A stretch of DNA of 54,140 nt from Mycoplana rhizolycopersici (GTDB taxonomy: Bacteria; Pseudomonadota; Alphaproteobacteria; Rhizobiales; Rhizobiaceae). The stretch covers positions 1 through 54,140 of the forward strand of contig NZ_JABXYK010000025.1 in the NCBI RefSeq assembly GCF_013378445.1. The letters are read 5' to 3'. The notes under the pieces are model-generated. The model had not been told where the DNA came from. It did not search any database and saw nothing but the letters and a program-made list of their open reading frames with translations. Made by a program: the position numbers and the translations under genes. Numbering within the stretch: position 1 is the first letter of the stretch; every line of letters starts with the position of its first letter. Shown piece after piece: positions 1-54,140 of the stretch.

Positions 1-419
1 CCGACATCCGCAAGACCGCCGAGCTGGTCGCCGAGATCTCGGCTGCCTGCCGCGAGCAGGATATCGGCGCCTCGCAGATCAACGAAGCGATCCAGCAGCT
101 CGACAAGGTGACCCAGCAGAACGCCGGTGCCTCGGAAGAAATGTCGGCAACGTCTGAAGAACTCGCCGCCCAGGCCGAGGAACTCCAGGCCTCGATCGCC
201 TTCTTCCGGATCGAGAATGCACACGCCCGTCAGGCGCAGGCAGTGCCCGTCCGGCAGGCCGCGCGCCCCGCGGCTGCGACCAAGACGGCGCATGCTCCGG
301 CGCACAAGCCTGCAGGCCACACCGTTGCTGCCCAGCAGGCTCGCGCCAAGGGCTTCGCGATCGACATGTCGATGGGCGGCCCCGACGGCGAAGATTCCGA
401 CTTCCGGCAGAGCGCATGA
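1..419 (+). CDS. Methyl-accepting chemotaxis protein, C-terminal part (5' end outside window)
   Basis: The reading frame is open from base 3 to the TGA at 417-419 and gives about 138 residues of a chemoreceptor C-terminus. The visible part contains the end of the cytoplasmic signalling hairpin, with the characteristic run [20 protein letters not shown]. An Ala/Pro/His-rich linker and a short acidic tail follow. Receptors of this family control CheA kinase activity through CheW, and Glu/Gln residues of the helical bundle are methylated by CheR and demethylated by CheB. The stop codon overlaps the cheW start (ATGA), so the gene is translationally coupled to cheW. Whether the receptor has a membrane or ligand-binding domain cannot be seen. 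Confidence 0.93.
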
Positions 420-910
420 CCATGACCCGCAACGACGCTGAATCCCAGTTCGTAACGTTTGCGCTCGGCGACGAGGTATTCGCCGTGCCCGTCGGCGTGG
501 TCCGGGAAATCCTGGACCACGAGGACGCCTTCAAGATCCCGCATGGGCCGAGCTATTTGCTCGGCCTTCGCGACGTCCGCGGCCAGGGCGTTCCCATTGT
601 CGATCTCCGGCTGCGTCTCGGCATGCCGGCGACGGAGAAGACGCCGCATACCCGCGTCCTCGTCCTCGACATCCCGCTGGGACAGCGCATTCTCACGCTC
701 GGCCTTGTCGCGGACAAGGTCTTCGAGGTCACGCCGTTCCGGCAGGATGCGATCGAAAGCGCCCCCGACATCGGCGTGCGCTGGCGTTCCGAATATATCG
801 AGGGCGTCGTTCGCCGGCAGGGCGATTTCGTCGTCGTCATCAACCTCGCCCAGCTATTTTCCGACAGTGGGGCCGCCCTTGCTTCCGTAGCAAACAACGC
901 GGCCGCCTGA
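416..910 (+). CDS. cheW: Chemotaxis adaptor protein CheW
   Basis: This 164-residue protein couples chemoreceptors to the kinase CheA in the cytoplasmic array. The whole length is one CheW domain: [15 protein letters not shown] at the N-terminus, the conserved [18 protein letters not shown] core near residues 45-65, and a C-terminal strand with the [15 protein letters not shown] pattern. The length is normal for CheW. It starts by ATGA overlap with the receptor gene and is followed after 14 bases by cheR, so the genes form one operon. No CheA or CheY is visible; they are presumably upstream or at another locus. Confidence 0.95.
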
Positions 911-924
911 AGAGGCTCGACACA

Positions 925-1773
925 GTGTCCGCAGCAACCGCCTTGTCCTATCACGACCGCCTGAGTTCGCGGAACTTCAAGCGGCTGTCCACCTACATCT
1001 TCGACTACAGCGGCATCAAGATGCCGCCCAGCAAGATCACGATGCTGGAAGGTCGCCTGCGCCGACGGCTCAGGGCCACCGGCTTCAACACGTTCGACCA
1101 GTATTGCGACTTCCTGTTCGACAAGGACGGGCTGGCACGCGAATCCATATACCTTATCGACGTCGTTACCACCAACAAGACCGATTTCTTCCGCGAACCC
1201 AACCATTTCGACTACCTTCGCGACGTGGCGCTGCCCGACCTGCAGAACAAGGGTGTGCGGCGCATTCGCGCCTGGAGTTCCGCCTGCTCGATCGGCGCCG
1301 AGCCCTACACGATGGCGATGGTGCTGGAGGACTTCCGACAGACGTCCGCCGGGCCGGACTATTCGATCCTGGCGACCGACCTTTCGACGGAGGTTCTTGA
1401 TCGCGCCCGGCGCGGCATCTTCCCCACCGAGATGGCGGAGCCCGTTCCGCAGGAAATGATGCGCCGCTACGTGATGGAGGCGAAGGATCCGAGCAGGCGG
1501 GTCGTCCGCATTGCACCGCATCTGCGCACCAAGGTGGGTTTCATGCGGCTCAACCTGATGGACCCGCTCTACAAGGTCGGCGAACCGATGCACATGATCT
1601 TCTGCCGTAACGTGCTCATCTATTTCGACAAGAAGACGCAGCAGCAAGTGCTGACGCGCCTGTGCGAGTGCCTGCGGCCCGGTGGCTACCTGTTCATCGG
1701 CCATTCCGAATCGATAACATCGATGGACCTCCCCGTGCGCCAGCTCGCAAACACCGTATTCATCAGGGAATGA
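925..1773 (+). CDS. cheR: Chemotaxis protein methyltransferase CheR
   Basis: CheR uses S-adenosylmethionine to methylate glutamates on chemoreceptors during adaptation. The 282-residue product has the N-terminal helical CheR domain (about residues 10-75) and the SAM-binding Rossmann domain. The latter includes [16 protein letters not shown] around residue 112, the acidic ILATDLS motif, FCRNVLIYF, and the C-terminal [15 protein letters not shown]. The start is GTG, 14 bases after cheW. The stop overlaps the cheB start (ATGA). There is no C-terminal pentapeptide-binding extension or TPR domain, so this is a minimal CheR. Confidence 0.95.
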
Positions 1774-2873
1774 GCATCGTGACCGCCCGAAAAGTTCGTG
1801 TCCTCGTCATCGACGATTCCGCCAGCGTCCGGCAGACGCTGACGTCTGTTCTCCAGTCCGATCCGGGGATCGAGGTGATCGGCACTGCGTCCGACCCGTT
1901 CATCGCCGCGAAGCGGATCCAGGAAGAAATCCCAGACGTCATTACCCTCGACGTCGAGATGCCGCGCATGGACGGCATTACCTTTCTTCGCAAGCTGATG
2001 TCGCAGAAGCCTATCCCCGTCGTCATGTGCTCCTCGCTTACCGAGCAGGGCACGGAGACGCTGATGCAGGCTATGGAAGCCGGCGCCGTCGACGTCATCC
2101 TGAAGCCGAAGATTGCCGCGGCCGATCATCTCGCCGAACAGGCGAGCCGCATCTGCGAAGTCGTCAAGAGCGCCGCCCAGGCCCGGCTGCGCCAGCGCCC
2201 GGCGGGCACCGTCCGCTCCGCCTCGGCGTCGGGTCCCGCGCAAAAATTGACCGCCGACGTGATCCTGCCGCCGCCTTCGGGCAAGGCCATGGCCCGGACG
2301 ACCGAAATGGTGGTCTGCGTCGGCGCCTCGACCGGCGGAACGGAAGCCCTGCGGGAAATGCTGGAAAAGCTGCCGGCGAATTCGCCCGGCATCGTCATCG
2401 TGCAGCATATGCCCGAACGGTTCACCGCCGCCTTCGCCCGCCGCCTCAATGATCTCTGCGAAGTCGAGATCAAGGAGGCCGCCGACGGCGACCCGGTGCT
2501 GCGCGGCCATGTGCTGATCGCGCCTGGCGACCGCCACATGCTTCTCGAAAGGCAGGGAGCCCGCTACCACGTCTCGGTTCGTACTGGGCCGCTGGTATCG
2601 CGCCATCGCCCCTCCGTAGACGTTCTGTTTCGCTCTGCCGCCCGCTCCGCCGGCTCCAACGCCATGGCGGTGATCATGACCGGCATGGGCGACGACGGCG
2701 CGCGCGGCATGCTCGAGATGCACCAGGCCGGCGCCTATACGGTCGCACAGGACGAAGCGACATCCGTCGTGTTTGGTATGCCGAAGGAGGCGATTGCGCG
2801 CGGCGGCGTCGACCGCATCGTGCCCCTTGGCCAGATCGCCCCGGAAATCCTTGCGGAAGACCGTAGACGCTAA
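1770..2873 (+). CDS. cheB: Chemotaxis response regulator and receptor methylesterase/deamidase CheB
   Basis: The 367-residue protein removes receptor methyl groups after activation by phospho-CheA. An N-terminal receiver domain (residues 8-125) has the acidic pair DD15-16, phospho-acceptor Asp61 in [13 protein letters not shown], a Ser-Ser in place of the usual Thr/Ser site, and Lys112. A linker of about 50 residues leads to the methylesterase domain with the catalytic triad: Ser187 in GASTGG, His213 in VQHMP, and an Asp near residue 309 in MTGMGDDG. The chosen ATG overlaps the cheR stop. A longer upstream reading through cheR has no family support. A GTG at 1780 is a possible later start. 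Confidence 0.95.
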
Positions 2874-2888
2874 CTGCGAGGCGGCGGG

Positions 2889-2904
2889 TTTACTGCCGGT
2901 TAAC
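2889..2904 (+). promoter_or_regulatory. CtrA-like site upstream of the ParA-like gene
   Basis: TTTA-N7-TTAAC is present, one base away from the CtrA consensus TTAA-N7-TTAAC, and is followed by CATG. It lies about 90 bases before the start of the ParA-like gene and just after cheB. CtrA commonly controls motility and chemotaxis genes in alphaproteobacteria. The match is imperfect and functional use is inferred. Confidence 0.35.
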
Positions 2905-2992
2905 CATGTTGGTCGAATATGGGCTGGCACCATGGGGTAGGTGCTTCGATACGAGCGATGATGTGCTCCGCAGGACAGTGCGAGGTTCGCCG

Positions 2993-3703
2993 ATGCCCAC
3001 CATCACATTTGCCAACACCAAGGGCGGCGCCGGCAAGACCACCGCGGTCCTTCTGCTTGCCACCGAACTGGTACGCCGCGGCAACCGCGTCACGATCGTC
3101 GATACCGACCCGCAACGCTGGATCTCCCGCTGGTTCGAGGGCGCAGAGCCGGTTCAGAACCTGACCGTGGCTACCTATGTGTCGCTGACAGCACTGGCGC
3201 GAACGATCGCCGAGTACCGTCCGAAAAGCGATTATGTGATCGTCGATCTTCCCGGTGCACAGTCGCCGCTGCTCGCCACGGCTCTGGGACTTTCGGACTT
3301 CGTCGTCATCCCGATCCAGGGCAGTTCAATGGACGCGCAGGGTGGAGCGCAGGTGCTCGAACTTCTCGGCTATCTCGACCGGAAGGCCCAGATCAGCATT
3401 CCGCACGCCGTCTTGCTGTCGCGCGTCAATTCACTTGTCACCACCCGCGCCCTGCAAGCTGTGAAACAGCTGCTGTCCGAGCGCCAGGTCCGCATGCTGG
3501 ACACGCCGATCATCGAGCGTTCTGCCTATCGTGACATGTTCGAGTACAAGACCTTCCTCCACCGGATGAACCCGGACAGGGTCAGTAATCTCGACAAGGC
3601 CATTCTCAACGCCGAACGCTACGCCGACGAGGTGGAAGCGCTGGTCGTGCCGCGCTTCATGCCGATCCCGATGGCTGTCTACGCGCACGCAAACGCGGCT
3701 TAA
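2993..3703 (+). CDS. ParA-family ATPase, possible chemotaxis-cluster partitioning protein
   Basis: This 236-residue cytoplasmic P-loop ATPase has a deviant Walker A motif, ANTKGGAGKTT, at residues 6-16, the VTIVDTDPQ motif near residue 40, and YVIVDLPGAQS as Walker B-like strand. That identifies the ParA/MinD/Soj superfamily. ParA proteins form ATP-dependent gradients that position DNA or protein cargo. The gene has no ParB partner or parS-like repeats nearby and follows a receptor-cheW-cheR-cheB operon. This matches the known arrangement of chemotaxis-linked ParA proteins such as PpfA and ParC, which segregate receptor clusters. The ATG at 2993 places the P-loop where the family has it; an upstream extension to 2906 lacks support. 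A VirC1-like or orphan ParA role is the alternative. Confidence 0.8.
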   Translation: MPTITFANTKGGAGKTTAVLLLATELVRRGNRVTIVDTDPQRWISRWFEGAEPVQNLTVATYVSLTALARTIAEYRPKSDYVIVDLPGAQSPLLATALGLSDFVVIPIQGSSMDAQGGAQVLELLGYLDRKAQISIPHAVLLSRVNSLVTTRALQAVKQLLSERQVRMLDTPIIERSAYRDMFEYKTFLHRMNPDRVSNLDKAILNAERYADEVEALVVPRFMPIPMAVYAHANAA

Positions 3704-3713
3704 TGCTCAGCTC

Positions 3714-5447
3714 TCAGAAGAGGGCGTCGTCGAAAAAGTCTTCGTCGCTCTGCGCCGAACGCGCCTCGGACGGATCGGAGGTTTCCTGCCCGTCTGCGGG
3801 GAAGATCGCCGCATGGATGTTGCGCTCCTGGATCATCGTGTAGATCGCATAGATCCGGTTGCTCAGGTCGGCAGCTGACGGCGGCGGGGCAGGGGTGCCG
3901 GCATCCATCGCCATTTCCCCGGCGATCGCCACGCATTCGTCGAGCACCTCGCCAAGGCTGTCTTCGAAGTCGAGTGAACGCACGGCCGATGCGATCCGGC
4001 TGAAAACCGCATTTCCTTCCTCTGCGAGTGCTGCAAGGCTCTGCTCCATTTCGTCGGAGACCTTCGCAATTGCATCGCGCGCATGGGCCAGAGGCAGGCC
4101 GATGTCTTCAAGATGGCTGCCTGAGCCGGAATTCAGTGCCTCGGCTGCGCCCTCCACGCGATGCATCCGATCGACCACCTCGTCGGCCGGCGTCTCGAGC
4201 TTGGCAGCGAAGTTGCGCAGCTCCCCGCTGACGACATTGACGGACCGGCCTTCATCGCCCAGGCGCGAACAACGCAGGTTGGAATTCAGCGCCATATAGC
4301 TGATGTCCGTCTTGATGCCACGGATCGTCTCGATCGACTTGATCAGCGAATGGACGGCCCCGACCACGGACCCTGCCAGCGCGGTCGATTGCGCGCTCCG
4401 TCCCTCGACGTCGTGGACGAGCTCGCAAGCGTGACCGAGATCCCGGTTCATCATCGCAAGCACGCAGCCGCCCTCGACAGAGCGCGACCCCGCCAGGTCT
4501 TCGCGAAGGGCAAGGATCCGGGAAGCGTCGGAGCTGAAGGACGAGATTGTGGTAAAGATGCTTGCGCACTTCTCGCGGAATTCGGAAAGCGTCTCGTCCA
4601 GTTGCGCATAGGCCAAATGGAAGACGGCTCCCTTGATCCCCGCACCCTCCGCTTCGGAGAGTGCGCGTCCGTCATCGGTGTCCGCGTATTGGTCGAGCAT
4701 CACGAAGCTCTGCTGCACATGCTCGATGCGCTGACGGGTAATGTCGCCGATCTGCAATGCGGACAAGGCCGTTGCAATCTTGCGCTGTACCGTTTCAGCA
4801 ACGCTGCGCGCTTCGGCGGCGATCTTGGCCATCTGCTCGTGTTGTGCCCGCATGCGGCGAGCATTTTCGCCAAGATTGGCAACGATCTCCGGAATCGTCT
4901 TGCGGAAATCGCCCAGTATGCCGGATGCAAGCCCACGAGCATTCGCCAGTTCGCTCTGCATCTTATCCAGTTCGACGGCAAAATGATTGATCTCTTCGGC
5001 GCCCGAATGGATGCGATCGCGGATTTCGTCGGCGAATTCGGCAAACTCGGCGATGCCGGCGCCCGTGATCTTCACCGTCGTTGCAAAGACCTTCAGGTAG
5101 CGGAATGTCTCACGCATGTCGTCGACGTGGCGGACGGCGTCGGCGCACAACTGGGCGATCTCGTCGAAGGAATCATGCCGCGCAGCCGCAAGGTCGGGCA
5201 GCAACGCCAGCTCCGAAACGGTCCGCTCCAGGCCCGCAATGGTCGAGTCGGCCGTATCGGCATCGAGCGTCTGGGTGAAGCGGTTCAGCGTCCCGATCAA
5301 GCCGGTAACCATCTCCATGACCGAAACCAGTGTCGATCCGCCCTCGAGAAACGCCGTCTCGATGCGTTTGTGAGCGACCGAAAGCCGCTCGTCGAGCGAG
5401 TGGCTCAACGATACCGCATGCGAAGATGTCTTGAGTGCCAGTGCCAC
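3714..5447 (-). CDS. Soluble chemoreceptor-tip-like helical protein with CheZ-like motifs
   Basis: The 577-residue product has no signal peptide or membrane segment and is predicted to be almost entirely alpha-helical. Residues 371-416 resemble the hairpin tip of chemoreceptors (MALNSNLRCSRLGDEGRSVN against the usual [20 protein letters not shown]), but key positions such as the tip Glu-Ala-Ala run are replaced. Two other helices carry D-x-x-x-Q/E motifs spaced like the CheZ active site: DITRQ at 235-239 and DFEDSLGE with Asp496/Glu500. The gene is convergent with the ParA-like gene, with a 10-base gap. It begins with GTG after a GGCGGGAA stretch. A role at the chemotaxis array, as a receptor-like scaffold or a CheY-P phosphatase, is inferred. 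The exact function is unknown. Confidence 0.65.
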   Translation of the reverse strand: MALALKTSSHAVSLSHSLDERLSVAHKRIETAFLEGGSTLVSVMEMVTGLIGTLNRFTQTLDADTADSTIAGLERTVSELALLPDLAAARHDSFDEIAQLCADAVRHVDDMRETFRYLKVFATTVKITGAGIAEFAEFADEIRDRIHSGAEEINHFAVELDKMQSELANARGLASGILGDFRKTIPEIVANLGENARRMRAQHEQMAKIAAEARSVAETVQRKIATALSALQIGDITRQRIEHVQQSFVMLDQYADTDDGRALSEAEGAGIKGAVFHLAYAQLDETLSEFREKCASIFTTISSFSSDASRILALREDLAGSRSVEGGCVLAMMNRDLGHACELVHDVEGRSAQSTALAGSVVGAVHSLIKSIETIRGIKTDISYMALNSNLRCSRLGDEGRSVNVVSGELRNFAAKLETPADEVVDRMHRVEGAAEALNSGSGSHLEDIGLPLAHARDAIAKVSDEMEQSLAALAEEGNAVFSRIASAVRSLDFEDSLGEVLDECVAIAGEMAMDAGTPAPPPSAADLSNRIYAIYTMIQERNIHAAIFPADGQETSDPSEARSAQSDEDFFDDALF

Positions 5448-5609
5448 GTTCCCGCCCCGCCATTTGTTACAATTGCAGATGTAGGGACAAAGGCAAAACG
5501 TCCGGTAAAGATGCAGCCTTAACAGTTTCCTGCGCTTAGGCTCACCGAGAAGGACGCTAAATGCGTTGATTTCGACGTCGCGACCATCACAGTCTACGCC
5601 GTTGCAAAC

Positions 5610-6404
5610 TTATGCGGCGACGGCACCGGTCATGATCGCGACGACGTCGTTCATCGAGTGGGATTGCGGTGTCACCACCGCGGCGCGGCGGCCGAGGCGC
5701 ATGATGTGAATCCGGTCGGCGATCTCGAAAACGTTCGGCATGTTGTGGCTGATGAGTACGACGGCGAGGCCCCGCTCGCGAATGGAACGGATGAGTTCCA
5801 GCACCTGCCCCGTCTCGCGTACGCCGAGCGCTGCCGTCGGCTCGTCCATGATGACCAGTTTTCGGGCAAAAAGTGCGGCGCGTGCGACGGCGACGCCCTG
5901 CCTCTGTCCACCCGAAAGCGCCTCGACCGCATTGCCGATGGAGGGCAGACGGAACTTCAGCTCGCTCATGGCACGGCGGGCCTCCTCGCGCATCCGCTTC
6001 TTGTCCAGACGGCGGAAGACGCTGCCCATGACGCCCTCGCAGCGCAGTTCACGCCCGAGAAACAGGTTCGATGCGATGTCGAGCGCCGGCGCCATGGCGA
6101 GATCCTGGTAGACCGTCTCGATACCGGCGTGGCGCGCGTCGAGCGGGCCCTTGAAGTGCACCGGCGCGCCGTCCAGCAGGATTTCGCCGCTCGTGGGATG
6201 GACGGCGCCGGTCAGCGCCTTGATCAGCGTGCTCTTGCCCGCACCGTTGTCTCCGACCACTGCAAGGATTTCGCCCGCCCGCAACTCGAAGTCGACGCCG
6301 TCGAGAGCCGTTACATGGCCGTAGGTCTTCACCACGTTGCGCGCTTCGAGAACGACGCGGGAGGAGGCGTCCGTGGCATCTCTGGTCATGCTATCGGCGG
6401 ACAT
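5610..6404 (-). CDS. Sugar ABC transporter ATP-binding protein, FrcA type
   Basis: This 264-residue protein is a single ATPase domain: Walker A GDNGAGKST (about residues 52-60), Q-loop, signature LSGGQRQGVAVARA, Walker B LVIMDEPTAALG and switch His in VLISHNM. Most CUT2 sugar importers have a tandem ATPase of about 500 residues. The single-domain form is characteristic of the FrcA branch (fructose/mannose/ribose importer FrcBCA of Sinorhizobium). The start overlaps the permease stop (TGATG), with GGAGGAGG 5 bases upstream, so it is the last gene of a binding protein-permease-ATPase operon. The substrate is a sugar whose identity is not determined by the sequence. Confidence 0.88.
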   Translation of the reverse strand: MSADSMTRDATDASSRVVLEARNVVKTYGHVTALDGVDFELRAGEILAVVGDNGAGKSTLIKALTGAVHPTSGEILLDGAPVHFKGPLDARHAGIETVYQDLAMAPALDIASNLFLGRELRCEGVMGSVFRRLDKKRMREEARRAMSELKFRLPSIGNAVEALSGGQRQGVAVARAALFARKLVIMDEPTAALGVRETGQVLELIRSIRERGLAVVLISHNMPNVFEIADRIHIMRLGRRAAVVTPQSHSMNDVVAIMTGAVAA

Positions 6405-7390
6405 CAGTTCCTCCTCCGCGACATCTGGTCGAGCGCAACGGCAATGATGACGAGGATGCCCGTCACGAGGTCCTGCCAGAGCGGATCGATGCCCGCGAGC
6501 GTCAGGCCGTTGCGCAGCACGCCGACGATCAGGGCGCCGATCAGCGTCCCGATCAGGCCGCCCCGGCCGCCGAACAGGCTGGTGCCGCCGATGACGACGG
6601 CGGTGATGGAATCAAGGTTCGCCGTCTGCATCGCGTTCGGATCGGCGTTGGGAATTCGGCCGAGCGCCAGCCAGGCGGCGATGCCGTAGATGAAGCCGGC
6701 AAGCAGGTAGACGGAAAGCAGGTGGCGGCGGACCGGGATCCCGACGAGGCGCGCAGCCTCCGGATTGTTGCCGATGGCATAGACATGCCGGCCCCATTTC
6801 GTCTGGTTCAGGAGATACCAGACGAAGCCATAGAGCGCGAGCATGATGAGGATGCCGTAAGTCAGCACGAAGCCGCCGACCTTCATCGTATTGCCCGTCC
6901 AGGCGAGGAAGGGGTCACGGACAGGAAAAGCGCCGCCCTCCGAAATCAGACGCAGCGCCGCCGTCAGGATCCCGAGGATCCCAAGCGTGACGATGAAAGG
7001 AGGCAGGCGCAGCCCGGCGATGAGCGAGCCCGCCGCCAGACCGGCACCGGTGCACAGCAGGATGGCGAAACCCATCGAGAAAACGGGATCATAACCGAGA
7101 TTGACGAGCTTCCCGGCAACGATGGTGCCCAGCACGCAGATCGCGCCGACGGCAAGGTCGATACCCGCGGTCAGGATCACCAGCGTCTGCCCGATTGCGA
7201 GCGTGCCGATGATGACTGTCTGCTGCAGGATAATCGAGATGTTTTGGGTCGCCAGGAAGCGCGGATTGGTCAACGCGAAGATGATGCAGAAGGCGACGAG
7301 AACCAGAAGCGGCCCAACGGAAGGCGTCCCCAGGAGGCGGGCCTTGAGGCTCGGCGTGTCCTGCTGCGATGCAATGGTGGCTGTGCTCAT
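6404..7390 (-). CDS. Sugar ABC transporter permease, FrcC/RbsC type
   Basis: The 328-residue integral inner-membrane protein has about ten hydrophobic segments and belongs to the BPD_transp_2 family that forms the channel of CUT2 sugar importers. The motif TLVILTAGIDLAVGAICVLG near residue 80 is typical, and the C-terminal third carries the cytoplasmic coupling region followed by GGTSLFGGRGG. The ATG at 7390 was chosen because GAGG stands 6 bases before it; the longer frame from 7444 has no ribosome site. It is coupled by overlap to the ATPase gene and lies downstream of the binding protein across a 231-base gap with a long inverted repeat. Confidence 0.9.
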   Translation of the reverse strand: MSTATIASQQDTPSLKARLLGTPSVGPLLVLVAFCIIFALTNPRFLATQNISIILQQTVIIGTLAIGQTLVILTAGIDLAVGAICVLGTIVAGKLVNLGYDPVFSMGFAILLCTGAGLAAGSLIAGLRLPPFIVTLGILGILTAALRLISEGGAFPVRDPFLAWTGNTMKVGGFVLTYGILIMLALYGFVWYLLNQTKWGRHVYAIGNNPEAARLVGIPVRRHLLSVYLLAGFIYGIAAWLALGRIPNADPNAMQTANLDSITAVVIGGTSLFGGRGGLIGTLIGALIVGVLRNGLTLAGIDPLWQDLVTGILVIIAVALDQMSRRRN

Positions 7391-7540
7391 GAAAACCTCA
7401 TGCTTCACGGGAACCGTGCAGCCGACCGTTTCCGCCGGCCACAAGGCATGACGGGACGCCTAGGACCCGAAGCACCACGGCCGGAAGATCGGCTTCAAGG
7501 CTTCGGAACACAGGGCGGCCAGATCAGTCGAAACCCCGGT

Positions 7541-7605
7541 CGGGATCATGGTCGGCCGAATGCAATCCACGCTTTCGCAAGGAAGCACCGGTCGCCATGA
7601 TCCCG
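7541..7605 (-). repeat. Perfect 11-bp inverted repeat between binding-protein and permease genes
   Basis: The arms CGGGATCATGG (7541-7551) and CCATGATCCCG (7595-7605) are perfectly complementary, with a 43-base loop. The element lies in the untranslated stretch just after the binding-protein stop. Stem-loops there often protect the upstream mRNA or partly terminate transcription, so that the binding protein is made in excess. There is no T-run, so a pure terminator is less likely. Confidence 0.55.
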
Positions 7606-7621
7606 CTTGGGAGGCCGGCGA

Positions 7622-8623
7622 TCAGTCGCCCCAGCAGTTTTCAAGACCCCACGCGGTGTCCTTGGATTCCAGTCCGTCCACCGGCTTGTCGGTGATCAGG
7701 AACGAACCGGTGTTGACGAAGCCGCTCGGCTTCTTGCCCGAAGATGCGTATTCGACCACGGCATCGACACCCATCGACGCCATCTTGTAGGGAAACTGCA
7801 TGACCGTTGCGGCGATCTTGCCATCCTTGACGTCCCGCACCCCGGCGCAGCCGCCGTCGATCGAGGTCAGCATGACGTCGCTCTCCTTGCCGAACGACTT
7901 CAGCGCTGCATAGGCGCCGGCCGCCGCCGGTTCGTTGATCGTATAGACGGCATTGATGTCGCCGTTCTTGGACAGCAGGTTCTCCATGCCGATCTGGCCC
8001 TTGTCCTGCGCCCCGTTGGTGATGGCCGCGCCGGCGATCGACGGATCGCCCTCGGCGATGCCGAAGCCTTTCAGGTAGCCATCGTGGCGGAAGGTATCGA
8101 CCGTGCCGCCCGGCGTGCCGTCCAGCATGGCCACGACCGCCTTCTTGTCGCCCATCGCCTTACGCGCATAGGCGCCCTGCTGCACGCCGGCTTCGAAATT
8201 GTCGGTTGCAAAGGTCGCATCAACGGCTTCGGCCGGATCGGTGGCAGTATCGAGCGCGATGACGAGAACGCCTGCCTCGCGGGCCTTCTTGATCACGTCG
8301 AGCATGCCCGACGAGTTGTTCGGCGTGACAAGGATCCCCTTGGCGCCGGCGCTGATCAGATCCTCGATTGCGGCAACCTGGCCTTCGTTGTCACCGTCGA
8401 ACTTGCCGGCGCGGGCGATCAGCTTGACGCCCTTTTCCTTCGCGCGGGCTTCTGCGGCCTGACGCATCTTGACGAAGAACGGGTTGACCTCGGTCTTGGT
8501 GACGAGGCCGACGATGACCTCTTCCGCCGAAGCGGTCGAAACGCCGAGCATGAGGCCAATCGCGCTGATGCCGGCAAACAAGCTATTGAAGCGCACGGAT
8601 GTGCGACTGCTGCGAAACGACAT
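7622..8623 (-). CDS. Periplasmic sugar-binding protein, FrcB/RbsB type
   Basis: This 333-residue protein begins with a signal peptide (basic RSSRTSVRF, hydrophobic core, cleavage near STASAEE). A type I periplasmic-binding fold follows, with EVIVGLVTKTEVNPFFVKMR, the GILVTPNNSSG hinge strand, VIALDTATDP and a C-terminal LENCWGD resembling FrcB. It captures a monosaccharide in the periplasm and delivers it to the permease encoded downstream. GGGAGG lies 6 bases before the ATG. It sits between a ribulokinase-like kinase gene and the permease/ATPase pair, all on one strand, and has its own AT-rich upstream region. Confidence 0.9.
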   Translation of the reverse strand: MSFRSSRTSVRFNSLFAGISAIGLMLGVSTASAEEVIVGLVTKTEVNPFFVKMRQAAEARAKEKGVKLIARAGKFDGDNEGQVAAIEDLISAGAKGILVTPNNSSGMLDVIKKAREAGVLVIALDTATDPAEAVDATFATDNFEAGVQQGAYARKAMGDKKAVVAMLDGTPGGTVDTFRHDGYLKGFGIAEGDPSIAGAAITNGAQDKGQIGMENLLSKNGDINAVYTINEPAAAGAYAALKSFGKESDVMLTSIDGGCAGVRDVKDGKIAATVMQFPYKMASMGVDAVVEYASSGKKPSGFVNTGSFLITDKPVDGLESKDTAWGLENCWGD

Positions 8624-8712
8624 GAAAACCTCCCAGATTCAACGATCCCGCACAGCTTTTCGCTCCGCGGCCCTAGCCTCTCCTCAAAGGCCGATTGGGA
8701 TTAGCTCATCTC

Positions 8713-8765
8713 TTTTGGATAAAGTCAAATGATATAAAGATAGTTTTGTATATTTTTGTCCAAAA
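8713..8765. promoter_or_regulatory. AT-rich promoter/operator region of the sugar-binding protein gene
   Basis: The stretch 8701-8773 is very AT-rich compared with its surroundings. It contains the dyad TTTTGGA (8713-8719) with TCCAAAA (8759-8765), and a compact palindrome TTTTG-N2-CAAAA that overlaps the right arm. It lies 90-142 bases upstream of the binding-protein start and after the kinase stop. A promoter with an operator for one of the locus regulators is the simplest reading; no -35/-10 pair is assigned. Confidence 0.4.
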
Positions 8766-8773
8766 TATCCAGA

Positions 8774-10339
8774 TCACCCATGTTGTGCTGCGCGCAGGCG
8801 ACGCAGGGCATGCATGCTCTCCCGCAAGCCGCTCTGTCCACCGAGTTCGCGATAGATCCGGTAGGCGTCCCCGTAAGCGTCCGCATGGGCCGGTCGCGGA
8901 ACCGTATGCGTCATCGCCCGGGCGCCGAAACGCGCCGCTCCTTCGGCGTAATCGGCAACGACACCGCCCGCCACGGCGCCATGGATGGCGGCCCCGACCG
9001 CCGTCGCGTTTTCGATCTGCGGAACCTCGATCGGCTGCCGCAGAATGTCGGCCATGATCTGGATCAGCAGGGGATTGGCACGCGCCAGACCGCTGGTCAT
9101 CAGCACCCGATCCGGCACCAGCCCGCTCCCTGTGAAGAGGTCGAGCACGCTTCGCGTACCGAAGCACAGGGATTCCATCAGCGCCAGGTAGATTTCGGCG
9201 GCGGTCGTCTCCCGGGTCATCCCGACCAATAGCCCCGCCAGATTGCCGTCCGCGAAGGGCACACGGTTGCCGCCCCACCAATCGAGAGCTACCAGACGAC
9301 CCGCTGCAGGGGCAAGCTCGGCCGCCTCGCCATTGTAAGTGCCGAAGCTCTCGGCCATGTCCGCGCCGCGCGGAAACGTCCTGACGAACCAGCCGAGCGT
9401 ATCCCCGAAACTGGCCTGGCCGGCCTCGTAGCACCAGAGGTTCCGCATCGATCCGTCGAAGGCCATTCCCTCGATACCCGCAGGAAGCGAGGCAGGCTCG
9501 GCGTCGAGATAGAGATAGGCCGCAGACGTGCCGAGCGCCCCGACGAAACAGCCGGAGGCGGTTGCCCCGATTGCCGGCAGAACGACATGGGAATCGATGA
9601 CGGCGACGGCGACGATGGCGCTCCCCTGAATGCCCGTTCGCGACCGCCACTCCTGCGAGAGCGGGCCGGCCACTGATCCCACCGGCAACGGCGTCGAAAG
9701 CCGCTCTTCCAGGCCGTCGACCAGTCCCGCCGGATACCCGGAGGCGCTGTACTGAGCCTTGTAGGCGGCAAAGCCAAGGCCGCGCGCCTCCCTGCCGGTC
9801 AATTGCCAGACGAGCCAGTCGCCGCCCTCGATGAAGCGCTCGGTCGCAGCCCATGTCTGCGGCGCTTCCGTCGCGATCTGGGCAGCCTTTGCCAGCAGCC
9901 ATTCGCCGGAAACGCGTCCGCCAAAATTGTCGAGAAACGGCCCACCCCGGGCATTGATGGCATCGGCATAGGATTGGGCATTGTGCTTCCAGAGCTTCAC
10001 GTAGGCATTCGGTTCATGTGGATAAAGGCGCGACAACGGCGTTCCGTCCGAAAGCGCCGGCAGCGGGGAGCTTGCGGTGAAGCCGATGCCGATGCCTTCC
10101 ACCAGCCTGCCGCGACCCAGTCGCGACAGGATTTCGAAGGCCGCCTCCACATAGTCGTCAGCGTCCTGCAGGGCGAAATTCGGAGGCAGAGGCGTTCCGT
10201 CCCGCAAGATCCGGGTCATGATGCCGCTTCGATAGGCGTGGATATGACTGCCGACCTGTGCGCCCGTCGCGGTATCGATCAATACGCCGCGCGCCGACTC
10301 CGACCCGAAATCCAGCCCGACGATGTACGACTTTGTCAT
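8774..10339 (-). CDS. FGGY-family carbohydrate kinase, ribulokinase (AraB)-like
   Basis: The 521-residue kinase has the FGGY ATPase core. The N-terminal phosphate-1 motif IVGLDFGSESARGVLID resembles AraB, and the C-terminal domain has CYEAGQASFGDTLGWF, GLLVGMTRETTAAEIYLALMES and LMTSGLARANPLLIQIMAD. These features place it nearer ribulokinases than xylulokinases or glycerol kinases. It should phosphorylate a ketopentose or similar ketose in the cytoplasm after import. The ATG at 10339 was preferred over one 18 bases upstream because GGGAGGA precedes it by 6 bases. It is divergent from the ROK regulator gene and precedes the importer genes, with which it probably forms one catabolic unit. Substrate is unknown. 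Confidence 0.85.
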   Translation of the reverse strand: MTKSYIVGLDFGSESARGVLIDTATGAQVGSHIHAYRSGIMTRILRDGTPLPPNFALQDADDYVEAAFEILSRLGRGRLVEGIGIGFTASSPLPALSDGTPLSRLYPHEPNAYVKLWKHNAQSYADAINARGGPFLDNFGGRVSGEWLLAKAAQIATEAPQTWAATERFIEGGDWLVWQLTGREARGLGFAAYKAQYSASGYPAGLVDGLEERLSTPLPVGSVAGPLSQEWRSRTGIQGSAIVAVAVIDSHVVLPAIGATASGCFVGALGTSAAYLYLDAEPASLPAGIEGMAFDGSMRNLWCYEAGQASFGDTLGWFVRTFPRGADMAESFGTYNGEAAELAPAAGRLVALDWWGGNRVPFADGNLAGLLVGMTRETTAAEIYLALMESLCFGTRSVLDLFTGSGLVPDRVLMTSGLARANPLLIQIMADILRQPIEVPQIENATAVGAAIHGAVAGGVVADYAEGAARFGARAMTHTVPRPAHADAYGDAYRIYRELGGQSGLRESMHALRRLRAAQHG

Positions 10340-10402
10340 GTCATTCCTCCCGCGCACATGGCGCAGCGCATATCTATATAAAAGCGATCATAATTGTCCA
10401 TC

Positions 10403-10424
10403 TTATGTAAGATTTTTTACATAA
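10403..10424. promoter_or_regulatory. Perfect inverted repeat TTATGTAA-N6-TTACATAA, candidate ROK operator
   Basis: The 22-base element lies in the 163-base AT-rich gap between the divergent kinase (start 10339) and ROK regulator (start 10503) genes. Its outer half-sites TTAT-T/A-ATAA resemble those of ROK repressors such as Mlc and NagC. Position and symmetry fit an operator controlling both directions. Binding is inferred. Confidence 0.55.
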
Positions 10425-10502
10425 TATTTGTTCCGCTTTGCAAGAATGCCTTTATCTCTGCACGCTTTGCCGCTAGAGCGGTCAAACCAACGGAAGAGGC
10501 GG

Positions 10503-11735
10503 ATGGAAAAGATGCCACGCAGCGTAGATCTGGCGGTCCTCGAGAACGCCGGACGCATCCTGTCGCTGATCGCGACTGGGGCCGCGTCCTCACGCGCCGA
10601 GCTGTTGCAGGCGTCGGGGCTATCCCGCGTGACCGTCACCCAGCGCCTCAATGCATTGCTGGCCTGCGGACTGGTGCGCGAGACCGAACAGACGCTGCCG
10701 AGCGGCGGCCGCCCGACCCGGATGCTCGCGGTCAATGCCGCCGCCGGCTTCATGCTGGTCGCCAACATCGGCGAAACCCACATCCATCTTGCCGCGATGG
10801 ATCTCACGCCCGCCGTCATCGTGGAACGCACGCTGCCCTTCGATGTCGAAAGCGGACCGGAATCCACGCTGGTGCAGATGGCCGAGTCCTTCGCCCTCCT
10901 GGCATCCGAAGCCGAAAAAAGCCACGCGCCCCTTCTAGGGATAAGCCTGAGCCTGCCGACGCCGGTGGACTTCAAGCGCGGCCGCGTCGTGGGACCGTCA
11001 GTACTGCCCGGCTGGGACGAGTTCGACATCATCGGCCGGTTCCACGATCGCTTCGGCGTCCCGGTCTATGTCGAGAACGACGTGAACCTGATGACCATCT
11101 ACGAGTACCGGCGGAATTTCCCCGCGGCCGACGATATCCTGTTCGTCAAGATCGGCACCGGGATCGGCAGCGGCATGATTGCCGGCGGCCGCATCTTCCG
11201 CGGCGCGCAGGGCGCGGCCGGCGATATCGGCCATATCCAGTTTCCCTCGCCGGACGCCCCGCTCTGTCGCTGCGGCAAATTCGGTTGCGTCGAGGCGCGC
11301 GCGGCGGGATGGGCTATCGCCCGCGACCTTTCAGCCCGTGGCTTCGTGGCCGAGACGGCGCGCGACGTGATCGACCTCGTCGAACAGCAAAAGCCCGAAG
11401 CGATCATGCTGCTGCGAGCTGCGGGGCGGACGATCGGCGAAGCCGTCTCGGACGCCGTCAGCATCATCAATCCGAGCCTGATTATCGTTGGCGGCACACT
11501 TGCCCGCGGCGGAGAATTCCTGCTCTCCGGCATTCGCGAACTCGTCTACCAGCGCTGCCTGCCGCTCGCCACGCGCGAACTGTCGATCGTTCTCTCCGGT
11601 TCGCGGGAGGACAGCGCGATCTTCGGAGCGGCCTATCTGCTGCTCGACGATGTCTTTTCGCCCGCCCGCATAGAGGCGCTCATGCAGCGCTTCCTGCAAC
11701 TGAAATCCGAACCGCGATATCTCGACGCCGGGTGA
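10503..11735 (+). CDS. ROK-family transcriptional regulator
   Basis: The 410-residue protein combines an N-terminal winged helix-turn-helix (about residues 15-75, SRAELLQASGLSRVTVTQRL) with a ROK sugar-kinase-like domain. That domain has the conserved FVKIGTGIGSGMIAGG and the zinc-binding C-x-C-G-x-x-G-C-x-E motif (CRCGKFGCVE). ROK repressors of this build sense sugars and control transport and catabolic genes. It is divergent from the ribulokinase-like gene and very likely controls it. The ATG at 10503 follows GGAAGAGGCGG; an upstream ATG at 10428 lies close to the dyad and has no ribosome site. It converges with the DeoR gene, with an 11-base gap. Confidence 0.9.
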   Translation: MEKMPRSVDLAVLENAGRILSLIATGAASSRAELLQASGLSRVTVTQRLNALLACGLVRETEQTLPSGGRPTRMLAVNAAAGFMLVANIGETHIHLAAMDLTPAVIVERTLPFDVESGPESTLVQMAESFALLASEAEKSHAPLLGISLSLPTPVDFKRGRVVGPSVLPGWDEFDIIGRFHDRFGVPVYVENDVNLMTIYEYRRNFPAADDILFVKIGTGIGSGMIAGGRIFRGAQGAAGDIGHIQFPSPDAPLCRCGKFGCVEARAAGWAIARDLSARGFVAETARDVIDLVEQQKPEAIMLLRAAGRTIGEAVSDAVSIINPSLIIVGGTLARGGEFLLSGIRELVYQRCLPLATRELSIVLSGSREDSAIFGAAYLLLDDVFSPARIEALMQRFLQLKSEPRYLDAG

Positions 11736-11746
11736 AAGACGCGATC

Positions 11747-12580
11747 TCAGCCGCCCAAGAGGGATGCACCCGCCAGACGGCGCGACGACACCACCGTCAC
11801 CTTGCGTTCGGCCGCCCGCAGCGAGGCGAGCGCGTCCTGCGTGATGCCTTCGTCGGTAATCACCTCGTCGATCTCGGAAATGTCCGAGAGCGTACAGAAG
11901 CCGGGCGCGGTGAACTTCGAGCTGTCGACGAGAAGGATGGTCTTGCGGGCAGAAGCAATCATCGCGCGCTTCAGCGAGGCGACCTCGAGCGACGTTTCCG
12001 TCAGAAGCGTACCGGTCACCGCGGAAGCGCCCGTCATGCAGAGATCGGCATGCAGCGTCTTGATGAAGCTCTCGCCAGGCTCGCCGGCAAGGTGGCGATA
12101 GCCCGCGCGCACCGTGCCGCCCGGCAGGATGATGCGCCAGGATTTGATGTCAGCGGCGAAATCGGCGATCTCCAGGCTGTTCGTGACCACGGTCAGCGGC
12201 AGGTCCCGCTCCGCCGCGGCACGGACAGCCTCCATCACGGTGGAGGAACTGTCGAAGATCACGCTGTCGCGAGCGCTCAGCCTTTGCGCAGCCTCACGAC
12301 CGATAGCGACCTTCTCGGGATGCTGCAGCTCCGCGTTGACGGTCATCTCGCGCTCGAAGGTCGCCCGCATGGGCTGGAGGAGATGGGCGCCGCCATGCGT
12401 GCGCTCCAGGTAACCGCGCTCCACCAGATGCTCCAGATCGCGGCGTACGGTCGACTGCGAGCCGCCGATCGTATCGGCCAGTTCCTGGATGCTGGCCGCG
12501 CCGTTGACGCGCAGGTGCTCCAGGATCAAGGCCCGCCGCTTTGCCGGGACGATGTCGACGCGCTTGCTGGGAGACTCCAT
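11747..12580 (-). CDS. DeoR/GlpR-family transcriptional regulator
   Basis: This 277-residue regulator has an N-terminal DeoR helix-turn-helix (residues 13-70: RRALILEHLRVNGAASIQELADTIGGSQSTVRRDLEHL) and a C-terminal sugar-phosphate sensor domain with SVIFDSSSTVMEA and TILLVDSSKF, as in GlpR and AgaR. It probably responds to a phosphorylated sugar intermediate of the locus. The start has AGGTGA just upstream. It lies 116 bases downstream of the ADP-dependent kinase-like gene on the same strand and may be cotranscribed with it. Confidence 0.9.
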   Translation of the reverse strand: MESPSKRVDIVPAKRRALILEHLRVNGAASIQELADTIGGSQSTVRRDLEHLVERGYLERTHGGAHLLQPMRATFEREMTVNAELQHPEKVAIGREAAQRLSARDSVIFDSSSTVMEAVRAAAERDLPLTVVTNSLEIADFAADIKSWRIILPGGTVRAGYRHLAGEPGESFIKTLHADLCMTGASAVTGTLLTETSLEVASLKRAMIASARKTILLVDSSKFTAPGFCTLSDISEIDEVITDEGITQDALASLRAAERKVTVVSSRRLAGASLLGG

Positions 12581-12696
12581 GCTTCACCTGGCTGGTGGCC
12601 GGCCTTATGGCCGACCGATTTCGGATCAAATTCGACCAATCTCTATCAAATCGCGTCGCCCCAATCTACCATCGCGAACCGGCAATCAGCGCTCGT

Positions 12697-13965
12697 TCAC
12701 GCCTGATGGAGGGCAAAACGAGCCGCCGCGTTACTGTTCCGGCCCAGTATCAACAGGCAGCCGGCAGTGAAACTGTCGCCAAGACCGAGCGTTGTCGCTG
12801 GCTTTTCCACATAAGGCGAGGCGCAGGCGACGAACGTCCACCGCCCCTTGCGAACGAAGGTCTCGAACGGAAGCGGATGGAATACCGCTGCGCGATCGGT
12901 AGCGATCGTTCTGGCAGGCGCTCCATATGCCGCCCGGGCGCTGGCGATCGCGCAACCCGCCATCAGCGCCAGCTCCTCTTCCTTCGGATCGTTGATCGTC
13001 ACGGCTGCAGCCCAGGTGTCGGCATGAACGCAGACACGATCGAGATCCAGCCTCTCACCGAGTTCCAGCAGCGCCTCCATGGGATGATGCGCCTCGGGAT
13101 TCATGGCGAGAAGCTCCGAGTGGCTCATGCCGAGCGACGTGATGGCGCCGCCCGCTTCCGCCAGCACGTCCTCGACCGCCTGCTGCGTAGCATAGCCGGC
13201 CAGCTCGAAATGGATGGTTGTCAGACCCGCCGCCTTCCAGTCGCGACTGAGGGCGAAGACGTGGCGACTGGATGCCCGAACCTTGTCTACGGCCACGTCG
13301 TTCAACCCGGACAGCAGCCCGGCCGCCGCCGAAGACGCCAGCCGGCGCGACATGGCCTCGAACTCCGCGTCAAGCTGGATACCGCGGTCGCAAAAGCGGA
13401 CGATCACACGTGACGAGCGCGTGGGCACGATGCCGCCGATCGGCCGGCCGGCGGTAAATTCGAATATGAAGATCTCCGGTATGTGCGAACCGCGGAGGGA
13501 TACGGTATCGGCGGTCTTCAACACACCTTTTTCGGCGAGCAGGACGCCTTCCGGGATCTCGCGCAACATCGCCGCGTGCCGATCCTCTACTGCGACCAGC
13601 GACCGGACGCCGAGCTGTCCAAGAACCCAGGCGGCCTGCGGCCCGGTACCACCCAGGGCGAAGCGCAGCTTGAGGCGCTCCCGCAGCCAGGCCGGACCGT
13701 CCGCCCAGTCGAAACGCACCTCTCCGCCGACGCCACGGCCGGCACGCGCCAGCAGCAGGTTGGCAAGCTGTCCCGCCGGGGTCTCCGCAGGCGCATCGAG
13801 AAGCGGCTGGATATCCTGCATGTCGACCCGCGCATCGATACAGGCGCTTATGCCGCAGAGAAAGAGCCCAGCCTCGGACAAGGCCGCCCCGCCGAGGGGA
13901 CCGGTCTGTGGCTCGGACAGGGCGGCATAGCGGTCCGCCCACGCCCCGTTGAAGACGTCACCCAT
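12697..13965 (-). CDS. ADP-dependent phosphofructokinase/glucokinase family protein
   Basis: The 422-residue product resembles the ADP_PFK_GK family of the ribokinase fold. Visible features are GGTGPQAAWVLGQLG after residue 100 (sugar-binding lobe), HADTWAAAVT and, near the C-terminus, TLGLGDSFTAGCLLIL, whose GxGD supplies the catalytic Asp. Archaeal members phosphorylate glucose or fructose 6-phosphate with ADP as donor; bacterial members are uncommon. Here it is divergent from the aldolase-like gene and cotranscribed with a DeoR regulator, so it may phosphorylate a sugar phosphate before cleavage. GAGGAGGAG lies upstream of the ATG. Substrate and phosphate donor are not determined. Confidence 0.7.
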   Translation of the reverse strand: MGDVFNGAWADRYAALSEPQTGPLGGAALSEAGLFLCGISACIDARVDMQDIQPLLDAPAETPAGQLANLLLARAGRGVGGEVRFDWADGPAWLRERLKLRFALGGTGPQAAWVLGQLGVRSLVAVEDRHAAMLREIPEGVLLAEKGVLKTADTVSLRGSHIPEIFIFEFTAGRPIGGIVPTRSSRVIVRFCDRGIQLDAEFEAMSRRLASSAAAGLLSGLNDVAVDKVRASSRHVFALSRDWKAAGLTTIHFELAGYATQQAVEDVLAEAGGAITSLGMSHSELLAMNPEAHHPMEALLELGERLDLDRVCVHADTWAAAVTINDPKEEELALMAGCAIASARAAYGAPARTIATDRAAVFHPLPFETFVRKGRWTFVACASPYVEKPATTLGLGDSFTAGCLLILGRNSNAAARFALHQA

Positions 13966-14443
13966 TGCCGCGCACTCCTCCTCACCCGGCTACGGCGTCA
14001 ATTGCTATCATTCTCTTCCATGTCGTCAATGCGGGAATTGGCAAATTCGCGAATATTGCGCGAGAGCACGAAGATTTTTGCATCGAATTTGTCGAAAGCC
14101 GCGGATCCTGAGGATGACGACGCGACATCCGAAGAGAACCGCGAGGGATTTCATGCACTGCATCGGCGTTGGTGACTGAACCCTGTGCAAGTTGCGGCGG
14201 GCAAAGGAGTTGGCTCAGCAATTCCAAAAACTATATTATTTTATTGATATAAATAACTTTTTCAAAAAACAGCGCAGTTCATACATATTGCGTGAAGACG
14301 GAGGACCGCTCAAAGCAGCACCAAATTAGAGAGATATAGGTAGTTATTGACAGATTATGGAAATTCTTTCCTTATGGCGGGGAAGAAGGTGGAGACCGCC
14401 AACTCTCCACTCAGAACAAGACGATCTGAAGCGAGGAACACCG
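13966..14443. promoter_or_regulatory. Divergent intergenic region of the ADP-kinase-like and aldolase-like genes
   Basis: This 478-base non-coding stretch must hold both divergent promoters. The part 14218-14300 is strongly AT-rich. It contains the perfect inverted repeat TTATTT-N9-AAATAA (14236-14256), whose half-sites resemble those of the ROK operator candidate at 10403-10424. Short open frames here show no coding character. No RNA gene or riboswitch fold was recognised. Confidence 0.5.
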
Positions 14444-15460
14444 ATGCTCACGAGACTCGACAGGAAGCTGGCGAACATCCGCGCCGGCCGCTACAAGCCG
14501 ACCGACTTCATCATTGCCGACGCCAAGGACAGCGATGTGGGTGCCGGCGTCACCGCGACGGGGTTCGACTATTCGGTCAAGCCGCCGCGCCGCCGCAGCC
14601 GCCAGGAATTCATTGCCCAGATCGAGGAGATCATCCAGCAGGATATCGTCGATATCATGCTGGTGTCGCAATCCAATCTGGATCTTCTGGACGAGCGCGG
14701 CGCCTTCCTCGGCAGCGAGATGAAGCCCGCCATCCGGGGCAATCTGGAAACGATGTGCTGGGGCGCGGTCCGTCATGGCACCTATACGCAGACCCCGTCC
14801 ATACCGTTCCGCGACGCAAACTTGGCGCGCGCGATCGCCAACTATCCGACGTCGGGGACGGACCTCGCGCTTTATTCGGTCTCGTTCAGCAATGACGTCG
14901 AACGCGACGTCCGTACGCTGAACGCATTTGCCGAATTCCGCGCCGAAGCCGCGCGCAACAATTTCAAGTACTTCTACGAGGTCTTCAATCCGAGCGTCGA
15001 CATCGGCCTTGACCGCGAGCAGATCGGCGAGTTCGTAAACGACCACATCATCAAGTCGTTGGCCAGCGTACCGCGCGCGGATCGCCCGCTGTTCCTCAAG
15101 ACGCCCTACAACGGGCCGAAGGCGCTGGAAGAACTGGTGAACTTCGATTCCGAACTCATCGTCGGCGTGCTCGGCGGTGGCGCGGGCACGACGCGCGACA
15201 CGTTCGAGCTCGTTGCCCAGTCCGAACGCTACGGCGCGCGGCTTGCGCTTTTCGGCCGCAAGATCAACCTCGCCGAAGCGCCGCTGCATCTGATCGTCCT
15301 GATGCGCGCCGTCGCCGACGGCACGCTCGGTCCGGAGGAAGCCGTTCGCGCCTATCATGGCGAACTGCAAAAACTCGGGCTGCCCCCGACCCGCACGCTT
15401 GCCGACGACCGGCAGATCACCGAGGACGTCCTGAAGGTCGCAGCCGCCAAGGCCGCCTGA
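14444..15460 (+). CDS. Class I aldolase-like TIM-barrel protein
   Basis: The 338-residue product shows features of a Schiff-base aldolase: strand-end Lys219 in FLKTPYNG, a later glycine-rich phosphate-binding-like loop (GVLGGGAGTT, residues 241-250), and ALFGRKIN in the last barrel strand. The family is not one I can name confidently; it recalls DeoC/LacD/YihT-type class I aldolases. In this locus it would cleave a phosphorylated ketose produced by the two kinases. The ATG at 14444 follows GAGGAA at a proper distance; the 29-residue upstream extension lacks support. It is divergent from the ADP-dependent kinase homologue. Confidence 0.6.
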   Translation: MLTRLDRKLANIRAGRYKPTDFIIADAKDSDVGAGVTATGFDYSVKPPRRRSRQEFIAQIEEIIQQDIVDIMLVSQSNLDLLDERGAFLGSEMKPAIRGNLETMCWGAVRHGTYTQTPSIPFRDANLARAIANYPTSGTDLALYSVSFSNDVERDVRTLNAFAEFRAEAARNNFKYFYEVFNPSVDIGLDREQIGEFVNDHIIKSLASVPRADRPLFLKTPYNGPKALEELVNFDSELIVGVLGGGAGTTRDTFELVAQSERYGARLALFGRKINLAEAPLHLIVLMRAVADGTLGPEEAVRAYHGELQKLGLPPTRTLADDRQITEDVLKVAAAKAA

Positions 15461-15516
15461 CCGCGGAACGCCGGCGCAACGCTTGACAGCCTGGCCGGCG
15501 TCGCCCGCCTGCTAAT

Positions 15517-15550
15517 GCGTATCGCGTGGAACAGCATTCACGCGACACGC
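15517..15550. terminator. Hairpin terminator between convergent aldolase-like and LLM genes
   Basis: GCGTATCGCGTG (15517-15528) pairs with CACGCGACACGC (15539-15550) with one mismatch and a 10-base loop, followed by a T-rich stretch. It lies between convergent genes and could serve the + strand transcript. Confidence 0.55.
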
Positions 15551-15611
15551 TTTCAGGTCTTCGTTTTTGCGCCTGTCGTTATCGGCGCCGCACACTTTTG
15601 CGCGCCATGCG

Positions 15612-16634
15612 TTACCGCCAGCCGAGCGCGGGTGCCACGTGCTTCAGGATCGCTTCGATGACGTGCGCGTTGTAGTCCACGCCGAGTTGGTTCGGGACGG
15701 TCAAAAGCAGCGTATCGGCCTCGGCGATCGCTTCGTCTTCCGCAAGCTGCCTGACGAGAGCTTCCGGCTCGGCCGCATACGAGCGTCCGAAGATCGCACG
15801 CGTGTTCTCGTCGATGAAGCCGATCGAATCGCTCTCCTTGCCACCCTGCCCGAAATAGACGCGGTCACGTTCATCGGTGAGCGCGAAGATGCTACGGCTT
15901 ACGGAAACGCGGGGCGTACGCGTATGCCCCGCTTCTTTCCAGGCCTCGCGGTAGGCGCGGATCTGCGCGGCCTGCTGCACATGGAACGGCTCGCCCGTCT
16001 CGTCGTCCTTCAACGTCGAACTTTGCAGGTTCATGCCGAGCTTCGCGGCCCAGACGGCCGTGGCGTTCGAACCGGCGCCCCACCAGATGCGCTCTCCCAG
16101 CCCCTCTGAATAAGGCTCGAGCCGCAACAGGCCCGGCGGATTTGGAAACATCGGGCGCGGATTGGGCTTTGCGAAGCCGTTGCCCTTCAACGCCTCGATA
16201 AACACCTCGGCGTGGCTGCGACCCATGTCGGCGTCGGTCTTGTCGTCTTCCGGCTGGTATCCGAAATAGCGCCAGCCGTCGATCACCTGCTCGGGCGAGC
16301 CGCGGCTGATGCCCAGTTGCAGCCGTCCGCCGGCGATCAGGTCGGCCGCTCCCGCGTCCTCCGCCATGTAGAGAGGGTTCTCATATCGCATGTCGATGAC
16401 TGCGGTGCCGATTTCTATGCTTTTTGTCTTCGCCCCCACGGCCGCAAGAAGTGGAAAAGGCGACGCCAGCTGCCGGGCAAAGTGGTGCACGCGGAAATAG
16501 GCGCCATCCGCGCCGAGTTCCTCGGCGGCGACGGCGAGATCGATGGACTGAAGCAGGGCGTCGCCGGCGGAGCGGGTCTGCGACTGCGGCGAGGGGGACC
16601 AGTGGCCAAAGGAAAGGAAACCGATTTTCTTCAT
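15612..16634 (-). CDS. LLM-class flavin-dependent oxidoreductase
   Basis: The 340-residue protein matches bacterial luciferase-like monooxygenases: N-terminal MKKIGFLSFGHW, ADGAYFRVHHFARQLASPFPLLAAVGAKT, IEIGTAVIDMRYENPLYMAED and RLQLGISRGSPE. These enzymes use reduced FMN or F420 for oxygenation or hydride transfer; the substrate cannot be predicted. The ATG at 16634 places the first beta strand correctly; an earlier start at 16700 would add a non-homologous tail. The gene is divergent from minC and is not obviously linked to its neighbours. Confidence 0.85.
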   Translation of the reverse strand: MKKIGFLSFGHWSPSPQSQTRSAGDALLQSIDLAVAAEELGADGAYFRVHHFARQLASPFPLLAAVGAKTKSIEIGTAVIDMRYENPLYMAEDAGAADLIAGGRLQLGISRGSPEQVIDGWRYFGYQPEDDKTDADMGRSHAEVFIEALKGNGFAKPNPRPMFPNPPGLLRLEPYSEGLGERIWWGAGSNATAVWAAKLGMNLQSSTLKDDETGEPFHVQQAAQIRAYREAWKEAGHTRTPRVSVSRSIFALTDERDRVYFGQGGKESDSIGFIDENTRAIFGRSYAAEPEALVRQLAEDEAIAEADTLLLTVPNQLGVDYNAHVIEAILKHVAPALGWR

Positions 16635-16842
16635 GATGTTGCTGCCCGATCTTCTCTTCGAGTGTCGCGCCCATTGTTGCCACAGGAGGCATTGGCGCAA
16701 TAGTCGGGGAATGACGAACGGACTGTTCAGCCATCTGCGCCATCGGCCAAGCGCCCTGCAACTTCCCGCTGCGCATCACCCTGTTGAAGCAGGACAGGCG
16801 GACACGCGCCGGGTCGCATTCGTTACGCAAGGCAGCCGTCCG

Positions 16843-16858
16843 TTAACCTTTTGTTAAC
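16843..16858 (+). promoter_or_regulatory. Exact CtrA-type site upstream of minC
   Basis: TTAA (16843-16846), seven bases, then TTAAC (16854-16858) is a full match to the CtrA consensus TTAA-N7-TTAAC. It lies 50-65 bases before the preferred minC start codon. CtrA is the cell-cycle master regulator of alphaproteobacteria, and control of minCDE by CtrA has been reported for Sinorhizobium. Use here is inferred from the match and position. Confidence 0.65.
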
Positions 16859-16907
16859 CGTGAATCGCGTACCTATCGAGAACGAAAAATTAACGAAGAT
16901 TTCCAAC

Positions 16908-17630
16908 GTGTTAACAGAAGCTCGCTCAATCCGAATCAAGGGCAGGTCGTTCCTTGCGCTGATGCTATCGCCGGAACTCCCGCTCGACGACTGGCTCGCC
17001 CGGCTCGATGATCTGGCCGGTCGTTCCGCGGGGTTCTTCCTGGAAAGGCCGATCGTACTCGACGTCGCCGAACTCGACATCGACCGGACCCAGTTGAAGG
17101 AACTGCTCGCAGAGCTCGCAAACCGGAACGTGCGCATCATGGGTATCGAGGGCGGTCGCCCGTCGATTATGGGACCCGGCATGCCGCCGGCCATGCGCGG
17201 CGGCAGACCCGCCCCGGACGTCGAAGTCCCGGCCGCAGAACCGGCGCAGGCCGCGGAGAAGGCGGCCGAGGTTCTTCCGGAGGCGCAGCCGATACGGGCT
17301 CCGGCGTCGATGATCGTCAGGGAGCCGGTGCGCTCCGGGCAATCAATAATCTTTCCCGAAGGCGACGTCACGGTCATTGGATCGGTTGCCTCCGGCGCGG
17401 AAATCATCGCCGGCGGTTCGGTGCACATCTACGGCACCCTCAGGGGACGTGCACTGGCCGGTTCGGTTGGCAATGCGGGAGCGCGGATCTTCTGCCGCAG
17501 GCTGGAAGCGGAACTGCTGGCAATCGACGGCGTCTACAAAACCGCCGAAGACATGGCGCCCGACCTGCGCGGCCAGGCGGTGCAACTCTGGCTCGACGGC
17601 GACTCGATCAAGGCGGAAAGACTAAACTGA
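16908..17630 (+). CDS. minC: Septum site-determining protein MinC
   Basis: MinC inhibits FtsZ polymerisation and, recruited by MinD to the membrane, blocks division away from midcell. The 240-residue form starting at this GTG has the N-terminal FtsZ-interacting domain ([14 protein letters not shown] onward), a Pro/Ala/Glu-rich linker around residues 85-130, and the C-terminal beta-helix domain. The latter includes [24 protein letters not shown] and [16 protein letters not shown]. The start is uncertain: a TTG at 16851 and a GTG at 16860 extend the frame, but the first overlaps the CtrA site and neither has a ribosome site. The GTG at 16908 matches where rhizobial MinC usually begins. It heads a minCDE operon. 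Confidence 0.9.
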
Positions 17631-17662
17631 GCCGGCTGCCGGCCAGCAACAGGAGCGGGAAG

Positions 17663-18478
17663 ATGGCGAAAGTGGTTGTTGTTACATCGGGCAAGGGAGG
17701 CGTCGGCAAGACGACGTCGAGCGCTGCCCTCGGCGCTGCGCTTGCCCAGCGCGGCGAGAAGACCGTGGTGGTCGACTTCGACGTCGGCCTGCGGAACCTG
17801 GACCTGGTGATGGGCGCCGAGCGCCGGGTCGTCTACGACATCGTGAACGTGATCCAGGGCGATGCGAAGCTGCCGCAGGCGCTCATCCGCGACAAGCGCC
17901 TGGATACGCTCTTCCTGCTGCCGGCCTCCCAGACCCGCGACAAGGACAGCCTGACAGCGGAAGGCGTCGAGCAGGTCATGAACGATCTGAAGCGGCATTT
18001 CGACTGGATCATCTGCGACAGCCCGGCTGGCATCGAGCGCGGCGCGACGCTGGCCATGCGCCACGCCGACGTCGCCGTCGTCGTCACCAACCCGGAAGTC
18101 TCCTCGGTCCGCGATTCCGACCGCATCATCGGTCTTCTGGATTCCAAGACCGAAAAGGCAGAGCTAGGCGAGCGGATGGAGAAGCATCTGCTGCTCACCC
18201 GCTACGACGCCGTGCGTGCCGAACGCGGCGACATGTTGAAGGTCGACGATGTTCTCGAGATCCTGTCCATTCCCCTGCTCGGCATCGTGCCGGAAAGCAT
18301 GGACGTGTTGAAGGCGTCCAACATCGGCGCGCCGGTCACGCTGGCGGACAGCCGCAGCGCCCCGGCACTTGCCTATCTCGACGCCGCACGCCGCCTTGCC
18401 GGCGAGACCGTCCCGATGACCATTCCCGGCGAGAAGCGCGGGCTTCTGGGCAAGATTTTCGGACGGAGGGCAGCATGA
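17663..18478 (+). CDS. minD: Septum site-determining ATPase MinD
   Basis: MinD is the membrane-cycling ATPase that carries MinC to the cell poles. The 271-residue product has the deviant Walker A motif [11 protein letters not shown] at residues 8-18, [13 protein letters not shown], the Walker B-like [10 protein letters not shown] and [14 protein letters not shown]. The C-terminal amphipathic membrane-targeting helix is present ([14 protein letters not shown]). AGGAGCGGGAAG precedes the ATG. It lies 32 bases after minC and overlaps minE by ATGA. Length and motifs are entirely normal. Confidence 0.97.
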
Positions 18479-18738
18479 GCATTTTTAGCCTGTTCCGCAA
18501 GCAGAGCTCCGCTCCGATGGCGCGCGAACGCTTGCAGGTCCTGCTGGCGCATGAGCGTGCCTCGGTGGGCCAATCGGACCTCGTCGCCATCCTCAGGGAG
18601 GAAATCCTTGCGGTCATCGCCAAGCATGTCGAGATCGACGACGAAAAGGTCAGCGTCAAGATGGAGCGCGGCGAGCACGTCACGACGCTGGAAGTCGATA
18701 TCGAAATCCCCGTGACCGTAACGGTTCGCGCCGCCTGA
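18475..18738 (+). CDS. minE: Cell division topological specificity factor MinE
   Basis: The 87-residue MinE stimulates MinD ATP hydrolysis and so drives pole-to-pole oscillation of the Min proteins. The N-terminal anti-MinCD segment ([29 protein letters not shown]) and the C-terminal dimerisation part with the [16 protein letters not shown] pattern are present. It starts inside the minD stop (ATGA) and is the last gene of minCDE, followed by a strong terminator. Confidence 0.96.
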
Positions 18739-18790
18739 CGCCGACGACGGGGATCAGCATCCCCTAAGGACAGAAAGCATCCAATTTCAA

Positions 18791-18841
18791 GGGCAGCCAC
18801 CGCAAAGCGCTTCGAAGCGTCATGCGGTGGCTGTCCTTTTT
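18791..18841 (+). terminator. Rho-independent terminator of minCDE
   Basis: GGGCAGCCACCGCA (18791-18804) pairs with TGCGGTGGCTGTCC (18823-18836), with an inner palindrome CGCTTCGAAGCG in the loop, followed by five T residues. This is a textbook intrinsic terminator about 50 bases after minE. Confidence 0.88.
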
Positions 18842-18924
18842 CGTGTTTCCCCATCCGCTCCCGGCCACACAATCGACTGGCAATCCTCCGCACCGCGGTT
18901 TTCAAATTTCGCTGGACCGCATAA

Positions 18925-18945
18925 CTATTGATCTATATTCAATAG
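18925..18945. promoter_or_regulatory. Dyad CTATTGA-N7-TCAATAG before the shikimate-dehydrogenase-like gene
   Basis: Perfect 7-base arms with a 7-base spacer lie in the AT-rich promoter region, 3 bases before the first GAAT-N3-ATTC box. It may be a second operator or part of one composite site. Confidence 0.4.
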
Positions 18946-18947
18946 TG

Positions 18948-18958
18948 GAATGAAATTC
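18948..18958. promoter_or_regulatory. GAAT-N3-ATTC palindrome (box 1 of the island)
   Basis: GAATGAAATTC, preceded by TG, stands 23 bases before the start of the first shikimate-dehydrogenase-like gene. The same palindrome recurs at 20588-20616, 25755-25767 and 41640-41650, each upstream of a gene of the catabolic island. An IclR-family regulator encoded at 24946-25740 is the most likely binder (inference). Confidence 0.5.
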
Positions 18959-18980
18959 AAATTCGTTGGAGGAGACGGAT

Positions 18981-19766
18981 ATGGAACTCAACGGTGCATT
19001 GCGCCTGCATTTCGTGATTGGCGATCCGATCGCACAGGTGAAGTCGCCCGGCGGTGTCACCGAAATGCTGCAGGCCCGCGGTCTTAACGCCATCTGTATC
19101 CCGGGTCGCGTCGCGCCATCGGACCTTGAAACGTTCTGGTCCGGCGCCCGCACCCTTGAGAACCTCGACGGCGTCATCATCACCGTGCCGCATAAGATGG
19201 CGGCTATCGCCATGGCGGACCGGCTCTCCGAGCGCGCATCGTTTCTCGGCGCCGTGAACACGCTGCGCCGCACAGAAACCGGCTGGGAAGGCGATATGTT
19301 CGACGGCATCGGCCATGTCGCCGCCCTGCGGAAGGCAGGCTGCGTTCTGGAAGGCAAGCGGGCGCTGCTCGCTGGCGCCGGCGGCGCGGGAAGCGCGATC
19401 GCGCACGCGCTCGTGCTCGCGGGCATCTCCGAACTGGCCATCCACGAAATGGATGCCGCCCGGCGCGGCAGTCTGATCGAGCGGCTGTCCTCGCTCGGTC
19501 TCGCAAAGATCACCGCCGGCAGTGCCGATCCGAGCGGCTTCGATGTGGTGGTCAACGCCACCCCCGCCGGAATGAAGGAAGACGACCCGCTGCCCTTCGA
19601 TGCCGACAAGCTGACGTCCGACATGTTCATCGGTGAAGTGATTACCAAGCCAGCGATCTCCCCGCTCGTCGCCAGGGCGCGCGCGATCGGCTGCAACGCG
19701 ATTACCGGCACCGACATGTTCGTCGAAGTGCGCGATCTCATGGTCGATTATCTCTGCAGGACGTGA
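18981..19766 (+). CDS. Shikimate dehydrogenase-family protein (AroE-like paralogue 1)
   Basis: The 261-residue protein has the AroE fold: N-terminal substrate domain with FVIGDPIAQVKSP, the VIITVPHK strand whose Lys is catalytic, GAVNTLRR, an Asp in the DMFDGIG segment corresponding to the catalytic Asp, and the Rossmann motif LLAGAGGAGSAIAHAL (about residues 123-138). It deviates from housekeeping AroE at the substrate Ser pair and at NTDG, suggesting a catabolic paralogue. The likely reaction is NAD(P)-linked oxidation of shikimate, quinate or a related ring acid. GGAGGAGACGG precedes the ATG. It is followed after 10 bases by the TIM-barrel gene, and the two probably act in sequence. Confidence 0.82.
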   Translation: MELNGALRLHFVIGDPIAQVKSPGGVTEMLQARGLNAICIPGRVAPSDLETFWSGARTLENLDGVIITVPHKMAAIAMADRLSERASFLGAVNTLRRTETGWEGDMFDGIGHVAALRKAGCVLEGKRALLAGAGGAGSAIAHALVLAGISELAIHEMDAARRGSLIERLSSLGLAKITAGSADPSGFDVVVNATPAGMKEDDPLPFDADKLTSDMFIGEVITKPAISPLVARARAIGCNAITGTDMFVEVRDLMVDYLCRT

Positions 19767-19776
19767 GGAGCGCATC

Positions 19777-20589
19777 GTGAGCCGCAGTTTTGCTCTCGCC
19801 TTTCTTACCGTTCCCGACCTTGACCCGACCCAGGCGATCAGCGTCGCGGCCGAAACCGGCTATGACAGCGTCGGCCTTCGGCTCCTGCCGGCGGCGAACG
19901 GCGAGGGACCCTATCCGATCCTGACGGACGCCTCGGTGCTGGCCGAAGCGCGCGCCGCTCTGGCAGATACCGGCATTCGCGTCGGCGACGTGGAGATCGT
20001 CAGGTTGAAGCCTTACACGAAGGCCGAAGAATTCACAGGCTTTCTTGAATGTGCCGCCGCACTCGGTGCTGCAAACGTACTCGTTGCCGGAGACGATCCC
20101 GAACTGGCACGGTTGACGCAGACCTTTGGCGCCTTTGCGCAACTGGCCGCGCGCTACGGTCTGACCGCCGATCTCGAATTCATGCCCTGGACCGGCGTTC
20201 GCAACGCCGCAGAAGCCAAAGCGATCGTCGAGGGGGCCGGCCAGTCCAACGGCGGCGTGCTTGCAGACGCGCTGCATTGGGACCGTACCGGCGGCAAGGT
20301 CGAGGATCTGCAAAGCCTGCCTGCCAACCGAATCCACTACTTCCAACTCTGCGACGCGCCGGCCGAGTACGATCGCAGTGACGCGGGGCTGATCAGCATC
20401 GCGCGCGGGGGAAGGCTGCTGCCGGGCGAGGGCGGCATAGACCTTGCGGCCTTTGTGCGCGCCCTGCCTGCGGATGTACCGATCAGCATCGAGATCGCAT
20501 CTGCGGACCTCGTGAACCGGCTGTCGCCCCGCGACAGGGCCGCTCAGGCGCTCGCTGCCGCAAAGGCGACCATAGCGAACATTTTGTGA
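19777..20589 (+). CDS. TIM-barrel protein of the sugar isomerase/AP endonuclease 2 fold, possible 3-dehydroshikimate dehydratase
   Basis: The 270-residue product belongs to the xylose-isomerase-like TIM-barrel family. Metal-ligand positions can be seen: Glu in ADLEFMPW, Asp and His in VLADALHWDRTGG, Gln in IHYFQLCD and Glu in ISIEIAS. This E-D/H-Q-E set occurs in sugar phosphate isomerases and also in fungal/QsuB-type 3-dehydroshikimate dehydratases. Because it directly follows an AroE-like gene in an island that ends in protocatechuate metabolism, conversion of 3-dehydroshikimate to protocatechuate is an attractive but unproven role. The start is GTG with GTGAGGAG upstream. Its stop overlaps the first arm of the next operator. 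Confidence 0.7.
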   Translation: MSRSFALAFLTVPDLDPTQAISVAAETGYDSVGLRLLPAANGEGPYPILTDASVLAEARAALADTGIRVGDVEIVRLKPYTKAEEFTGFLECAAALGAANVLVAGDDPELARLTQTFGAFAQLAARYGLTADLEFMPWTGVRNAAEAKAIVEGAGQSNGGVLADALHWDRTGGKVEDLQSLPANRIHYFQLCDAPAEYDRSDAGLISIARGGRLLPGEGGIDLAAFVRALPADVPISIEIASADLVNRLSPRDRAAQALAAAKATIANIL

Positions 20590-20616
20590 ATGATATTCTG
20601 ATATTGAATATCATTC
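20588..20616. promoter_or_regulatory. Double GAAT-N3-ATTC palindrome in an 11-bp inverted repeat (box 2)
   Basis: GAATGATATTC (20588-20598) and GAATATCATTC (20606-20616) are perfect inverted copies separated by 7 bases, and each is itself a GAAT-N3-ATTC palindrome. The pair lies 131-159 bases upstream of the first flavoprotein gene. Its right end continues ATCATTCCATTTT, which also occurs at the iclR gene near 25760. Confidence 0.6.
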
Positions 20617-20746
20617 CATTTTATGCATAATGAGCGGAGGCAAGTGCGTACCTGCGTACGCAGGAGGAGATACGCGCTTCGAGTTAGCGTCGTGTCGCGA
20701 ATGCCGGCAGATCAGACAAGGCCTTGCCTCATGGGAGGAGGCGGCG

Positions 20747-22534
20747 ATGAACGCAGTCCCTAAGGCTGGATACACGGTTGAACCGATTGCAGAGAGCGAG
20801 AGCGTCAAATGCGACGTTCTCGTCGTCGGATCGGGTGCAGGCGGACTGTCCGCCGCCGTCGCCGCCGCCCATTTCGGGCTGAGCGTTATCGTCGCCGAGA
20901 AGGCCGAAACCTTCGGCGGCACGACGGCCTATTCCGGCGGCTGGCTCTGGGTGCCGAACGCCCCGCACGCGCTCGCCGCAGGGAAGGGCGAAGATCCGGA
21001 AGGGCCGAAAGCCTATCTGCGTCACGTTCTAGGAAACCGTTATGACGAAGCGATGATCGAAGGCTATCTGAGCGCCGCCCCGCGGATGCTGGACTTCTTC
21101 GAGCGCTATACGGACGTGCATTTTCTGCCGGGCAGTGGCGTGCCGGATTTTCACGGCAACGCCCCCGGCGCCGGAACAGGATGGCGATCCGTCGCCGCCG
21201 CCCCCTATGACGGCCGCAAGCTCGGCAACCTGATCCGGAGCCTGCGTCCGCCCATCCCGGAGACGACGTTTCTTGGAATGGGCATCGCATCCGGCATCGA
21301 CATGCGCATGTTTCTCACCGCCATGCGTTCGCCGGCCGCGTTTGCCTATGTCACGCGCCGCGTGCTGAGGCATGCCCGTGACCTGCTCCTCCATCGCCGC
21401 GCAATGCAGCTCGTCAATGGTAACGCACTCGTGGCGCGCCTGTTGCGTTCGGCAGCGGACAGGGGAGTGGCGCTCTGGCCGCGCTCGCCCGCGCGCGAAC
21501 TGATCCGAGACGGCAGCCGGATAACGGGAGCGATGATCGACACGCCATCAGGCTGCGTTGCCGTCACCGCGGGACGCGGCGTGGTGCTCGCCACGGGCGG
21601 GTTTCCCCATGATCCCGCTCGGCTTCATGATCTCCTGCCGCATGTCCGCGCCGGGACGCGGCATTGCTCTGCCGCGGCCGAGGCCAACACAGGCGACGGA
21701 TTACGGCTTGCGGAAAGCGCCGGCGGGCATGTGTCGGAACGGATGAGCCATGCCGCGGCCTATGCGCCGGTTTCGCTCGCCCCCCGGCGGGACGGCAGCG
21801 TCGGCCGCTTTCCGCACCTCGTCGAGCGTGGTAAGCCGGGTATCATCGCGGTGATGCCAACGGGCAGGCGTTTCGTCGACGAAGGCGGCCCCTACCACGA
21901 CTATGTCCGCGAAATGATCGCCGCCACGCCTGCCGGCGAGCCGGCGATTTCCTGGCTCATCTGCGACCATCGGTTCCTCCGCCGATACGGTCTGGGCGCC
22001 GTCAAGCCCGCGCCGGTCCCCTTCGGCCGCTGGCTGCGCAACGGCTACCTGATGAAGGGATCATCCATCGAGGCTTTGGCGAGGCTTTGCGGCATCGATC
22101 CGGCCGGCCTGTCGCGGACTGTCGCGGACTTCAACCGTCATGCGATGCAGGGAGAGGACCCGCAGTTTCATCGCGGCACGACGCCCTACCAGCGCGCCCA
22201 GGGAGATCCCGACCACCGGCCAAATCCCTGTATTGCGCCGATCGTGCGCGCACCGTTCTATGCGGTGCGGGTCGTTCCGGGAAGCCTCGGCACCTTCGCC
22301 GGCATCGAAACCGATGGCCTGGGCAGGGTTCTTGATGGGTCCGGTGTGCCGATCCCGGGGCTCTACGCGGCGGGCAATGATATGAACAGCATCATGGGTG
22401 GCAATTATCCGAGCGGAGGCATCACGCTCGGTCCTGCCATGACCTATGGATTCCTCGCCGCCGAAGCCATTGCCGGGCGCAACGCGGCGGAGACTGATAG
22501 CCACGGGAGGAATGAAAATGCCGTCGAACGCTGA
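20747..22534 (+). CDS. FAD-dependent ring desaturase, KstD/fumarate-reductase flavoprotein family (paralogue 1)
   Basis: The 595-residue flavoprotein has an N-terminal FAD-binding motif (VLVVGSGAGGLSAAVAAAH, about residues 26-44), EKAETFGGTTAYSGG, a second nucleotide strand GVVLATGGF, and the C-terminal FAD/active-site block GLYAAGNDMNSIMGGNYPSGG. The Tyr-Pro-x-x-Gly of that block corresponds to the catalytic Tyr/Gly of 3-ketosteroid delta-1-dehydrogenase. Enzymes of this group remove hydrogens next to a ring ketone. The context, with PobA and shikimate-type enzymes, favours a six-membered-ring oxo acid over a steroid. GGGAGGAGG precedes the ATG at 20747. It overlaps paralogue 2 by 17 bases. 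Confidence 0.82.
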   Translation: MNAVPKAGYTVEPIAESESVKCDVLVVGSGAGGLSAAVAAAHFGLSVIVAEKAETFGGTTAYSGGWLWVPNAPHALAAGKGEDPEGPKAYLRHVLGNRYDEAMIEGYLSAAPRMLDFFERYTDVHFLPGSGVPDFHGNAPGAGTGWRSVAAAPYDGRKLGNLIRSLRPPIPETTFLGMGIASGIDMRMFLTAMRSPAAFAYVTRRVLRHARDLLLHRRAMQLVNGNALVARLLRSAADRGVALWPRSPARELIRDGSRITGAMIDTPSGCVAVTAGRGVVLATGGFPHDPARLHDLLPHVRAGTRHCSAAAEANTGDGLRLAESAGGHVSERMSHAAAYAPVSLAPRRDGSVGRFPHLVERGKPGIIAVMPTGRRFVDEGGPYHDYVREMIAATPAGEPAISWLICDHRFLRRYGLGAVKPAPVPFGRWLRNGYLMKGSSIEALARLCGIDPAGLSRTVADFNRHAMQGEDPQFHRGTTPYQRAQGDPDHRPNPCIAPIVRAPFYAVRVVPGSLGTFAGIETDGLGRVLDGSGVPIPGLYAAGNDMNSIMGGNYPSGGITLGPAMTYGFLAAEAIAGRNAAETDSHGRNENAVER

Positions 22535-24275
22535 GCCGGAAACGATCGAGGAGGTCGACCTGCTGGTCTGCGGAGCAGGTGCAGGCGGCATGACGGCCGC
22601 GCTGGTAGCAGCTCTGGAAGGACTGAACGTCGTTCTCTGCGAAAAGACCGACCAGGTGGGGGGTACGACATCCACCTCCGGCGGCACGACGTGGGTGCCC
22701 GGAACGCATCTTTCCGAACTGGCGGGCGTACCCGACAAGGTGGAGGATGCGCGGGCGTTCCTGGAGTCCGTCGTTCCCAATCGCAGCGGAATTCGCCTTC
22801 GCGAGGCGTTTCTTGCCTCCGGCAGGCCGGCGATCGAGGAGCTCGACAGCCGGACGGACGTGAAGTTCGTCGCCGCAACCGCCCATCCGGACTATCTCGA
22901 CGGGCCGGGTTCCGCCTATGGCGGCAGGGCGCTGGCGCCGCTGATGTTCGACGGACGCCTGCTCGGGCGCGTCGACTTCGACCGGGTGCGCCCGCCACGC
23001 CCGGAATTCGTCGGCCTCGGCGGCATGATGGTCGGCCGAAACGAACTCGACGCGCTGCTTTCACCGCTGCGCTCGATCGGCAATTTTCGCAGTGCCATGA
23101 CGATCGTCGGCCGCTATCTCCTGGATCGCCTCGGCTATCGGCGGGGAACGCGGCTGCTGATGGGGAATGCTCTTGTGGCACGGCTGCTCCATAGCCTGCG
23201 CAAGGAAAAGGTACCCATCCTTTTCGAAACCGGCGTCAAGGAACTGATCGTCGAAGACGGCCGCGTCGTCGGCGCGGTCATGGAAGGTCCGTCCGGCACC
23301 CGCCGCATCCGCGCGCGCAAGGGTGTCGTCCTGGCGACCGGCGGCGTCTGCTGGAACCGGCAGATCCGTGAACGGCTCTTCCCGGAGGGCACGCGGGACT
23401 ATGCGCTCGGCCCGGTGAGCAACACCGGCGACGGGGCGGACATTGCAACCGCCATCGGCGCCGGCTTCGAGGATGGCGGCGATAGCCCGGCACTATGGAT
23501 GCCGTGCTCGTCCTACCGGCGCCCGGACGGTACGCTGGCGGTCTGGCCGCATATCATTCTCGATCGTGCCAAACCTGGCCTTCTGGCCGTTGACGCATCA
23601 GGCAAGCGCTTCGTCAACGAATCCGATTCCTATCATGACTTCGCGATGGGGCAGATCAGAAGCGGCGCCATCCCTGCGCATCTTATCTGCGACACCGCCT
23701 TCATCCGCCGCTACGGTATGGGGATGATCCTGCCGGGAGCGCGCAATCTCGGCGCGATGATCAAGGCCGGCTACGTCATCGAGGCGAAGACCCTGGCTGA
23801 GCTCGCGGCGAAAATCGGCTGCGACGCACCGTCGCTTGCAGCCACGGTCGAGGCTTATAACCGTTCGGCCGCGACGGGCACAGACGAGGCGTTCGGGCGC
23901 GGGCGTTCCGTCGTGAACCGCTTCAACGGCGATCCCGCCATAGGTCCGAACCCCTGTATGGGACCGATCGCCGCCGGGCCGTACTATGCCATGGCCGTCC
24001 GACCGTCCGATCTCGCCTCGAGCGCCGGCCTGTCCGGTGACGAATTCGGCCGGGTCCTGGACAAGGAAGGCGAGCCTATCGCCGGTCTCTATGCCTGCGG
24101 CAACGATCTCGCCTCGATCTTTCGAGGCACCTATCCCGGACCGGGCACCACCATCGGCCCGGCGATCGTCTTCGGCTGGCGTGTTGCCAAGCATGCGGCC
24201 GGCAAGCTCAAGGACATGCCGACGAACAACACCGGCGCAAGGACAGATGAAAGGAAGAACCGTGCAACGCTATGA
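22518..24275 (+). CDS. FAD-dependent ring desaturase, KstD-like family (paralogue 2)
   Basis: The 585-residue protein shares the layout of its neighbour. It has LLVCGAGAGGMTAALVAALE at residues 15-34, EKTDQVGGTTSTSGGTTWVPG, GVVLATGGVCWN and the C-terminal GLYACGNDLASIFRGTYPGPG with the catalytic-type Tyr-Pro-x-x-Gly. It is clearly diverged from paralogue 1, so the two may perform successive desaturations or act on different ring positions. Translation is coupled by a 17-base overlap. Of two nearby ATGs, 22518 is preferred because GGGAGG stands 7 bases away. A NIPSNAP gene follows with overlap. Confidence 0.82.
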   Translation: MPSNAEPETIEEVDLLVCGAGAGGMTAALVAALEGLNVVLCEKTDQVGGTTSTSGGTTWVPGTHLSELAGVPDKVEDARAFLESVVPNRSGIRLREAFLASGRPAIEELDSRTDVKFVAATAHPDYLDGPGSAYGGRALAPLMFDGRLLGRVDFDRVRPPRPEFVGLGGMMVGRNELDALLSPLRSIGNFRSAMTIVGRYLLDRLGYRRGTRLLMGNALVARLLHSLRKEKVPILFETGVKELIVEDGRVVGAVMEGPSGTRRIRARKGVVLATGGVCWNRQIRERLFPEGTRDYALGPVSNTGDGADIATAIGAGFEDGGDSPALWMPCSSYRRPDGTLAVWPHIILDRAKPGLLAVDASGKRFVNESDSYHDFAMGQIRSGAIPAHLICDTAFIRRYGMGMILPGARNLGAMIKAGYVIEAKTLAELAAKIGCDAPSLAATVEAYNRSAATGTDEAFGRGRSVVNRFNGDPAIGPNPCMGPIAAGPYYAMAVRPSDLASSAGLSGDEFGRVLDKEGEPIAGLYACGNDLASIFRGTYPGPGTTIGPAIVFGWRVAKHAAGKLKDMPTNNTGARTDERKNRATL

Positions 24276-24873
24276 AATTGCGACACTTTCGACCAGCATG
24301 GGGGCGGCCGCCAAAGCTGCGCCCGCGATCGAGGCCTTCGCAAGCGAAGGAAAGGGGTGCCTTCTCGGTATCTTTTACGCCGACATCGGCGCACTGAACC
24401 GCGTTCTGGTTTTCCGCGGGTTCGAGACCGCGGCGGATTACGATGCGGAGCGCGAGCGCACGTTGCGGGCCGCAAACCCGTTCGGCTCGGCCGAATGGCT
24501 GACCGGGCTGGAGCTTGAGGGCTATGCCCCGTTTCCCTTCCTGCCACCAGTCGAGACCGGCAGCTTCGGGCCGGCTTACGAATTTCGCACCTATGTGCTG
24601 AAGTCCGGCGGACTGGAACCGACCATCCGCGCCTGGGAGGCCGCCGTCCCGGCGCGCACCGAACTCTCGAAGCTGGCGATCTGCATGTACGGCATCGACG
24701 GCAAGCCGCGCATGACCCACATCTGGCCCTTTGCCTCCGTCAACGAGCGCGGCCAGATCCGTGCGGATTCCGTCGCCCAGGGCGTCTGGCCGCCAAAGGG
24801 CGGGCCAGACTGGCTGACGACGGACATGCGCTCGACCATTGCCTTCCCGACGGCGAACTCCCCGTTGAAATAG
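24262..24873 (+). CDS. NIPSNAP family protein (first of two)
   Basis: The 203-residue product consists of two ferredoxin-like (dimeric alpha-beta barrel) NIPSNAP units; the second begins at AYEFRTYVLKSGGLEPTIRAWEAAVPAR near residue 96. The biochemical role of bacterial NIPSNAP proteins is not settled; many are encoded beside oxygenases or dehydrogenases. It overlaps the end of flavoprotein paralogue 2 by 14 bases and so belongs to the same transcript. GTG at 24262 was chosen because AAGGAAG stands 5 bases before it; an ATG at 24247 is possible. No signal peptide is seen. Confidence 0.75.
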   Translation: MQRYEIATLSTSMGAAAKAAPAIEAFASEGKGCLLGIFYADIGALNRVLVFRGFETAADYDAERERTLRAANPFGSAEWLTGLELEGYAPFPFLPPVETGSFGPAYEFRTYVLKSGGLEPTIRAWEAAVPARTELSKLAICMYGIDGKPRMTHIWPFASVNERGQIRADSVAQGVWPPKGGPDWLTTDMRSTIAFPTANSPLK

Positions 24874-24899
24874 GTCTTTGCAATATCGTTAAGCCCGAC

Positions 24900-24932
24900 A
24901 CGGCCCGCCCCGAACAGGAGTGGGCCGTTCTT
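24900..24932. terminator. Hairpin between convergent NIPSNAP and iclR genes
   Basis: ACGGCCC (24900-24906) pairs with GGGCCGT (24922-24928), with further partial pairing inside, followed by TCTTC. It probably ends the flavoprotein operon and may act on the opposite strand too. Confidence 0.55.
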
Positions 24933-24945
24933 CGCCGGGTCCCCT

Positions 24946-25740
24946 TCAACCGTGCTTGTGCAGTCCGGGGAAATACTTGGAACCGTTGGCCGCAAGGCCG
25001 ATCTCTTCGGCAGCGGCAGAAAGATGGGGCGCAAGCTCGGCCATCCGCTCAGGCGTCATGCGAACGGCGGGCGCTGCGATCGACAGGCAACTGATAACCT
25101 GTCCGCCGCTTCGCACCGGCATTGCCATAGCAGCCATGCCAATGATGTAGCTGTCGACCGAGCGCGCATAGCCTCGCTTGCGCGTCTCGGCGAGAATGTC
25201 CAGAAGTTCCGCGATCGTACGGGGCGCGCCCGGTCCCGATGGCTTGCCGGGATTGATCAGCCCCTGGCGCGAAACCCGCTCCAGCGCCTCCTCGTCGCTC
25301 ATCGAGGCAAGCCACGCCTGCCCACCGGCGCTGCTTGCGAGATGGACCACGACGCCTTGTTCCTGGCCCGGATCGTATCGCAAGCCGCCCGTAGCCCCCT
25401 GCGCCACGGCGACCCAGATCAGATCGTCGCCATCGATCACCGAAAGGCGAATCAACTCGCCGCTCGTCTGTGCCAGCCGGTCGAGAATCGGTTGCGCCAC
25501 GTCGCCGACGCCGGTTCGCCCGAGGAAGCCGACGCCGAGCGCGGCCAGCTTCATCGTCAGCGCATAGTCTCCCTGCTCCTGAACCTGACGCACATAACCC
25601 AGTCGAATCAATTCGTTGAGAGTACGGTGAACGCCACTCGCCGGCTGGTTCACGCGCTGCGCGATGTTGGAAACGGACAACCCCGCCGGCCGCTCGGCCA
25701 GGAATTCGATGATGCTCAGGGACTTCTCAAGGATACTCAT
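24946..25740 (-). CDS. IclR-family transcriptional regulator (candidate regulator of the island)
   Basis: The 264-residue protein has an N-terminal winged helix-turn-helix (SLSIIEFLAERPAGLSVSNIAQRVNQPASGVHRTL, residues 6-40) and the C-terminal IclR effector domain with RLSVIDGDDLIWVAVAQG and SYIIGMAAMAMPV. IclR members often control aromatic and hydroaromatic catabolism. The gene converges on the flavoprotein operon. The ATG at 25740 was chosen over 25764 and 25845 because the upstream starts lie in or beyond a GAAT-N3-ATTC-like site, which is better read as an operator for autoregulation. Confidence 0.88.
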   Translation of the reverse strand: MSILEKSLSIIEFLAERPAGLSVSNIAQRVNQPASGVHRTLNELIRLGYVRQVQEQGDYALTMKLAALGVGFLGRTGVGDVAQPILDRLAQTSGELIRLSVIDGDDLIWVAVAQGATGGLRYDPGQEQGVVVHLASSAGGQAWLASMSDEEALERVSRQGLINPGKPSGPGAPRTIAELLDILAETRKRGYARSVDSYIIGMAAMAMPVRSGGQVISCLSIAAPAVRMTPERMAELAPHLSAAAEEIGLAANGSKYFPGLHKHG

Positions 25741-25754
25741 GGGCGTTCCAATCT

Positions 25755-25767
25755 GGATTATCATTCC
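25755..25767. promoter_or_regulatory. GAAT-N3-ATTC-like operator at the iclR start (box 3)
   Basis: GGATT-ATC-ATTCC differs by one base from the palindrome at boxes 1, 2 and 4 and shares the extended ATCATTCCATTTT with box 2. It ends 15 bases before the iclR start codon, the position expected for autorepression. Confidence 0.5.
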
Positions 25768-25893
25768 ATTTTTGGCGCAAGCCCTGAAGCAGTCAAGATA
25801 AATCGGCGGAGGGGCGACACTGCTTCCCGACGCAAAAGGCCGCACGCGCCATCCACGTGCGGCCGATGAAGCTCTTGAACAATGGCGCGTGGA

Positions 25894-27099
25894 TCAAACC
25901 CGTTCGAGCGCCACCGCGATACCCTGGCCGACACCGATGCACATGGTGGCGAGCGCGCGGCGCTTGCCACTCAGCGCAAGTTCCAGTGCCGCCGTACCGG
26001 CGATGCGCGCGCCGGACATGCCGAGCGGATGCCCGAGAGCAATCGCGCCGCCATTCGCGTTGGCGCGAGGATCGTCGTCAGCAATACCGAGCTGGCGAAG
26101 CGTGGCGAGCCCCTGCGATGCGAAGGCCTCATTGAGCTCGATCACATCGAGTTCGGCCGCGCTCCAGCCGATCCGGTCGAGCAGCTTTCTGGAAGCCGGA
26201 GCCGGGCCGATGCCCATGACGCGTGGCGGCACACCGGCCGTCGCGCCGCCGACGATCCGGGCGATGGGGGTCAAGCCGTACTTCTTCGCTGCCGCAGCGG
26301 AAGCGACGATCAGGGCCGCCGCGCCGTCGTTGACGCCGGAGGCGTTGCCCGCCGTAACGGTAGCACCTTCCATCCGGTTGACCGGCTTCCGCTTGGCCAG
26401 TGCCTCGAGGCTCGTTGCGCGCGGATGCTCGTCCTGGCTCACTGCGACGGGATCGCCCTTCTTCTGCGGGACGAAGACGGGGACGATTTCCTTTTCAAGC
26501 CGGCCGTTCGCCTGGGCGCGAGCGGCCTTTTCCTGGCTGCGCACGGCAAAGGCGTCTTGGTCCACACGCGAGACCTTGTAGTCGATCGCGACGTTGTCCC
26601 CGGTCTCCGGCATGGAATCGACGCCGTACTGCGCCTTCATCAGCGGATTGACGAAACGCCAGCCGATGGTGGTGTCGTAGACCGCCGCACTGCGCGAGAA
26701 GGCAGTCTCGGCCTTGGGCATGACGAAGGGCGCGCGGCTCATGCTTTCGACGCCGCCGGCGATCATCAGTTCCGCCTCGCCGGACTTGACGGCTCGGGCG
26801 GCTGCGATGAGGGCATCCATGCCCGAACCGCAAAGGCGGTTGATCGTGGTGCCCGTCACCGAAACCGGCAGCCCTGCCAAAAGCAGCGACATGCGGGCAA
26901 CGTTGCGGTTGTCTTCGCCGGCCTGGTTGGCGCAGCCGTAGATGACATCGTCCACCGCCTCCCAGTCGACGCCGCCGTTCCGCTCCATGAGCGCCTTCAA
27001 CGGCACAGCACCCAGATCGTCGGCGCGGACGGAGGAGAGAGAGCCGCCGTAGCGGCCAATCGGCGTGCGGATGTAGTCACAGATAAAGGCGTCGGTCAT
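25894..27099 (-). CDS. pcaF: 3-oxoadipyl-CoA thiolase PcaF
   Basis: The 401-residue thiolase performs the last step of the beta-ketoadipate pathway, splitting 3-oxoadipyl-CoA into succinyl-CoA and acetyl-CoA. The catalytic residues are visible: nucleophilic Cys near residue 90 in NRLCGSGMDAL, His in GGAIALGHPLGMSGAR and the C-terminal Cys in MCIGVGQG. The N-terminal FICDYIRTPIGRYGGSLSSVRADDL is typical of PcaF rather than of beta-oxidation thiolases. GAGGAAAA precedes the ATG at 27099. It lies 10 bases after pcaJ, which supports the specific assignment. Confidence 0.93.
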   Translation of the reverse strand: MTDAFICDYIRTPIGRYGGSLSSVRADDLGAVPLKALMERNGGVDWEAVDDVIYGCANQAGEDNRNVARMSLLLAGLPVSVTGTTINRLCGSGMDALIAAARAVKSGEAELMIAGGVESMSRAPFVMPKAETAFSRSAAVYDTTIGWRFVNPLMKAQYGVDSMPETGDNVAIDYKVSRVDQDAFAVRSQEKAARAQANGRLEKEIVPVFVPQKKGDPVAVSQDEHPRATSLEALAKRKPVNRMEGATVTAGNASGVNDGAAALIVASAAAAKKYGLTPIARIVGGATAGVPPRVMGIGPAPASRKLLDRIGWSAAELDVIELNEAFASQGLATLRQLGIADDDPRANANGGAIALGHPLGMSGARIAGTAALELALSGKRRALATMCIGVGQGIAVALERV

Positions 27100-27109
27100 G
27101 GGATTTTCC

Positions 27110-27799
27110 TCACAGCGCCGGAGCGACGAGATCGGCCACCGGGCCATCGACATGAAGCTTGCCGCCGGTCATCGCCTGCAGTTCCTCGACCGTCATGCCG
27201 GGCAGCTTTTCGCGCAGCACGAAACGCCCGTCGACGATGTCGATGACGGCGTGGCTGGTATACACGCGCGTGATGCAGCCCACGCCGGTCAGCGGGAAGG
27301 TGCACTTCTCGACGAGTTTCGGCTCGCCGGTCTTGGTCACATGCTCGGTGATGACGAAGACCTGCTTGGCGCCATGCACCAGGTCCATCGCGCCGCCAAC
27401 GGCTGGAACCCCCTTGGAGCCGACGCGCCAGTTCGCAAGATCACCGCTCTGCGCCACCTGGTAGGCGCCGAGAATGGCGACGTCGAGGTGACCGCCGCGG
27501 ACCATGGCGAAGCTGTCGGCATGATTAAAAAAGGCCGCACCCGGTTTCAGCGTCACCGCCTTCTTGCCGGCATTGATCAGGTCCCAGTCCTCTTCGCCGG
27601 CCGCGGGCGGCTCGCCGAAGCCGAGCACGCCGTTTTCCGTATGGAAGGTGACGAAACGACCGGGCGGCTGGTAGCGGGCAACCATTTCGGGAAAGCCGAT
27701 GCCGAGATTGACATAGGCGCCGTCCTTGATGTCCTGCGCAGCGCGCCAGGCAATCTGGGCGTTGGAGAGCTTGATGTCTTCGCGCGTATCGACGGTCAT
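27110..27799 (-). CDS. pcaJ: 3-oxoadipate CoA-transferase subunit B PcaJ
   Basis: The 229-residue beta subunit carries the catalytic Glu in the SENG-type motif (TENGVLGFGEPP, about residues 54-65) of family I CoA-transferases. With PcaI it transfers CoA from succinyl-CoA to 3-oxoadipate. GLGFPEMVARY near the N-terminus and GGAMDLVHGAKQVFV are characteristic. It overlaps pcaI by ATGA and precedes pcaF. Length is normal. Confidence 0.94.
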   Translation of the reverse strand: MTVDTREDIKLSNAQIAWRAAQDIKDGAYVNLGIGFPEMVARYQPPGRFVTFHTENGVLGFGEPPAAGEEDWDLINAGKKAVTLKPGAAFFNHADSFAMVRGGHLDVAILGAYQVAQSGDLANWRVGSKGVPAVGGAMDLVHGAKQVFVITEHVTKTGEPKLVEKCTFPLTGVGCITRVYTSHAVIDIVDGRFVLREKLPGMTVEELQAMTGGKLHVDGPVADLVAPAL

Positions 27800-28503
27800 A
27801 TGTAGGCCACTCCGGCTTTAATGAGCACTTCTTCCTGCTGGGGATCGGCAATCTCGACGACACGGTTGACGAAGATGCCGGGCGTGACCACGTCTTCGGG
27901 ATCGATGCCGCCGGGCTGGACAAGCCGCGACACCTGCACGATCGTCTCGGCAGCCGCCATGCACATCAGCGGATTGAAGTTGCGCGCGGCCTTGTTGTAG
28001 GTCAGGTTTCCGAAGGTATCGCCGACATGCGCCTTGATGAGCGCGAAGTCCGCCTTCAGCCAACGCTCCTGCACATAGGAACGCCCGTCGAATTCCGCGA
28101 TGACCTTGCCGTCGGCGAGCTCCGTTCCGTAGGCGGTCGGCGTGTAGAAGGCCGGGATGCCGGCGCCGCCGGCGCGGATGCGCTCGGCCAGTGTGCCTTG
28201 CGGCACCAGCTCAAGCTCGACCTTGCCGGCCAGATAGGCATCGGTGAAGGCCCGCGGATCGGACGAACGCGGGAAGGAGCAGATCATCTTGCTGACCATG
28301 CCGGCATCGATCATCGCAGCGATGCCGATGCGGCCATTGCCGGCGTTGTTGTTGATGACGGTCAGTCCGCGCGGGCGCTTGTCGATCAGCGCGTGAATAA
28401 GCTCGATCGGCGCGCCTGAGCCGCCAAAACCGCCGATCATGACGCGCGCGCCGTCGCCTATTCCGGCAACGGCTTCCGCCGCGTTCGCATTTGTCTTGTC
28501 CAT
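27796..28503 (-). CDS. pcaI: 3-oxoadipate CoA-transferase subunit A PcaI
   Basis: The 235-residue alpha subunit has the CoA-binding GGFGGSGAPIELI motif (residues 24-36) and LTVINNNAGNG, typical of subunit A of succinyl-CoA:3-ketoacid CoA-transferases. It heads the pcaIJF operon with GGAGG before the ATG. The operon is divergent from pcaR, and a PcaR-like site lies between them. Together the enzymes feed beta-ketoadipate carbon into the citric acid cycle. Confidence 0.94.
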   Translation of the reverse strand: MDKTNANAAEAVAGIGDGARVMIGGFGGSGAPIELIHALIDKRPRGLTVINNNAGNGRIGIAAMIDAGMVSKMICSFPRSSDPRAFTDAYLAGKVELELVPQGTLAERIRAGGAGIPAFYTPTAYGTELADGKVIAEFDGRSYVQERWLKADFALIKAHVGDTFGNLTYNKAARNFNPLMCMAAAETIVQVSRLVQPGGIDPEDVVTPGIFVNRVVEIADPQQEEVLIKAGVAYI

Positions 28504-28597
28504 CCGAAAATCCTCCGTCCGGCGCGAAAGCCACGTCGCCCCGCCGCCGTTTCGAGGCGGAAATTACCCCCGGACAGCCATCGACGGCAATCGATTT

Positions 28598-28630
28598 GTG
28601 CGCTATATGATTTTTGTTCGACTATCGCAC
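28598..28630. promoter_or_regulatory. PcaR-type operator between pcaI and pcaR
   Basis: GTTCGACTATCGCAC (28616-28630) differs at two positions from GTTCGATAATCGCAC, the PcaR binding site I recall for Pseudomonas. An imperfect inverted copy begins GTGCG at 28598, so the element has outer GTGCG/CGCAC symmetry. It lies in the divergent promoter region and can control both pcaIJF and pcaR. Confidence 0.65.
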
Positions 28631-28654
28631 ATATTCTGGCACTGGAGCGAACTC

Positions 28655-29419
28655 ATGACAGTCAAGGAACGCGACATGATGGGCGGCTTTGCAAAAGGCC
28701 TGAAGGTCATCGAAGCCTTCAGCGCCGAGCATCCGCGCCTTTCCATTGCGGAAGCGGCCGAAATTGCCGGTCTCGACCGGGCGACGACGCGCCGCTGCCT
28801 GCTGACGCTTTCGGAGCTCGGCTATGCCGCCTATGACGGCAAGTTCTTCACCGTCACGCCGCGCATCCTCCGTCTCGGCACAGGGTGCCTCGCCACCATG
28901 CCGCTTCCGCGGATCGTGCAGCCCATCCTCGACCGGCTTTCCGAAGAGATCGGCCAAAGCACCTCCGTCTCGATCCTGGACGAGACGGAAATCGTCTATG
29001 TTGCGCGTGCGGCGCAGCGGCGCGTCATGTCCATCGCGCTGATGCCGGGATCGCGGCTGCCCGCCTACTGCACCTCCATGGGGCGCGTGCTGCTGGCAGC
29101 ACTCGATCGCGATCGCGTACGCACCATCCTTGAGGCTTCACCCCGGCTGGCCCGCACAGAGCACACGATCACCGATATCGATGCGTTGATGGCGGAAATC
29201 GACGAGACGCGGCTGCGCGGCTATGCGCTGATCGACCAGGAAGTGGAAATCGGGCTGCGATCGATCGCCGTTCCGCTGAAGAGCGTGCGCGGCCACACCG
29301 TCGCAGCACTGAACGTGGGTCTGGCCGCCGTGACGGCCGAACCGGTCTCCGCGCTGGCCGAGCGCTATCTTGCACCCCTGCTCGCCGTACAGAAGGAAAT
29401 GGCGAGGATGCTGGTATAG
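28655..29419 (+). CDS. pcaR: IclR-family regulator PcaR of the beta-ketoadipate pathway
   Basis: The 254-residue protein has an N-terminal winged helix (FAKGLKVIEAFSAEHPRLSIAEAAEIAGLDRATTRRCLLTL) and a C-terminal effector domain with SVSILDETEIVYVARA, LPAYCTSMGRVLLAAL and GYALIDQEVEIGLRSIAVP. These are diagnostic of the PcaR/PcaU/PobR branch of IclR. It probably activates pcaIJF in response to beta-ketoadipate or its CoA ester. The ATG at 28655 follows GGAGCG; the longer upstream frame runs through the operator and is rejected. It is divergent from pcaIJF. Confidence 0.9.
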   Translation: MTVKERDMMGGFAKGLKVIEAFSAEHPRLSIAEAAEIAGLDRATTRRCLLTLSELGYAAYDGKFFTVTPRILRLGTGCLATMPLPRIVQPILDRLSEEIGQSTSVSILDETEIVYVARAAQRRVMSIALMPGSRLPAYCTSMGRVLLAALDRDRVRTILEASPRLARTEHTITDIDALMAEIDETRLRGYALIDQEVEIGLRSIAVPLKSVRGHTVAALNVGLAAVTAEPVSALAERYLAPLLAVQKEMARMLV

Positions 29420-29425
29420 AAAACC

Positions 29426-29439
29426 GGGGCAAACGCCCC
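29426..29439. terminator. Short hairpin between convergent pcaR and pobA
   Basis: GGGGC-AAAC-GCCCC, preceded by AAAA and followed by TTAG, lies 7 bases after pcaR. It is a weak but well-placed bidirectional terminator candidate. Confidence 0.4.
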
Positions 29440-29488
29440 TTAGATCAGACAAGCTTGAACCGTCGCCGCCGTTGCTCGCCCCACGCCG

Positions 29489-31239
<1,751 letters not shown>

Positions 31240-31333
31240 GTCGTCCTCCTCAAGCAAACAGTGGCCAAGGAAGGCGATTTGGGAAATGGACGGAGCGTCG
31301 GAAAGATTGGACGATACCCGGACGCGGGTCGCC

Positions 31334-32233
31334 TCACGCCTCCTGATGCAGCTTCTGCTTTCGGAATGCGCCGGGCGACAGGCCTACGCGTTGCGTGAAG
31401 AAGCGGTTGAAATAGGCGGGATCCTCAAAGCCGGACAGGTGGGCGACCTGAGCCACGCTGCTTTCGGTATAGACCAGGTATCGCTTGGCTTCGATGACGA
31501 TCCGCTCGTACAGGAGTTCGGAGGCGGTCTTGCCGGCGCGGGCCTTGCAGGCGGCGTTCAGCCGCGCCTGCGTGACGGCGAGATCGCCGGCGTAGAAGGC
31601 CAGCGAACGCTCGTTGCGGAAGTGCTCCTCCAGCAGTGCGCGGTAGCGCACCAGCAGGTCGTAGTCACGATCCGGCGCGGCAACACCCGGATCCCCTGTC
31701 GTCACATAGAGCCGGAGCACCACGACCAGGATCCGCATGTACTGCGCCACGATCGCCGTACGCCGCCCCGGCGCCGACCAGATGAACTCCCGATGCAGCC
31801 ACTCGAACGTGTCGTTGACGGCGGGAATGCTGACGCCTGTCCCCGTCAGCGGATAGACGGCCGGGCGCGCCGCTGCCTCGGTCAGGCGCGCGTCGCCGGC
31901 TGCCGCGGCCTTCAGACAGCCCAACGCGGCAGTGACGACGAAACCGTCGGTGCCGGGATCGAAATCGATCTGGTGAACGATGCCCGCCGGCACCACGAGA
32001 ACGCCGGGAACCGGAATCGGCAGGATCTGCTCTTCCATCCGGATCGTCCCGCCGCCGCCGCGAACGAACAGAACCTGCATGTGATCGGGATGCGAATGGG
32101 GACGGATTCTCCAGTCGTTCGGGCCGCTCCGGTCGCGGATGGGCTCTATGTGCAGGAAGTCCAGTTCGACGTCCGCGCCCTGATCGCCATAGAGATAATA
32201 GTGCGGAATTCCGCCTGCAGCCGCGTTCGCCAT
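31334..32233 (-). CDS. pobR: AraC-family transcriptional regulator, probable PobR
   Basis: The 299-residue protein has an N-terminal cupin sensor domain (IRPHSHPDHMQVLFVRGGGG, VPGVLVVPAGIVHQIDF) and a C-terminal AraC-type double helix-turn-helix with the closing block VAQVAHLSGFEDPAYFNRFFTQRVGLSPGAFR. AraC-type PobR proteins activate pobA with 4-hydroxybenzoate in rhizobia and pseudomonads. Here the gene lies upstream of and codirectional with a NIPSNAP gene and pobA, and divergent from a KstD-like flavoprotein gene. It could therefore control both directions. The ATG at 32233 is preferred because GGGAGG stands just before it; an ATG at 32290 is possible. Confidence 0.75.
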   Translation of the reverse strand: MANAAAGGIPHYYLYGDQGADVELDFLHIEPIRDRSGPNDWRIRPHSHPDHMQVLFVRGGGGTIRMEEQILPIPVPGVLVVPAGIVHQIDFDPGTDGFVVTAALGCLKAAAAGDARLTEAAARPAVYPLTGTGVSIPAVNDTFEWLHREFIWSAPGRRTAIVAQYMRILVVVLRLYVTTGDPGVAAPDRDYDLLVRYRALLEEHFRNERSLAFYAGDLAVTQARLNAACKARAGKTASELLYERIVIEAKRYLVYTESSVAQVAHLSGFEDPAYFNRFFTQRVGLSPGAFRKQKLHQEA

Positions 32234-32250
32234 CCATCCTCCCGGAAACC

Positions 32251-32304
32251 TCCCGACCGAATTGTGCAACAATTGCGCCGGTGCGTCCATTGGTCCGGTC
32301 GGGA
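32251..32304. promoter_or_regulatory. Nested dyads in the pobR/flavoprotein divergent region
   Basis: TCCCGACCG (32251-32259) and CGGTCGGGA (32296-32304) form a perfect 9-base inverted repeat. Inside it is the palindrome ATTGT-GCA-ACAAT (32261-32273). The region is only 117 bases long and separates divergent genes, so these are candidate operators of the AraC regulator. Confidence 0.45.
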
Positions 32305-32350
32305 CCGTGCGGTAGCAAATCCTCACGTCATGCGCCACAGGGAGGAAGCG

Positions 32351-34060
32351 ATGGAGCGGTCGAGCGAGGGGCGGCACGTCTGCGACGTGCTTGTGATTGG
32401 ATCCGGCGCCGGCGGCCTCGCCACCGCCATCACTGCCAGGAAGCACGGGCTCTCGGTGATCGTCATCGAGAAGGAGCCGGTATTCGGTGGAACGACCGCC
32501 TTCTCAGGCGGGGTGTTGTGGATACCCGGAAACCGGCATGGCAAGATAAACAACCCGACCGATAGCCGCGAGGCGGCACGGCGCTACATGAAAGCCGAAA
32601 CCGGAAACTGGTTCGACGAGGGCGCGGTCGACGCCTTCCTCGGGGCCGGCCCGAAGATGCTGGACTGGTTCGAGGCAGAGACCGACGTCCGCTTCGTCCC
32701 CACACTCTACCCCGACTATCATCCGACCGTGGAGGGCGGCGCCGACATCGGCCGCTCCGTCCTTGCCGCTCCCTTCGATACGAGCACGCTGGGCGACAAT
32801 CTCAAGCGGCTGCGACCGCCGCTTTCGACCATCACCTTCATGGGGATGATGTTCAATTCCTCCAATGCCGACATCAAGCACTTCTTCAACGCGACGAAGT
32901 CGCTGACGTCGTTCGCCTACGTGCTGAAACGGCTCGCCGCCCATGCGGGCGAAGTGGTCCGCCATGGTCGCGGCGTACAGGTGACCAGCGGAAATGCGCT
33001 GGCGGCCCGGCTTGCCAAGAGCTGCTTCGACCTCGGCATACCGATCCTGACCGAAACGCCCGCATTGCGCCTGACGAAGGATGATGGCCGCGTGAGCGGC
33101 GCCGCGGTTGGCGGCAGCGAGCCGCGAACGATCACGGCGAGGCGCGGCGTCGTGCTCGCCTGCGGCGGCTATGCGCAGGATCTCGCCCGCCGCGCCGGCG
33201 TCTATACGCACCTGAAGGCCGGGGCCGGACATTACTCACCCGTGCCGGAGAGCAACACTGGCGACGGCATCCGGCTGGGCGAAGAAGCCGGAGGTGCGTT
33301 CGAGGCGGAGTTTCCGCAGCCGGCCGCATGGATGCCGGTCAGCCGGGTGCCAGGGAAGGGCGTTTTTCCCCATCTTCTCGACCGCTACAAGCCGGGCATG
33401 ATCGCCGTGCTTTCCAACGGAAGGCGCTTCGTCAACGAGAGCGAAAGCTATCACGACGTCGGCGCGGCGATGGTCGCCGCCGGCGAGGCGTCTGCCTGGC
33501 TGATCTGCGATCACCGCACCATCCGCAAGTATGGGCTCGGCCACGCGAAACCTGCGCCGATGCCGCTTCTGCCCTGGACGCGATCGGGCTACCTGAAAAA
33601 GGGCAAGACGCTTGCGGATCTGGCGCGTGCCTGCGGCATCGACGCAGCCGGCCTTGAAGCAACCGTCTCCGCCTTCAATCAGGGCGCGCGCGCAGGCCGG
33701 GATCCTGAATTCCATCGCGGAGAAACCTCGTTCAACCGCTATCTGGCGGACCCCGACAACAAGCCGAACCCGTGCGTGGCACCGGTGGAGCAAGGCCCTT
33801 TCTACGCCGTGAAGATGGAGATGGGCGATCTCGGCACGTTCGACGGCCTGAAGACCAACGTTCCCGGAGAGGTAATCGACCGGCAGGGGCGGCCCATCGC
33901 CGGCCTCTACGCCGTGGGCAACGACCGCGCATCAATCATGGGAGGGAATTACCCCGGCGCCGGCATCACCCTCGGCCCGGCGATGACGTTCGGATGGATC
34001 ACGGGACGGTATCTGGCGGGCATTGCGCCCGAAATTGCAAGCAGGGAGGACGCTGCATGA
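32351..34060 (+). CDS. FAD-dependent ring desaturase, KstD-like family (paralogue 3)
   Basis: The 569-residue flavoprotein carries VLVIGSGAGGLATAITARKHGLS (about residues 13-35), EKEPVFGGTTAFSGGVLWIPG, GVVLACGGYAQD and the C-terminal GLYAVGNDRASIMGGNYPGAG with the Tyr-Pro-x-x-Gly of ketosteroid dehydrogenase-type enzymes. It is closer in layout to paralogue 1 than to paralogue 2. It is coupled by ATGA overlap to two short-chain dehydrogenase genes, which could produce the ring ketone it needs. GGGAGGAAG precedes the ATG; the long in-frame extension upstream crosses the promoter and antisense genes and is rejected. 4-oxocyclohexanecarboxylate-type desaturation is the favoured hypothesis. Confidence 0.82.
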   Translation: MERSSEGRHVCDVLVIGSGAGGLATAITARKHGLSVIVIEKEPVFGGTTAFSGGVLWIPGNRHGKINNPTDSREAARRYMKAETGNWFDEGAVDAFLGAGPKMLDWFEAETDVRFVPTLYPDYHPTVEGGADIGRSVLAAPFDTSTLGDNLKRLRPPLSTITFMGMMFNSSNADIKHFFNATKSLTSFAYVLKRLAAHAGEVVRHGRGVQVTSGNALAARLAKSCFDLGIPILTETPALRLTKDDGRVSGAAVGGSEPRTITARRGVVLACGGYAQDLARRAGVYTHLKAGAGHYSPVPESNTGDGIRLGEEAGGAFEAEFPQPAAWMPVSRVPGKGVFPHLLDRYKPGMIAVLSNGRRFVNESESYHDVGAAMVAAGEASAWLICDHRTIRKYGLGHAKPAPMPLLPWTRSGYLKKGKTLADLARACGIDAAGLEATVSAFNQGARAGRDPEFHRGETSFNRYLADPDNKPNPCVAPVEQGPFYAVKMEMGDLGTFDGLKTNVPGEVIDRQGRPIAGLYAVGNDRASIMGGNYPGAGITLGPAMTFGWITGRYLAGIAPEIASREDAA

Positions 34061-34836
34061 GCTGGCTGGGACTGGCAGGCAAGACGGTGGTGGTGACAGG
34101 TGCCGGCGGCGGCATCGGGCAGACGCTGGCCCGCGCCTTCGCCGAACAGGGTGCGCGTGTCGTCGCCCTCGATCGTGATACGGAGCGCACCGCGCCGCTC
34201 GTCGCAGAACTCGGGGGGGGCGCGTTTGCGCTCGGCTGCGACCTCGCCCGGGCCGACGAGATCACAGCTGCGGCAGAGAAGGTCGAAGCTGCGGGCGGTG
34301 CTGACATTCTGGTCAACAATGCCGGCATTCTGCGTCCCGGTCTGCTGGAGAGCATTTCCGAGGCGGATTGGTCCGCTATGCTGGCCGTGAACCTCAACGG
34401 TTATCTGGCAGCGGCACAGGCCTTCGGGCGCGGAATGATGGCGCGCGGACAGGGCGCGCTGGTGCATGTGGCCAGCATTTCCGGATCCCATCCGCAGCCG
34501 GCGAGCGGCGCCTATTCCGCCTCCAAGGCGGCGATCCTGATGCTTTCGCGCCAGCTTGCCTATGAATGGGGACCGATGGGCATCCGCTCGAACACGCTCA
34601 GCCCCGGCCTGGTGCGCACGCCGATGTCCGAGCCCTTCTATCGGGATGCGCAGGTGAAAGCACAGCGCGAGCAGATGGTGCCGCTGCGCCGCATCGCCAC
34701 GCCGCAGGACATGGCCGACGTGGCATTGTTCCTGGCCTCGCCGCGTGCCTCCTACGTCTCCGGCCAGGATATCGTCGTCGATGGCGGGCTGTCGCAATCG
34801 CTCATGGGGCTGGTACCGAGGCCGGGCTATGCGTGA
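34057..34836 (+). CDS. Short-chain dehydrogenase/reductase (SDR) 1
   Basis: The 259-residue classical SDR has TGAGGGIG (TGxxxGxG) near residue 15, NNAGILRPG and the catalytic Ser-Tyr-Lys in SISGSHPQPASGAYSASKAA (Tyr then Lys four residues later). It is an NAD(P)-dependent alcohol dehydrogenase or ketoreductase. Its position between a KstD-like desaturase and a second SDR, with overlaps on both sides, suggests oxidation of a ring hydroxyl to the ketone that the flavoprotein then desaturates. Substrate is inferred from context only. Confidence 0.85.
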   Translation: MSWLGLAGKTVVVTGAGGGIGQTLARAFAEQGARVVALDRDTERTAPLVAELGGGAFALGCDLARADEITAAAEKVEAAGGADILVNNAGILRPGLLESISEADWSAMLAVNLNGYLAAAQAFGRGMMARGQGALVHVASISGSHPQPASGAYSASKAAILMLSRQLAYEWGPMGIRSNTLSPGLVRTPMSEPFYRDAQVKAQREQMVPLRRIATPQDMADVALFLASPRASYVSGQDIVVDGGLSQSLMGLVPRPGYA

Positions 34837-35572
34837 GGCCTTGGTGACGGGCGGAGCCGAGGGCATCGGTCTGGCAATAGCGCGGGCGCTGGCGCAGGCC
34901 GGTCATCGCGTGACGATTGCCGATCTCGACGGCGCGAAGGCGGCTGATCGGGCGGCGGAACTCGGTACGGGGCATCGGGGCATCGCCTGCGACATTTCCG
35001 ACGAGACGCAGGCTGCGATGGTTGCCGCAACCGCTCCCTTCGAAGTGCTGGTGAACAATGCCGGTATCGGCGACAGCCATCTGCCGACGCTGGAGCAGGA
35101 CGTCACCGCCTTTCGCAAGGTGCTCGACGTTCATCTCGCCGGTACGTTCCTGATGTCGCGCGAAGTGGCCAGAGGAATGGTCGCGCGCGGTACCGGCGCC
35201 ATCGTCAACCTCTCCTCCATCGCCGGCCTCACTGGCCTGCCGAAGCGCAACGCCTACGGCGCCGCAAAGGCGGGCATCGTCGCCATGACCAAGGCGATGG
35301 CCTGCGAGTGGGCGGGAAGCGGCGTGCGGGTCAATGCCGTGGCGCCCGCCTTCGTCGAGACGGCGCTCGTCCGGAAGCTTGCGGACGCCGGCCGCGTCGA
35401 TCTTCCCACGCTGCGCCGGCGGACCCCCATCGGGCGGCTGATCCAGGCCGAGGAAGTGGCCGCCGCCGTTGCCTTTCTCGCCTCGCCGCTTGCCTCCGGC
35501 ATCACCGGCGCGGTGCTGCCGGTCGACGGAGGCTGGACGGCATTCGGTGATTTCGGAGACGCTTCCACCTAA
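34829..35572 (+). CDS. Short-chain dehydrogenase/reductase (SDR) 2
   Basis: The 247-residue classical SDR has TGGAEGIG near residue 7, NNAGIGDSH and SSIAGLTGLPKRNAYGAAKA with the catalytic Ser, Tyr and Lys. The C-terminal GAVLPVDGGWTAFG is typical. It overlaps SDR 1 by 8 bases and is the last gene of the flavoprotein-SDR-SDR operon, followed by a strong bidirectional terminator. It may act on a different hydroxyl or stereoisomer than SDR 1. Confidence 0.85.
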   Translation: MREALVTGGAEGIGLAIARALAQAGHRVTIADLDGAKAADRAAELGTGHRGIACDISDETQAAMVAATAPFEVLVNNAGIGDSHLPTLEQDVTAFRKVLDVHLAGTFLMSREVARGMVARGTGAIVNLSSIAGLTGLPKRNAYGAAKAGIVAMTKAMACEWAGSGVRVNAVAPAFVETALVRKLADAGRVDLPTLRRRTPIGRLIQAEEVAAAVAFLASPLASGITGAVLPVDGGWTAFGDFGDAST

Positions 35573-35597
35573 CACCACGGGGCGAGCCCGTGAAAAA

Positions 35598-35640
35598 GGA
35601 AACGCCCGGCGATGGTCGCCGGGCGTTTCCTCTCGTCTTG
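35598..35640. terminator. Strong bidirectional terminator
   Basis: A perfect 15-bp stem, GGAAACGCCCGGCGA (35598-35612) with TCGCCGGGCGTTTCC (35616-35630), has a 3-base loop, an upstream A-run and a downstream T-rich stretch. It separates the convergent SDR 2 and ATPase genes. Confidence 0.9.
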
Positions 35641-35653
35641 GGAGAAATTCAGA

Positions 35654-36376
35654 TCAGGCGGCATCCTCGATATGGCCGCCAAGGAAGAGCTGGCCGACGC
35701 GCGGGTCCTTGAGAAGCTTGTCGGCCTTGTCGAACATCCGCGTCTGGCCGAGCTCGAGGACAAGCCCGTAGTCGGACATGGCCAGCGCCGCCTTGGCGTT
35801 CTGCTCGACCATCAGAATGGTCACACCCTGGTCGCGCAGGCGGATGAGCGTCTGGAAGACCTCCTGCACCAGGTTCGGGGAAAGCCCGATGGAAGGCTCG
35901 TCGATCAGGATGAGCTTGGGATCGAGCAGCAGCGCACGGGCGATCTCCAGCTGCTTCTGCTGGCCGCCAGAAAGCTCGATGGCCTTCTGGTCCTTGCGCT
36001 CGCGCAGCATCGGAAACTGATCCATCACCTCTTCCATGCGGCGCTTCACCTTCGCCTGGTCCTTCGAGGTGATGCCGCCGAGTTCAAGATTGTGCAGCAC
36101 CGACAACTGCGGCACGACGTTGCGTCCCTGCGGGACATAGGTCACGCCGCGGGCGATCATCTGCGCCGGCGTCTTGCGCGTCACCGTTTCGCCGTCCAGC
36201 AGGATATCGCCGGAATGGATGCTGAGCAGGCCGAAAATAGCCTTGAAAACGGTCGACTTGCCCGCACCGTTCGGCCCGATCACAGTTGTGATCGAAGCCT
36301 TCGGGATGCTGAAGGAGGTGCCGTTGAGGATCGTGATGCGGCCATAACCGCCGGTGATGTTCTTCAGCTCCAGCAT
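35654..36376 (-). CDS. Branched-chain-type ABC transporter ATPase, LivF family
   Basis: This 240-residue ATPase has Walker A GPNGAGKST, the VPQGRNVVPQLSVLHNLELG region, signature LSGGQQKQLEIARAL, Walker B LILIDEPSIGLSPNL and MVEQNAKAAL. These mark the LivF subfamily of HAAT importers. It is the last of five codirectional genes: binding protein, two permeases and two ATPases. Similar five-gene systems import protocatechuate and related aromatic acids in Sinorhizobium (described as pcaMNVWX), which fits this island better than amino acids. The ATG at 36376 was chosen by family length. Confidence 0.9.
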   Translation of the reverse strand: MLELKNITGGYGRITILNGTSFSIPKASITTVIGPNGAGKSTVFKAIFGLLSIHSGDILLDGETVTRKTPAQMIARGVTYVPQGRNVVPQLSVLHNLELGGITSKDQAKVKRRMEEVMDQFPMLRERKDQKAIELSGGQQKQLEIARALLLDPKLILIDEPSIGLSPNLVQEVFQTLIRLRDQGVTILMVEQNAKAALAMSDYGLVLELGQTRMFDKADKLLKDPRVGQLFLGGHIEDAA

Positions 36377-36377
36377 G

Positions 36378-37145
36378 TCAGCCTCCGAGATATGCGTCGA
36401 TGACCATCTGGTTCGACCGGATTTCATCCGGCGTCCCCTCGGCGATGATCTCGCCCTGTGCCAGAACGATGATACGGGTGCAAAGCGACATCACGAACTC
36501 CATGTTGTGTTCGATGACGACGAAGGTCGTCCCGTGCTCGCGATTGTAGGTGACCAGCCGCTCCTTCAGGTGCCCGAGCATGGTCAGGTTCACCCCACCG
36601 GCCGGCTCGTCGAGCAGAACGATTCCTGGACCTGCCATGAAGGCCATCGCGGCATCCACGAGCTTCTGCTGGCCGTAGGAGAGGGAGCCGGCTGGCGTGT
36701 CGCGGTAAGGCGTCAGGCGGAAGAATTCGATCAGCTGCTCCGCCTTCCCGGTCAGGCCTGCGTCCGGCTTGCCCAGCAGGCGCGACAGCATCGAGCCCTG
36801 ATGCTCCTGGCCGGCGAGGATAACGTTGTCCAGCACGCTCATCTTCGGGAAGACTGAAAGCTGCTGGAAGGTCCGGCCAACCCCCATCAGGGAAAGGTCC
36901 GCCGGGCGCACGCCGTCGGTCGAGCGGCCGTTGATCTCGCAATGCCCCTCGGTCGGCTTGAGCTGGCCAAGGATGCAGTTGAAGAGCGTGGATTTACCGG
37001 AGCCGTTCGGTCCGATCAGGCCCAGGATCTCGCCCTTCCGGACATCGAAGCTGACCCCGTTGACGGCCCGGATGCCGCCGAACTGCTTCGAAATGTTGTG
37101 CACCGAGAGGATGGGTGCATTCGTGTTGTCGGCACGCATGTTCAT
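36378..37145 (-). CDS. Branched-chain-type ABC transporter ATPase, LivG family
   Basis: The 255-residue ATPase carries Walker A GPNGSGKST, GVGRTFQQLSVFPKMSV, signature LSYGQQKLVDAAMA (a variant with Tyr in the second position), Walker B IVLLDEPAGGVN and VVIEHNMEFVM. Its length and C-terminal extension fit LivG. The start overlaps the permease stop (ATGA) with AAGGGG upstream. A longer reading through the permease region in another frame is an artefact. It energises uptake together with the LivF-type partner. Confidence 0.9.
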   Translation of the reverse strand: MNMRADNTNAPILSVHNISKQFGGIRAVNGVSFDVRKGEILGLIGPNGSGKSTLFNCILGQLKPTEGHCEINGRSTDGVRPADLSLMGVGRTFQQLSVFPKMSVLDNVILAGQEHQGSMLSRLLGKPDAGLTGKAEQLIEFFRLTPYRDTPAGSLSYGQQKLVDAAMAFMAGPGIVLLDEPAGGVNLTMLGHLKERLVTYNREHGTTFVVIEHNMEFVMSLCTRIIVLAQGEIIAEGTPDEIRSNQMVIDAYLGG

Positions 37146-38116
37146 AGCTGGACCCCTTGCTTCAGATCGCGGCGGGCTTCTTGCCGGGGCTTGATCTTTT
37201 CGGCGAGCTTCTGGCCGAGGCCGATCAGGCCGTTCGGCGAATAGACCATCAGCACGATCACAAGCGCCGAGTAGATGATCAGGTAGTAGCCTTCGGTGAA
37301 ACGCAGCATCTCGGGCAGCAGAATGACGACGGCAGCGCCGAGCATCGGGCCGAAGAAGAAGCCCGAGCCACCCACGACCACCATCAGCAGGAGCTTGAGC
37401 GAATGGATGAGGGCAAAGCTGCTGGGCTCGATGAACTGCACGAGCGGGGTCTGCAGCGCACCGGCAAGGCCACCGAAGGCAGAGCCGATGGCAAAGGCGA
37501 GCAGCGTCTGGCGACGGATCTTGAGGCCAAGGCTCTCTGCGCGGATCGGGTTCTCGCGCAGCGCCTTGAAGGCGCGGCCCCACGGTGAGCGCAGGATCCA
37601 CCACATGGCCGCTGCAGCCAGCAGGAAGCAGACCAGCGAGAAATAGTAGAAGGCCAGGTTGCTGTCCGTGCTGATGCCGAAGAAGGTGGGGCGTTCCATG
37701 CCGACCAGACCGAACGAACCTCCGGTGATCTCCTCTTCGTTGCGCAGGACCAGGAAGAGCAGTGTGTTGAAGGCGAGCGTCACGAAGGCCAGGAAGTGAT
37801 GCTGAACGCGCAGCGCCGGATAGCCGAGCAGAAGACCGACGGCGAAGCTCGACAAGATCGAGATCAGCGCCGCGACGCTCCAGTGGATGCCGTTCAACGT
37901 CATCAGCGCGGTGATGTAGGCACCGATGCCCATGAAGCCGGCCTGGGCGAGACTGACCTGTCCGGCATAGCCGAGCGTCAGGTTCAGGCCCATGGCCGCG
38001 ATCGAGAACAGTAGCCACGAGCAGAGCGTGTAGATGATGTAGTTGCCCTGGCCGATCGGCGCGACGAGCAGTGCCGCGATGCCGAGTGCGATGAGAATGG
38101 GCTGATAGCGGGTCAT
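37142..38116 (-). CDS. Branched-chain-type ABC transporter permease, LivM family
   Basis: The 324-residue inner-membrane protein has about eight to ten hydrophobic segments. It includes GLNLTLGYAGQVSLAQAGFMGIGAY near residue 43, a LivM hallmark, and GRAFKALRENPIRAESLGL, the coupling loop for the ATPase. It overlaps both neighbours by ATGA and pairs with the LivH-type permease to form the channel. Substrate assignment rests on the island context. Confidence 0.92.
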   Translation of the reverse strand: MTRYQPILIALGIAALLVAPIGQGNYIIYTLCSWLLFSIAAMGLNLTLGYAGQVSLAQAGFMGIGAYITALMTLNGIHWSVAALISILSSFAVGLLLGYPALRVQHHFLAFVTLAFNTLLFLVLRNEEEITGGSFGLVGMERPTFFGISTDSNLAFYYFSLVCFLLAAAAMWWILRSPWGRAFKALRENPIRAESLGLKIRRQTLLAFAIGSAFGGLAGALQTPLVQFIEPSSFALIHSLKLLLMVVVGGSGFFFGPMLGAAVVILLPEMLRFTEGYYLIIYSALVIVLMVYSPNGLIGLGQKLAEKIKPRQEARRDLKQGVQL

Positions 38117-38991
38117 ACGGTTCTCCCTTCCGGGGTGCCGAGCAGCCCCTGCGGGCGCAGCAGGATGATGGCGATAAGCAGCAGGAGCGGCATGGCGGCG
38201 CGATACTGGGCGGAGATGTAGACAGCCGAGAGGTTGTCGATCACGCCGATCAGCAGGCCGCCGACAAGCGCGCCGCGGATCTGGTTGAAGCCGCCGACGA
38301 TGGCGGCGATGAAGGCGACGAGGCCCAGCGTCTCACCGTTCGAGAACTTGGCGAGATAGATCGGCGAGATCAGGACCGACGCGATCGTGGCAAGGGCGGC
38401 GTTGATGAGAAACGTGTAGAGCACCATGCGCTTGACGTTGACGCCGAGAATTTCGGCCACGGCAGGGTTCTGGGCGCTGGCTTGCATGCAGCGGCCCGTC
38501 CGGGTGCGGTTCAAGAACAGCTGCAGGCCGCCGATCGCCAGCATCGAGACGACAAGGTTGCAGATGTCCTGCACCGAAACGCTGGCGCCGGCGACATTGT
38601 AGACGGTTTGCGGGAAGATCGCAGGGAAGGGTTGGGCGGTGGCCCCGTAGAACTCCTTCACGCTCTCCTTCAGAAGCAGGCCGAGTGCGATGGTGGCGAT
38701 GACGAGCGGCAGAGTGCCGTGCGGCAGCATAGGCTCGACGATGAGCCGCTTGAACGCCACGCCGAGGATCAGCAGCGACAGAACCAGTGCCAGCAGGATG
38801 GACGTCCACATCGGCAGGCCGAGGACGGTCATGCCAATAAGCACGAAGAAGGCCGGGAGCATGACGAACTCGCCCTGGGCGAAGTTGATCGTTTGCGACG
38901 CCTGCCAAAGCAGCGTGAAGCCTACGGCGGCGAGCGCATAGATGGAACCGGCGGCGAGGCCGGAAACGAGAATCTGGATAAGCTCGGCCAT
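38113..38991 (-). CDS. Branched-chain-type ABC transporter permease, LivH family
   Basis: The 292-residue permease starts with LIQILVSGLAAGSIYALAAVGFTLLWQASQTINFAQGEF, the LivH hallmark, and contains GRCMQASAQNPAVAEILGVNV as the ATPase-contact loop. ATG at 38991 is preferred over 39006 because AAGGAC precedes it. It lies 98 bases downstream of the binding-protein gene and overlaps the LivM-type gene by ATGA. Confidence 0.92.
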   Translation of the reverse strand: MAELIQILVSGLAAGSIYALAAVGFTLLWQASQTINFAQGEFVMLPAFFVLIGMTVLGLPMWTSILLALVLSLLILGVAFKRLIVEPMLPHGTLPLVIATIALGLLLKESVKEFYGATAQPFPAIFPQTVYNVAGASVSVQDICNLVVSMLAIGGLQLFLNRTRTGRCMQASAQNPAVAEILGVNVKRMVLYTFLINAALATIASVLISPIYLAKFSNGETLGLVAFIAAIVGGFNQIRGALVGGLLIGVIDNLSAVYISAQYRAAMPLLLLIAIILLRPQGLLGTPEGRTV

Positions 38992-39089
38992 GGTTTCGTC
39001 CTTCAAGGGCTGTTGGTCGGCTCTGCGAATAATGATGAGTAGCGGCCGGCGGCGTCATCCGCCGCCGGCATTGAGGGTGCCGATCAGGC

Positions 39090-40217
39090 TTAGTTCGGCG
39101 GCAGGATTGCTTGCACGACCTGCTTGCCGTTTTCGACCTTCACGAAGAAGCTCTCGCGGGACATTTCGCCCGTCTCGTCCCAGCTGACGTCCATCAGGAC
39201 GCCCGGGTACTCGGAAGCCTTGAGCGTCAGGCCGTGCAGCTTTTCGGCGATCGCCTTGCTGTCCGGGCTACCGACCATCTCGGTGACGTATTTCAACGTC
39301 CAGGCAGCGGTATAGCCTTTGATGGCGTTGTGGTCGGGGGTGTAGTTGTACTTCGTCTTGAAGCGCTCGACCATTTCGGTGAGGGCAGGGATGTTGGCAT
39401 CCGGCGTGAGCCCGACATGGCCCATGGCACCGTTGGCGGCATCACCGGCCAGTTCGATCACCTTGTGCCCGATCAGCGTGGTTTCGCCGATCAGCGGCTT
39501 ATCTATACCCTGCTTGCGCGCCTCGCGCAGGAAGCGGGCGCTTTCCTCTTCGGTGAAATAGACGAAGATGGCGTCGGCGTCTGAATTCTTCAGCTTCAGA
39601 ACGTCAGCGGAAAAGTCGGCCTGCGCCTGCTCGGCCGGCACGTCGATCACGATCGGAATGCCCGCCTTCTCCATCTCCGCGACGAATGCCTGATGACCGC
39701 CCTTGCCGAATTCGGTGTTCGCCCAGGCGACGCCCACCTTCTTCACCCCCATGTTATCGACCATGTACTTGACCATCTTCGGCACGCCCTTCTGCGAGCC
39801 GAACGCGGTCCGGAAGATGTACGGATTGCCCTTGGCGGTGATCGAAGGCGCCTCGGAGCCGGTGAACTGTGGAATGCCGTACTGCTTGGCAACCAGCATG
39901 TTCACCACCGTGGACGACGAGAAGACCGTGCCCGTGATCGCATAGACGCCATCGTCGATGGCCTTCTGCACCATGGCGCGGGAAACCTGCGGATCGGTCT
40001 GGCTGTCGTATTCGAGGACGGACACCTGCTCCTTCAGGATGCCACCCTGGGCATTGATCTCCTCGAAGCCCATCTTCACGCCGTCGCGGAAGTTCGTGCC
40101 AGCCGCAGCACCCGCGCCGGACAGTTCGATGATGGAGCCGATCTTGAGTTCTGCGAGTGCCGGTGCGACGCCAAGCGCCATCACCAGGGCCGCTGTCGAA
40201 AGAAGTCTTCTGATCAT
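39090..40217 (-). CDS. Branched-chain-type ABC transporter substrate-binding protein, possible aromatic acid binder
   Basis: The 375-residue periplasmic protein has a Sec signal peptide (MIRRLLSTAALVMALGVAPALA) and a type I LivJ/K-like fold with KIGSIIELSGAGAAAGTNFRDGVKMGFEEINAQGG, VYAITGTVFSSSTV and the hinge strand ADAIFVYFTEEE. HAAT-type binding proteins in soil bacteria bind amino acids, aromatic acids or amides. Placement beside pob/pca genes favours an aromatic or hydroaromatic carboxylate. GGGAGGA stands 5 bases before the ATG. A dyad 198 bases upstream resembles LysR-type sites. Confidence 0.87.
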   Translation of the reverse strand: MIRRLLSTAALVMALGVAPALAELKIGSIIELSGAGAAAGTNFRDGVKMGFEEINAQGGILKEQVSVLEYDSQTDPQVSRAMVQKAIDDGVYAITGTVFSSSTVVNMLVAKQYGIPQFTGSEAPSITAKGNPYIFRTAFGSQKGVPKMVKYMVDNMGVKKVGVAWANTEFGKGGHQAFVAEMEKAGIPIVIDVPAEQAQADFSADVLKLKNSDADAIFVYFTEEESARFLREARKQGIDKPLIGETTLIGHKVIELAGDAANGAMGHVGLTPDANIPALTEMVERFKTKYNYTPDHNAIKGYTAAWTLKYVTEMVGSPDSKAIAEKLHGLTLKASEYPGVLMDVSWDETGEMSRESFFVKVENGKQVVQAILPPN

Positions 40218-40577
40218 TGCGTTCCTCCCTATAATGATCATTGCTGACGATCCGAGCGACAGGCCAACGGACTGCTTCTCGGAACGCGGCGACCTTGATC
40301 TCCTCCCGGCGCCGCGATTTCTTTTAGTCGATACTCCCCATCCTCCCAGATGGACAACTTGTGTCACCATATCCGCTCGGACGGCGTGTTGACGAATACC
40401 GATTGGGCTCTTTGCATAACATCATGTTAAGCGCCCACTGTCGTTGGGACCTATCCACACATTGGCTTCAAAGTTTCCAGACCTGCGGAAACCCCGGCCT
40501 GAAGATCATTCGCCCGGCTCCACCTTTGATCCTAGAAGAAATCACGCCGCCTGCATCCGGAAAATGGACGATGGTCG
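40218..40577. promoter_or_regulatory. Upstream region of the Liv-type transporter operon
   Basis: This 360-base stretch separates the binding-protein gene from the downstream end of the epimerase gene. It should hold the promoter of the transporter operon. ATGATCATTGC-like repeats flank the ribosome site (40211-40252). The dyad at 40415-40430 is listed separately. No gene or RNA element was recognised in the rest. Confidence 0.5.
40415..40430. promoter_or_regulatory. CATAAC-N5-GTTAAG dyad (site A)
   Basis: CATAACATCATGTTAA contains the perfect palindrome TAACAT-C-ATGTTA. It has the T-N11-A form of LysR-type sites and resembles, with one spacer base fewer, the ATAACC-N4-GGTTAA motif described for PcaQ. 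An almost identical dyad lies at 43769-43785. Confidence 0.45.
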
Positions 40578-41477
40578 CTAAACATTGGACGATTCCTTGC
40601 CGGCAACGTGCCGCAGTTCAGCGAGCGACCTTTCAATTCCGGCAGCTATGCCAGTCACGGGCTGGGAAGCCAGAAATTCGGGAACAGGATCGGAGGCAAG
40701 ATCGGCGGGAATGCGCAGCGGATCGCCGCTGATGGCAACATCCGACCATCCGGTCTGGCGATGAAGCTCGGAGACGAATTCTGTCATCTCGGCTGTTTCC
40801 CCGGCCATGGTCACGACGGTTGCGCCGGTCAGCGGCGCCGACATTGCCGCAGCCATCATACGCGCGACGTCGTCCACATGGACGAAGCCGACGCGGCCGG
40901 AGAAGCGGATTTCAGCCGGCTCCTTGCGCGCTGCGGCCGCGATGGCGATCGACGGACCGGCCGCGATTCCTGCGCTGATGCCGGGCCCATAGACGATGTA
41001 CGGCCGCAAGCCGAAGCTGGTCACGCCATGATCGATGTTGAAGGCCCGCGCAGCACCCTCGACCGCGAGCTTGGTCGCGCCGTAAATGGTCATGGGCTTC
41101 GGGTGGATCGGATCCTCCGGCCCGAAGACGCCGGCGGTGCTCAGATAAGCGACGGGAAGGCGACCTGCCTTTGCCGCTTCGAATACGTTGAGGCTGCCGA
41201 TCAGGTTGACGCGCGCGCCGAGCAGCGGGTCTTTGGCGCAATCGGCGGTCATGAGGCCGGCGAGGTGAACGATTCCGGTACAACCGCTTGCCGCGGCGAG
41301 AACGGCCGCCGTGTCCGTAATGTCGCCGGTAACGACCTCGATCTCGGCGTGGGGCGGAAGGCGATCGGGCCTCGGCGCCAGATCGAACACACGGATACCG
41401 TGACCGGCACGGTGCAACGCTGCAATCGTGCGCAAGCCGACGAAACCTGTGCCGCCGGTGACGAGTATCCGGCTCAT
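40578..41477 (-). CDS. NAD-dependent epimerase/dehydratase (extended SDR)
   Basis: The 299-residue protein has the N-terminal Rossmann motif ILVTGGTGFVG, a VVTGDITD acidic strand end, YLSTAGVFG and the catalytic Tyr-x-x-x-Lys in MTIYGATKLAVEG, all of extended SDRs (nucleotide-sugar epimerases and related enzymes). It is 22 bases shorter at the N-terminus than the longest frame; AGGGAC upstream supports the ATG at 41477. It is divergent from the Gfo/Idh/MocA gene and may be coregulated from the shared 240-base region. The substrate is unknown; an oxidised polyol or ring acid is possible. Confidence 0.83.
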   Translation of the reverse strand: MSRILVTGGTGFVGLRTIAALHRAGHGIRVFDLAPRPDRLPPHAEIEVVTGDITDTAAVLAAASGCTGIVHLAGLMTADCAKDPLLGARVNLIGSLNVFEAAKAGRLPVAYLSTAGVFGPEDPIHPKPMTIYGATKLAVEGAARAFNIDHGVTSFGLRPYIVYGPGISAGIAAGPSIAIAAAARKEPAEIRFSGRVGFVHVDDVARMMAAAMSAPLTGATVVTMAGETAEMTEFVSELHRQTGWSDVAISGDPLRIPADLASDPVPEFLASQPVTGIAAGIERSLAELRHVAGKESSNV

Positions 41478-41639
41478 GCCGGCAAGTCCCTGTGCATCAC
41501 TCCGGCCCACACGCAGGCGCAAGCCGGACTACGCGCGGCATGAGGTGCACATACCTTTGTCGCCCATACGGCTCCCATCCAGCATTCCTCCCAAAATGGC
41601 ACCGGCATCGGCCAGCGGGGGTCAATATTGCAAAAAATA

Positions 41640-41650
41640 GAATGTCATTC
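41640..41650. promoter_or_regulatory. GAAT-N3-ATTC palindrome (box 4)
   Basis: GAATGTCATTC is a perfect copy of the island palindrome. It lies 68 bases before the Gfo/Idh/MocA start, in the divergent region shared with the epimerase gene. An additional ATTCCATTA half-site lies 15 bases downstream. Confidence 0.5.
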
Positions 41651-41717
41651 AATAATAAACTTCAATTCCATTATTATGGCTGCGCTGGTAGCCTCAAGGC
41701 AGATCAGGGAGGATATC

Positions 41718-42785
41718 ATGACAGGATCAATCGGCGTTGCAGTAATCGGTGCCGGTGCCATCGGACGCACACATATCGACACGCTGACCCGGATGGAGGG
41801 CCTGCACCTTGCAGCGATCATAGACCCGGCACCTTCCGGCGCAGCCCTTGCCCAATCGCTGGGCGTGCCCTGCCTCCCGGACACAGCCACCTTGATCGAG
41901 TCGGGAATTGCCGATGCGGCCATCGTCGCCACGCCGAACGAGACCCATTTGCCAATCTCCGAAGCCCTGTTGCAAGCGGGAATTCCCGTACTGCTGGAAA
42001 AGCCGGTGGCCGAGAGCCTCGCCTCCGCCCTTCGGTTGATCGAAATCGCCGAGGAGACTGGCAGGCCGCTCCTGGTCGGCCATCATCGCCGCCACAATCC
42101 GATTATCCGCAAGGCGCACGAAACCATCCATGCCGGCCGGATCGGCAATCTCGTAATGGCCACTGTCACCTGCTCGCTCGCCAAGCCGCCCTCCTATTTC
42201 GAGGCGGCCTGGCGCCGCACGCCTGGGGCAGGGGGGCCGCTGCTGATCAACCTCGTCCACGAAATCGATCTGCTTCGGCATTTCTTCGGACAAGTGGCCA
42301 CTGTACAGGCGATTGCCAGCAACGGCCGACGCGGCTTTGCCGTCGAGGACACCGCCGCTGTCGCGCTGACCTTTGCGGACGGCGGCCTGGCGACACTATG
42401 CATCTCGGATGCGGCAACAGGACCGTGGGCCTGGGATCTGACTGCGGGCGAGAATCCCGTCCGCTTCCCGGCACATCCGGTGACCGCCCACCACTACGCG
42501 GGGAGCCGGGCCGGACTGTCCCTCCCGGACCTGACGCTCTGGGAGCCGGAGGGCGAGCCGGACTGGACGCGCCGCTTGCAGCCGACAAAGCTCGCAGTGG
42601 AGGCGGCCGATCCTTACGAGGAGCAACTCCGGCACTTCGGCAACCTGATCAGGGAAGGCGGCACGCCACTGGTCTCCGCGCGCGACGCGACGGCCAATCT
42701 GATCGTACTGGATGCCATTCGCGCGGCAGCCGAAAGCGGACGTGCCGTGGCTGTCGACCTTTCGCCGCTCGACGTCAGGGGCTGA
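41718..42785 (+). CDS. Gfo/Idh/MocA-family NAD(P)-dependent oxidoreductase
   Basis: The 355-residue protein has the N-terminal nucleotide-binding GVAVIGAGAIGRTHIDTL, ADAAIVATPNETH and the family signature LLEKPVAESL (the EKP motif, Lys being catalytic). A C-terminal alpha/beta domain contains GGPLLINLVHEIDLLRHFFG with a conserved His. Such enzymes oxidise or reduce sugars, inositols and cyclic polyols. AGGGAGGA stands 5 bases before the ATG at 41718. A GAAT-N3-ATTC box lies in its promoter. It converges with the second shikimate/quinate dehydrogenase-like gene. Confidence 0.88.
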   Translation: MTGSIGVAVIGAGAIGRTHIDTLTRMEGLHLAAIIDPAPSGAALAQSLGVPCLPDTATLIESGIADAAIVATPNETHLPISEALLQAGIPVLLEKPVAESLASALRLIEIAEETGRPLLVGHHRRHNPIIRKAHETIHAGRIGNLVMATVTCSLAKPPSYFEAAWRRTPGAGGPLLINLVHEIDLLRHFFGQVATVQAIASNGRRGFAVEDTAAVALTFADGGLATLCISDAATGPWAWDLTAGENPVRFPAHPVTAHHYAGSRAGLSLPDLTLWEPEGEPDWTRRLQPTKLAVEAADPYEEQLRHFGNLIREGGTPLVSARDATANLIVLDAIRAAAESGRAVAVDLSPLDVRG

Positions 42786-42826
42786 GCACCTGCGCGGGGT
42801 GGTGGCAAGTCAGACTGAAACACGTT

Positions 42827-43657
42827 TCAATCAGCCATCGCCTCGCGCAGGCGTACCTCGTCGACCGGCAGACCGGTGAAGATGCGCCAGGCATCGACGC
42901 CCTGACCGATAAAGAGCTCGTAGCCGGATATGACCTGCAGACCCTCCGCGTCCGCATCCTGCAGGAACCGCGTCTCAGGAGGCGTGTAGACCGCGTCGAA
43001 AGCCCATTGAGCGCCGGCCATGGCGGCGCGCGCAAGCGGCGTGCCCTCATGGCCGACCATGCCGACCGGCGTACAATTCACCAGTCCGGCCACGCCCCTG
43101 GCAAGGACGGCAGCATCCGCGCCCGTTTCCGTCAGCAGATCGGGACGAGCGGCCTTCAGCGCCTGAGCGAGTGATTCCGCTCGCGACACGTCACGATCAA
43201 CGATGTGAAATGCGCGAAGGCCGAGCGCGACAAGTGCAAACGCAATCGCCTTGCCGACCCCTCCCGCACCGATCATCAACACCGTACCGGGCAGGGCGTC
43301 GCCGCGAATTCGTCGATAGGCAGCGACAAAGCCTGAGTAGTCGGTATTGAAGCCGTGCGGCCCACCCTCATCGAACAGCACCGTGTTGACGGCGCCGATG
43401 GCAGCGACGAGCGGATCATCGATTTTGACCCGGGCGGCAGCGTTTTCCTTGTAAGGGTAGGTGATGTTCACGCCGCGGTAACCGGCAGCGGACACATCGT
43501 CAAACAACGCCTCGAACGTCATGCCGTGTTCGGCGGGCATCAGCCGGTCGTAGACGACGCGGCGTCCGTTCTGCGCGGCGGCCAGCATATGCAGGCGTGG
43601 AGAAAGCGACTTTGCGATATTGTCGCCCACCAGACCGAGGCGGATGGTTTCAGTCAT
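42827..43657 (-). CDS. Shikimate/quinate dehydrogenase-family protein (AroE-like paralogue 2)
   Basis: The 276-residue protein has the complete catalytic set of the family: SLSPRLHM (substrate Ser motif) near residue 15, YPYKE with catalytic Lys near residue 71, the GAVNTVLF strand, GFNTDYSGF with catalytic Asp, and the Rossmann motif MIGAGGVGKAIAF. The closing block ISGYELFIGQGVDAW is also typical. It likely interconverts quinate/dehydroquinate or shikimate/dehydroshikimate. It has better conserved residues than paralogue 1. The ATG at 43657 fits the first strand; GGGGAGGAAAGGG lies upstream. A dyad shared with the transporter promoter lies 112 bases before the start. Confidence 0.88.
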   Translation of the reverse strand: MTETIRLGLVGDNIAKSLSPRLHMLAAAQNGRRVVYDRLMPAEHGMTFEALFDDVSAAGYRGVNITYPYKENAAARVKIDDPLVAAIGAVNTVLFDEGGPHGFNTDYSGFVAAYRRIRGDALPGTVLMIGAGGVGKAIAFALVALGLRAFHIVDRDVSRAESLAQALKAARPDLLTETGADAAVLARGVAGLVNCTPVGMVGHEGTPLARAAMAGAQWAFDAVYTPPETRFLQDADAEGLQVISGYELFIGQGVDAWRIFTGLPVDEVRLREAMAD

Positions 43658-43768
43658 GGGCTGCCCTTTCCTCCCCTTGCGCGTAGGGTCAGGGCTTTGC
43701 CCGACCGCAGGGTCAAAAGCAGCATTTCCGAAATGACGCTTAACGGCAAATACCCAGTTTGCAGCAAT

Positions 43769-43785
43769 CATAACATGAAGTTATG
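43769..43785. promoter_or_regulatory. CATAAC-N5-GTTATG dyad (site B)
   Basis: The arms CATAAC (43769-43774) and GTTATG (43780-43785) are perfectly complementary. The element matches site A at 40415-40430 in arm sequence and spacing, so one regulator probably controls both the transporter and this dehydrogenase. Confidence 0.5.
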
Positions 43786-43904
43786 GCGGTCGAACTTGGT
43801 GGGCGAGCGTCGGCGACGGCCGCGGCGAGCCTTATTAGGTGCGGCGCGCCGATGGGAGTCCTGCCTTTCCGACGAAACCGACCTGCGGAAAGACCAAGGA
43901 CGTC

Positions 43905-44867
43905 CTATTCGCTGACGATGTCCCATTCGTCGTTCGGATTGAATGTGCGGATCTTCGACGCGATCTGCGCCGTATTCTCGCCGAGATCGGCCTCGTAGAT
44001 GATGCCGTTCTTGTTGACGAGGAACGTCTTCACGCCGGTGAGGCCGTAGTTGACGGGCCAGGCCACAAGGGCGTGGCCGGCAATCATGTTGCCGTTGATG
44101 ACGTAGTCATACTTTCCGCCGGCGATATTGTCGCCCTGGCCGGTCAGGATGCGGTATCGATAGCCGTGATACCCTTCCCCAGCCTTGGCCCTTTCGAGCG
44201 CGTCGCCATCGGCAAGCGCCGGTCCTGCGGGACTCTCCTCGCCGTCGCCCTGCTCCAACGGCCAATAAAGCCCGTCCTTCTGGCCCTCGCTGCTGACAAC
44301 CTTTTGCGCATATTCGAGCACGCCGTCGCCGTCGCGGTCTTCGGAGGCATAATCCTCCTGCGCATCGACATAAGCCTTCAGCGTGTCGATCGTCTCCAGC
44401 TCGTTCTCGCCGACATGACGGTCCGCGATTTCGTCCAGCCCGGCATGCGTGTCGAAGGCCCATTTCCCGTCCTTTTCCACGAGGGGGAAGGGGAGCGGCC
44501 AGAGAATGTTTCCGATCTCAAGGACCTTGTCCGGTCCTTGGTCATCGAGCACCACCTTCTCCTTCACGCCGGCCTGGATGTCGGCAAACGTGTCCATCGC
44601 GCCTGGACTGGCCTTTGCCCTGGCCGGCTCGAGGCCGAGAAGCTCCGCGACCTTGTCAAAGTCGCTGCTGTCTACTGCCGCCTTGAATGCCTCGACGGCC
44701 TGCTCCGGCGTGGCAAACTCCGGCGGTTCCTGGGCCGAGATGAAATCGTCAAGCGACAGGTCCTCTGCCGGCTCCGCCGCCAGAACCGCCGGCGAGAAGA
44801 CCGTTCCACCAAGAACAACCGCTCCGAACACCGACGATGCGATCCTGATACGCGCATTTTTCAACAT
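43905..44867 (-). CDS. DUF2950 family exported protein
   Basis: The 320-residue protein starts with a Sec signal peptide (basic MLKNARIRIA, hydrophobic core, cleavage near VLAAEPAED). The C-terminal block GYHGYRYRILTGQG, YDYVINGNMIAGHALVAWPVNYG and TGVKTFLVNKNGIIYEADLG identifies DUF2950. The family is periplasmic or secreted and of unknown function, and it is frequently paired with DUF3300 as here. AGGAGG precedes the ATG at 44867. It lies 22 bases downstream of the DUF3300 gene on the same strand. Confidence 0.87.
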   Translation of the reverse strand: MLKNARIRIASSVFGAVVLGGTVFSPAVLAAEPAEDLSLDDFISAQEPPEFATPEQAVEAFKAAVDSSDFDKVAELLGLEPARAKASPGAMDTFADIQAGVKEKVVLDDQGPDKVLEIGNILWPLPFPLVEKDGKWAFDTHAGLDEIADRHVGENELETIDTLKAYVDAQEDYASEDRDGDGVLEYAQKVVSSEGQKDGLYWPLEQGDGEESPAGPALADGDALERAKAGEGYHGYRYRILTGQGDNIAGGKYDYVINGNMIAGHALVAWPVNYGLTGVKTFLVNKNGIIYEADLGENTAQIASKIRTFNPNDEWDIVSE

Positions 44868-44889
44868 CTGTGCCTCCTGATCGCTATCT

Positions 44890-46341
44890 TCAACGACGAC
44901 CGCCGCCGCGACCACCGCCGCCGCGTGGGGGACGGGCGTGGCCACCGCCTCGACCGCCGCCCCGGCTGGCCTGCGGTCTGCGATTACCGCCGCCGCTCAT
45001 CGACTGGCGCCCGCGATTGGACGAGACCTGCGTGTGCCTCTTGCTGCTGACGTTGCCCATGGCCGACGGGCGATTGCCCGAGCGCTTCTGCACCTGTCCT
45101 CCGGGCTTCGGCTTGGTGACCTTCCGGTTCGCGCTCTTCTGCTTGCCGCCTGCGCTGGCGCGATTGGCCACGTTTCCACCGTCCCGACGGGCACTGGCCG
45201 CCTGGCCGTCCCGGCGCGGGGCATCCGCGCGGCGCTGGACGTCGCCACGGTCCGCGCTCCCCGCGCGCTGACGCGCCCGGTCGGCATCCACCTTGCTCTT
45301 GCGGATATCGTCGACGGAAACCTTGCCTGGACGATTGGCAATCTTGTCTCCGCCGCTGCGCCGCACATCCTTGGCCCGGTTGGCAATGTTGTTGTCGCGG
45401 TTGGCCTTGAACTCATTCTTGAACTTGTCGCGATCGACGTTGGCAAGCTGGTTCTTGTCGAACTTGATCTTGGACCGGTCGACGTTTTTCCAGTCGACAT
45501 CGTTCATCTTGAACTTGTCGCGATCGATATCGATGTCGTTGAAGCACTTGTCGCAGTCGATATCGACGTCGCCGCCCCAATTGCCACCCCAGACACCCCA
45601 GTCGTCCCAGTCGACGGTCGCGGCCCAGATCGCGCCACCCGCGATCGCAGCGGCGAAATAGGGCGCAGTCGGATAATAGTAGCTCGGATAAGGGTCGTCG
45701 TAGTATGTGATCGGCGCCGGCGCATAACCGGGCTCGTAGAGCATTTGCGGCTCATACTGCGGAATATAGATCTTTTCCGGATCCGCCGCCTGGATGACGA
45801 CGTTGTCACCCTCGTTCACCACCTTCACCTTGTCGTCCGTCTTGATGACACCATCTGCGACCGCCTTGTCGCGCAGCGTCTGGATCGCCATCAGCACGTC
45901 TTTTTGCTGATAGGCCAGCGCGCTGCCGAGCGACTGGGTCCAGTCGAGGTCGTCGCCCATCATCTTCACGATGTCCGGATAGTTCAGCAGAGAGATGACG
46001 CTGTCGTCCCAGCTGTCCTTCGGCTGGAGATCCTTGTCCTTGATCTTCTGCTCGAGAAAGCGCTCGGCCTCGACGATCTGCAGCGGATAGAGGGAAGCCG
46101 AACTGACGAGCGCCACCAGTTCGTCTGGATAGAGCGCGATCCTCGCGACCAGGATTTCCAGTTCGTCTTCGGTGAGGAGGTTCTGATCCTCACCTGACGC
46201 CTGATCGGTTGCCGTGGACGTCGCGGCAGCCTGTTGTTGCGCGAATGCCGGTCCGGTCCAATCCGGGCTGGCGGTCAATGCCAGCAGCACGCCGACGGCC
46301 AGGCCAGGCCGCAATTGAAGAGAAAGCCTGTCGAAGCCCAT
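44890..46341 (-). CDS. DUF3300 family exported protein with Arg/Gly-rich tail
   Basis: The 483-residue protein has a signal peptide (residues 1-35) and an N-terminal DUF3300 domain with ELEILVARIALYPDELVALVSSASLYPLQIVEAERFL, AYQQKDVLMAIQTLRDKA, and the proline/tyrosine-rich YIPQYEPQMLYEPGYAPAP. A hydrophobic glycine/alanine segment follows. The C-terminal half is low in complexity: repeated Asp/Lys/Phe units around DIDIDRDKF and VDRDKFKNEF, then a basic Arg/Ala/Ser region, and finally an RGG-rich end. Function is unknown; it is usually adjacent to DUF2950. The ATG at 46341 was chosen from the signal peptide and GAGG upstream. Confidence 0.87.
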   Translation of the reverse strand: MGFDRLSLQLRPGLAVGVLLALTASPDWTGPAFAQQQAAATSTATDQASGEDQNLLTEDELEILVARIALYPDELVALVSSASLYPLQIVEAERFLEQKIKDKDLQPKDSWDDSVISLLNYPDIVKMMGDDLDWTQSLGSALAYQQKDVLMAIQTLRDKAVADGVIKTDDKVKVVNEGDNVVIQAADPEKIYIPQYEPQMLYEPGYAPAPITYYDDPYPSYYYPTAPYFAAAIAGGAIWAATVDWDDWGVWGGNWGGDVDIDCDKCFNDIDIDRDKFKMNDVDWKNVDRSKIKFDKNQLANVDRDKFKNEFKANRDNNIANRAKDVRRSGGDKIANRPGKVSVDDIRKSKVDADRARQRAGSADRGDVQRRADAPRRDGQAASARRDGGNVANRASAGGKQKSANRKVTKPKPGGQVQKRSGNRPSAMGNVSSKRHTQVSSNRGRQSMSGGGNRRPQASRGGGRGGGHARPPRGGGGRGGGRR

Positions 46342-46645
46342 GATCCTCAGCCCTCCATGCTTCAGTATCGGGAAAATTAACTGTCTGGCTGCAATGTCGA
46401 ATTGGAGTGCACGCTCGATCGGAGCCACTCGAAGAATAATTTTAGAGCCGCCGGCGCGACGGGCAATGCTCACACCCTAGCGCTCATTATTCATCAAGTA
46501 AGCGCGAAAAGATAGCGGAATCAACGATGCGCCACGCTTGTAATATTGGCCTGCGCTTCTTGCTCGGCCGGCATCACGCATGGTATATAAGCACGCCGCA
46601 TGTTCTTGCCGACTGGTCGCAACCAGATCTTGGGGAGGTTTGGCG
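46342..46645. promoter_or_regulatory. Divergent region of the DUF3300 and ankyrin genes
   Basis: The 304-base gap separates divergent genes and should contain both promoters. It has AT-rich parts near 46370-46450 and 46480-46520. No clear dyad, RNA gene or conserved site was recognised. Confidence 0.4.
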
Positions 46646-47236
46646 GTGAAGCCTGTTTTGATATCGATCATGGCCTTGCTGTCGCTGGCGGCATCGTCAT
46701 TTGCGGGTCCGCTGCACGATGCGGCCAAGGCCGGCAACAGCGCGCTCGTCAAACAACTGATAGACAAGGGCGCGGATCTGTCCGAGCCCGACGCCACGGG
46801 CGAACCCGCACTTGTCATCGCCGCCCTTGCCGGCAAACCGGATGTGGTGGCCGTCCTGCTCGATCGCGGCAACGACGTGGAGATCCGCAACAAGGGCGGC
46901 CTGACGGCGTTGCACGCCGCCTCCTATGGCGGATATCTCGATATCGTCGAGATGCTGGTCAAACGGGGCGCCGACGTCAACGACGTCAAGAATTTCTATC
47001 ACATGTCGCCACTTCACGCCGCAGCGGAGGAGGGGCACGCAGATATCGTCGCCTTCCTCCTGGCGCAGAAGGCGGATATCGAAGCGAAGGAACGAAATGG
47101 CTACACCCCGCTGACGCAGGCGGGATGGCGGTCCCACTGGGAGGCTGCGGACCTCCTTCTGAAGGCAGGGGCCACTTGCCAGAAGGCCGAGATCGTCGGC
47201 GACTGGCTGTACGGCGAGTGCACCAAACGGCAATAG
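46646..47236 (+). CDS. Exported ankyrin-repeat protein
   Basis: The 196-residue product has a signal peptide (KPVLISIMALLSLAASSFA) and about four ankyrin repeats: GPLHDAAKAGNSALVKQLIDKGADL, the GEPALVIAALAGKPDVVAVLLDRG unit, GLTALHAASYGGYLDIVEMLVKRGADV and SPLHAAAEEGHADIVAFLLAQKADI. A partial repeat and a C-terminal Cys pair follow. It is probably a periplasmic binding scaffold. The GTG at 46646 was chosen because GGGGAGG precedes it; it also gives a clean signal peptide. A YHS-domain gene follows after 41 bases, likely in the same operon. Confidence 0.87.
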   Translation: MKPVLISIMALLSLAASSFAGPLHDAAKAGNSALVKQLIDKGADLSEPDATGEPALVIAALAGKPDVVAVLLDRGNDVEIRNKGGLTALHAASYGGYLDIVEMLVKRGADVNDVKNFYHMSPLHAAAEEGHADIVAFLLAQKADIEAKERNGYTPLTQAGWRSHWEAADLLLKAGATCQKAEIVGDWLYGECTKRQ

Positions 47237-47277
47237 CTGCCGGTCAGGTGCGGGACGCCGCTCGATGGAGAGATCAC

Positions 47278-47775
47278 ATGGGCACTGCAAGATGGTTTGC
47301 CGCGGCCTTGCTCGGCGCTTCCACCATTCCGATTTCGGCCTGGGCCGAAGATTTCGTCAATACCGGATATTTCGGCAACGTCGCGATCAAGGGCTACGAT
47401 ACGGTCGCCTATTTCACGCAGCACGAGGCGGTCGAGGGCTCCCCGCAGTTCACCTACGACTGGCTCGGCGCCACCTGGCAGTTCGCAAGCGCCGAAAATC
47501 GCGATCTCTTCGCCAAGGAGCCGGCTAAGTATGCGCCGCAATATGGCGGCTATTGTGCCGACGGGGTGTCCTTCGGCACGGTCACGACCAATATCGACCC
47601 CAGGGCCTGGCGCATCATCGACGGAAAGCTGTACATCTCCTACGATCCGGGGGCTGCCGAAGGCTTCGAGAAGAATCCGAGCAAGCTGCCGGACTCGCAG
47701 AAGCACTGGGCCAATGTCGAAAAGACGCTTGTTTCGGAGAAGGACGCGGTCGACTGGCGCCACGCCCCCCAATGA
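47278..47775 (+). CDS. Exported YHS-domain protein
   Basis: The 165-residue protein has a signal peptide (MGTARWFAAALLGASTIPISAWA) and a YHS domain. The domain runs VAIKGYDTVAYFTQHEAVEGSPQFTYDWLGATWQFASAENRDLFAKEPAKYAPQYGGYCA, where the conserved GYD-VAYF and YGGYCA patterns are visible. YHS domains are thought to bind metals or occur beside metal and redox systems; exported versions have no settled role. It lies 41 bases after the ankyrin gene and converges with the cyclase gene. Confidence 0.88.
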   Translation: MGTARWFAAALLGASTIPISAWAEDFVNTGYFGNVAIKGYDTVAYFTQHEAVEGSPQFTYDWLGATWQFASAENRDLFAKEPAKYAPQYGGYCADGVSFGTVTTNIDPRAWRIIDGKLYISYDPGAAEGFEKNPSKLPDSQKHWANVEKTLVSEKDAVDWRHAPQ

Positions 47776-47811
47776 GATGGCCCGTCACGGTGGACTGCTC
47801 AGCGCAGCGTT

Positions 47812-50031
47812 TCACGGGGTTACGGAAAAGTACTTCGCCGCCTGCGGCGTGACGTGGACATAGTCCTGGTCGGGCTGGTGGCCGCCGGTGTTGCGCAGCA
47901 CGTAGCCGCAAACCATCCGGTTGAGGAAGTATCCCTCGAATTGCTCGCAAAGGCGATCGCCGCGAACCTCAGCCTTGCCGGTGATGCTGGTGTTGGCGGT
48001 GCGATAGGCGGTATCGCCGGTTCGGCCGAAATATTGCATGAACTCCGTTCCGTTGCGGTGGCGTCCGGCCCAGGTTCTGTTGTCGACAAGGGCCTTGAGG
48101 TCGCTTTCTCCCAGGCGATCGGCCCCGCCGGTTTCGATACCAAAGGGCCAAACGGGAACTCCGGCGCTCTGGAGCCCCCGAAGGTGATAGTCCAGATCGT
48201 CGGGGCGCCAGTAGTCATAGAGATGGCTGTAGTAGGTGAGGTTGACCTCGGAAAACATCGCGCGCAGTTTCTCCGCCTCCGCGCGGGCGGCGCGGCCGTC
48301 ACCCGCTTCGGCATAGGCGGCCGCGAGATATTCGCTCGCGGACTCCGAACCTGGTAGTTCCCTCTGCGCCGCCTGTATCAGCGATATCGCCGCGGCGTTC
48401 GATCTGGCGATGTAGAGAATGATGCCGGCGAGCAGCCTGAAGCTCGGTATCGGCGTCGGATCGAGGCGCAGGGAATATTCGGCCTCGGACACGGCCTGCG
48501 CGTGATCGCCGGTGAGGGCGAGGACCAGGCCGAAACTGGCATGGGCCTCCGGATCGTTGGGCTGGGCGGATACGGCGCGCTCCGCCGAAACTCTCGCCTC
48601 GTCGCCATGCCCGTCGACCAGTTGCAGCAATGCAAGCACCATGTGAGCGCGGGCATTGTCGGGATCGAGCTTCAGCGCTTCGCCGGCGGCGTCATAGGCG
48701 ATCTTGCGTGCAACGGCCGCCGACCAGATGTAGTTGAAGTCGTTGCGCCAGATATCGACCGCAATGCGGGCGATGCCGGCATGGGCATCGGCGAAGCGCG
48801 GATCGAGGTCGATCGCCTTCTGATAGTAGGACAGGGCCTGTCGGTAGCTCTGAACGTCTCCGAAGCTCGGCCCCTGCTGCTCGGCACGCATGTAGAAGTC
48901 GTAGGCTTCGAGGTTGTCGGTTGGAATGCGGGCAATCTGGTTGCGCTCGCCCTCGCTGATGCGGATCTCGAGCGCGGAAATGATCTTGGCGATCACGTCG
49001 TCCTGAACGGCGAAGAGATCGGCGAACTTCCTGTCGTATCGCTCCGCCCAAAGCGACAGGCCCGAGACGGCATCGATCAGCTTCACATTGATACGCAACT
49101 GCACGCCCGCGCGCTGGAGCGTTCCTTCGAGAAGGTACTTTACGCCCAGTTCGCCGGCGGCGCCCTGCGCTCCCCCTCCCGCCTCCGCAAGCGCAAACAC
49201 GGAGTGGCGCGCGATCACGAACAATCCGGAGACCTTTGAAAGTTCCGTGATGAGGTCGTCAGTCAGTCCTTGCGCCAGATGATCCTGCTCCCTGTCGCCG
49301 GTCACGTTGATGAAGGGCAGGACGGCGACCGAGGGCTTGTCGGGGAGGGGATAGGCGATACGTTCGCCTGCGGTATCGGCCGTCGACGGCCAAGGCTGCA
49401 ACCACGCCACCCCGCCGGCCAGGACAAGGATTGCTACGGCTGCCGCAGTGAAGGCGACATGCTTTCGGTTCCTGCGGTAGACGAGTCGTGAACTGACGCC
49501 CCTTCGGGACGTATCAGACAGTACGAGGTAGACGTGGACGGGATCATCGATGTTCTTGACCCATTGCGGCCCGACGTCGGTGAACGCCGCATCGGTCTGC
49601 CCCCGCACCTGATCGTGGGCGCTGCCAGAAAGGGCGATACCGCCCGGCTCTGCCAGTGTCTGGAGCCGGTCGGCGATATTGACGCCGTTGCCGTGGATGT
49701 CGTCGCCCTCAACGATCACGTCGCCCAAGTTGATGCCGATGCGGAACTGCAGCCGGCGGTCAACGGGCGTGTCGTCCTCCTGTTCGCGCTTGGCGTTCTG
49801 AACCTCGATTGCGCAGCGCAGGGCGTCGACGACGCTTCGGAATTCGACCAGCAGCCCATCGCCCATCGTCTTCACCAGCCGGCCGTGATGCATCTCGAAG
49901 GCGGGCGAAAAGACTTCGGCAAGATCGCGCTTGAAACGAGCGCGCGTCCCCTCCTCGTCGACCAGACTCAGTCGGCTGTAACCCACGACGTCAGCGATCA
50001 TGACGGCGGCAAGATGACGCTCCATAGGCAA
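47812..50031 (-). CDS. Class III adenylate cyclase-domain protein with TPR region
   Basis: The 739-residue protein starts with a class III nucleotide cyclase domain (residues 5-170). Metal Asp14 and Asp58, the adenine-selecting Lys54, and the transition-state Asn118 and Arg122 in GVNIADRLQ are present, so the domain looks catalytically competent. A single membrane helix follows at 191-211. The rest contains a TolB/FlgO-like segment (SVAVLPFINVTGDREQDHLAQGLTDDLITELSKV) and several TPR units such as ALSYYQKAIDLDPRFADAHAGIARI. This build is common in rhizobia, which have many cyclase paralogues; inputs are unknown. An alternative start lies two codons downstream. Confidence 0.88.
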   Translation of the reverse strand: MPMERHLAAVMIADVVGYSRLSLVDEEGTRARFKRDLAEVFSPAFEMHHGRLVKTMGDGLLVEFRSVVDALRCAIEVQNAKREQEDDTPVDRRLQFRIGINLGDVIVEGDDIHGNGVNIADRLQTLAEPGGIALSGSAHDQVRGQTDAAFTDVGPQWVKNIDDPVHVYLVLSDTSRRGVSSRLVYRRNRKHVAFTAAAVAILVLAGGVAWLQPWPSTADTAGERIAYPLPDKPSVAVLPFINVTGDREQDHLAQGLTDDLITELSKVSGLFVIARHSVFALAEAGGGAQGAAGELGVKYLLEGTLQRAGVQLRINVKLIDAVSGLSLWAERYDRKFADLFAVQDDVIAKIISALEIRISEGERNQIARIPTDNLEAYDFYMRAEQQGPSFGDVQSYRQALSYYQKAIDLDPRFADAHAGIARIAVDIWRNDFNYIWSAAVARKIAYDAAGEALKLDPDNARAHMVLALLQLVDGHGDEARVSAERAVSAQPNDPEAHASFGLVLALTGDHAQAVSEAEYSLRLDPTPIPSFRLLAGIILYIARSNAAAISLIQAAQRELPGSESASEYLAAAYAEAGDGRAARAEAEKLRAMFSEVNLTYYSHLYDYWRPDDLDYHLRGLQSAGVPVWPFGIETGGADRLGESDLKALVDNRTWAGRHRNGTEFMQYFGRTGDTAYRTANTSITGKAEVRGDRLCEQFEGYFLNRMVCGYVLRNTGGHQPDQDYVHVTPQAAKYFSVTP

Positions 50032-50118
50032 TAATCCACGAAGCTAGCAGTCTGCACATGCTACAGCAGCTTGGCGGCTACGACCATGTGCTTCGCCCGG
50101 TTCGCCTTCGGTACGGCC

Positions 50119-50925
50119 TTATTGGGGAAACAGGAAGGTCACCACGAACCGGAAACCGAGACCCTCCTGGGCATTTTCCGGCGCATCGGCCCAATAGCGT
50201 AGTCCAGCGGTGAAGCTGACCGGCTGTTTGTCGAACTTCACCAGCTTGCCAACGGTGAAATTGACTGGGACCGACCATTGGTCGCCCTCCCAGTCGTAGG
50301 TCGACTCGGTGTTCAGCGTGAAGGTCCAGGCATCGGGCGTCGTGTAGGAGACAAACGGCTGAAGGAACGTCGAATTGACGTCGACGCGATCATCCTCGCC
50401 GGCAAACGACCAGATGTGGTTTGCAAGCATGCCGTAGGTCCACGGGCCTTGCTGCTTCAGCGCCACCGCCGTCGGGCCGGCTCCCCATTTGCCGCTACCG
50501 GTCAGTTCGTCGGTCGCGGTGGGGATGAGGAATACCGGCCCGAGGCCCCATATCAGACCGCCTGGCCCGGGTTGCTTGGGAGAGAGGAAAAGGCTCTGGG
50601 TGATGTCGCCAAGGCCGAACTGATGGCCGGACGGACCGGCGATGTCGTTCTGCCAGATCAGCGGCATGATCGTGCGCGAGATGACGTTCCAGTCCTCGTT
50701 GATCGAGATCGGGATGACGGGCTGGATGTTCAGCGTCTCCCGGTTACCGTCCTCCGGACCGAACCCGCGATCGTAATTGAACTGGAACGGCACGCTGATC
50801 ATCGATGCGACGGGATTGGTCAGCTTCTTGGCAAGATCCGCACTGCTATCCTGCGCCGCGGCCGTGCCACAGGATACCATCCACGCAAACAGCACGGCAC
50901 CGGCCAGATCTGCTTTCGCTGCCAT
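50119..50925 (-). CDS. Outer-membrane beta-barrel-type exported protein (transporter-like)
   Basis: The 268-residue product has a signal peptide (residues 1-25, ending GTAAAQDSS) and alternating amphipathic strands rich in aromatic residues, ending with FRFVVTFLFPQ, whose penultimate region fits an outer-membrane beta barrel. VASMISVPFQFNYDRGFGPEDGNRETLNIQPVIPISINEDWNVISRTIMPLIWQ resembles proteins annotated as transporter or phenol meta-pathway-like outer-membrane proteins. The function is unknown. GGGGAGAC precedes the ATG at 50925. It lies between the pit and cyclase genes on the same strand and is probably an independent unit. Confidence 0.7.
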   Translation of the reverse strand: MAAKADLAGAVLFAWMVSCGTAAAQDSSADLAKKLTNPVASMISVPFQFNYDRGFGPEDGNRETLNIQPVIPISINEDWNVISRTIMPLIWQNDIAGPSGHQFGLGDITQSLFLSPKQPGPGGLIWGLGPVFLIPTATDELTGSGKWGAGPTAVALKQQGPWTYGMLANHIWSFAGEDDRVDVNSTFLQPFVSYTTPDAWTFTLNTESTYDWEGDQWSVPVNFTVGKLVKFDKQPVSFTAGLRYWADAPENAQEGLGFRFVVTFLFPQ

Positions 50926-51030
50926 ACCCGTCTCCCCGATGCACACGTGCGAATCTGTCGACGTGAAACGTGCCTTCAACTTCGTTGCCTGGCAAGGGCC
51001 TCGGGGGAGCGTGCGGCCGGCCGGCGCGGT

Positions 51031-52041
51031 TCAGTGCCCACCGAAGAGGCCGACCACCCAGTAGGTGAGGGCGGATACGACGGCAGCCGCGGGCAGGGTG
51101 ACGAACCAGGCGACGACGATGTTTCCGGCAAGCCCCCAGCGCACAGCGGAGACGCGCCGCGCAGCACCGACGCCGATGATCGCGCCGGTGATCGTGTGCG
51201 TCGTCGAAACCGGGATACCGAGCCAGGTGGCAGCGAAGAGGGTGATGGCGCCGCCGGTCTCCGCGCAGAAGCCCTGCATCGGGTTCAGCTTGGTGATCTT
51301 CGAGCCCATCGTGTGGACGATTCGCCAGCCCCCGAACAGCGTGCCCAGCGCAATCGCCGCCTGGCAGGTGATCACCACCCAGAAGGGGACATAGAATTCC
51401 GATCCGAGATGCCCCTGCGAATACAACAGGACAGCGATGATGCCCATCGTCTTCTGCGCATCGTTGCCGCCGTGCCCGAGCGAATAGAGCGAGGCGGATA
51501 TGAACTGCAGCCCGCGGAAGCTGTTGTCGACAGCAAACGGCGTCTGGCGCACGCAGATCCAGGAGACGAGCAACACCAGCATCAGCGCCAGGAAGAAGCC
51601 GATGGCAGGCGACATGAAGATCGCGCCGACCGTCTTCAGCACTCCGGACAGGACGATGGAATCAAAACCGCTTCTGGCAAGCCCCGCGCCCACGAGCCCG
51701 CCGATCAGCGCATGCGAGGAACTGGACGGGATCCCGAACAGCCAGGTGACGACGTTCCAGATGATCGCGCCGATCAGGGCCGAGAAGATCACCGCCGGCG
51801 AGACGATCGCGGGATCGATGATCCCCCGGCCGATCGTCTCTGCGACATGCAGGCCGAAGAACAGAAAGGCGATGAAGTTGAAGAAGGCGGCCCACATGAC
51901 CGCGTATTGCGGCCGCAGCACCCGGGTCGAGACGATCGTGGCGATCGAGTTCGCTGCGTCGTGCAACCCGTTCAGGAAGTCAAACAGCAGGGCGATGCCG
52001 ATGAGCGCCACCAGCAGAGGCAGGGCGAGGGTGGCGTCCAT
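51031..52041 (-). CDS. pit: Low-affinity inorganic phosphate transporter Pit
   Basis: The 336-residue membrane protein has the paired PiT motifs: DFLNGLHDAANSIATIVSTRVLRP near residue 21 and SLGHGGNDAQKTMGIIAVLL in the second half. There are about ten hydrophobic segments and GIPVSTTHTITGAIIGVG near the C-terminus. It imports phosphate (with divalent metal) using the proton gradient. It overlaps the orfA stop (TGATG) and is controlled with it. In Sinorhizobium orfA-pit is repressed by PhoB under phosphate limitation. Confidence 0.94.
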   Translation of the reverse strand: MDATLALPLLVALIGIALLFDFLNGLHDAANSIATIVSTRVLRPQYAVMWAAFFNFIAFLFFGLHVAETIGRGIIDPAIVSPAVIFSALIGAIIWNVVTWLFGIPSSSSHALIGGLVGAGLARSGFDSIVLSGVLKTVGAIFMSPAIGFFLALMLVLLVSWICVRQTPFAVDNSFRGLQFISASLYSLGHGGNDAQKTMGIIAVLLYSQGHLGSEFYVPFWVVITCQAAIALGTLFGGWRIVHTMGSKITKLNPMQGFCAETGGAITLFAATWLGIPVSTTHTITGAIIGVGAARRVSAVRWGLAGNIVVAWFVTLPAAAVVSALTYWVVGLFGGH

Positions 52042-52700
52042 CAGACGTTCTCGATCACGATGCCGCTGATTTCATTGGCCACGTCTTCGAAGCGGTCCAC
52101 GACTTTTTCAAGCTCGCCGTAGAGTTCGCTGCCGATCATGTAGGCCATCGGGTTGGACGCGCCATGGCGCTGGAACAAGTCCTTCAGCCCTTTTTCATGC
52201 AGTTCATCGGCCCGCCCCTCGATGCGCATCACCTCTTCGGCAATCGCATTGAGGCGCGGTGCATTCGTGCCGATCTTATGGAGCTGCGGTATCGCTTCGC
52301 TCACCAGGTGGGCCGCCTTGACGATGATCGCGCCCATTTCCTGCATGCCGGGATCGAAGCTTTTCTGCTCGAACAGCCGGATTGTCTTGACGGTTTTGTG
52401 CATCATGTCGATGGCGTCATCGAGCGACTGGATCAGGTCCTTGATGTCGCCGCGGTCGAAGGGCGTGATGAAGCTCTTGCGAACGGCGAGCAGCACTTCG
52501 GCCGTGATATGGTCGGCCTTGTCCTCGAGTTCGACGATGCGGTCGCAATGCTTTTCTATTTCAGGCCCTCCGGCGAGAACCTTCTCCAGCGCCTCCGCCG
52601 CTCCGACCACCGTTTTCGCATGCGCGTCGAACATGTCGAAGAACCGGTCTTCCCGGGGCATCAAGGCGCGAAACCAACTCAGCACGTGGCGTTTTCCCAT
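52041..52700 (-). CDS. PhoU-like DUF47 protein, Pit accessory protein (OrfA)
   Basis: The 219-residue helical protein belongs to the DUF47/PhoU-like family: WFRALMPREDRFFDMFDAHAKTVVGAAEAL, DIKDLIQSLDDAIDMMHKTVKTIRLF and the C-terminal ELEKVVDRFEDVANEISGIVIENV. Members are encoded next to Pit transporters and modulate phosphate uptake. Its stop overlaps the pit start by one base. The ATG at 52700 lies only 2 bases from a PHO box and so lacks a ribosome site. A GTG at 52685 (MLSWFRALMP) could be the true start. Confidence 0.9.
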   Translation of the reverse strand: MGKRHVLSWFRALMPREDRFFDMFDAHAKTVVGAAEALEKVLAGGPEIEKHCDRIVELEDKADHITAEVLLAVRKSFITPFDRGDIKDLIQSLDDAIDMMHKTVKTIRLFEQKSFDPGMQEMGAIIVKAAHLVSEAIPQLHKIGTNAPRLNAIAEEVMRIEGRADELHEKGLKDLFQRHGASNPMAYMIGSELYGELEKVVDRFEDVANEISGIVIENV

Positions 52701-52702
52701 AT

Positions 52703-52720
52703 ATGACAGTTTTATGACAG
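52703..52720 (-). promoter_or_regulatory. PHO box of the orfA-pit operon
   Basis: On the minus strand the sequence reads CTGTCAT-AAAA-CTGTCAT, two perfect 7-base PhoB half-sites with the standard 4-base spacer. It ends 2 bases before the annotated start codon. That location would block transcription or initiation, in line with PhoB-mediated repression of orfA-pit known in Sinorhizobium. Confidence 0.85.
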
Positions 52721-53313
52721 CGCCTTAACGGAATGCGGCCGCCATGAAAAGACGCGAAATACCGGAAATCGGCTACCCTTCCGGCATCTCCTGCCTTAAT
52801 TCACTGCCTTTTGGGGTAGCGGTTGATTGCCTGCAGTCTTCGGCGCGCCTATTTCGATACCATGCTCTCGTACGAACAAAGACAGCGTCGGCGCAGAGCC
52901 ACTCGGCCGTATTTTCATGGTTTCGTTGTCGATGACGCCGGCGGCGGAGATAGCTTTGCCCCCGATGTGGATTTCCGCGAAGCTGCCAAGGCCCGCGTCC
53001 CATGTTGCCAATTTGCATCGCAAATCAGCAATCCGCAATCAGCCTTGTCTCAGCGACCTCAATGTCAGGCCGATGGACGCCACTTTGGCCAGCTTGCCTG
53101 CAGTTGGAATCGGATACGCAGAGCGACATCGGCGTGCATTGACGCTCTTTATTCCGCCGCTGTCTCCCTCATCAACGCTTTCTCTCGTCGCGCAATCACC
53201 GCCGGATCGTTCATGAATCCGTCCTACGGCCGGGCTTGCGGCCGCGCTTCTGGTAGCCGTTGGCTGTGCTACCGTCACGAATGCCAAACCTATGATCCGT
53301 TTGACTCTCATGG
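52721..53313. other. Stretch without a recognisable gene
   Basis: No gene with family support is seen in these roughly 590 bases. A frame at 52796-53038 (minus, 80 codons) is open but unrecognised. A short frame beginning MNDPAVIARREKALMRET at 53214 (minus) ends after about 21 codons and may be a gene remnant. The stretch borders a decayed insertion sequence, so it probably contains other debris. Confidence 0.45.
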
Positions 53314-53638
53314 TCAGCCAGCGGCCTCCAAATTCCGGCCTCGGTCATCCACTGACGCAGCGTCTACTTGGCGACCCGAAATCCGGTGCAGCTCGATCAG
53401 CTTCTCGCGCGCCAGCGTCGGACCGAAATCCAGATAGCGTTCGCGGATCAGATCCGGCGCTGCATTGCGGAAATTCTCGCTGTGGCGCAGACCGGCCGGA
53501 CCATCCTGATCATAGGCCTGCAGCAGCCTGTGGACCTGACTTCGACTGAGGTCGAGCAACTCAGCCGCGTGGACAACCTCAGGCGCGCGTCGCGGATCTT
53601 CTGATGACTTCGAGGCGATGCAACTCTTTCTGCGACAT
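53314..53638 (-). pseudogene. Frameshifted transposase remnant, ISNCY-like
   Basis: On the minus strand MSQKELHRLEVI starts at 53638. After a one-base shift the frame continues as AAELLDLSRSQVHRLLQAYDQDGPAGLRH and YLDFGPTLAREKLIELHRI. After another shift it reads TLRQWMTEAGIWRP, near 53316. Put together, this is the N-terminal DNA-binding part of an ISNCY-type transposase; the catalytic region is missing. At least two frameshifts and the truncation make it inactive. The family name is from memory of the characteristic helix-turn-helix and DFGPTLA motifs. Confidence 0.75.
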
Positions 53639-53746
53639 GGTGATCAAACAGGACATGACGACTCCGACCGCTCATGGTCTCGACCAGGCTGAGGGTCGCC
53701 ACCCTTGCTCCCGACGTTGATATTGATCAGCGCGTCGAGAGGCGAG

Positions 53747-53780
53747 ACTGTCGCATCTCTGACTGCCCCAACTGTCGCAT
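53747..53780. repeat. Direct repeat ACTGTCGCAT, probable insertion-sequence end
   Basis: ACTGTCGCAT occurs at 53747-53756 and again at 53771-53780, about 110 bases upstream of the transposase remnant start. Short repeated terminal motifs at this position suggest the surviving end of the insertion sequence. No matching opposite end or target duplication was found. Confidence 0.45.
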
Positions 53781-53846
53781 TACTAAATAGCCTCTACATG
53801 AAAAAATCGTGTAATGTGTCTTATGGAACTGTCCTGCCGCCGCGAC

Positions 53847-54140
53847 TTAGCATCGACTGACTGCGGAACGGCAGTTTGGAGGCGTCTGGGCCTGCCACCC
53901 CTCCTCCAACACCCTTGCCAGCATGTCCGCGAAGAAATCGGCGTTTTGGCGGGACAGGCAAAGTGGCGGCTTTATCTTCAGCACGTTTAGATAGTCGCCG
54001 GTCGGCGGCATGACGGCGCCGAGGTCGAGAAGCCTGCTGCAGATGGCGGCTGTTTCCTGCGTGGATGGCTCCAGCGTTTCTCTGTTGCGAACAAATTCGA
54101 GGCCGAGATAGAGGCACATACCGTGCACCGCGCCGACGAT
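53847..54140 (-). CDS. Class III aminotransferase, C-terminal part (5' end outside window)
   Basis: The open frame continues to the window edge and gives 97 residues of the C-terminus of a PLP-dependent class III aminotransferase: IVGAVHGMCLYLGLEFVRNRETLEP, ICSRLLDLGAVMPPTGDYLNVLKIKPPLCLSRQNADFFADMLARVLEEGW. These are the C-terminal small-domain features of the 4-aminobutyrate/ornithine-type group, and the NVLKIKPPL strand is typical. Substrate cannot be decided from this piece. The last residues after EEGW may be altered by the nearby insertion-sequence debris. Confidence 0.88.
   Translation of the reverse strand: MVGAVHGMCLYLGLEFVRNRETLEPSTQETAAICSRLLDLGAVMPPTGDYLNVLKIKPPLCLSRQNADFFADMLARVLEEGWQAQTPPNCRSAVSRC

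What the first reader, a model, noticed from the sequence alone, without database searches (positions are those of the whole stretch)
18925..43785. Candidate hydroaromatic-ring aromatisation island feeding 4-hydroxybenzoate and protocatechuate
Three KstD-like flavoproteins (20747-22534, 22518-24275, 32351-34060), two SDRs, two AroE-like dehydrogenases, a dehydroshikimate-dehydratase-like barrel protein and two NIPSNAPs surround pobA, pcaIJF and an aromatic-type importer. All three flavoproteins keep the C-terminal Tyr-Pro-x-x-Gly of ketosteroid dehydrogenases, but no other steroid gene is present. Known precedent: 4-oxocyclohexanecarboxylate desaturases in aromatising cyclohexanecarboxylate degradation lead to 4-hydroxybenzoate. 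Inference: saturated or partly unsaturated hydroxy ring acids are oxidised and desaturated here to 4-hydroxybenzoate or protocatechuate. The combination of a shikimate-type branch and a desaturase branch in one island appears unusual.
Basis: partly seen in the sequence, partly recalled or inferred. Interest (0 to 1): 0.85.

Follow-up and report, generated by a model that had tools for sequence, protein, structure and literature searches.

The report
Ring-acid aromatisation gene island
This stretch carries a conserved set of genes that most likely turns saturated, hydroxylated six-membered ring acids into ordinary aromatic acids that the bacterium can then digest; the exact starting compound is not known.

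Summary
It missed an AraC regulator, a Gfo/Idh/MocA dehydrogenase, an extended SDR and an IclR regulator.

The core is conserved. Of the 80 best FAD1 loci in other genomes, 52 carry all five of FAD2, aroE1, barrel, nips1 and iclR1 nearby, and 63 carry at least four, in shuffled order in Alpha-, Beta- and Gammaproteobacteria. In Bartonella, one Acinetobacter and Beijerinckia the set lies beside pcaHG. The KstD Tyr318, Tyr487 and Gly491 equivalents are invariant. Best reading (0.6): a desaturating route from hydroxylated ring acids to protocatechuate, plus a FAD3-SDR-pobA branch to 4-hydroxybenzoate.

A QuiC-like gene and a shikimate-type AroE/AroQ cluster lie elsewhere in the genome, so the barrel need not be the dehydroshikimate dehydratase. 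The substrate is unproven; di- and trihydroxycyclohexanecarboxylates are my guess.

The parts
18981..19766 (+). aroE1, AroE-like dehydrogenase; first gene of the core operon
   Evidence: Shikimate_dh_N 1.9e-18; below AroE equivalog cut-offs; best solved relative 4k28; found in 70 of 80 loci
19777..20589 (+). TIM barrel of the xylose-isomerase-like type, QuiC-like metal site E134, D164, Q190, E239 with H167
   Evidence: AP_endonuc_2; conservation; model pLDDT 96.8; Foldseek; 74 of 80 loci
20747..22534 (+). FAD1, KstD-like flavoprotein of subfamily PRK06134
   Evidence: 829.5 bits against cut-off 747; Tyr383, Tyr554, Gly558 invariant in 83 of 83 rows
22518..24275 (+). FAD2, KstD-like flavoprotein, overlaps FAD1 by 17 bases
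   Evidence: 697.5 bits to PRK12843, below its cut-off 758; Tyr126, Tyr372, Tyr539, Gly543 in 61 of 61 rows
24262..24873 (+). NIPSNAP1, two-domain protein, overlaps the end of FAD2 if the GTG at 24262 is used
   Evidence: Pfam NIPSNAP 6.2e-23; start; model pLDDT 94.6; 69 of 80 loci
24946..25845 (-). IclR-type regulator of the core set
   Evidence: 68 of 80 loci
25894..27153 (-). pcaF, 3-oxoadipyl-CoA thiolase
   Evidence: TIGR02430 675.2 against cut-off 597
27110..27799 (-). pcaJ
   Evidence: TIGR02428 311.7 against cut-off 243.55
27796..28503 (-). pcaI
   Evidence: TIGR02429 367.6 against cut-off 128.5
28607..29419 (+). PcaR/PobR-type IclR regulator (start uncertain; ORF opens at 28439)
   Evidence: TIGR02431 320.7 against cut-off 284.75
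29489..30679 (-). pobA, 4-hydroxybenzoate 3-monooxygenase, overlaps NIPSNAP2 by 4 bases
   Evidence: TIGR02360 650.5 against cut-off 538.7
30676..31257 (-). NIPSNAP2, upstream of pobA in the same direction
   Evidence: Pfam NIPSNAP 2.6e-20
31334..32233 (-).
   Evidence: HTH_18 5.6e-19; 12 of 80 loci
32351..34060 (+). FAD3, KstD-like flavoprotein with the full Tyr set
   Evidence: 716.5 bits to PRK06134, below cut-off 747; residues; own clade
33994..34836 (+). SDR1 (start uncertain)
   Evidence: adh_short_C2 1.9e-63
34745..35572 (+). SDR2 (start uncertain); ChcB2 model is its third-best hit, below cut-off
   Evidence: 206.4 bits against cut-off 350
35654..40370 (-). LIV-type ABC importer: two ATPases, two permeases, binding protein
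40578..41522 (-). extended SDR / epimerase-like
   Evidence: Epimerase 7.6e-32; 14 of 80 loci
41628..42785 (+). Gfo/Idh/MocA-type dehydrogenase (start uncertain)
   Evidence: 5.3e-26; 39 of 80 loci
42827..43771 (-). aroE2, quinate/shikimate-dehydrogenase-like
   Evidence: PRK12549 232.1, just under cut-off 235; best solved relatives 2nlo and 3jyo

Best explanation
The island is a peripheral catabolic route that turns hydroxylated, partly or fully saturated cyclohexane carboxylates into aromatic acids. Module A (aroE1, barrel, FAD1, FAD2, NIPSNAP1, Gfo dehydrogenase, IclR) oxidises a ring hydroxyl to a ketone (AroE1 or Gfo), removes hydrogens next to that ketone with the KstD-like flavoproteins, and where an extra hydroxyl is present loses water on the metal site of the barrel, giving protocatechuate. 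Module B (FAD3, SDR1/SDR2, AraC, NIPSNAP2, pobA) does the same for a 4-hydroxy/4-oxo ring and gives 4-hydroxybenzoate, which PobA hydroxylates to protocatechuate. Ring cleavage genes lie on another contig (pcaBGHCD); pcaIJF in the window finish the job. Shown: the genes, their conservation, the KstD residues, the link to pca/pob genes. Inferred: every reaction of FAD1-3, AroE1, barrel and NIPSNAPs, the order of steps and the substrates. My guess at substrates is 3,4-di- and 3,4,5-trihydroxycyclohexanecarboxylate (dihydroshikimate).
For: Core genes recur together: all five partners of FAD1 in 52 of 80 loci, at least four in 63 (tim 74, aroE1 70, nips1 69, iclR1 68, FAD2 62, gfo 39). Bartonella L051 reads pcaD-pcaC-pcaH-pcaG-aroE1-tim-gfo-FAD1-FAD2-nips1-transporter-pcaB-pobA (pcaC, G, B and a metabolite/H+ symporter by NCBIfam; pcaH, pobA). 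Beijerinckia L063 has pcaB, G, H, type I aroD and a QuiC-like gene beside it. 25 of 33 chosen module genomes have pcaH over the cut-off against 33 of 190 sampled genomes of the class; 7 of the other 8 have a LigA match; 31 of 33 have pobA. Tyr318, Tyr487 and Gly491 equivalents: 83 of 83, 61 of 61, and 7 of 8 rows with one gap. FAD1, FAD2 and FAD3 of such loci form separate clades.
Against: No substrate, product or induction data. ChcC1, ChcC2 and KstD cut-offs missed. FAD1 has Phe (72 of 83 rows) where KstD has Tyr119. Only 18 of 80 loci have any pca, pob, qui or aroD gene within reach, and some of those matches are weak. One module genome (Acinetobacter guerrae, L050) has neither pcaH nor LigA. 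The genome has a QuiC-like gene and a shikimate-type AroE with AroQ elsewhere. The many partners (Gfo, epimerase, extra barrels) are more than a simple route needs.
Confidence: 0.6

Rival explanations
1. The core is a variant of ordinary quinate/shikimate catabolism: AroE1/AroE2 oxidise quinate or shikimate, the barrel is the dehydroshikimate dehydratase, and the flavoproteins play a side role.
For: AroE2 is close to the Corynebacterium quinate/shikimate dehydrogenase; the barrel shares the QuiC-type metal residues and its model matches the QuiC structure 5hmq at E 1.8e-15.
Against: No dehydroquinate dehydratase in the window; AroQ-type genes, a shikimate-type AroE and a QuiC-like gene lie elsewhere in the genome. 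In 5 of the 6 loci with a strong QuiC-like match the barrel is present too (L059, L063, L099, L110, L119; not L111), so the two are not redundant. Two conserved flavoproteins have no role in that pathway.
Confidence: 0.15
2. The flavoproteins and partners degrade other ring compounds (cyclitols, cyclohexenone natural products such as mycosporine-type compounds, or steroid-like ketones), and the nearness to pca genes is incidental.
For: Gfo/Idh/MocA, epimerase and xylose-isomerase-like barrels are typical of sugar and cyclitol pathways (recalled); 62 of 80 loci show no pca/pob/qui gene within reach; the barrel's nearest solved structures include putative sugar isomerases.
Against: AroE-type protein in 70 of 80 loci and insertion inside pca runs in Bartonella and an Acinetobacter; no steroid gene in the window.
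Confidence: 0.15
3. A true ChcA-C pathway for cyclohexanecarboxylate itself, with FAD3 and SDR2 as ChcC and ChcB.
For: FAD3, SDRs and pobA together; ChcB2 model is third-best for SDR2. An aromatising cyclohexanecarboxylate pathway through 4-hydroxybenzoate is on record (passages of PMC5906575).
Against: 550 bits against a cut-off of 900 for ChcC2, about 300 against 1000 for ChcC1, 206 against 350 for ChcB2; ten other flavoproteins score 260-591 on ChcC2. No ring hydroxylase (P450) was seen among the window proteins scanned.
Confidence: 0.1

Closest known systems
ChcB/ChcC enzymes of aromatising cyclohexanecarboxylate degradation
   Same: KstD-like flavoproteins plus SDR beside pobA; proposed outlet 4-hydroxybenzoate
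   Different: all scores far below the NCBIfam equivalog cut-offs; a third flavoprotein, AroE, barrel, Gfo and NIPSNAPs are added
3-ketosteroid delta-1-dehydrogenase (KstD; 4c3x, 7p18)
   Same: fold and residues equivalent to Tyr318, Tyr487, Gly491; Tyr119 in FAD2 and FAD3
   Different: Phe in place of Tyr119 in FAD1; no steroid genes; below KstD model cut-offs
QuiC-type 3-dehydroshikimate dehydratase (5hmq)
   Same: barrel fold, metal residues E, D, Q, E and the D-x-x-H motif
   Different: no dioxygenase-like second domain, about 21% identity, low model score
Quinate/shikimate pathway (qui, qsu)
   Same: feeds protocatechuate; one Acinetobacter locus (L053) has a type I AroD-like gene and a porin beside the core
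   Different: uses desaturation by flavoproteins; classical genes lie elsewhere in this genome

Membership tests
KstD | catalytic Tyr318, Tyr487, Gly491 (numbering recalled, mapped on 4c3x by the printed alignment) | tested here: met
   FAD1 83/83, FAD2 61/61, FAD3 7/8 with one gap
KstD | Tyr119 equivalent | tested here: inconclusive
   Tyr in FAD2 61/61 and FAD3 8/8; Phe in 72/83 FAD1 rows
KstD | score over a curated KstD model | tested here: not met
   at most 450 bits against cut-offs 788-793
ChcC1 / ChcC2 | score over NF053676 / NF053677 | tested here: not met
   best 550 against 900 and 317 against 1000
ChcC1 / ChcC2 | activity on 4-oxocyclohexanecarboxylate | not testable with these tools
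   needs an assay
PRK06134 FAD-dependent oxidoreductase subfamily | score over cut-off 747 | tested here: met
   FAD1 829.5; FAD3 716.5 and FAD2 586.1 do not reach it
QuiC dehydroshikimate dehydratase | score over NF042435 (two-domain fusion) | tested here: not met
   36.6 bits against 1200; other full-length QuiC-like proteins also miss it (755 and 630)
QuiC dehydroshikimate dehydratase | metal residues | tested here: met
   E134, D164, Q190, E239 conserved; shared with other barrels in part
Shikimate dehydrogenase AroE | score over an equivalog model | tested here: not met
   AroE1 142 against 200.2; AroE2 155.5 against 200.2 and 232.1 against 235 for a subfamily
PobA, PcaF, PcaIJ, PcaR | score over curated cut-offs | tested here: met

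The most novel reading that the evidence does not exclude
A widespread, undescribed aerobic route for hydroaromatic acids without the 1-hydroxyl of quinate (for example the dihydroshikimate that lactic acid bacteria make from quinate): oxidation, desaturation by dedicated KstD-like enzymes and dehydration to protocatechuate, with a parallel branch to 4-hydroxybenzoate. Each desaturase system has its own NIPSNAP partner, which would be a dienone-phenol tautomerase or similar and so a first catabolic role for these proteins.
Probability: 0.3. Interest if true: 0.75.

Novelty: new variant of a known kind. Interest (0 to 1): 0.55.

Why it matters
A gene set kept together over three classes of proteobacteria, in soil, freshwater, plant and bee-gut genera, and joined in places to protocatechuate genes, points to a common natural ring acid whose breakdown has not been assigned to genes. 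It would give functions to several KstD-like, AroE-like, QuiC-like and NIPSNAP families that are now named only by resemblance, and it is testable with a few growth and enzyme assays.

Tried and rejected
Filing FAD3 as ChcC2 was rejected after ten other flavoproteins scored 260-591 on the same model. Filing the barrel as the only dehydroshikimate dehydratase was rejected because of the QuiC-like gene elsewhere. Literature searches for a described pathway gave nothing on this gene set: (open-licence PMC papers only; the ChcC papers themselves were not found there). Of papers I saw passages only: PMC9600256, PMC5726620, PMC9324987, PMC5906575, PMC10558750; all others as search listings. Two bee-gut papers name quinate as a used or changing metabolite but say nothing, in the passages seen, on this gene set. 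The structure search of NIPSNAP1 gave ABM-type monooxygenase-like folds (3f44, 5f9p, 9kdp) and single NIPSNAP domains, which does not settle its reaction.

The 11 control loci (L033-L043) come from 20 non-module genomes and were picked after I had seen that their 1.5-kb flanks lacked aroE1, tim and nips1, so the zeros there are partly by choice. The Fisher values ignore relatedness and are only descriptive. The 33 genomes were chosen by me from the 80 for spread over genera; the class sample holds many small genomes. Labels in loci rest on best tblastn or blastp hits.
Full report
Anatomy. The window lies on contig C25 of a 5.6-Mb genome. The island runs from aroE1 (18981) to aroE2 (43771) and is flanked on the left by minCDE and on the right by DUF2950/DUF3300 genes. 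Gaps and overlaps suggest these units: aroE1-tim-FAD1-FAD2-nips1 (+); iclR1 (-); pcaI-pcaJ-pcaF (-); PcaR-type regulator (+); nips2-pobA (-); AraC (-); FAD3-SDR1-SDR2 (+); a five-gene LIV-type ABC importer (-); an extended SDR (-); Gfo/Idh/MocA (+); aroE2 (-). PobA, PcaF, PcaI, PcaJ and PcaR pass curated cut-offs.

Flavoproteins. Their best solved relatives are KstD-type enzymes 7p18 and 4c3x. The residues that align with KstD Tyr318, Tyr487 and Gly491 (numbering recalled; mapped on the printed 4c3x alignment with an offset of 20 that I inferred from chain length) are invariant in 83 of 83 FAD1 rows and 61 of 61 FAD2 rows, and present in 7 of 8 FAD3 rows with one gap (rows include the window). 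The Tyr119 equivalent is Tyr in FAD2 (61/61) and FAD3 (8/8) but Phe in 72 of 83 FAD1 rows. So the catalytic set for removing hydrogens next to a ketone is there. Yet none passes the KstD or ChcC cut-offs. The ChcC2 scores of 508, 390 and 550 say little: six PRK06134-type relatives outside such islands score 520-591, two FAD2-like ones 411 and 451, and a distant one 260; that is nine of the ten proteins, the tenth scoring 545, inside the first range.

Conservation. Their titles name 33 genera by my count, in Alpha-, Beta- and Gammaproteobacteria. Within about 10 kb, tim is found in 74 of 80, aroE1 in 70, nips1 in 69, iclR1 in 68, FAD2 in 62 and gfo in 39; all five partners of FAD1 in 52 and at least four in 63. 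Order and strand vary, so this is selection for a set, not mere recent descent. In 11 chosen loci of other FAD relatives tim, aroE1, nips1, iclR1 and gfo are absent (0 of 11), while FAD2-type and SDR1-type matches occur (2 and 7 of 11); these loci were picked after a look at their near flanks, so this is a weak control. A FastTree tree of 165 flavoproteins puts window FAD1 in a clade of 74 that holds no control protein (support 0.935), FAD2 in a clade of 62 with one control (0.978) and FAD3 in a clade of 7 (1.0). Within the genus 2 of 7 genomes, the window's own included, have FAD2 at E <= 1e-100, so the island is patchy.

Link to protocatechuate. In Bartonella choladocola (L051) the core lies inside a pca run that ends with pobA; in one Acinetobacter (L058) it lies between pcaD-pcaC-pcaH-pcaG plus a porin and a PcaR-type gene with pobA; in Beijerinckia mobilis (L063) it has pcaB, pcaG, pcaH, a type I aroD and a QuiC-like gene beside it. 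Names were checked: PcaH in these three by TIGR02422, PobA of L051 and L058 by TIGR02360, PcaG of L051 and L058, PcaB and PcaC of L051 and AroD of L063 by NCBIfam. In all, 18 of 80 loci have some pca, pob, QuiC-like or aroD match; 5 of 80 match pcaH or pcaG, one of them weakly (L084, 31%); three of the nine QuiC-like matches are weak. On the genome level, 25 of 33 chosen module genomes have pcaH over the cut-off, against 33 of 190 sampled genomes of the class; 7 of the remaining 8 have LigA, the small part of extradiol enzymes such as protocatechuate 4,5-dioxygenase; Acinetobacter guerrae has neither. 31 of 33 have pobA.

Second module. FAD3 orthologues occur in 7 of 80 loci, often with SDR1 and an AraC gene. 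In the five of these seven whose flank after FAD3 is held (L045, L048, L062, L081, L119), and in L030 and L028, a NIPSNAP lies near; L059 and L087 end inside FAD3. NIPSNAP domains occur in 71 of 80 loci and in 0 of 11 control loci. So both desaturase systems come with a NIPSNAP. The model of NIPSNAP1 (pLDDT 94.6) resembles ABM-type monooxygenase-like proteins and single NIPSNAP domains; a tautomerase or cofactor-free oxidase role is inference.

Barrel and AroE. The barrel keeps E134, D164, H167, Q190 and E239. Its model (pLDDT 96.8) is closest to Lmo2234 (2g0w), then IolI, then the barrel/HPPD fusion 5hmq at E 1.8e-15. PMC9324987 (passages) says that three acidic metal residues are shared by dehydroshikimate dehydratases; the barrel has them. 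AroE1 keeps K77 and D113 and has a conserved V25 where I recall a carboxylate-binding serine in AroE; the related structure 4k28 has the same residue. So both are shikimate-type in kind but probably changed in substrate.

Rest of the genome. On C4 a full-length QuiC-like gene (630 bits, below its cut-off of 1200; so is the Halomonas one at 755) lies next to pcaB, pcaG, pcaH, pcaC and pcaD. On C15 a shikimate-dehydrogenase-subfamily AroE (450.7 against 235) lies near an AroQ and an internally deleted QuiC-like gene; transport genes between them look TRAP-type by eye. Classical quinate/shikimate use therefore need not involve the island, which argues that the conserved flavoprotein set serves something else.

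Mechanism and substrate. The set fits hydroaromatic acids that lack the 1-hydroxyl used by dehydroquinate dehydratase. For 3,4,5-trihydroxycyclohexanecarboxylate, oxidation at C3, desaturation at C1-C2 and loss of water give protocatechuate; for the 3,4-diol, oxidation and two desaturations do; for a 4-hydroxy acid, oxidation and two desaturations give 4-hydroxybenzoate. This is inference from known chemistry. That lactic acid bacteria reduce quinate to dihydroshikimate is the title of a 1957 paper that I saw only in the reference list of PMC10558750. That cyclohexanecarboxylate can be aromatised to 4-hydroxybenzoate is stated in passages of PMC5906575.

Verdict. Observation confirmed, interpretation partly supported, new variant of a known kind.

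Noticed in passing
window 31334-32233 (-) and ORF 31238-34060 (+): An AraC regulator lies opposite a 940-codon open frame that is FAD3 plus a shadow extension; the shadow part matched no Pfam family.
   Followed up: yes
own genome C15:7793-8968 (L145): A QuiC-like gene with an internal deletion: only model positions 2-42 and 590-627 match.
   Followed up: partly
own genome C4 about 315.5-322 kb (L131:3567-10202): A second set of barrel (37%), SDR, epimerase and Gfo genes without flavoproteins in the stretch read.
   Followed up: no
L050 (Acinetobacter guerrae): Has the core set and pobA but neither pcaH nor LigA matched in its genome.
   Followed up: no
L096 (Microvirga plasmid pMVF16-1): FAD1-type gene and barrel next to pcaH, pcaG, pcaI and pcaJ matches on a 1.4-Mb plasmid.
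   Followed up: no
window 416-13965: Left flank: cheW, cheR, cheB, a sugar ABC importer, FGGY kinase, ROK and DeoR regulators and an ADP-dependent phosphofructokinase-like gene, 12697-13965.
   Followed up: no
window 43905-52700: Right flank: DUF2950, DUF3300, ankyrin repeats, cyclase-TPR protein, PHO4 and DUF47 genes.
   Followed up: no
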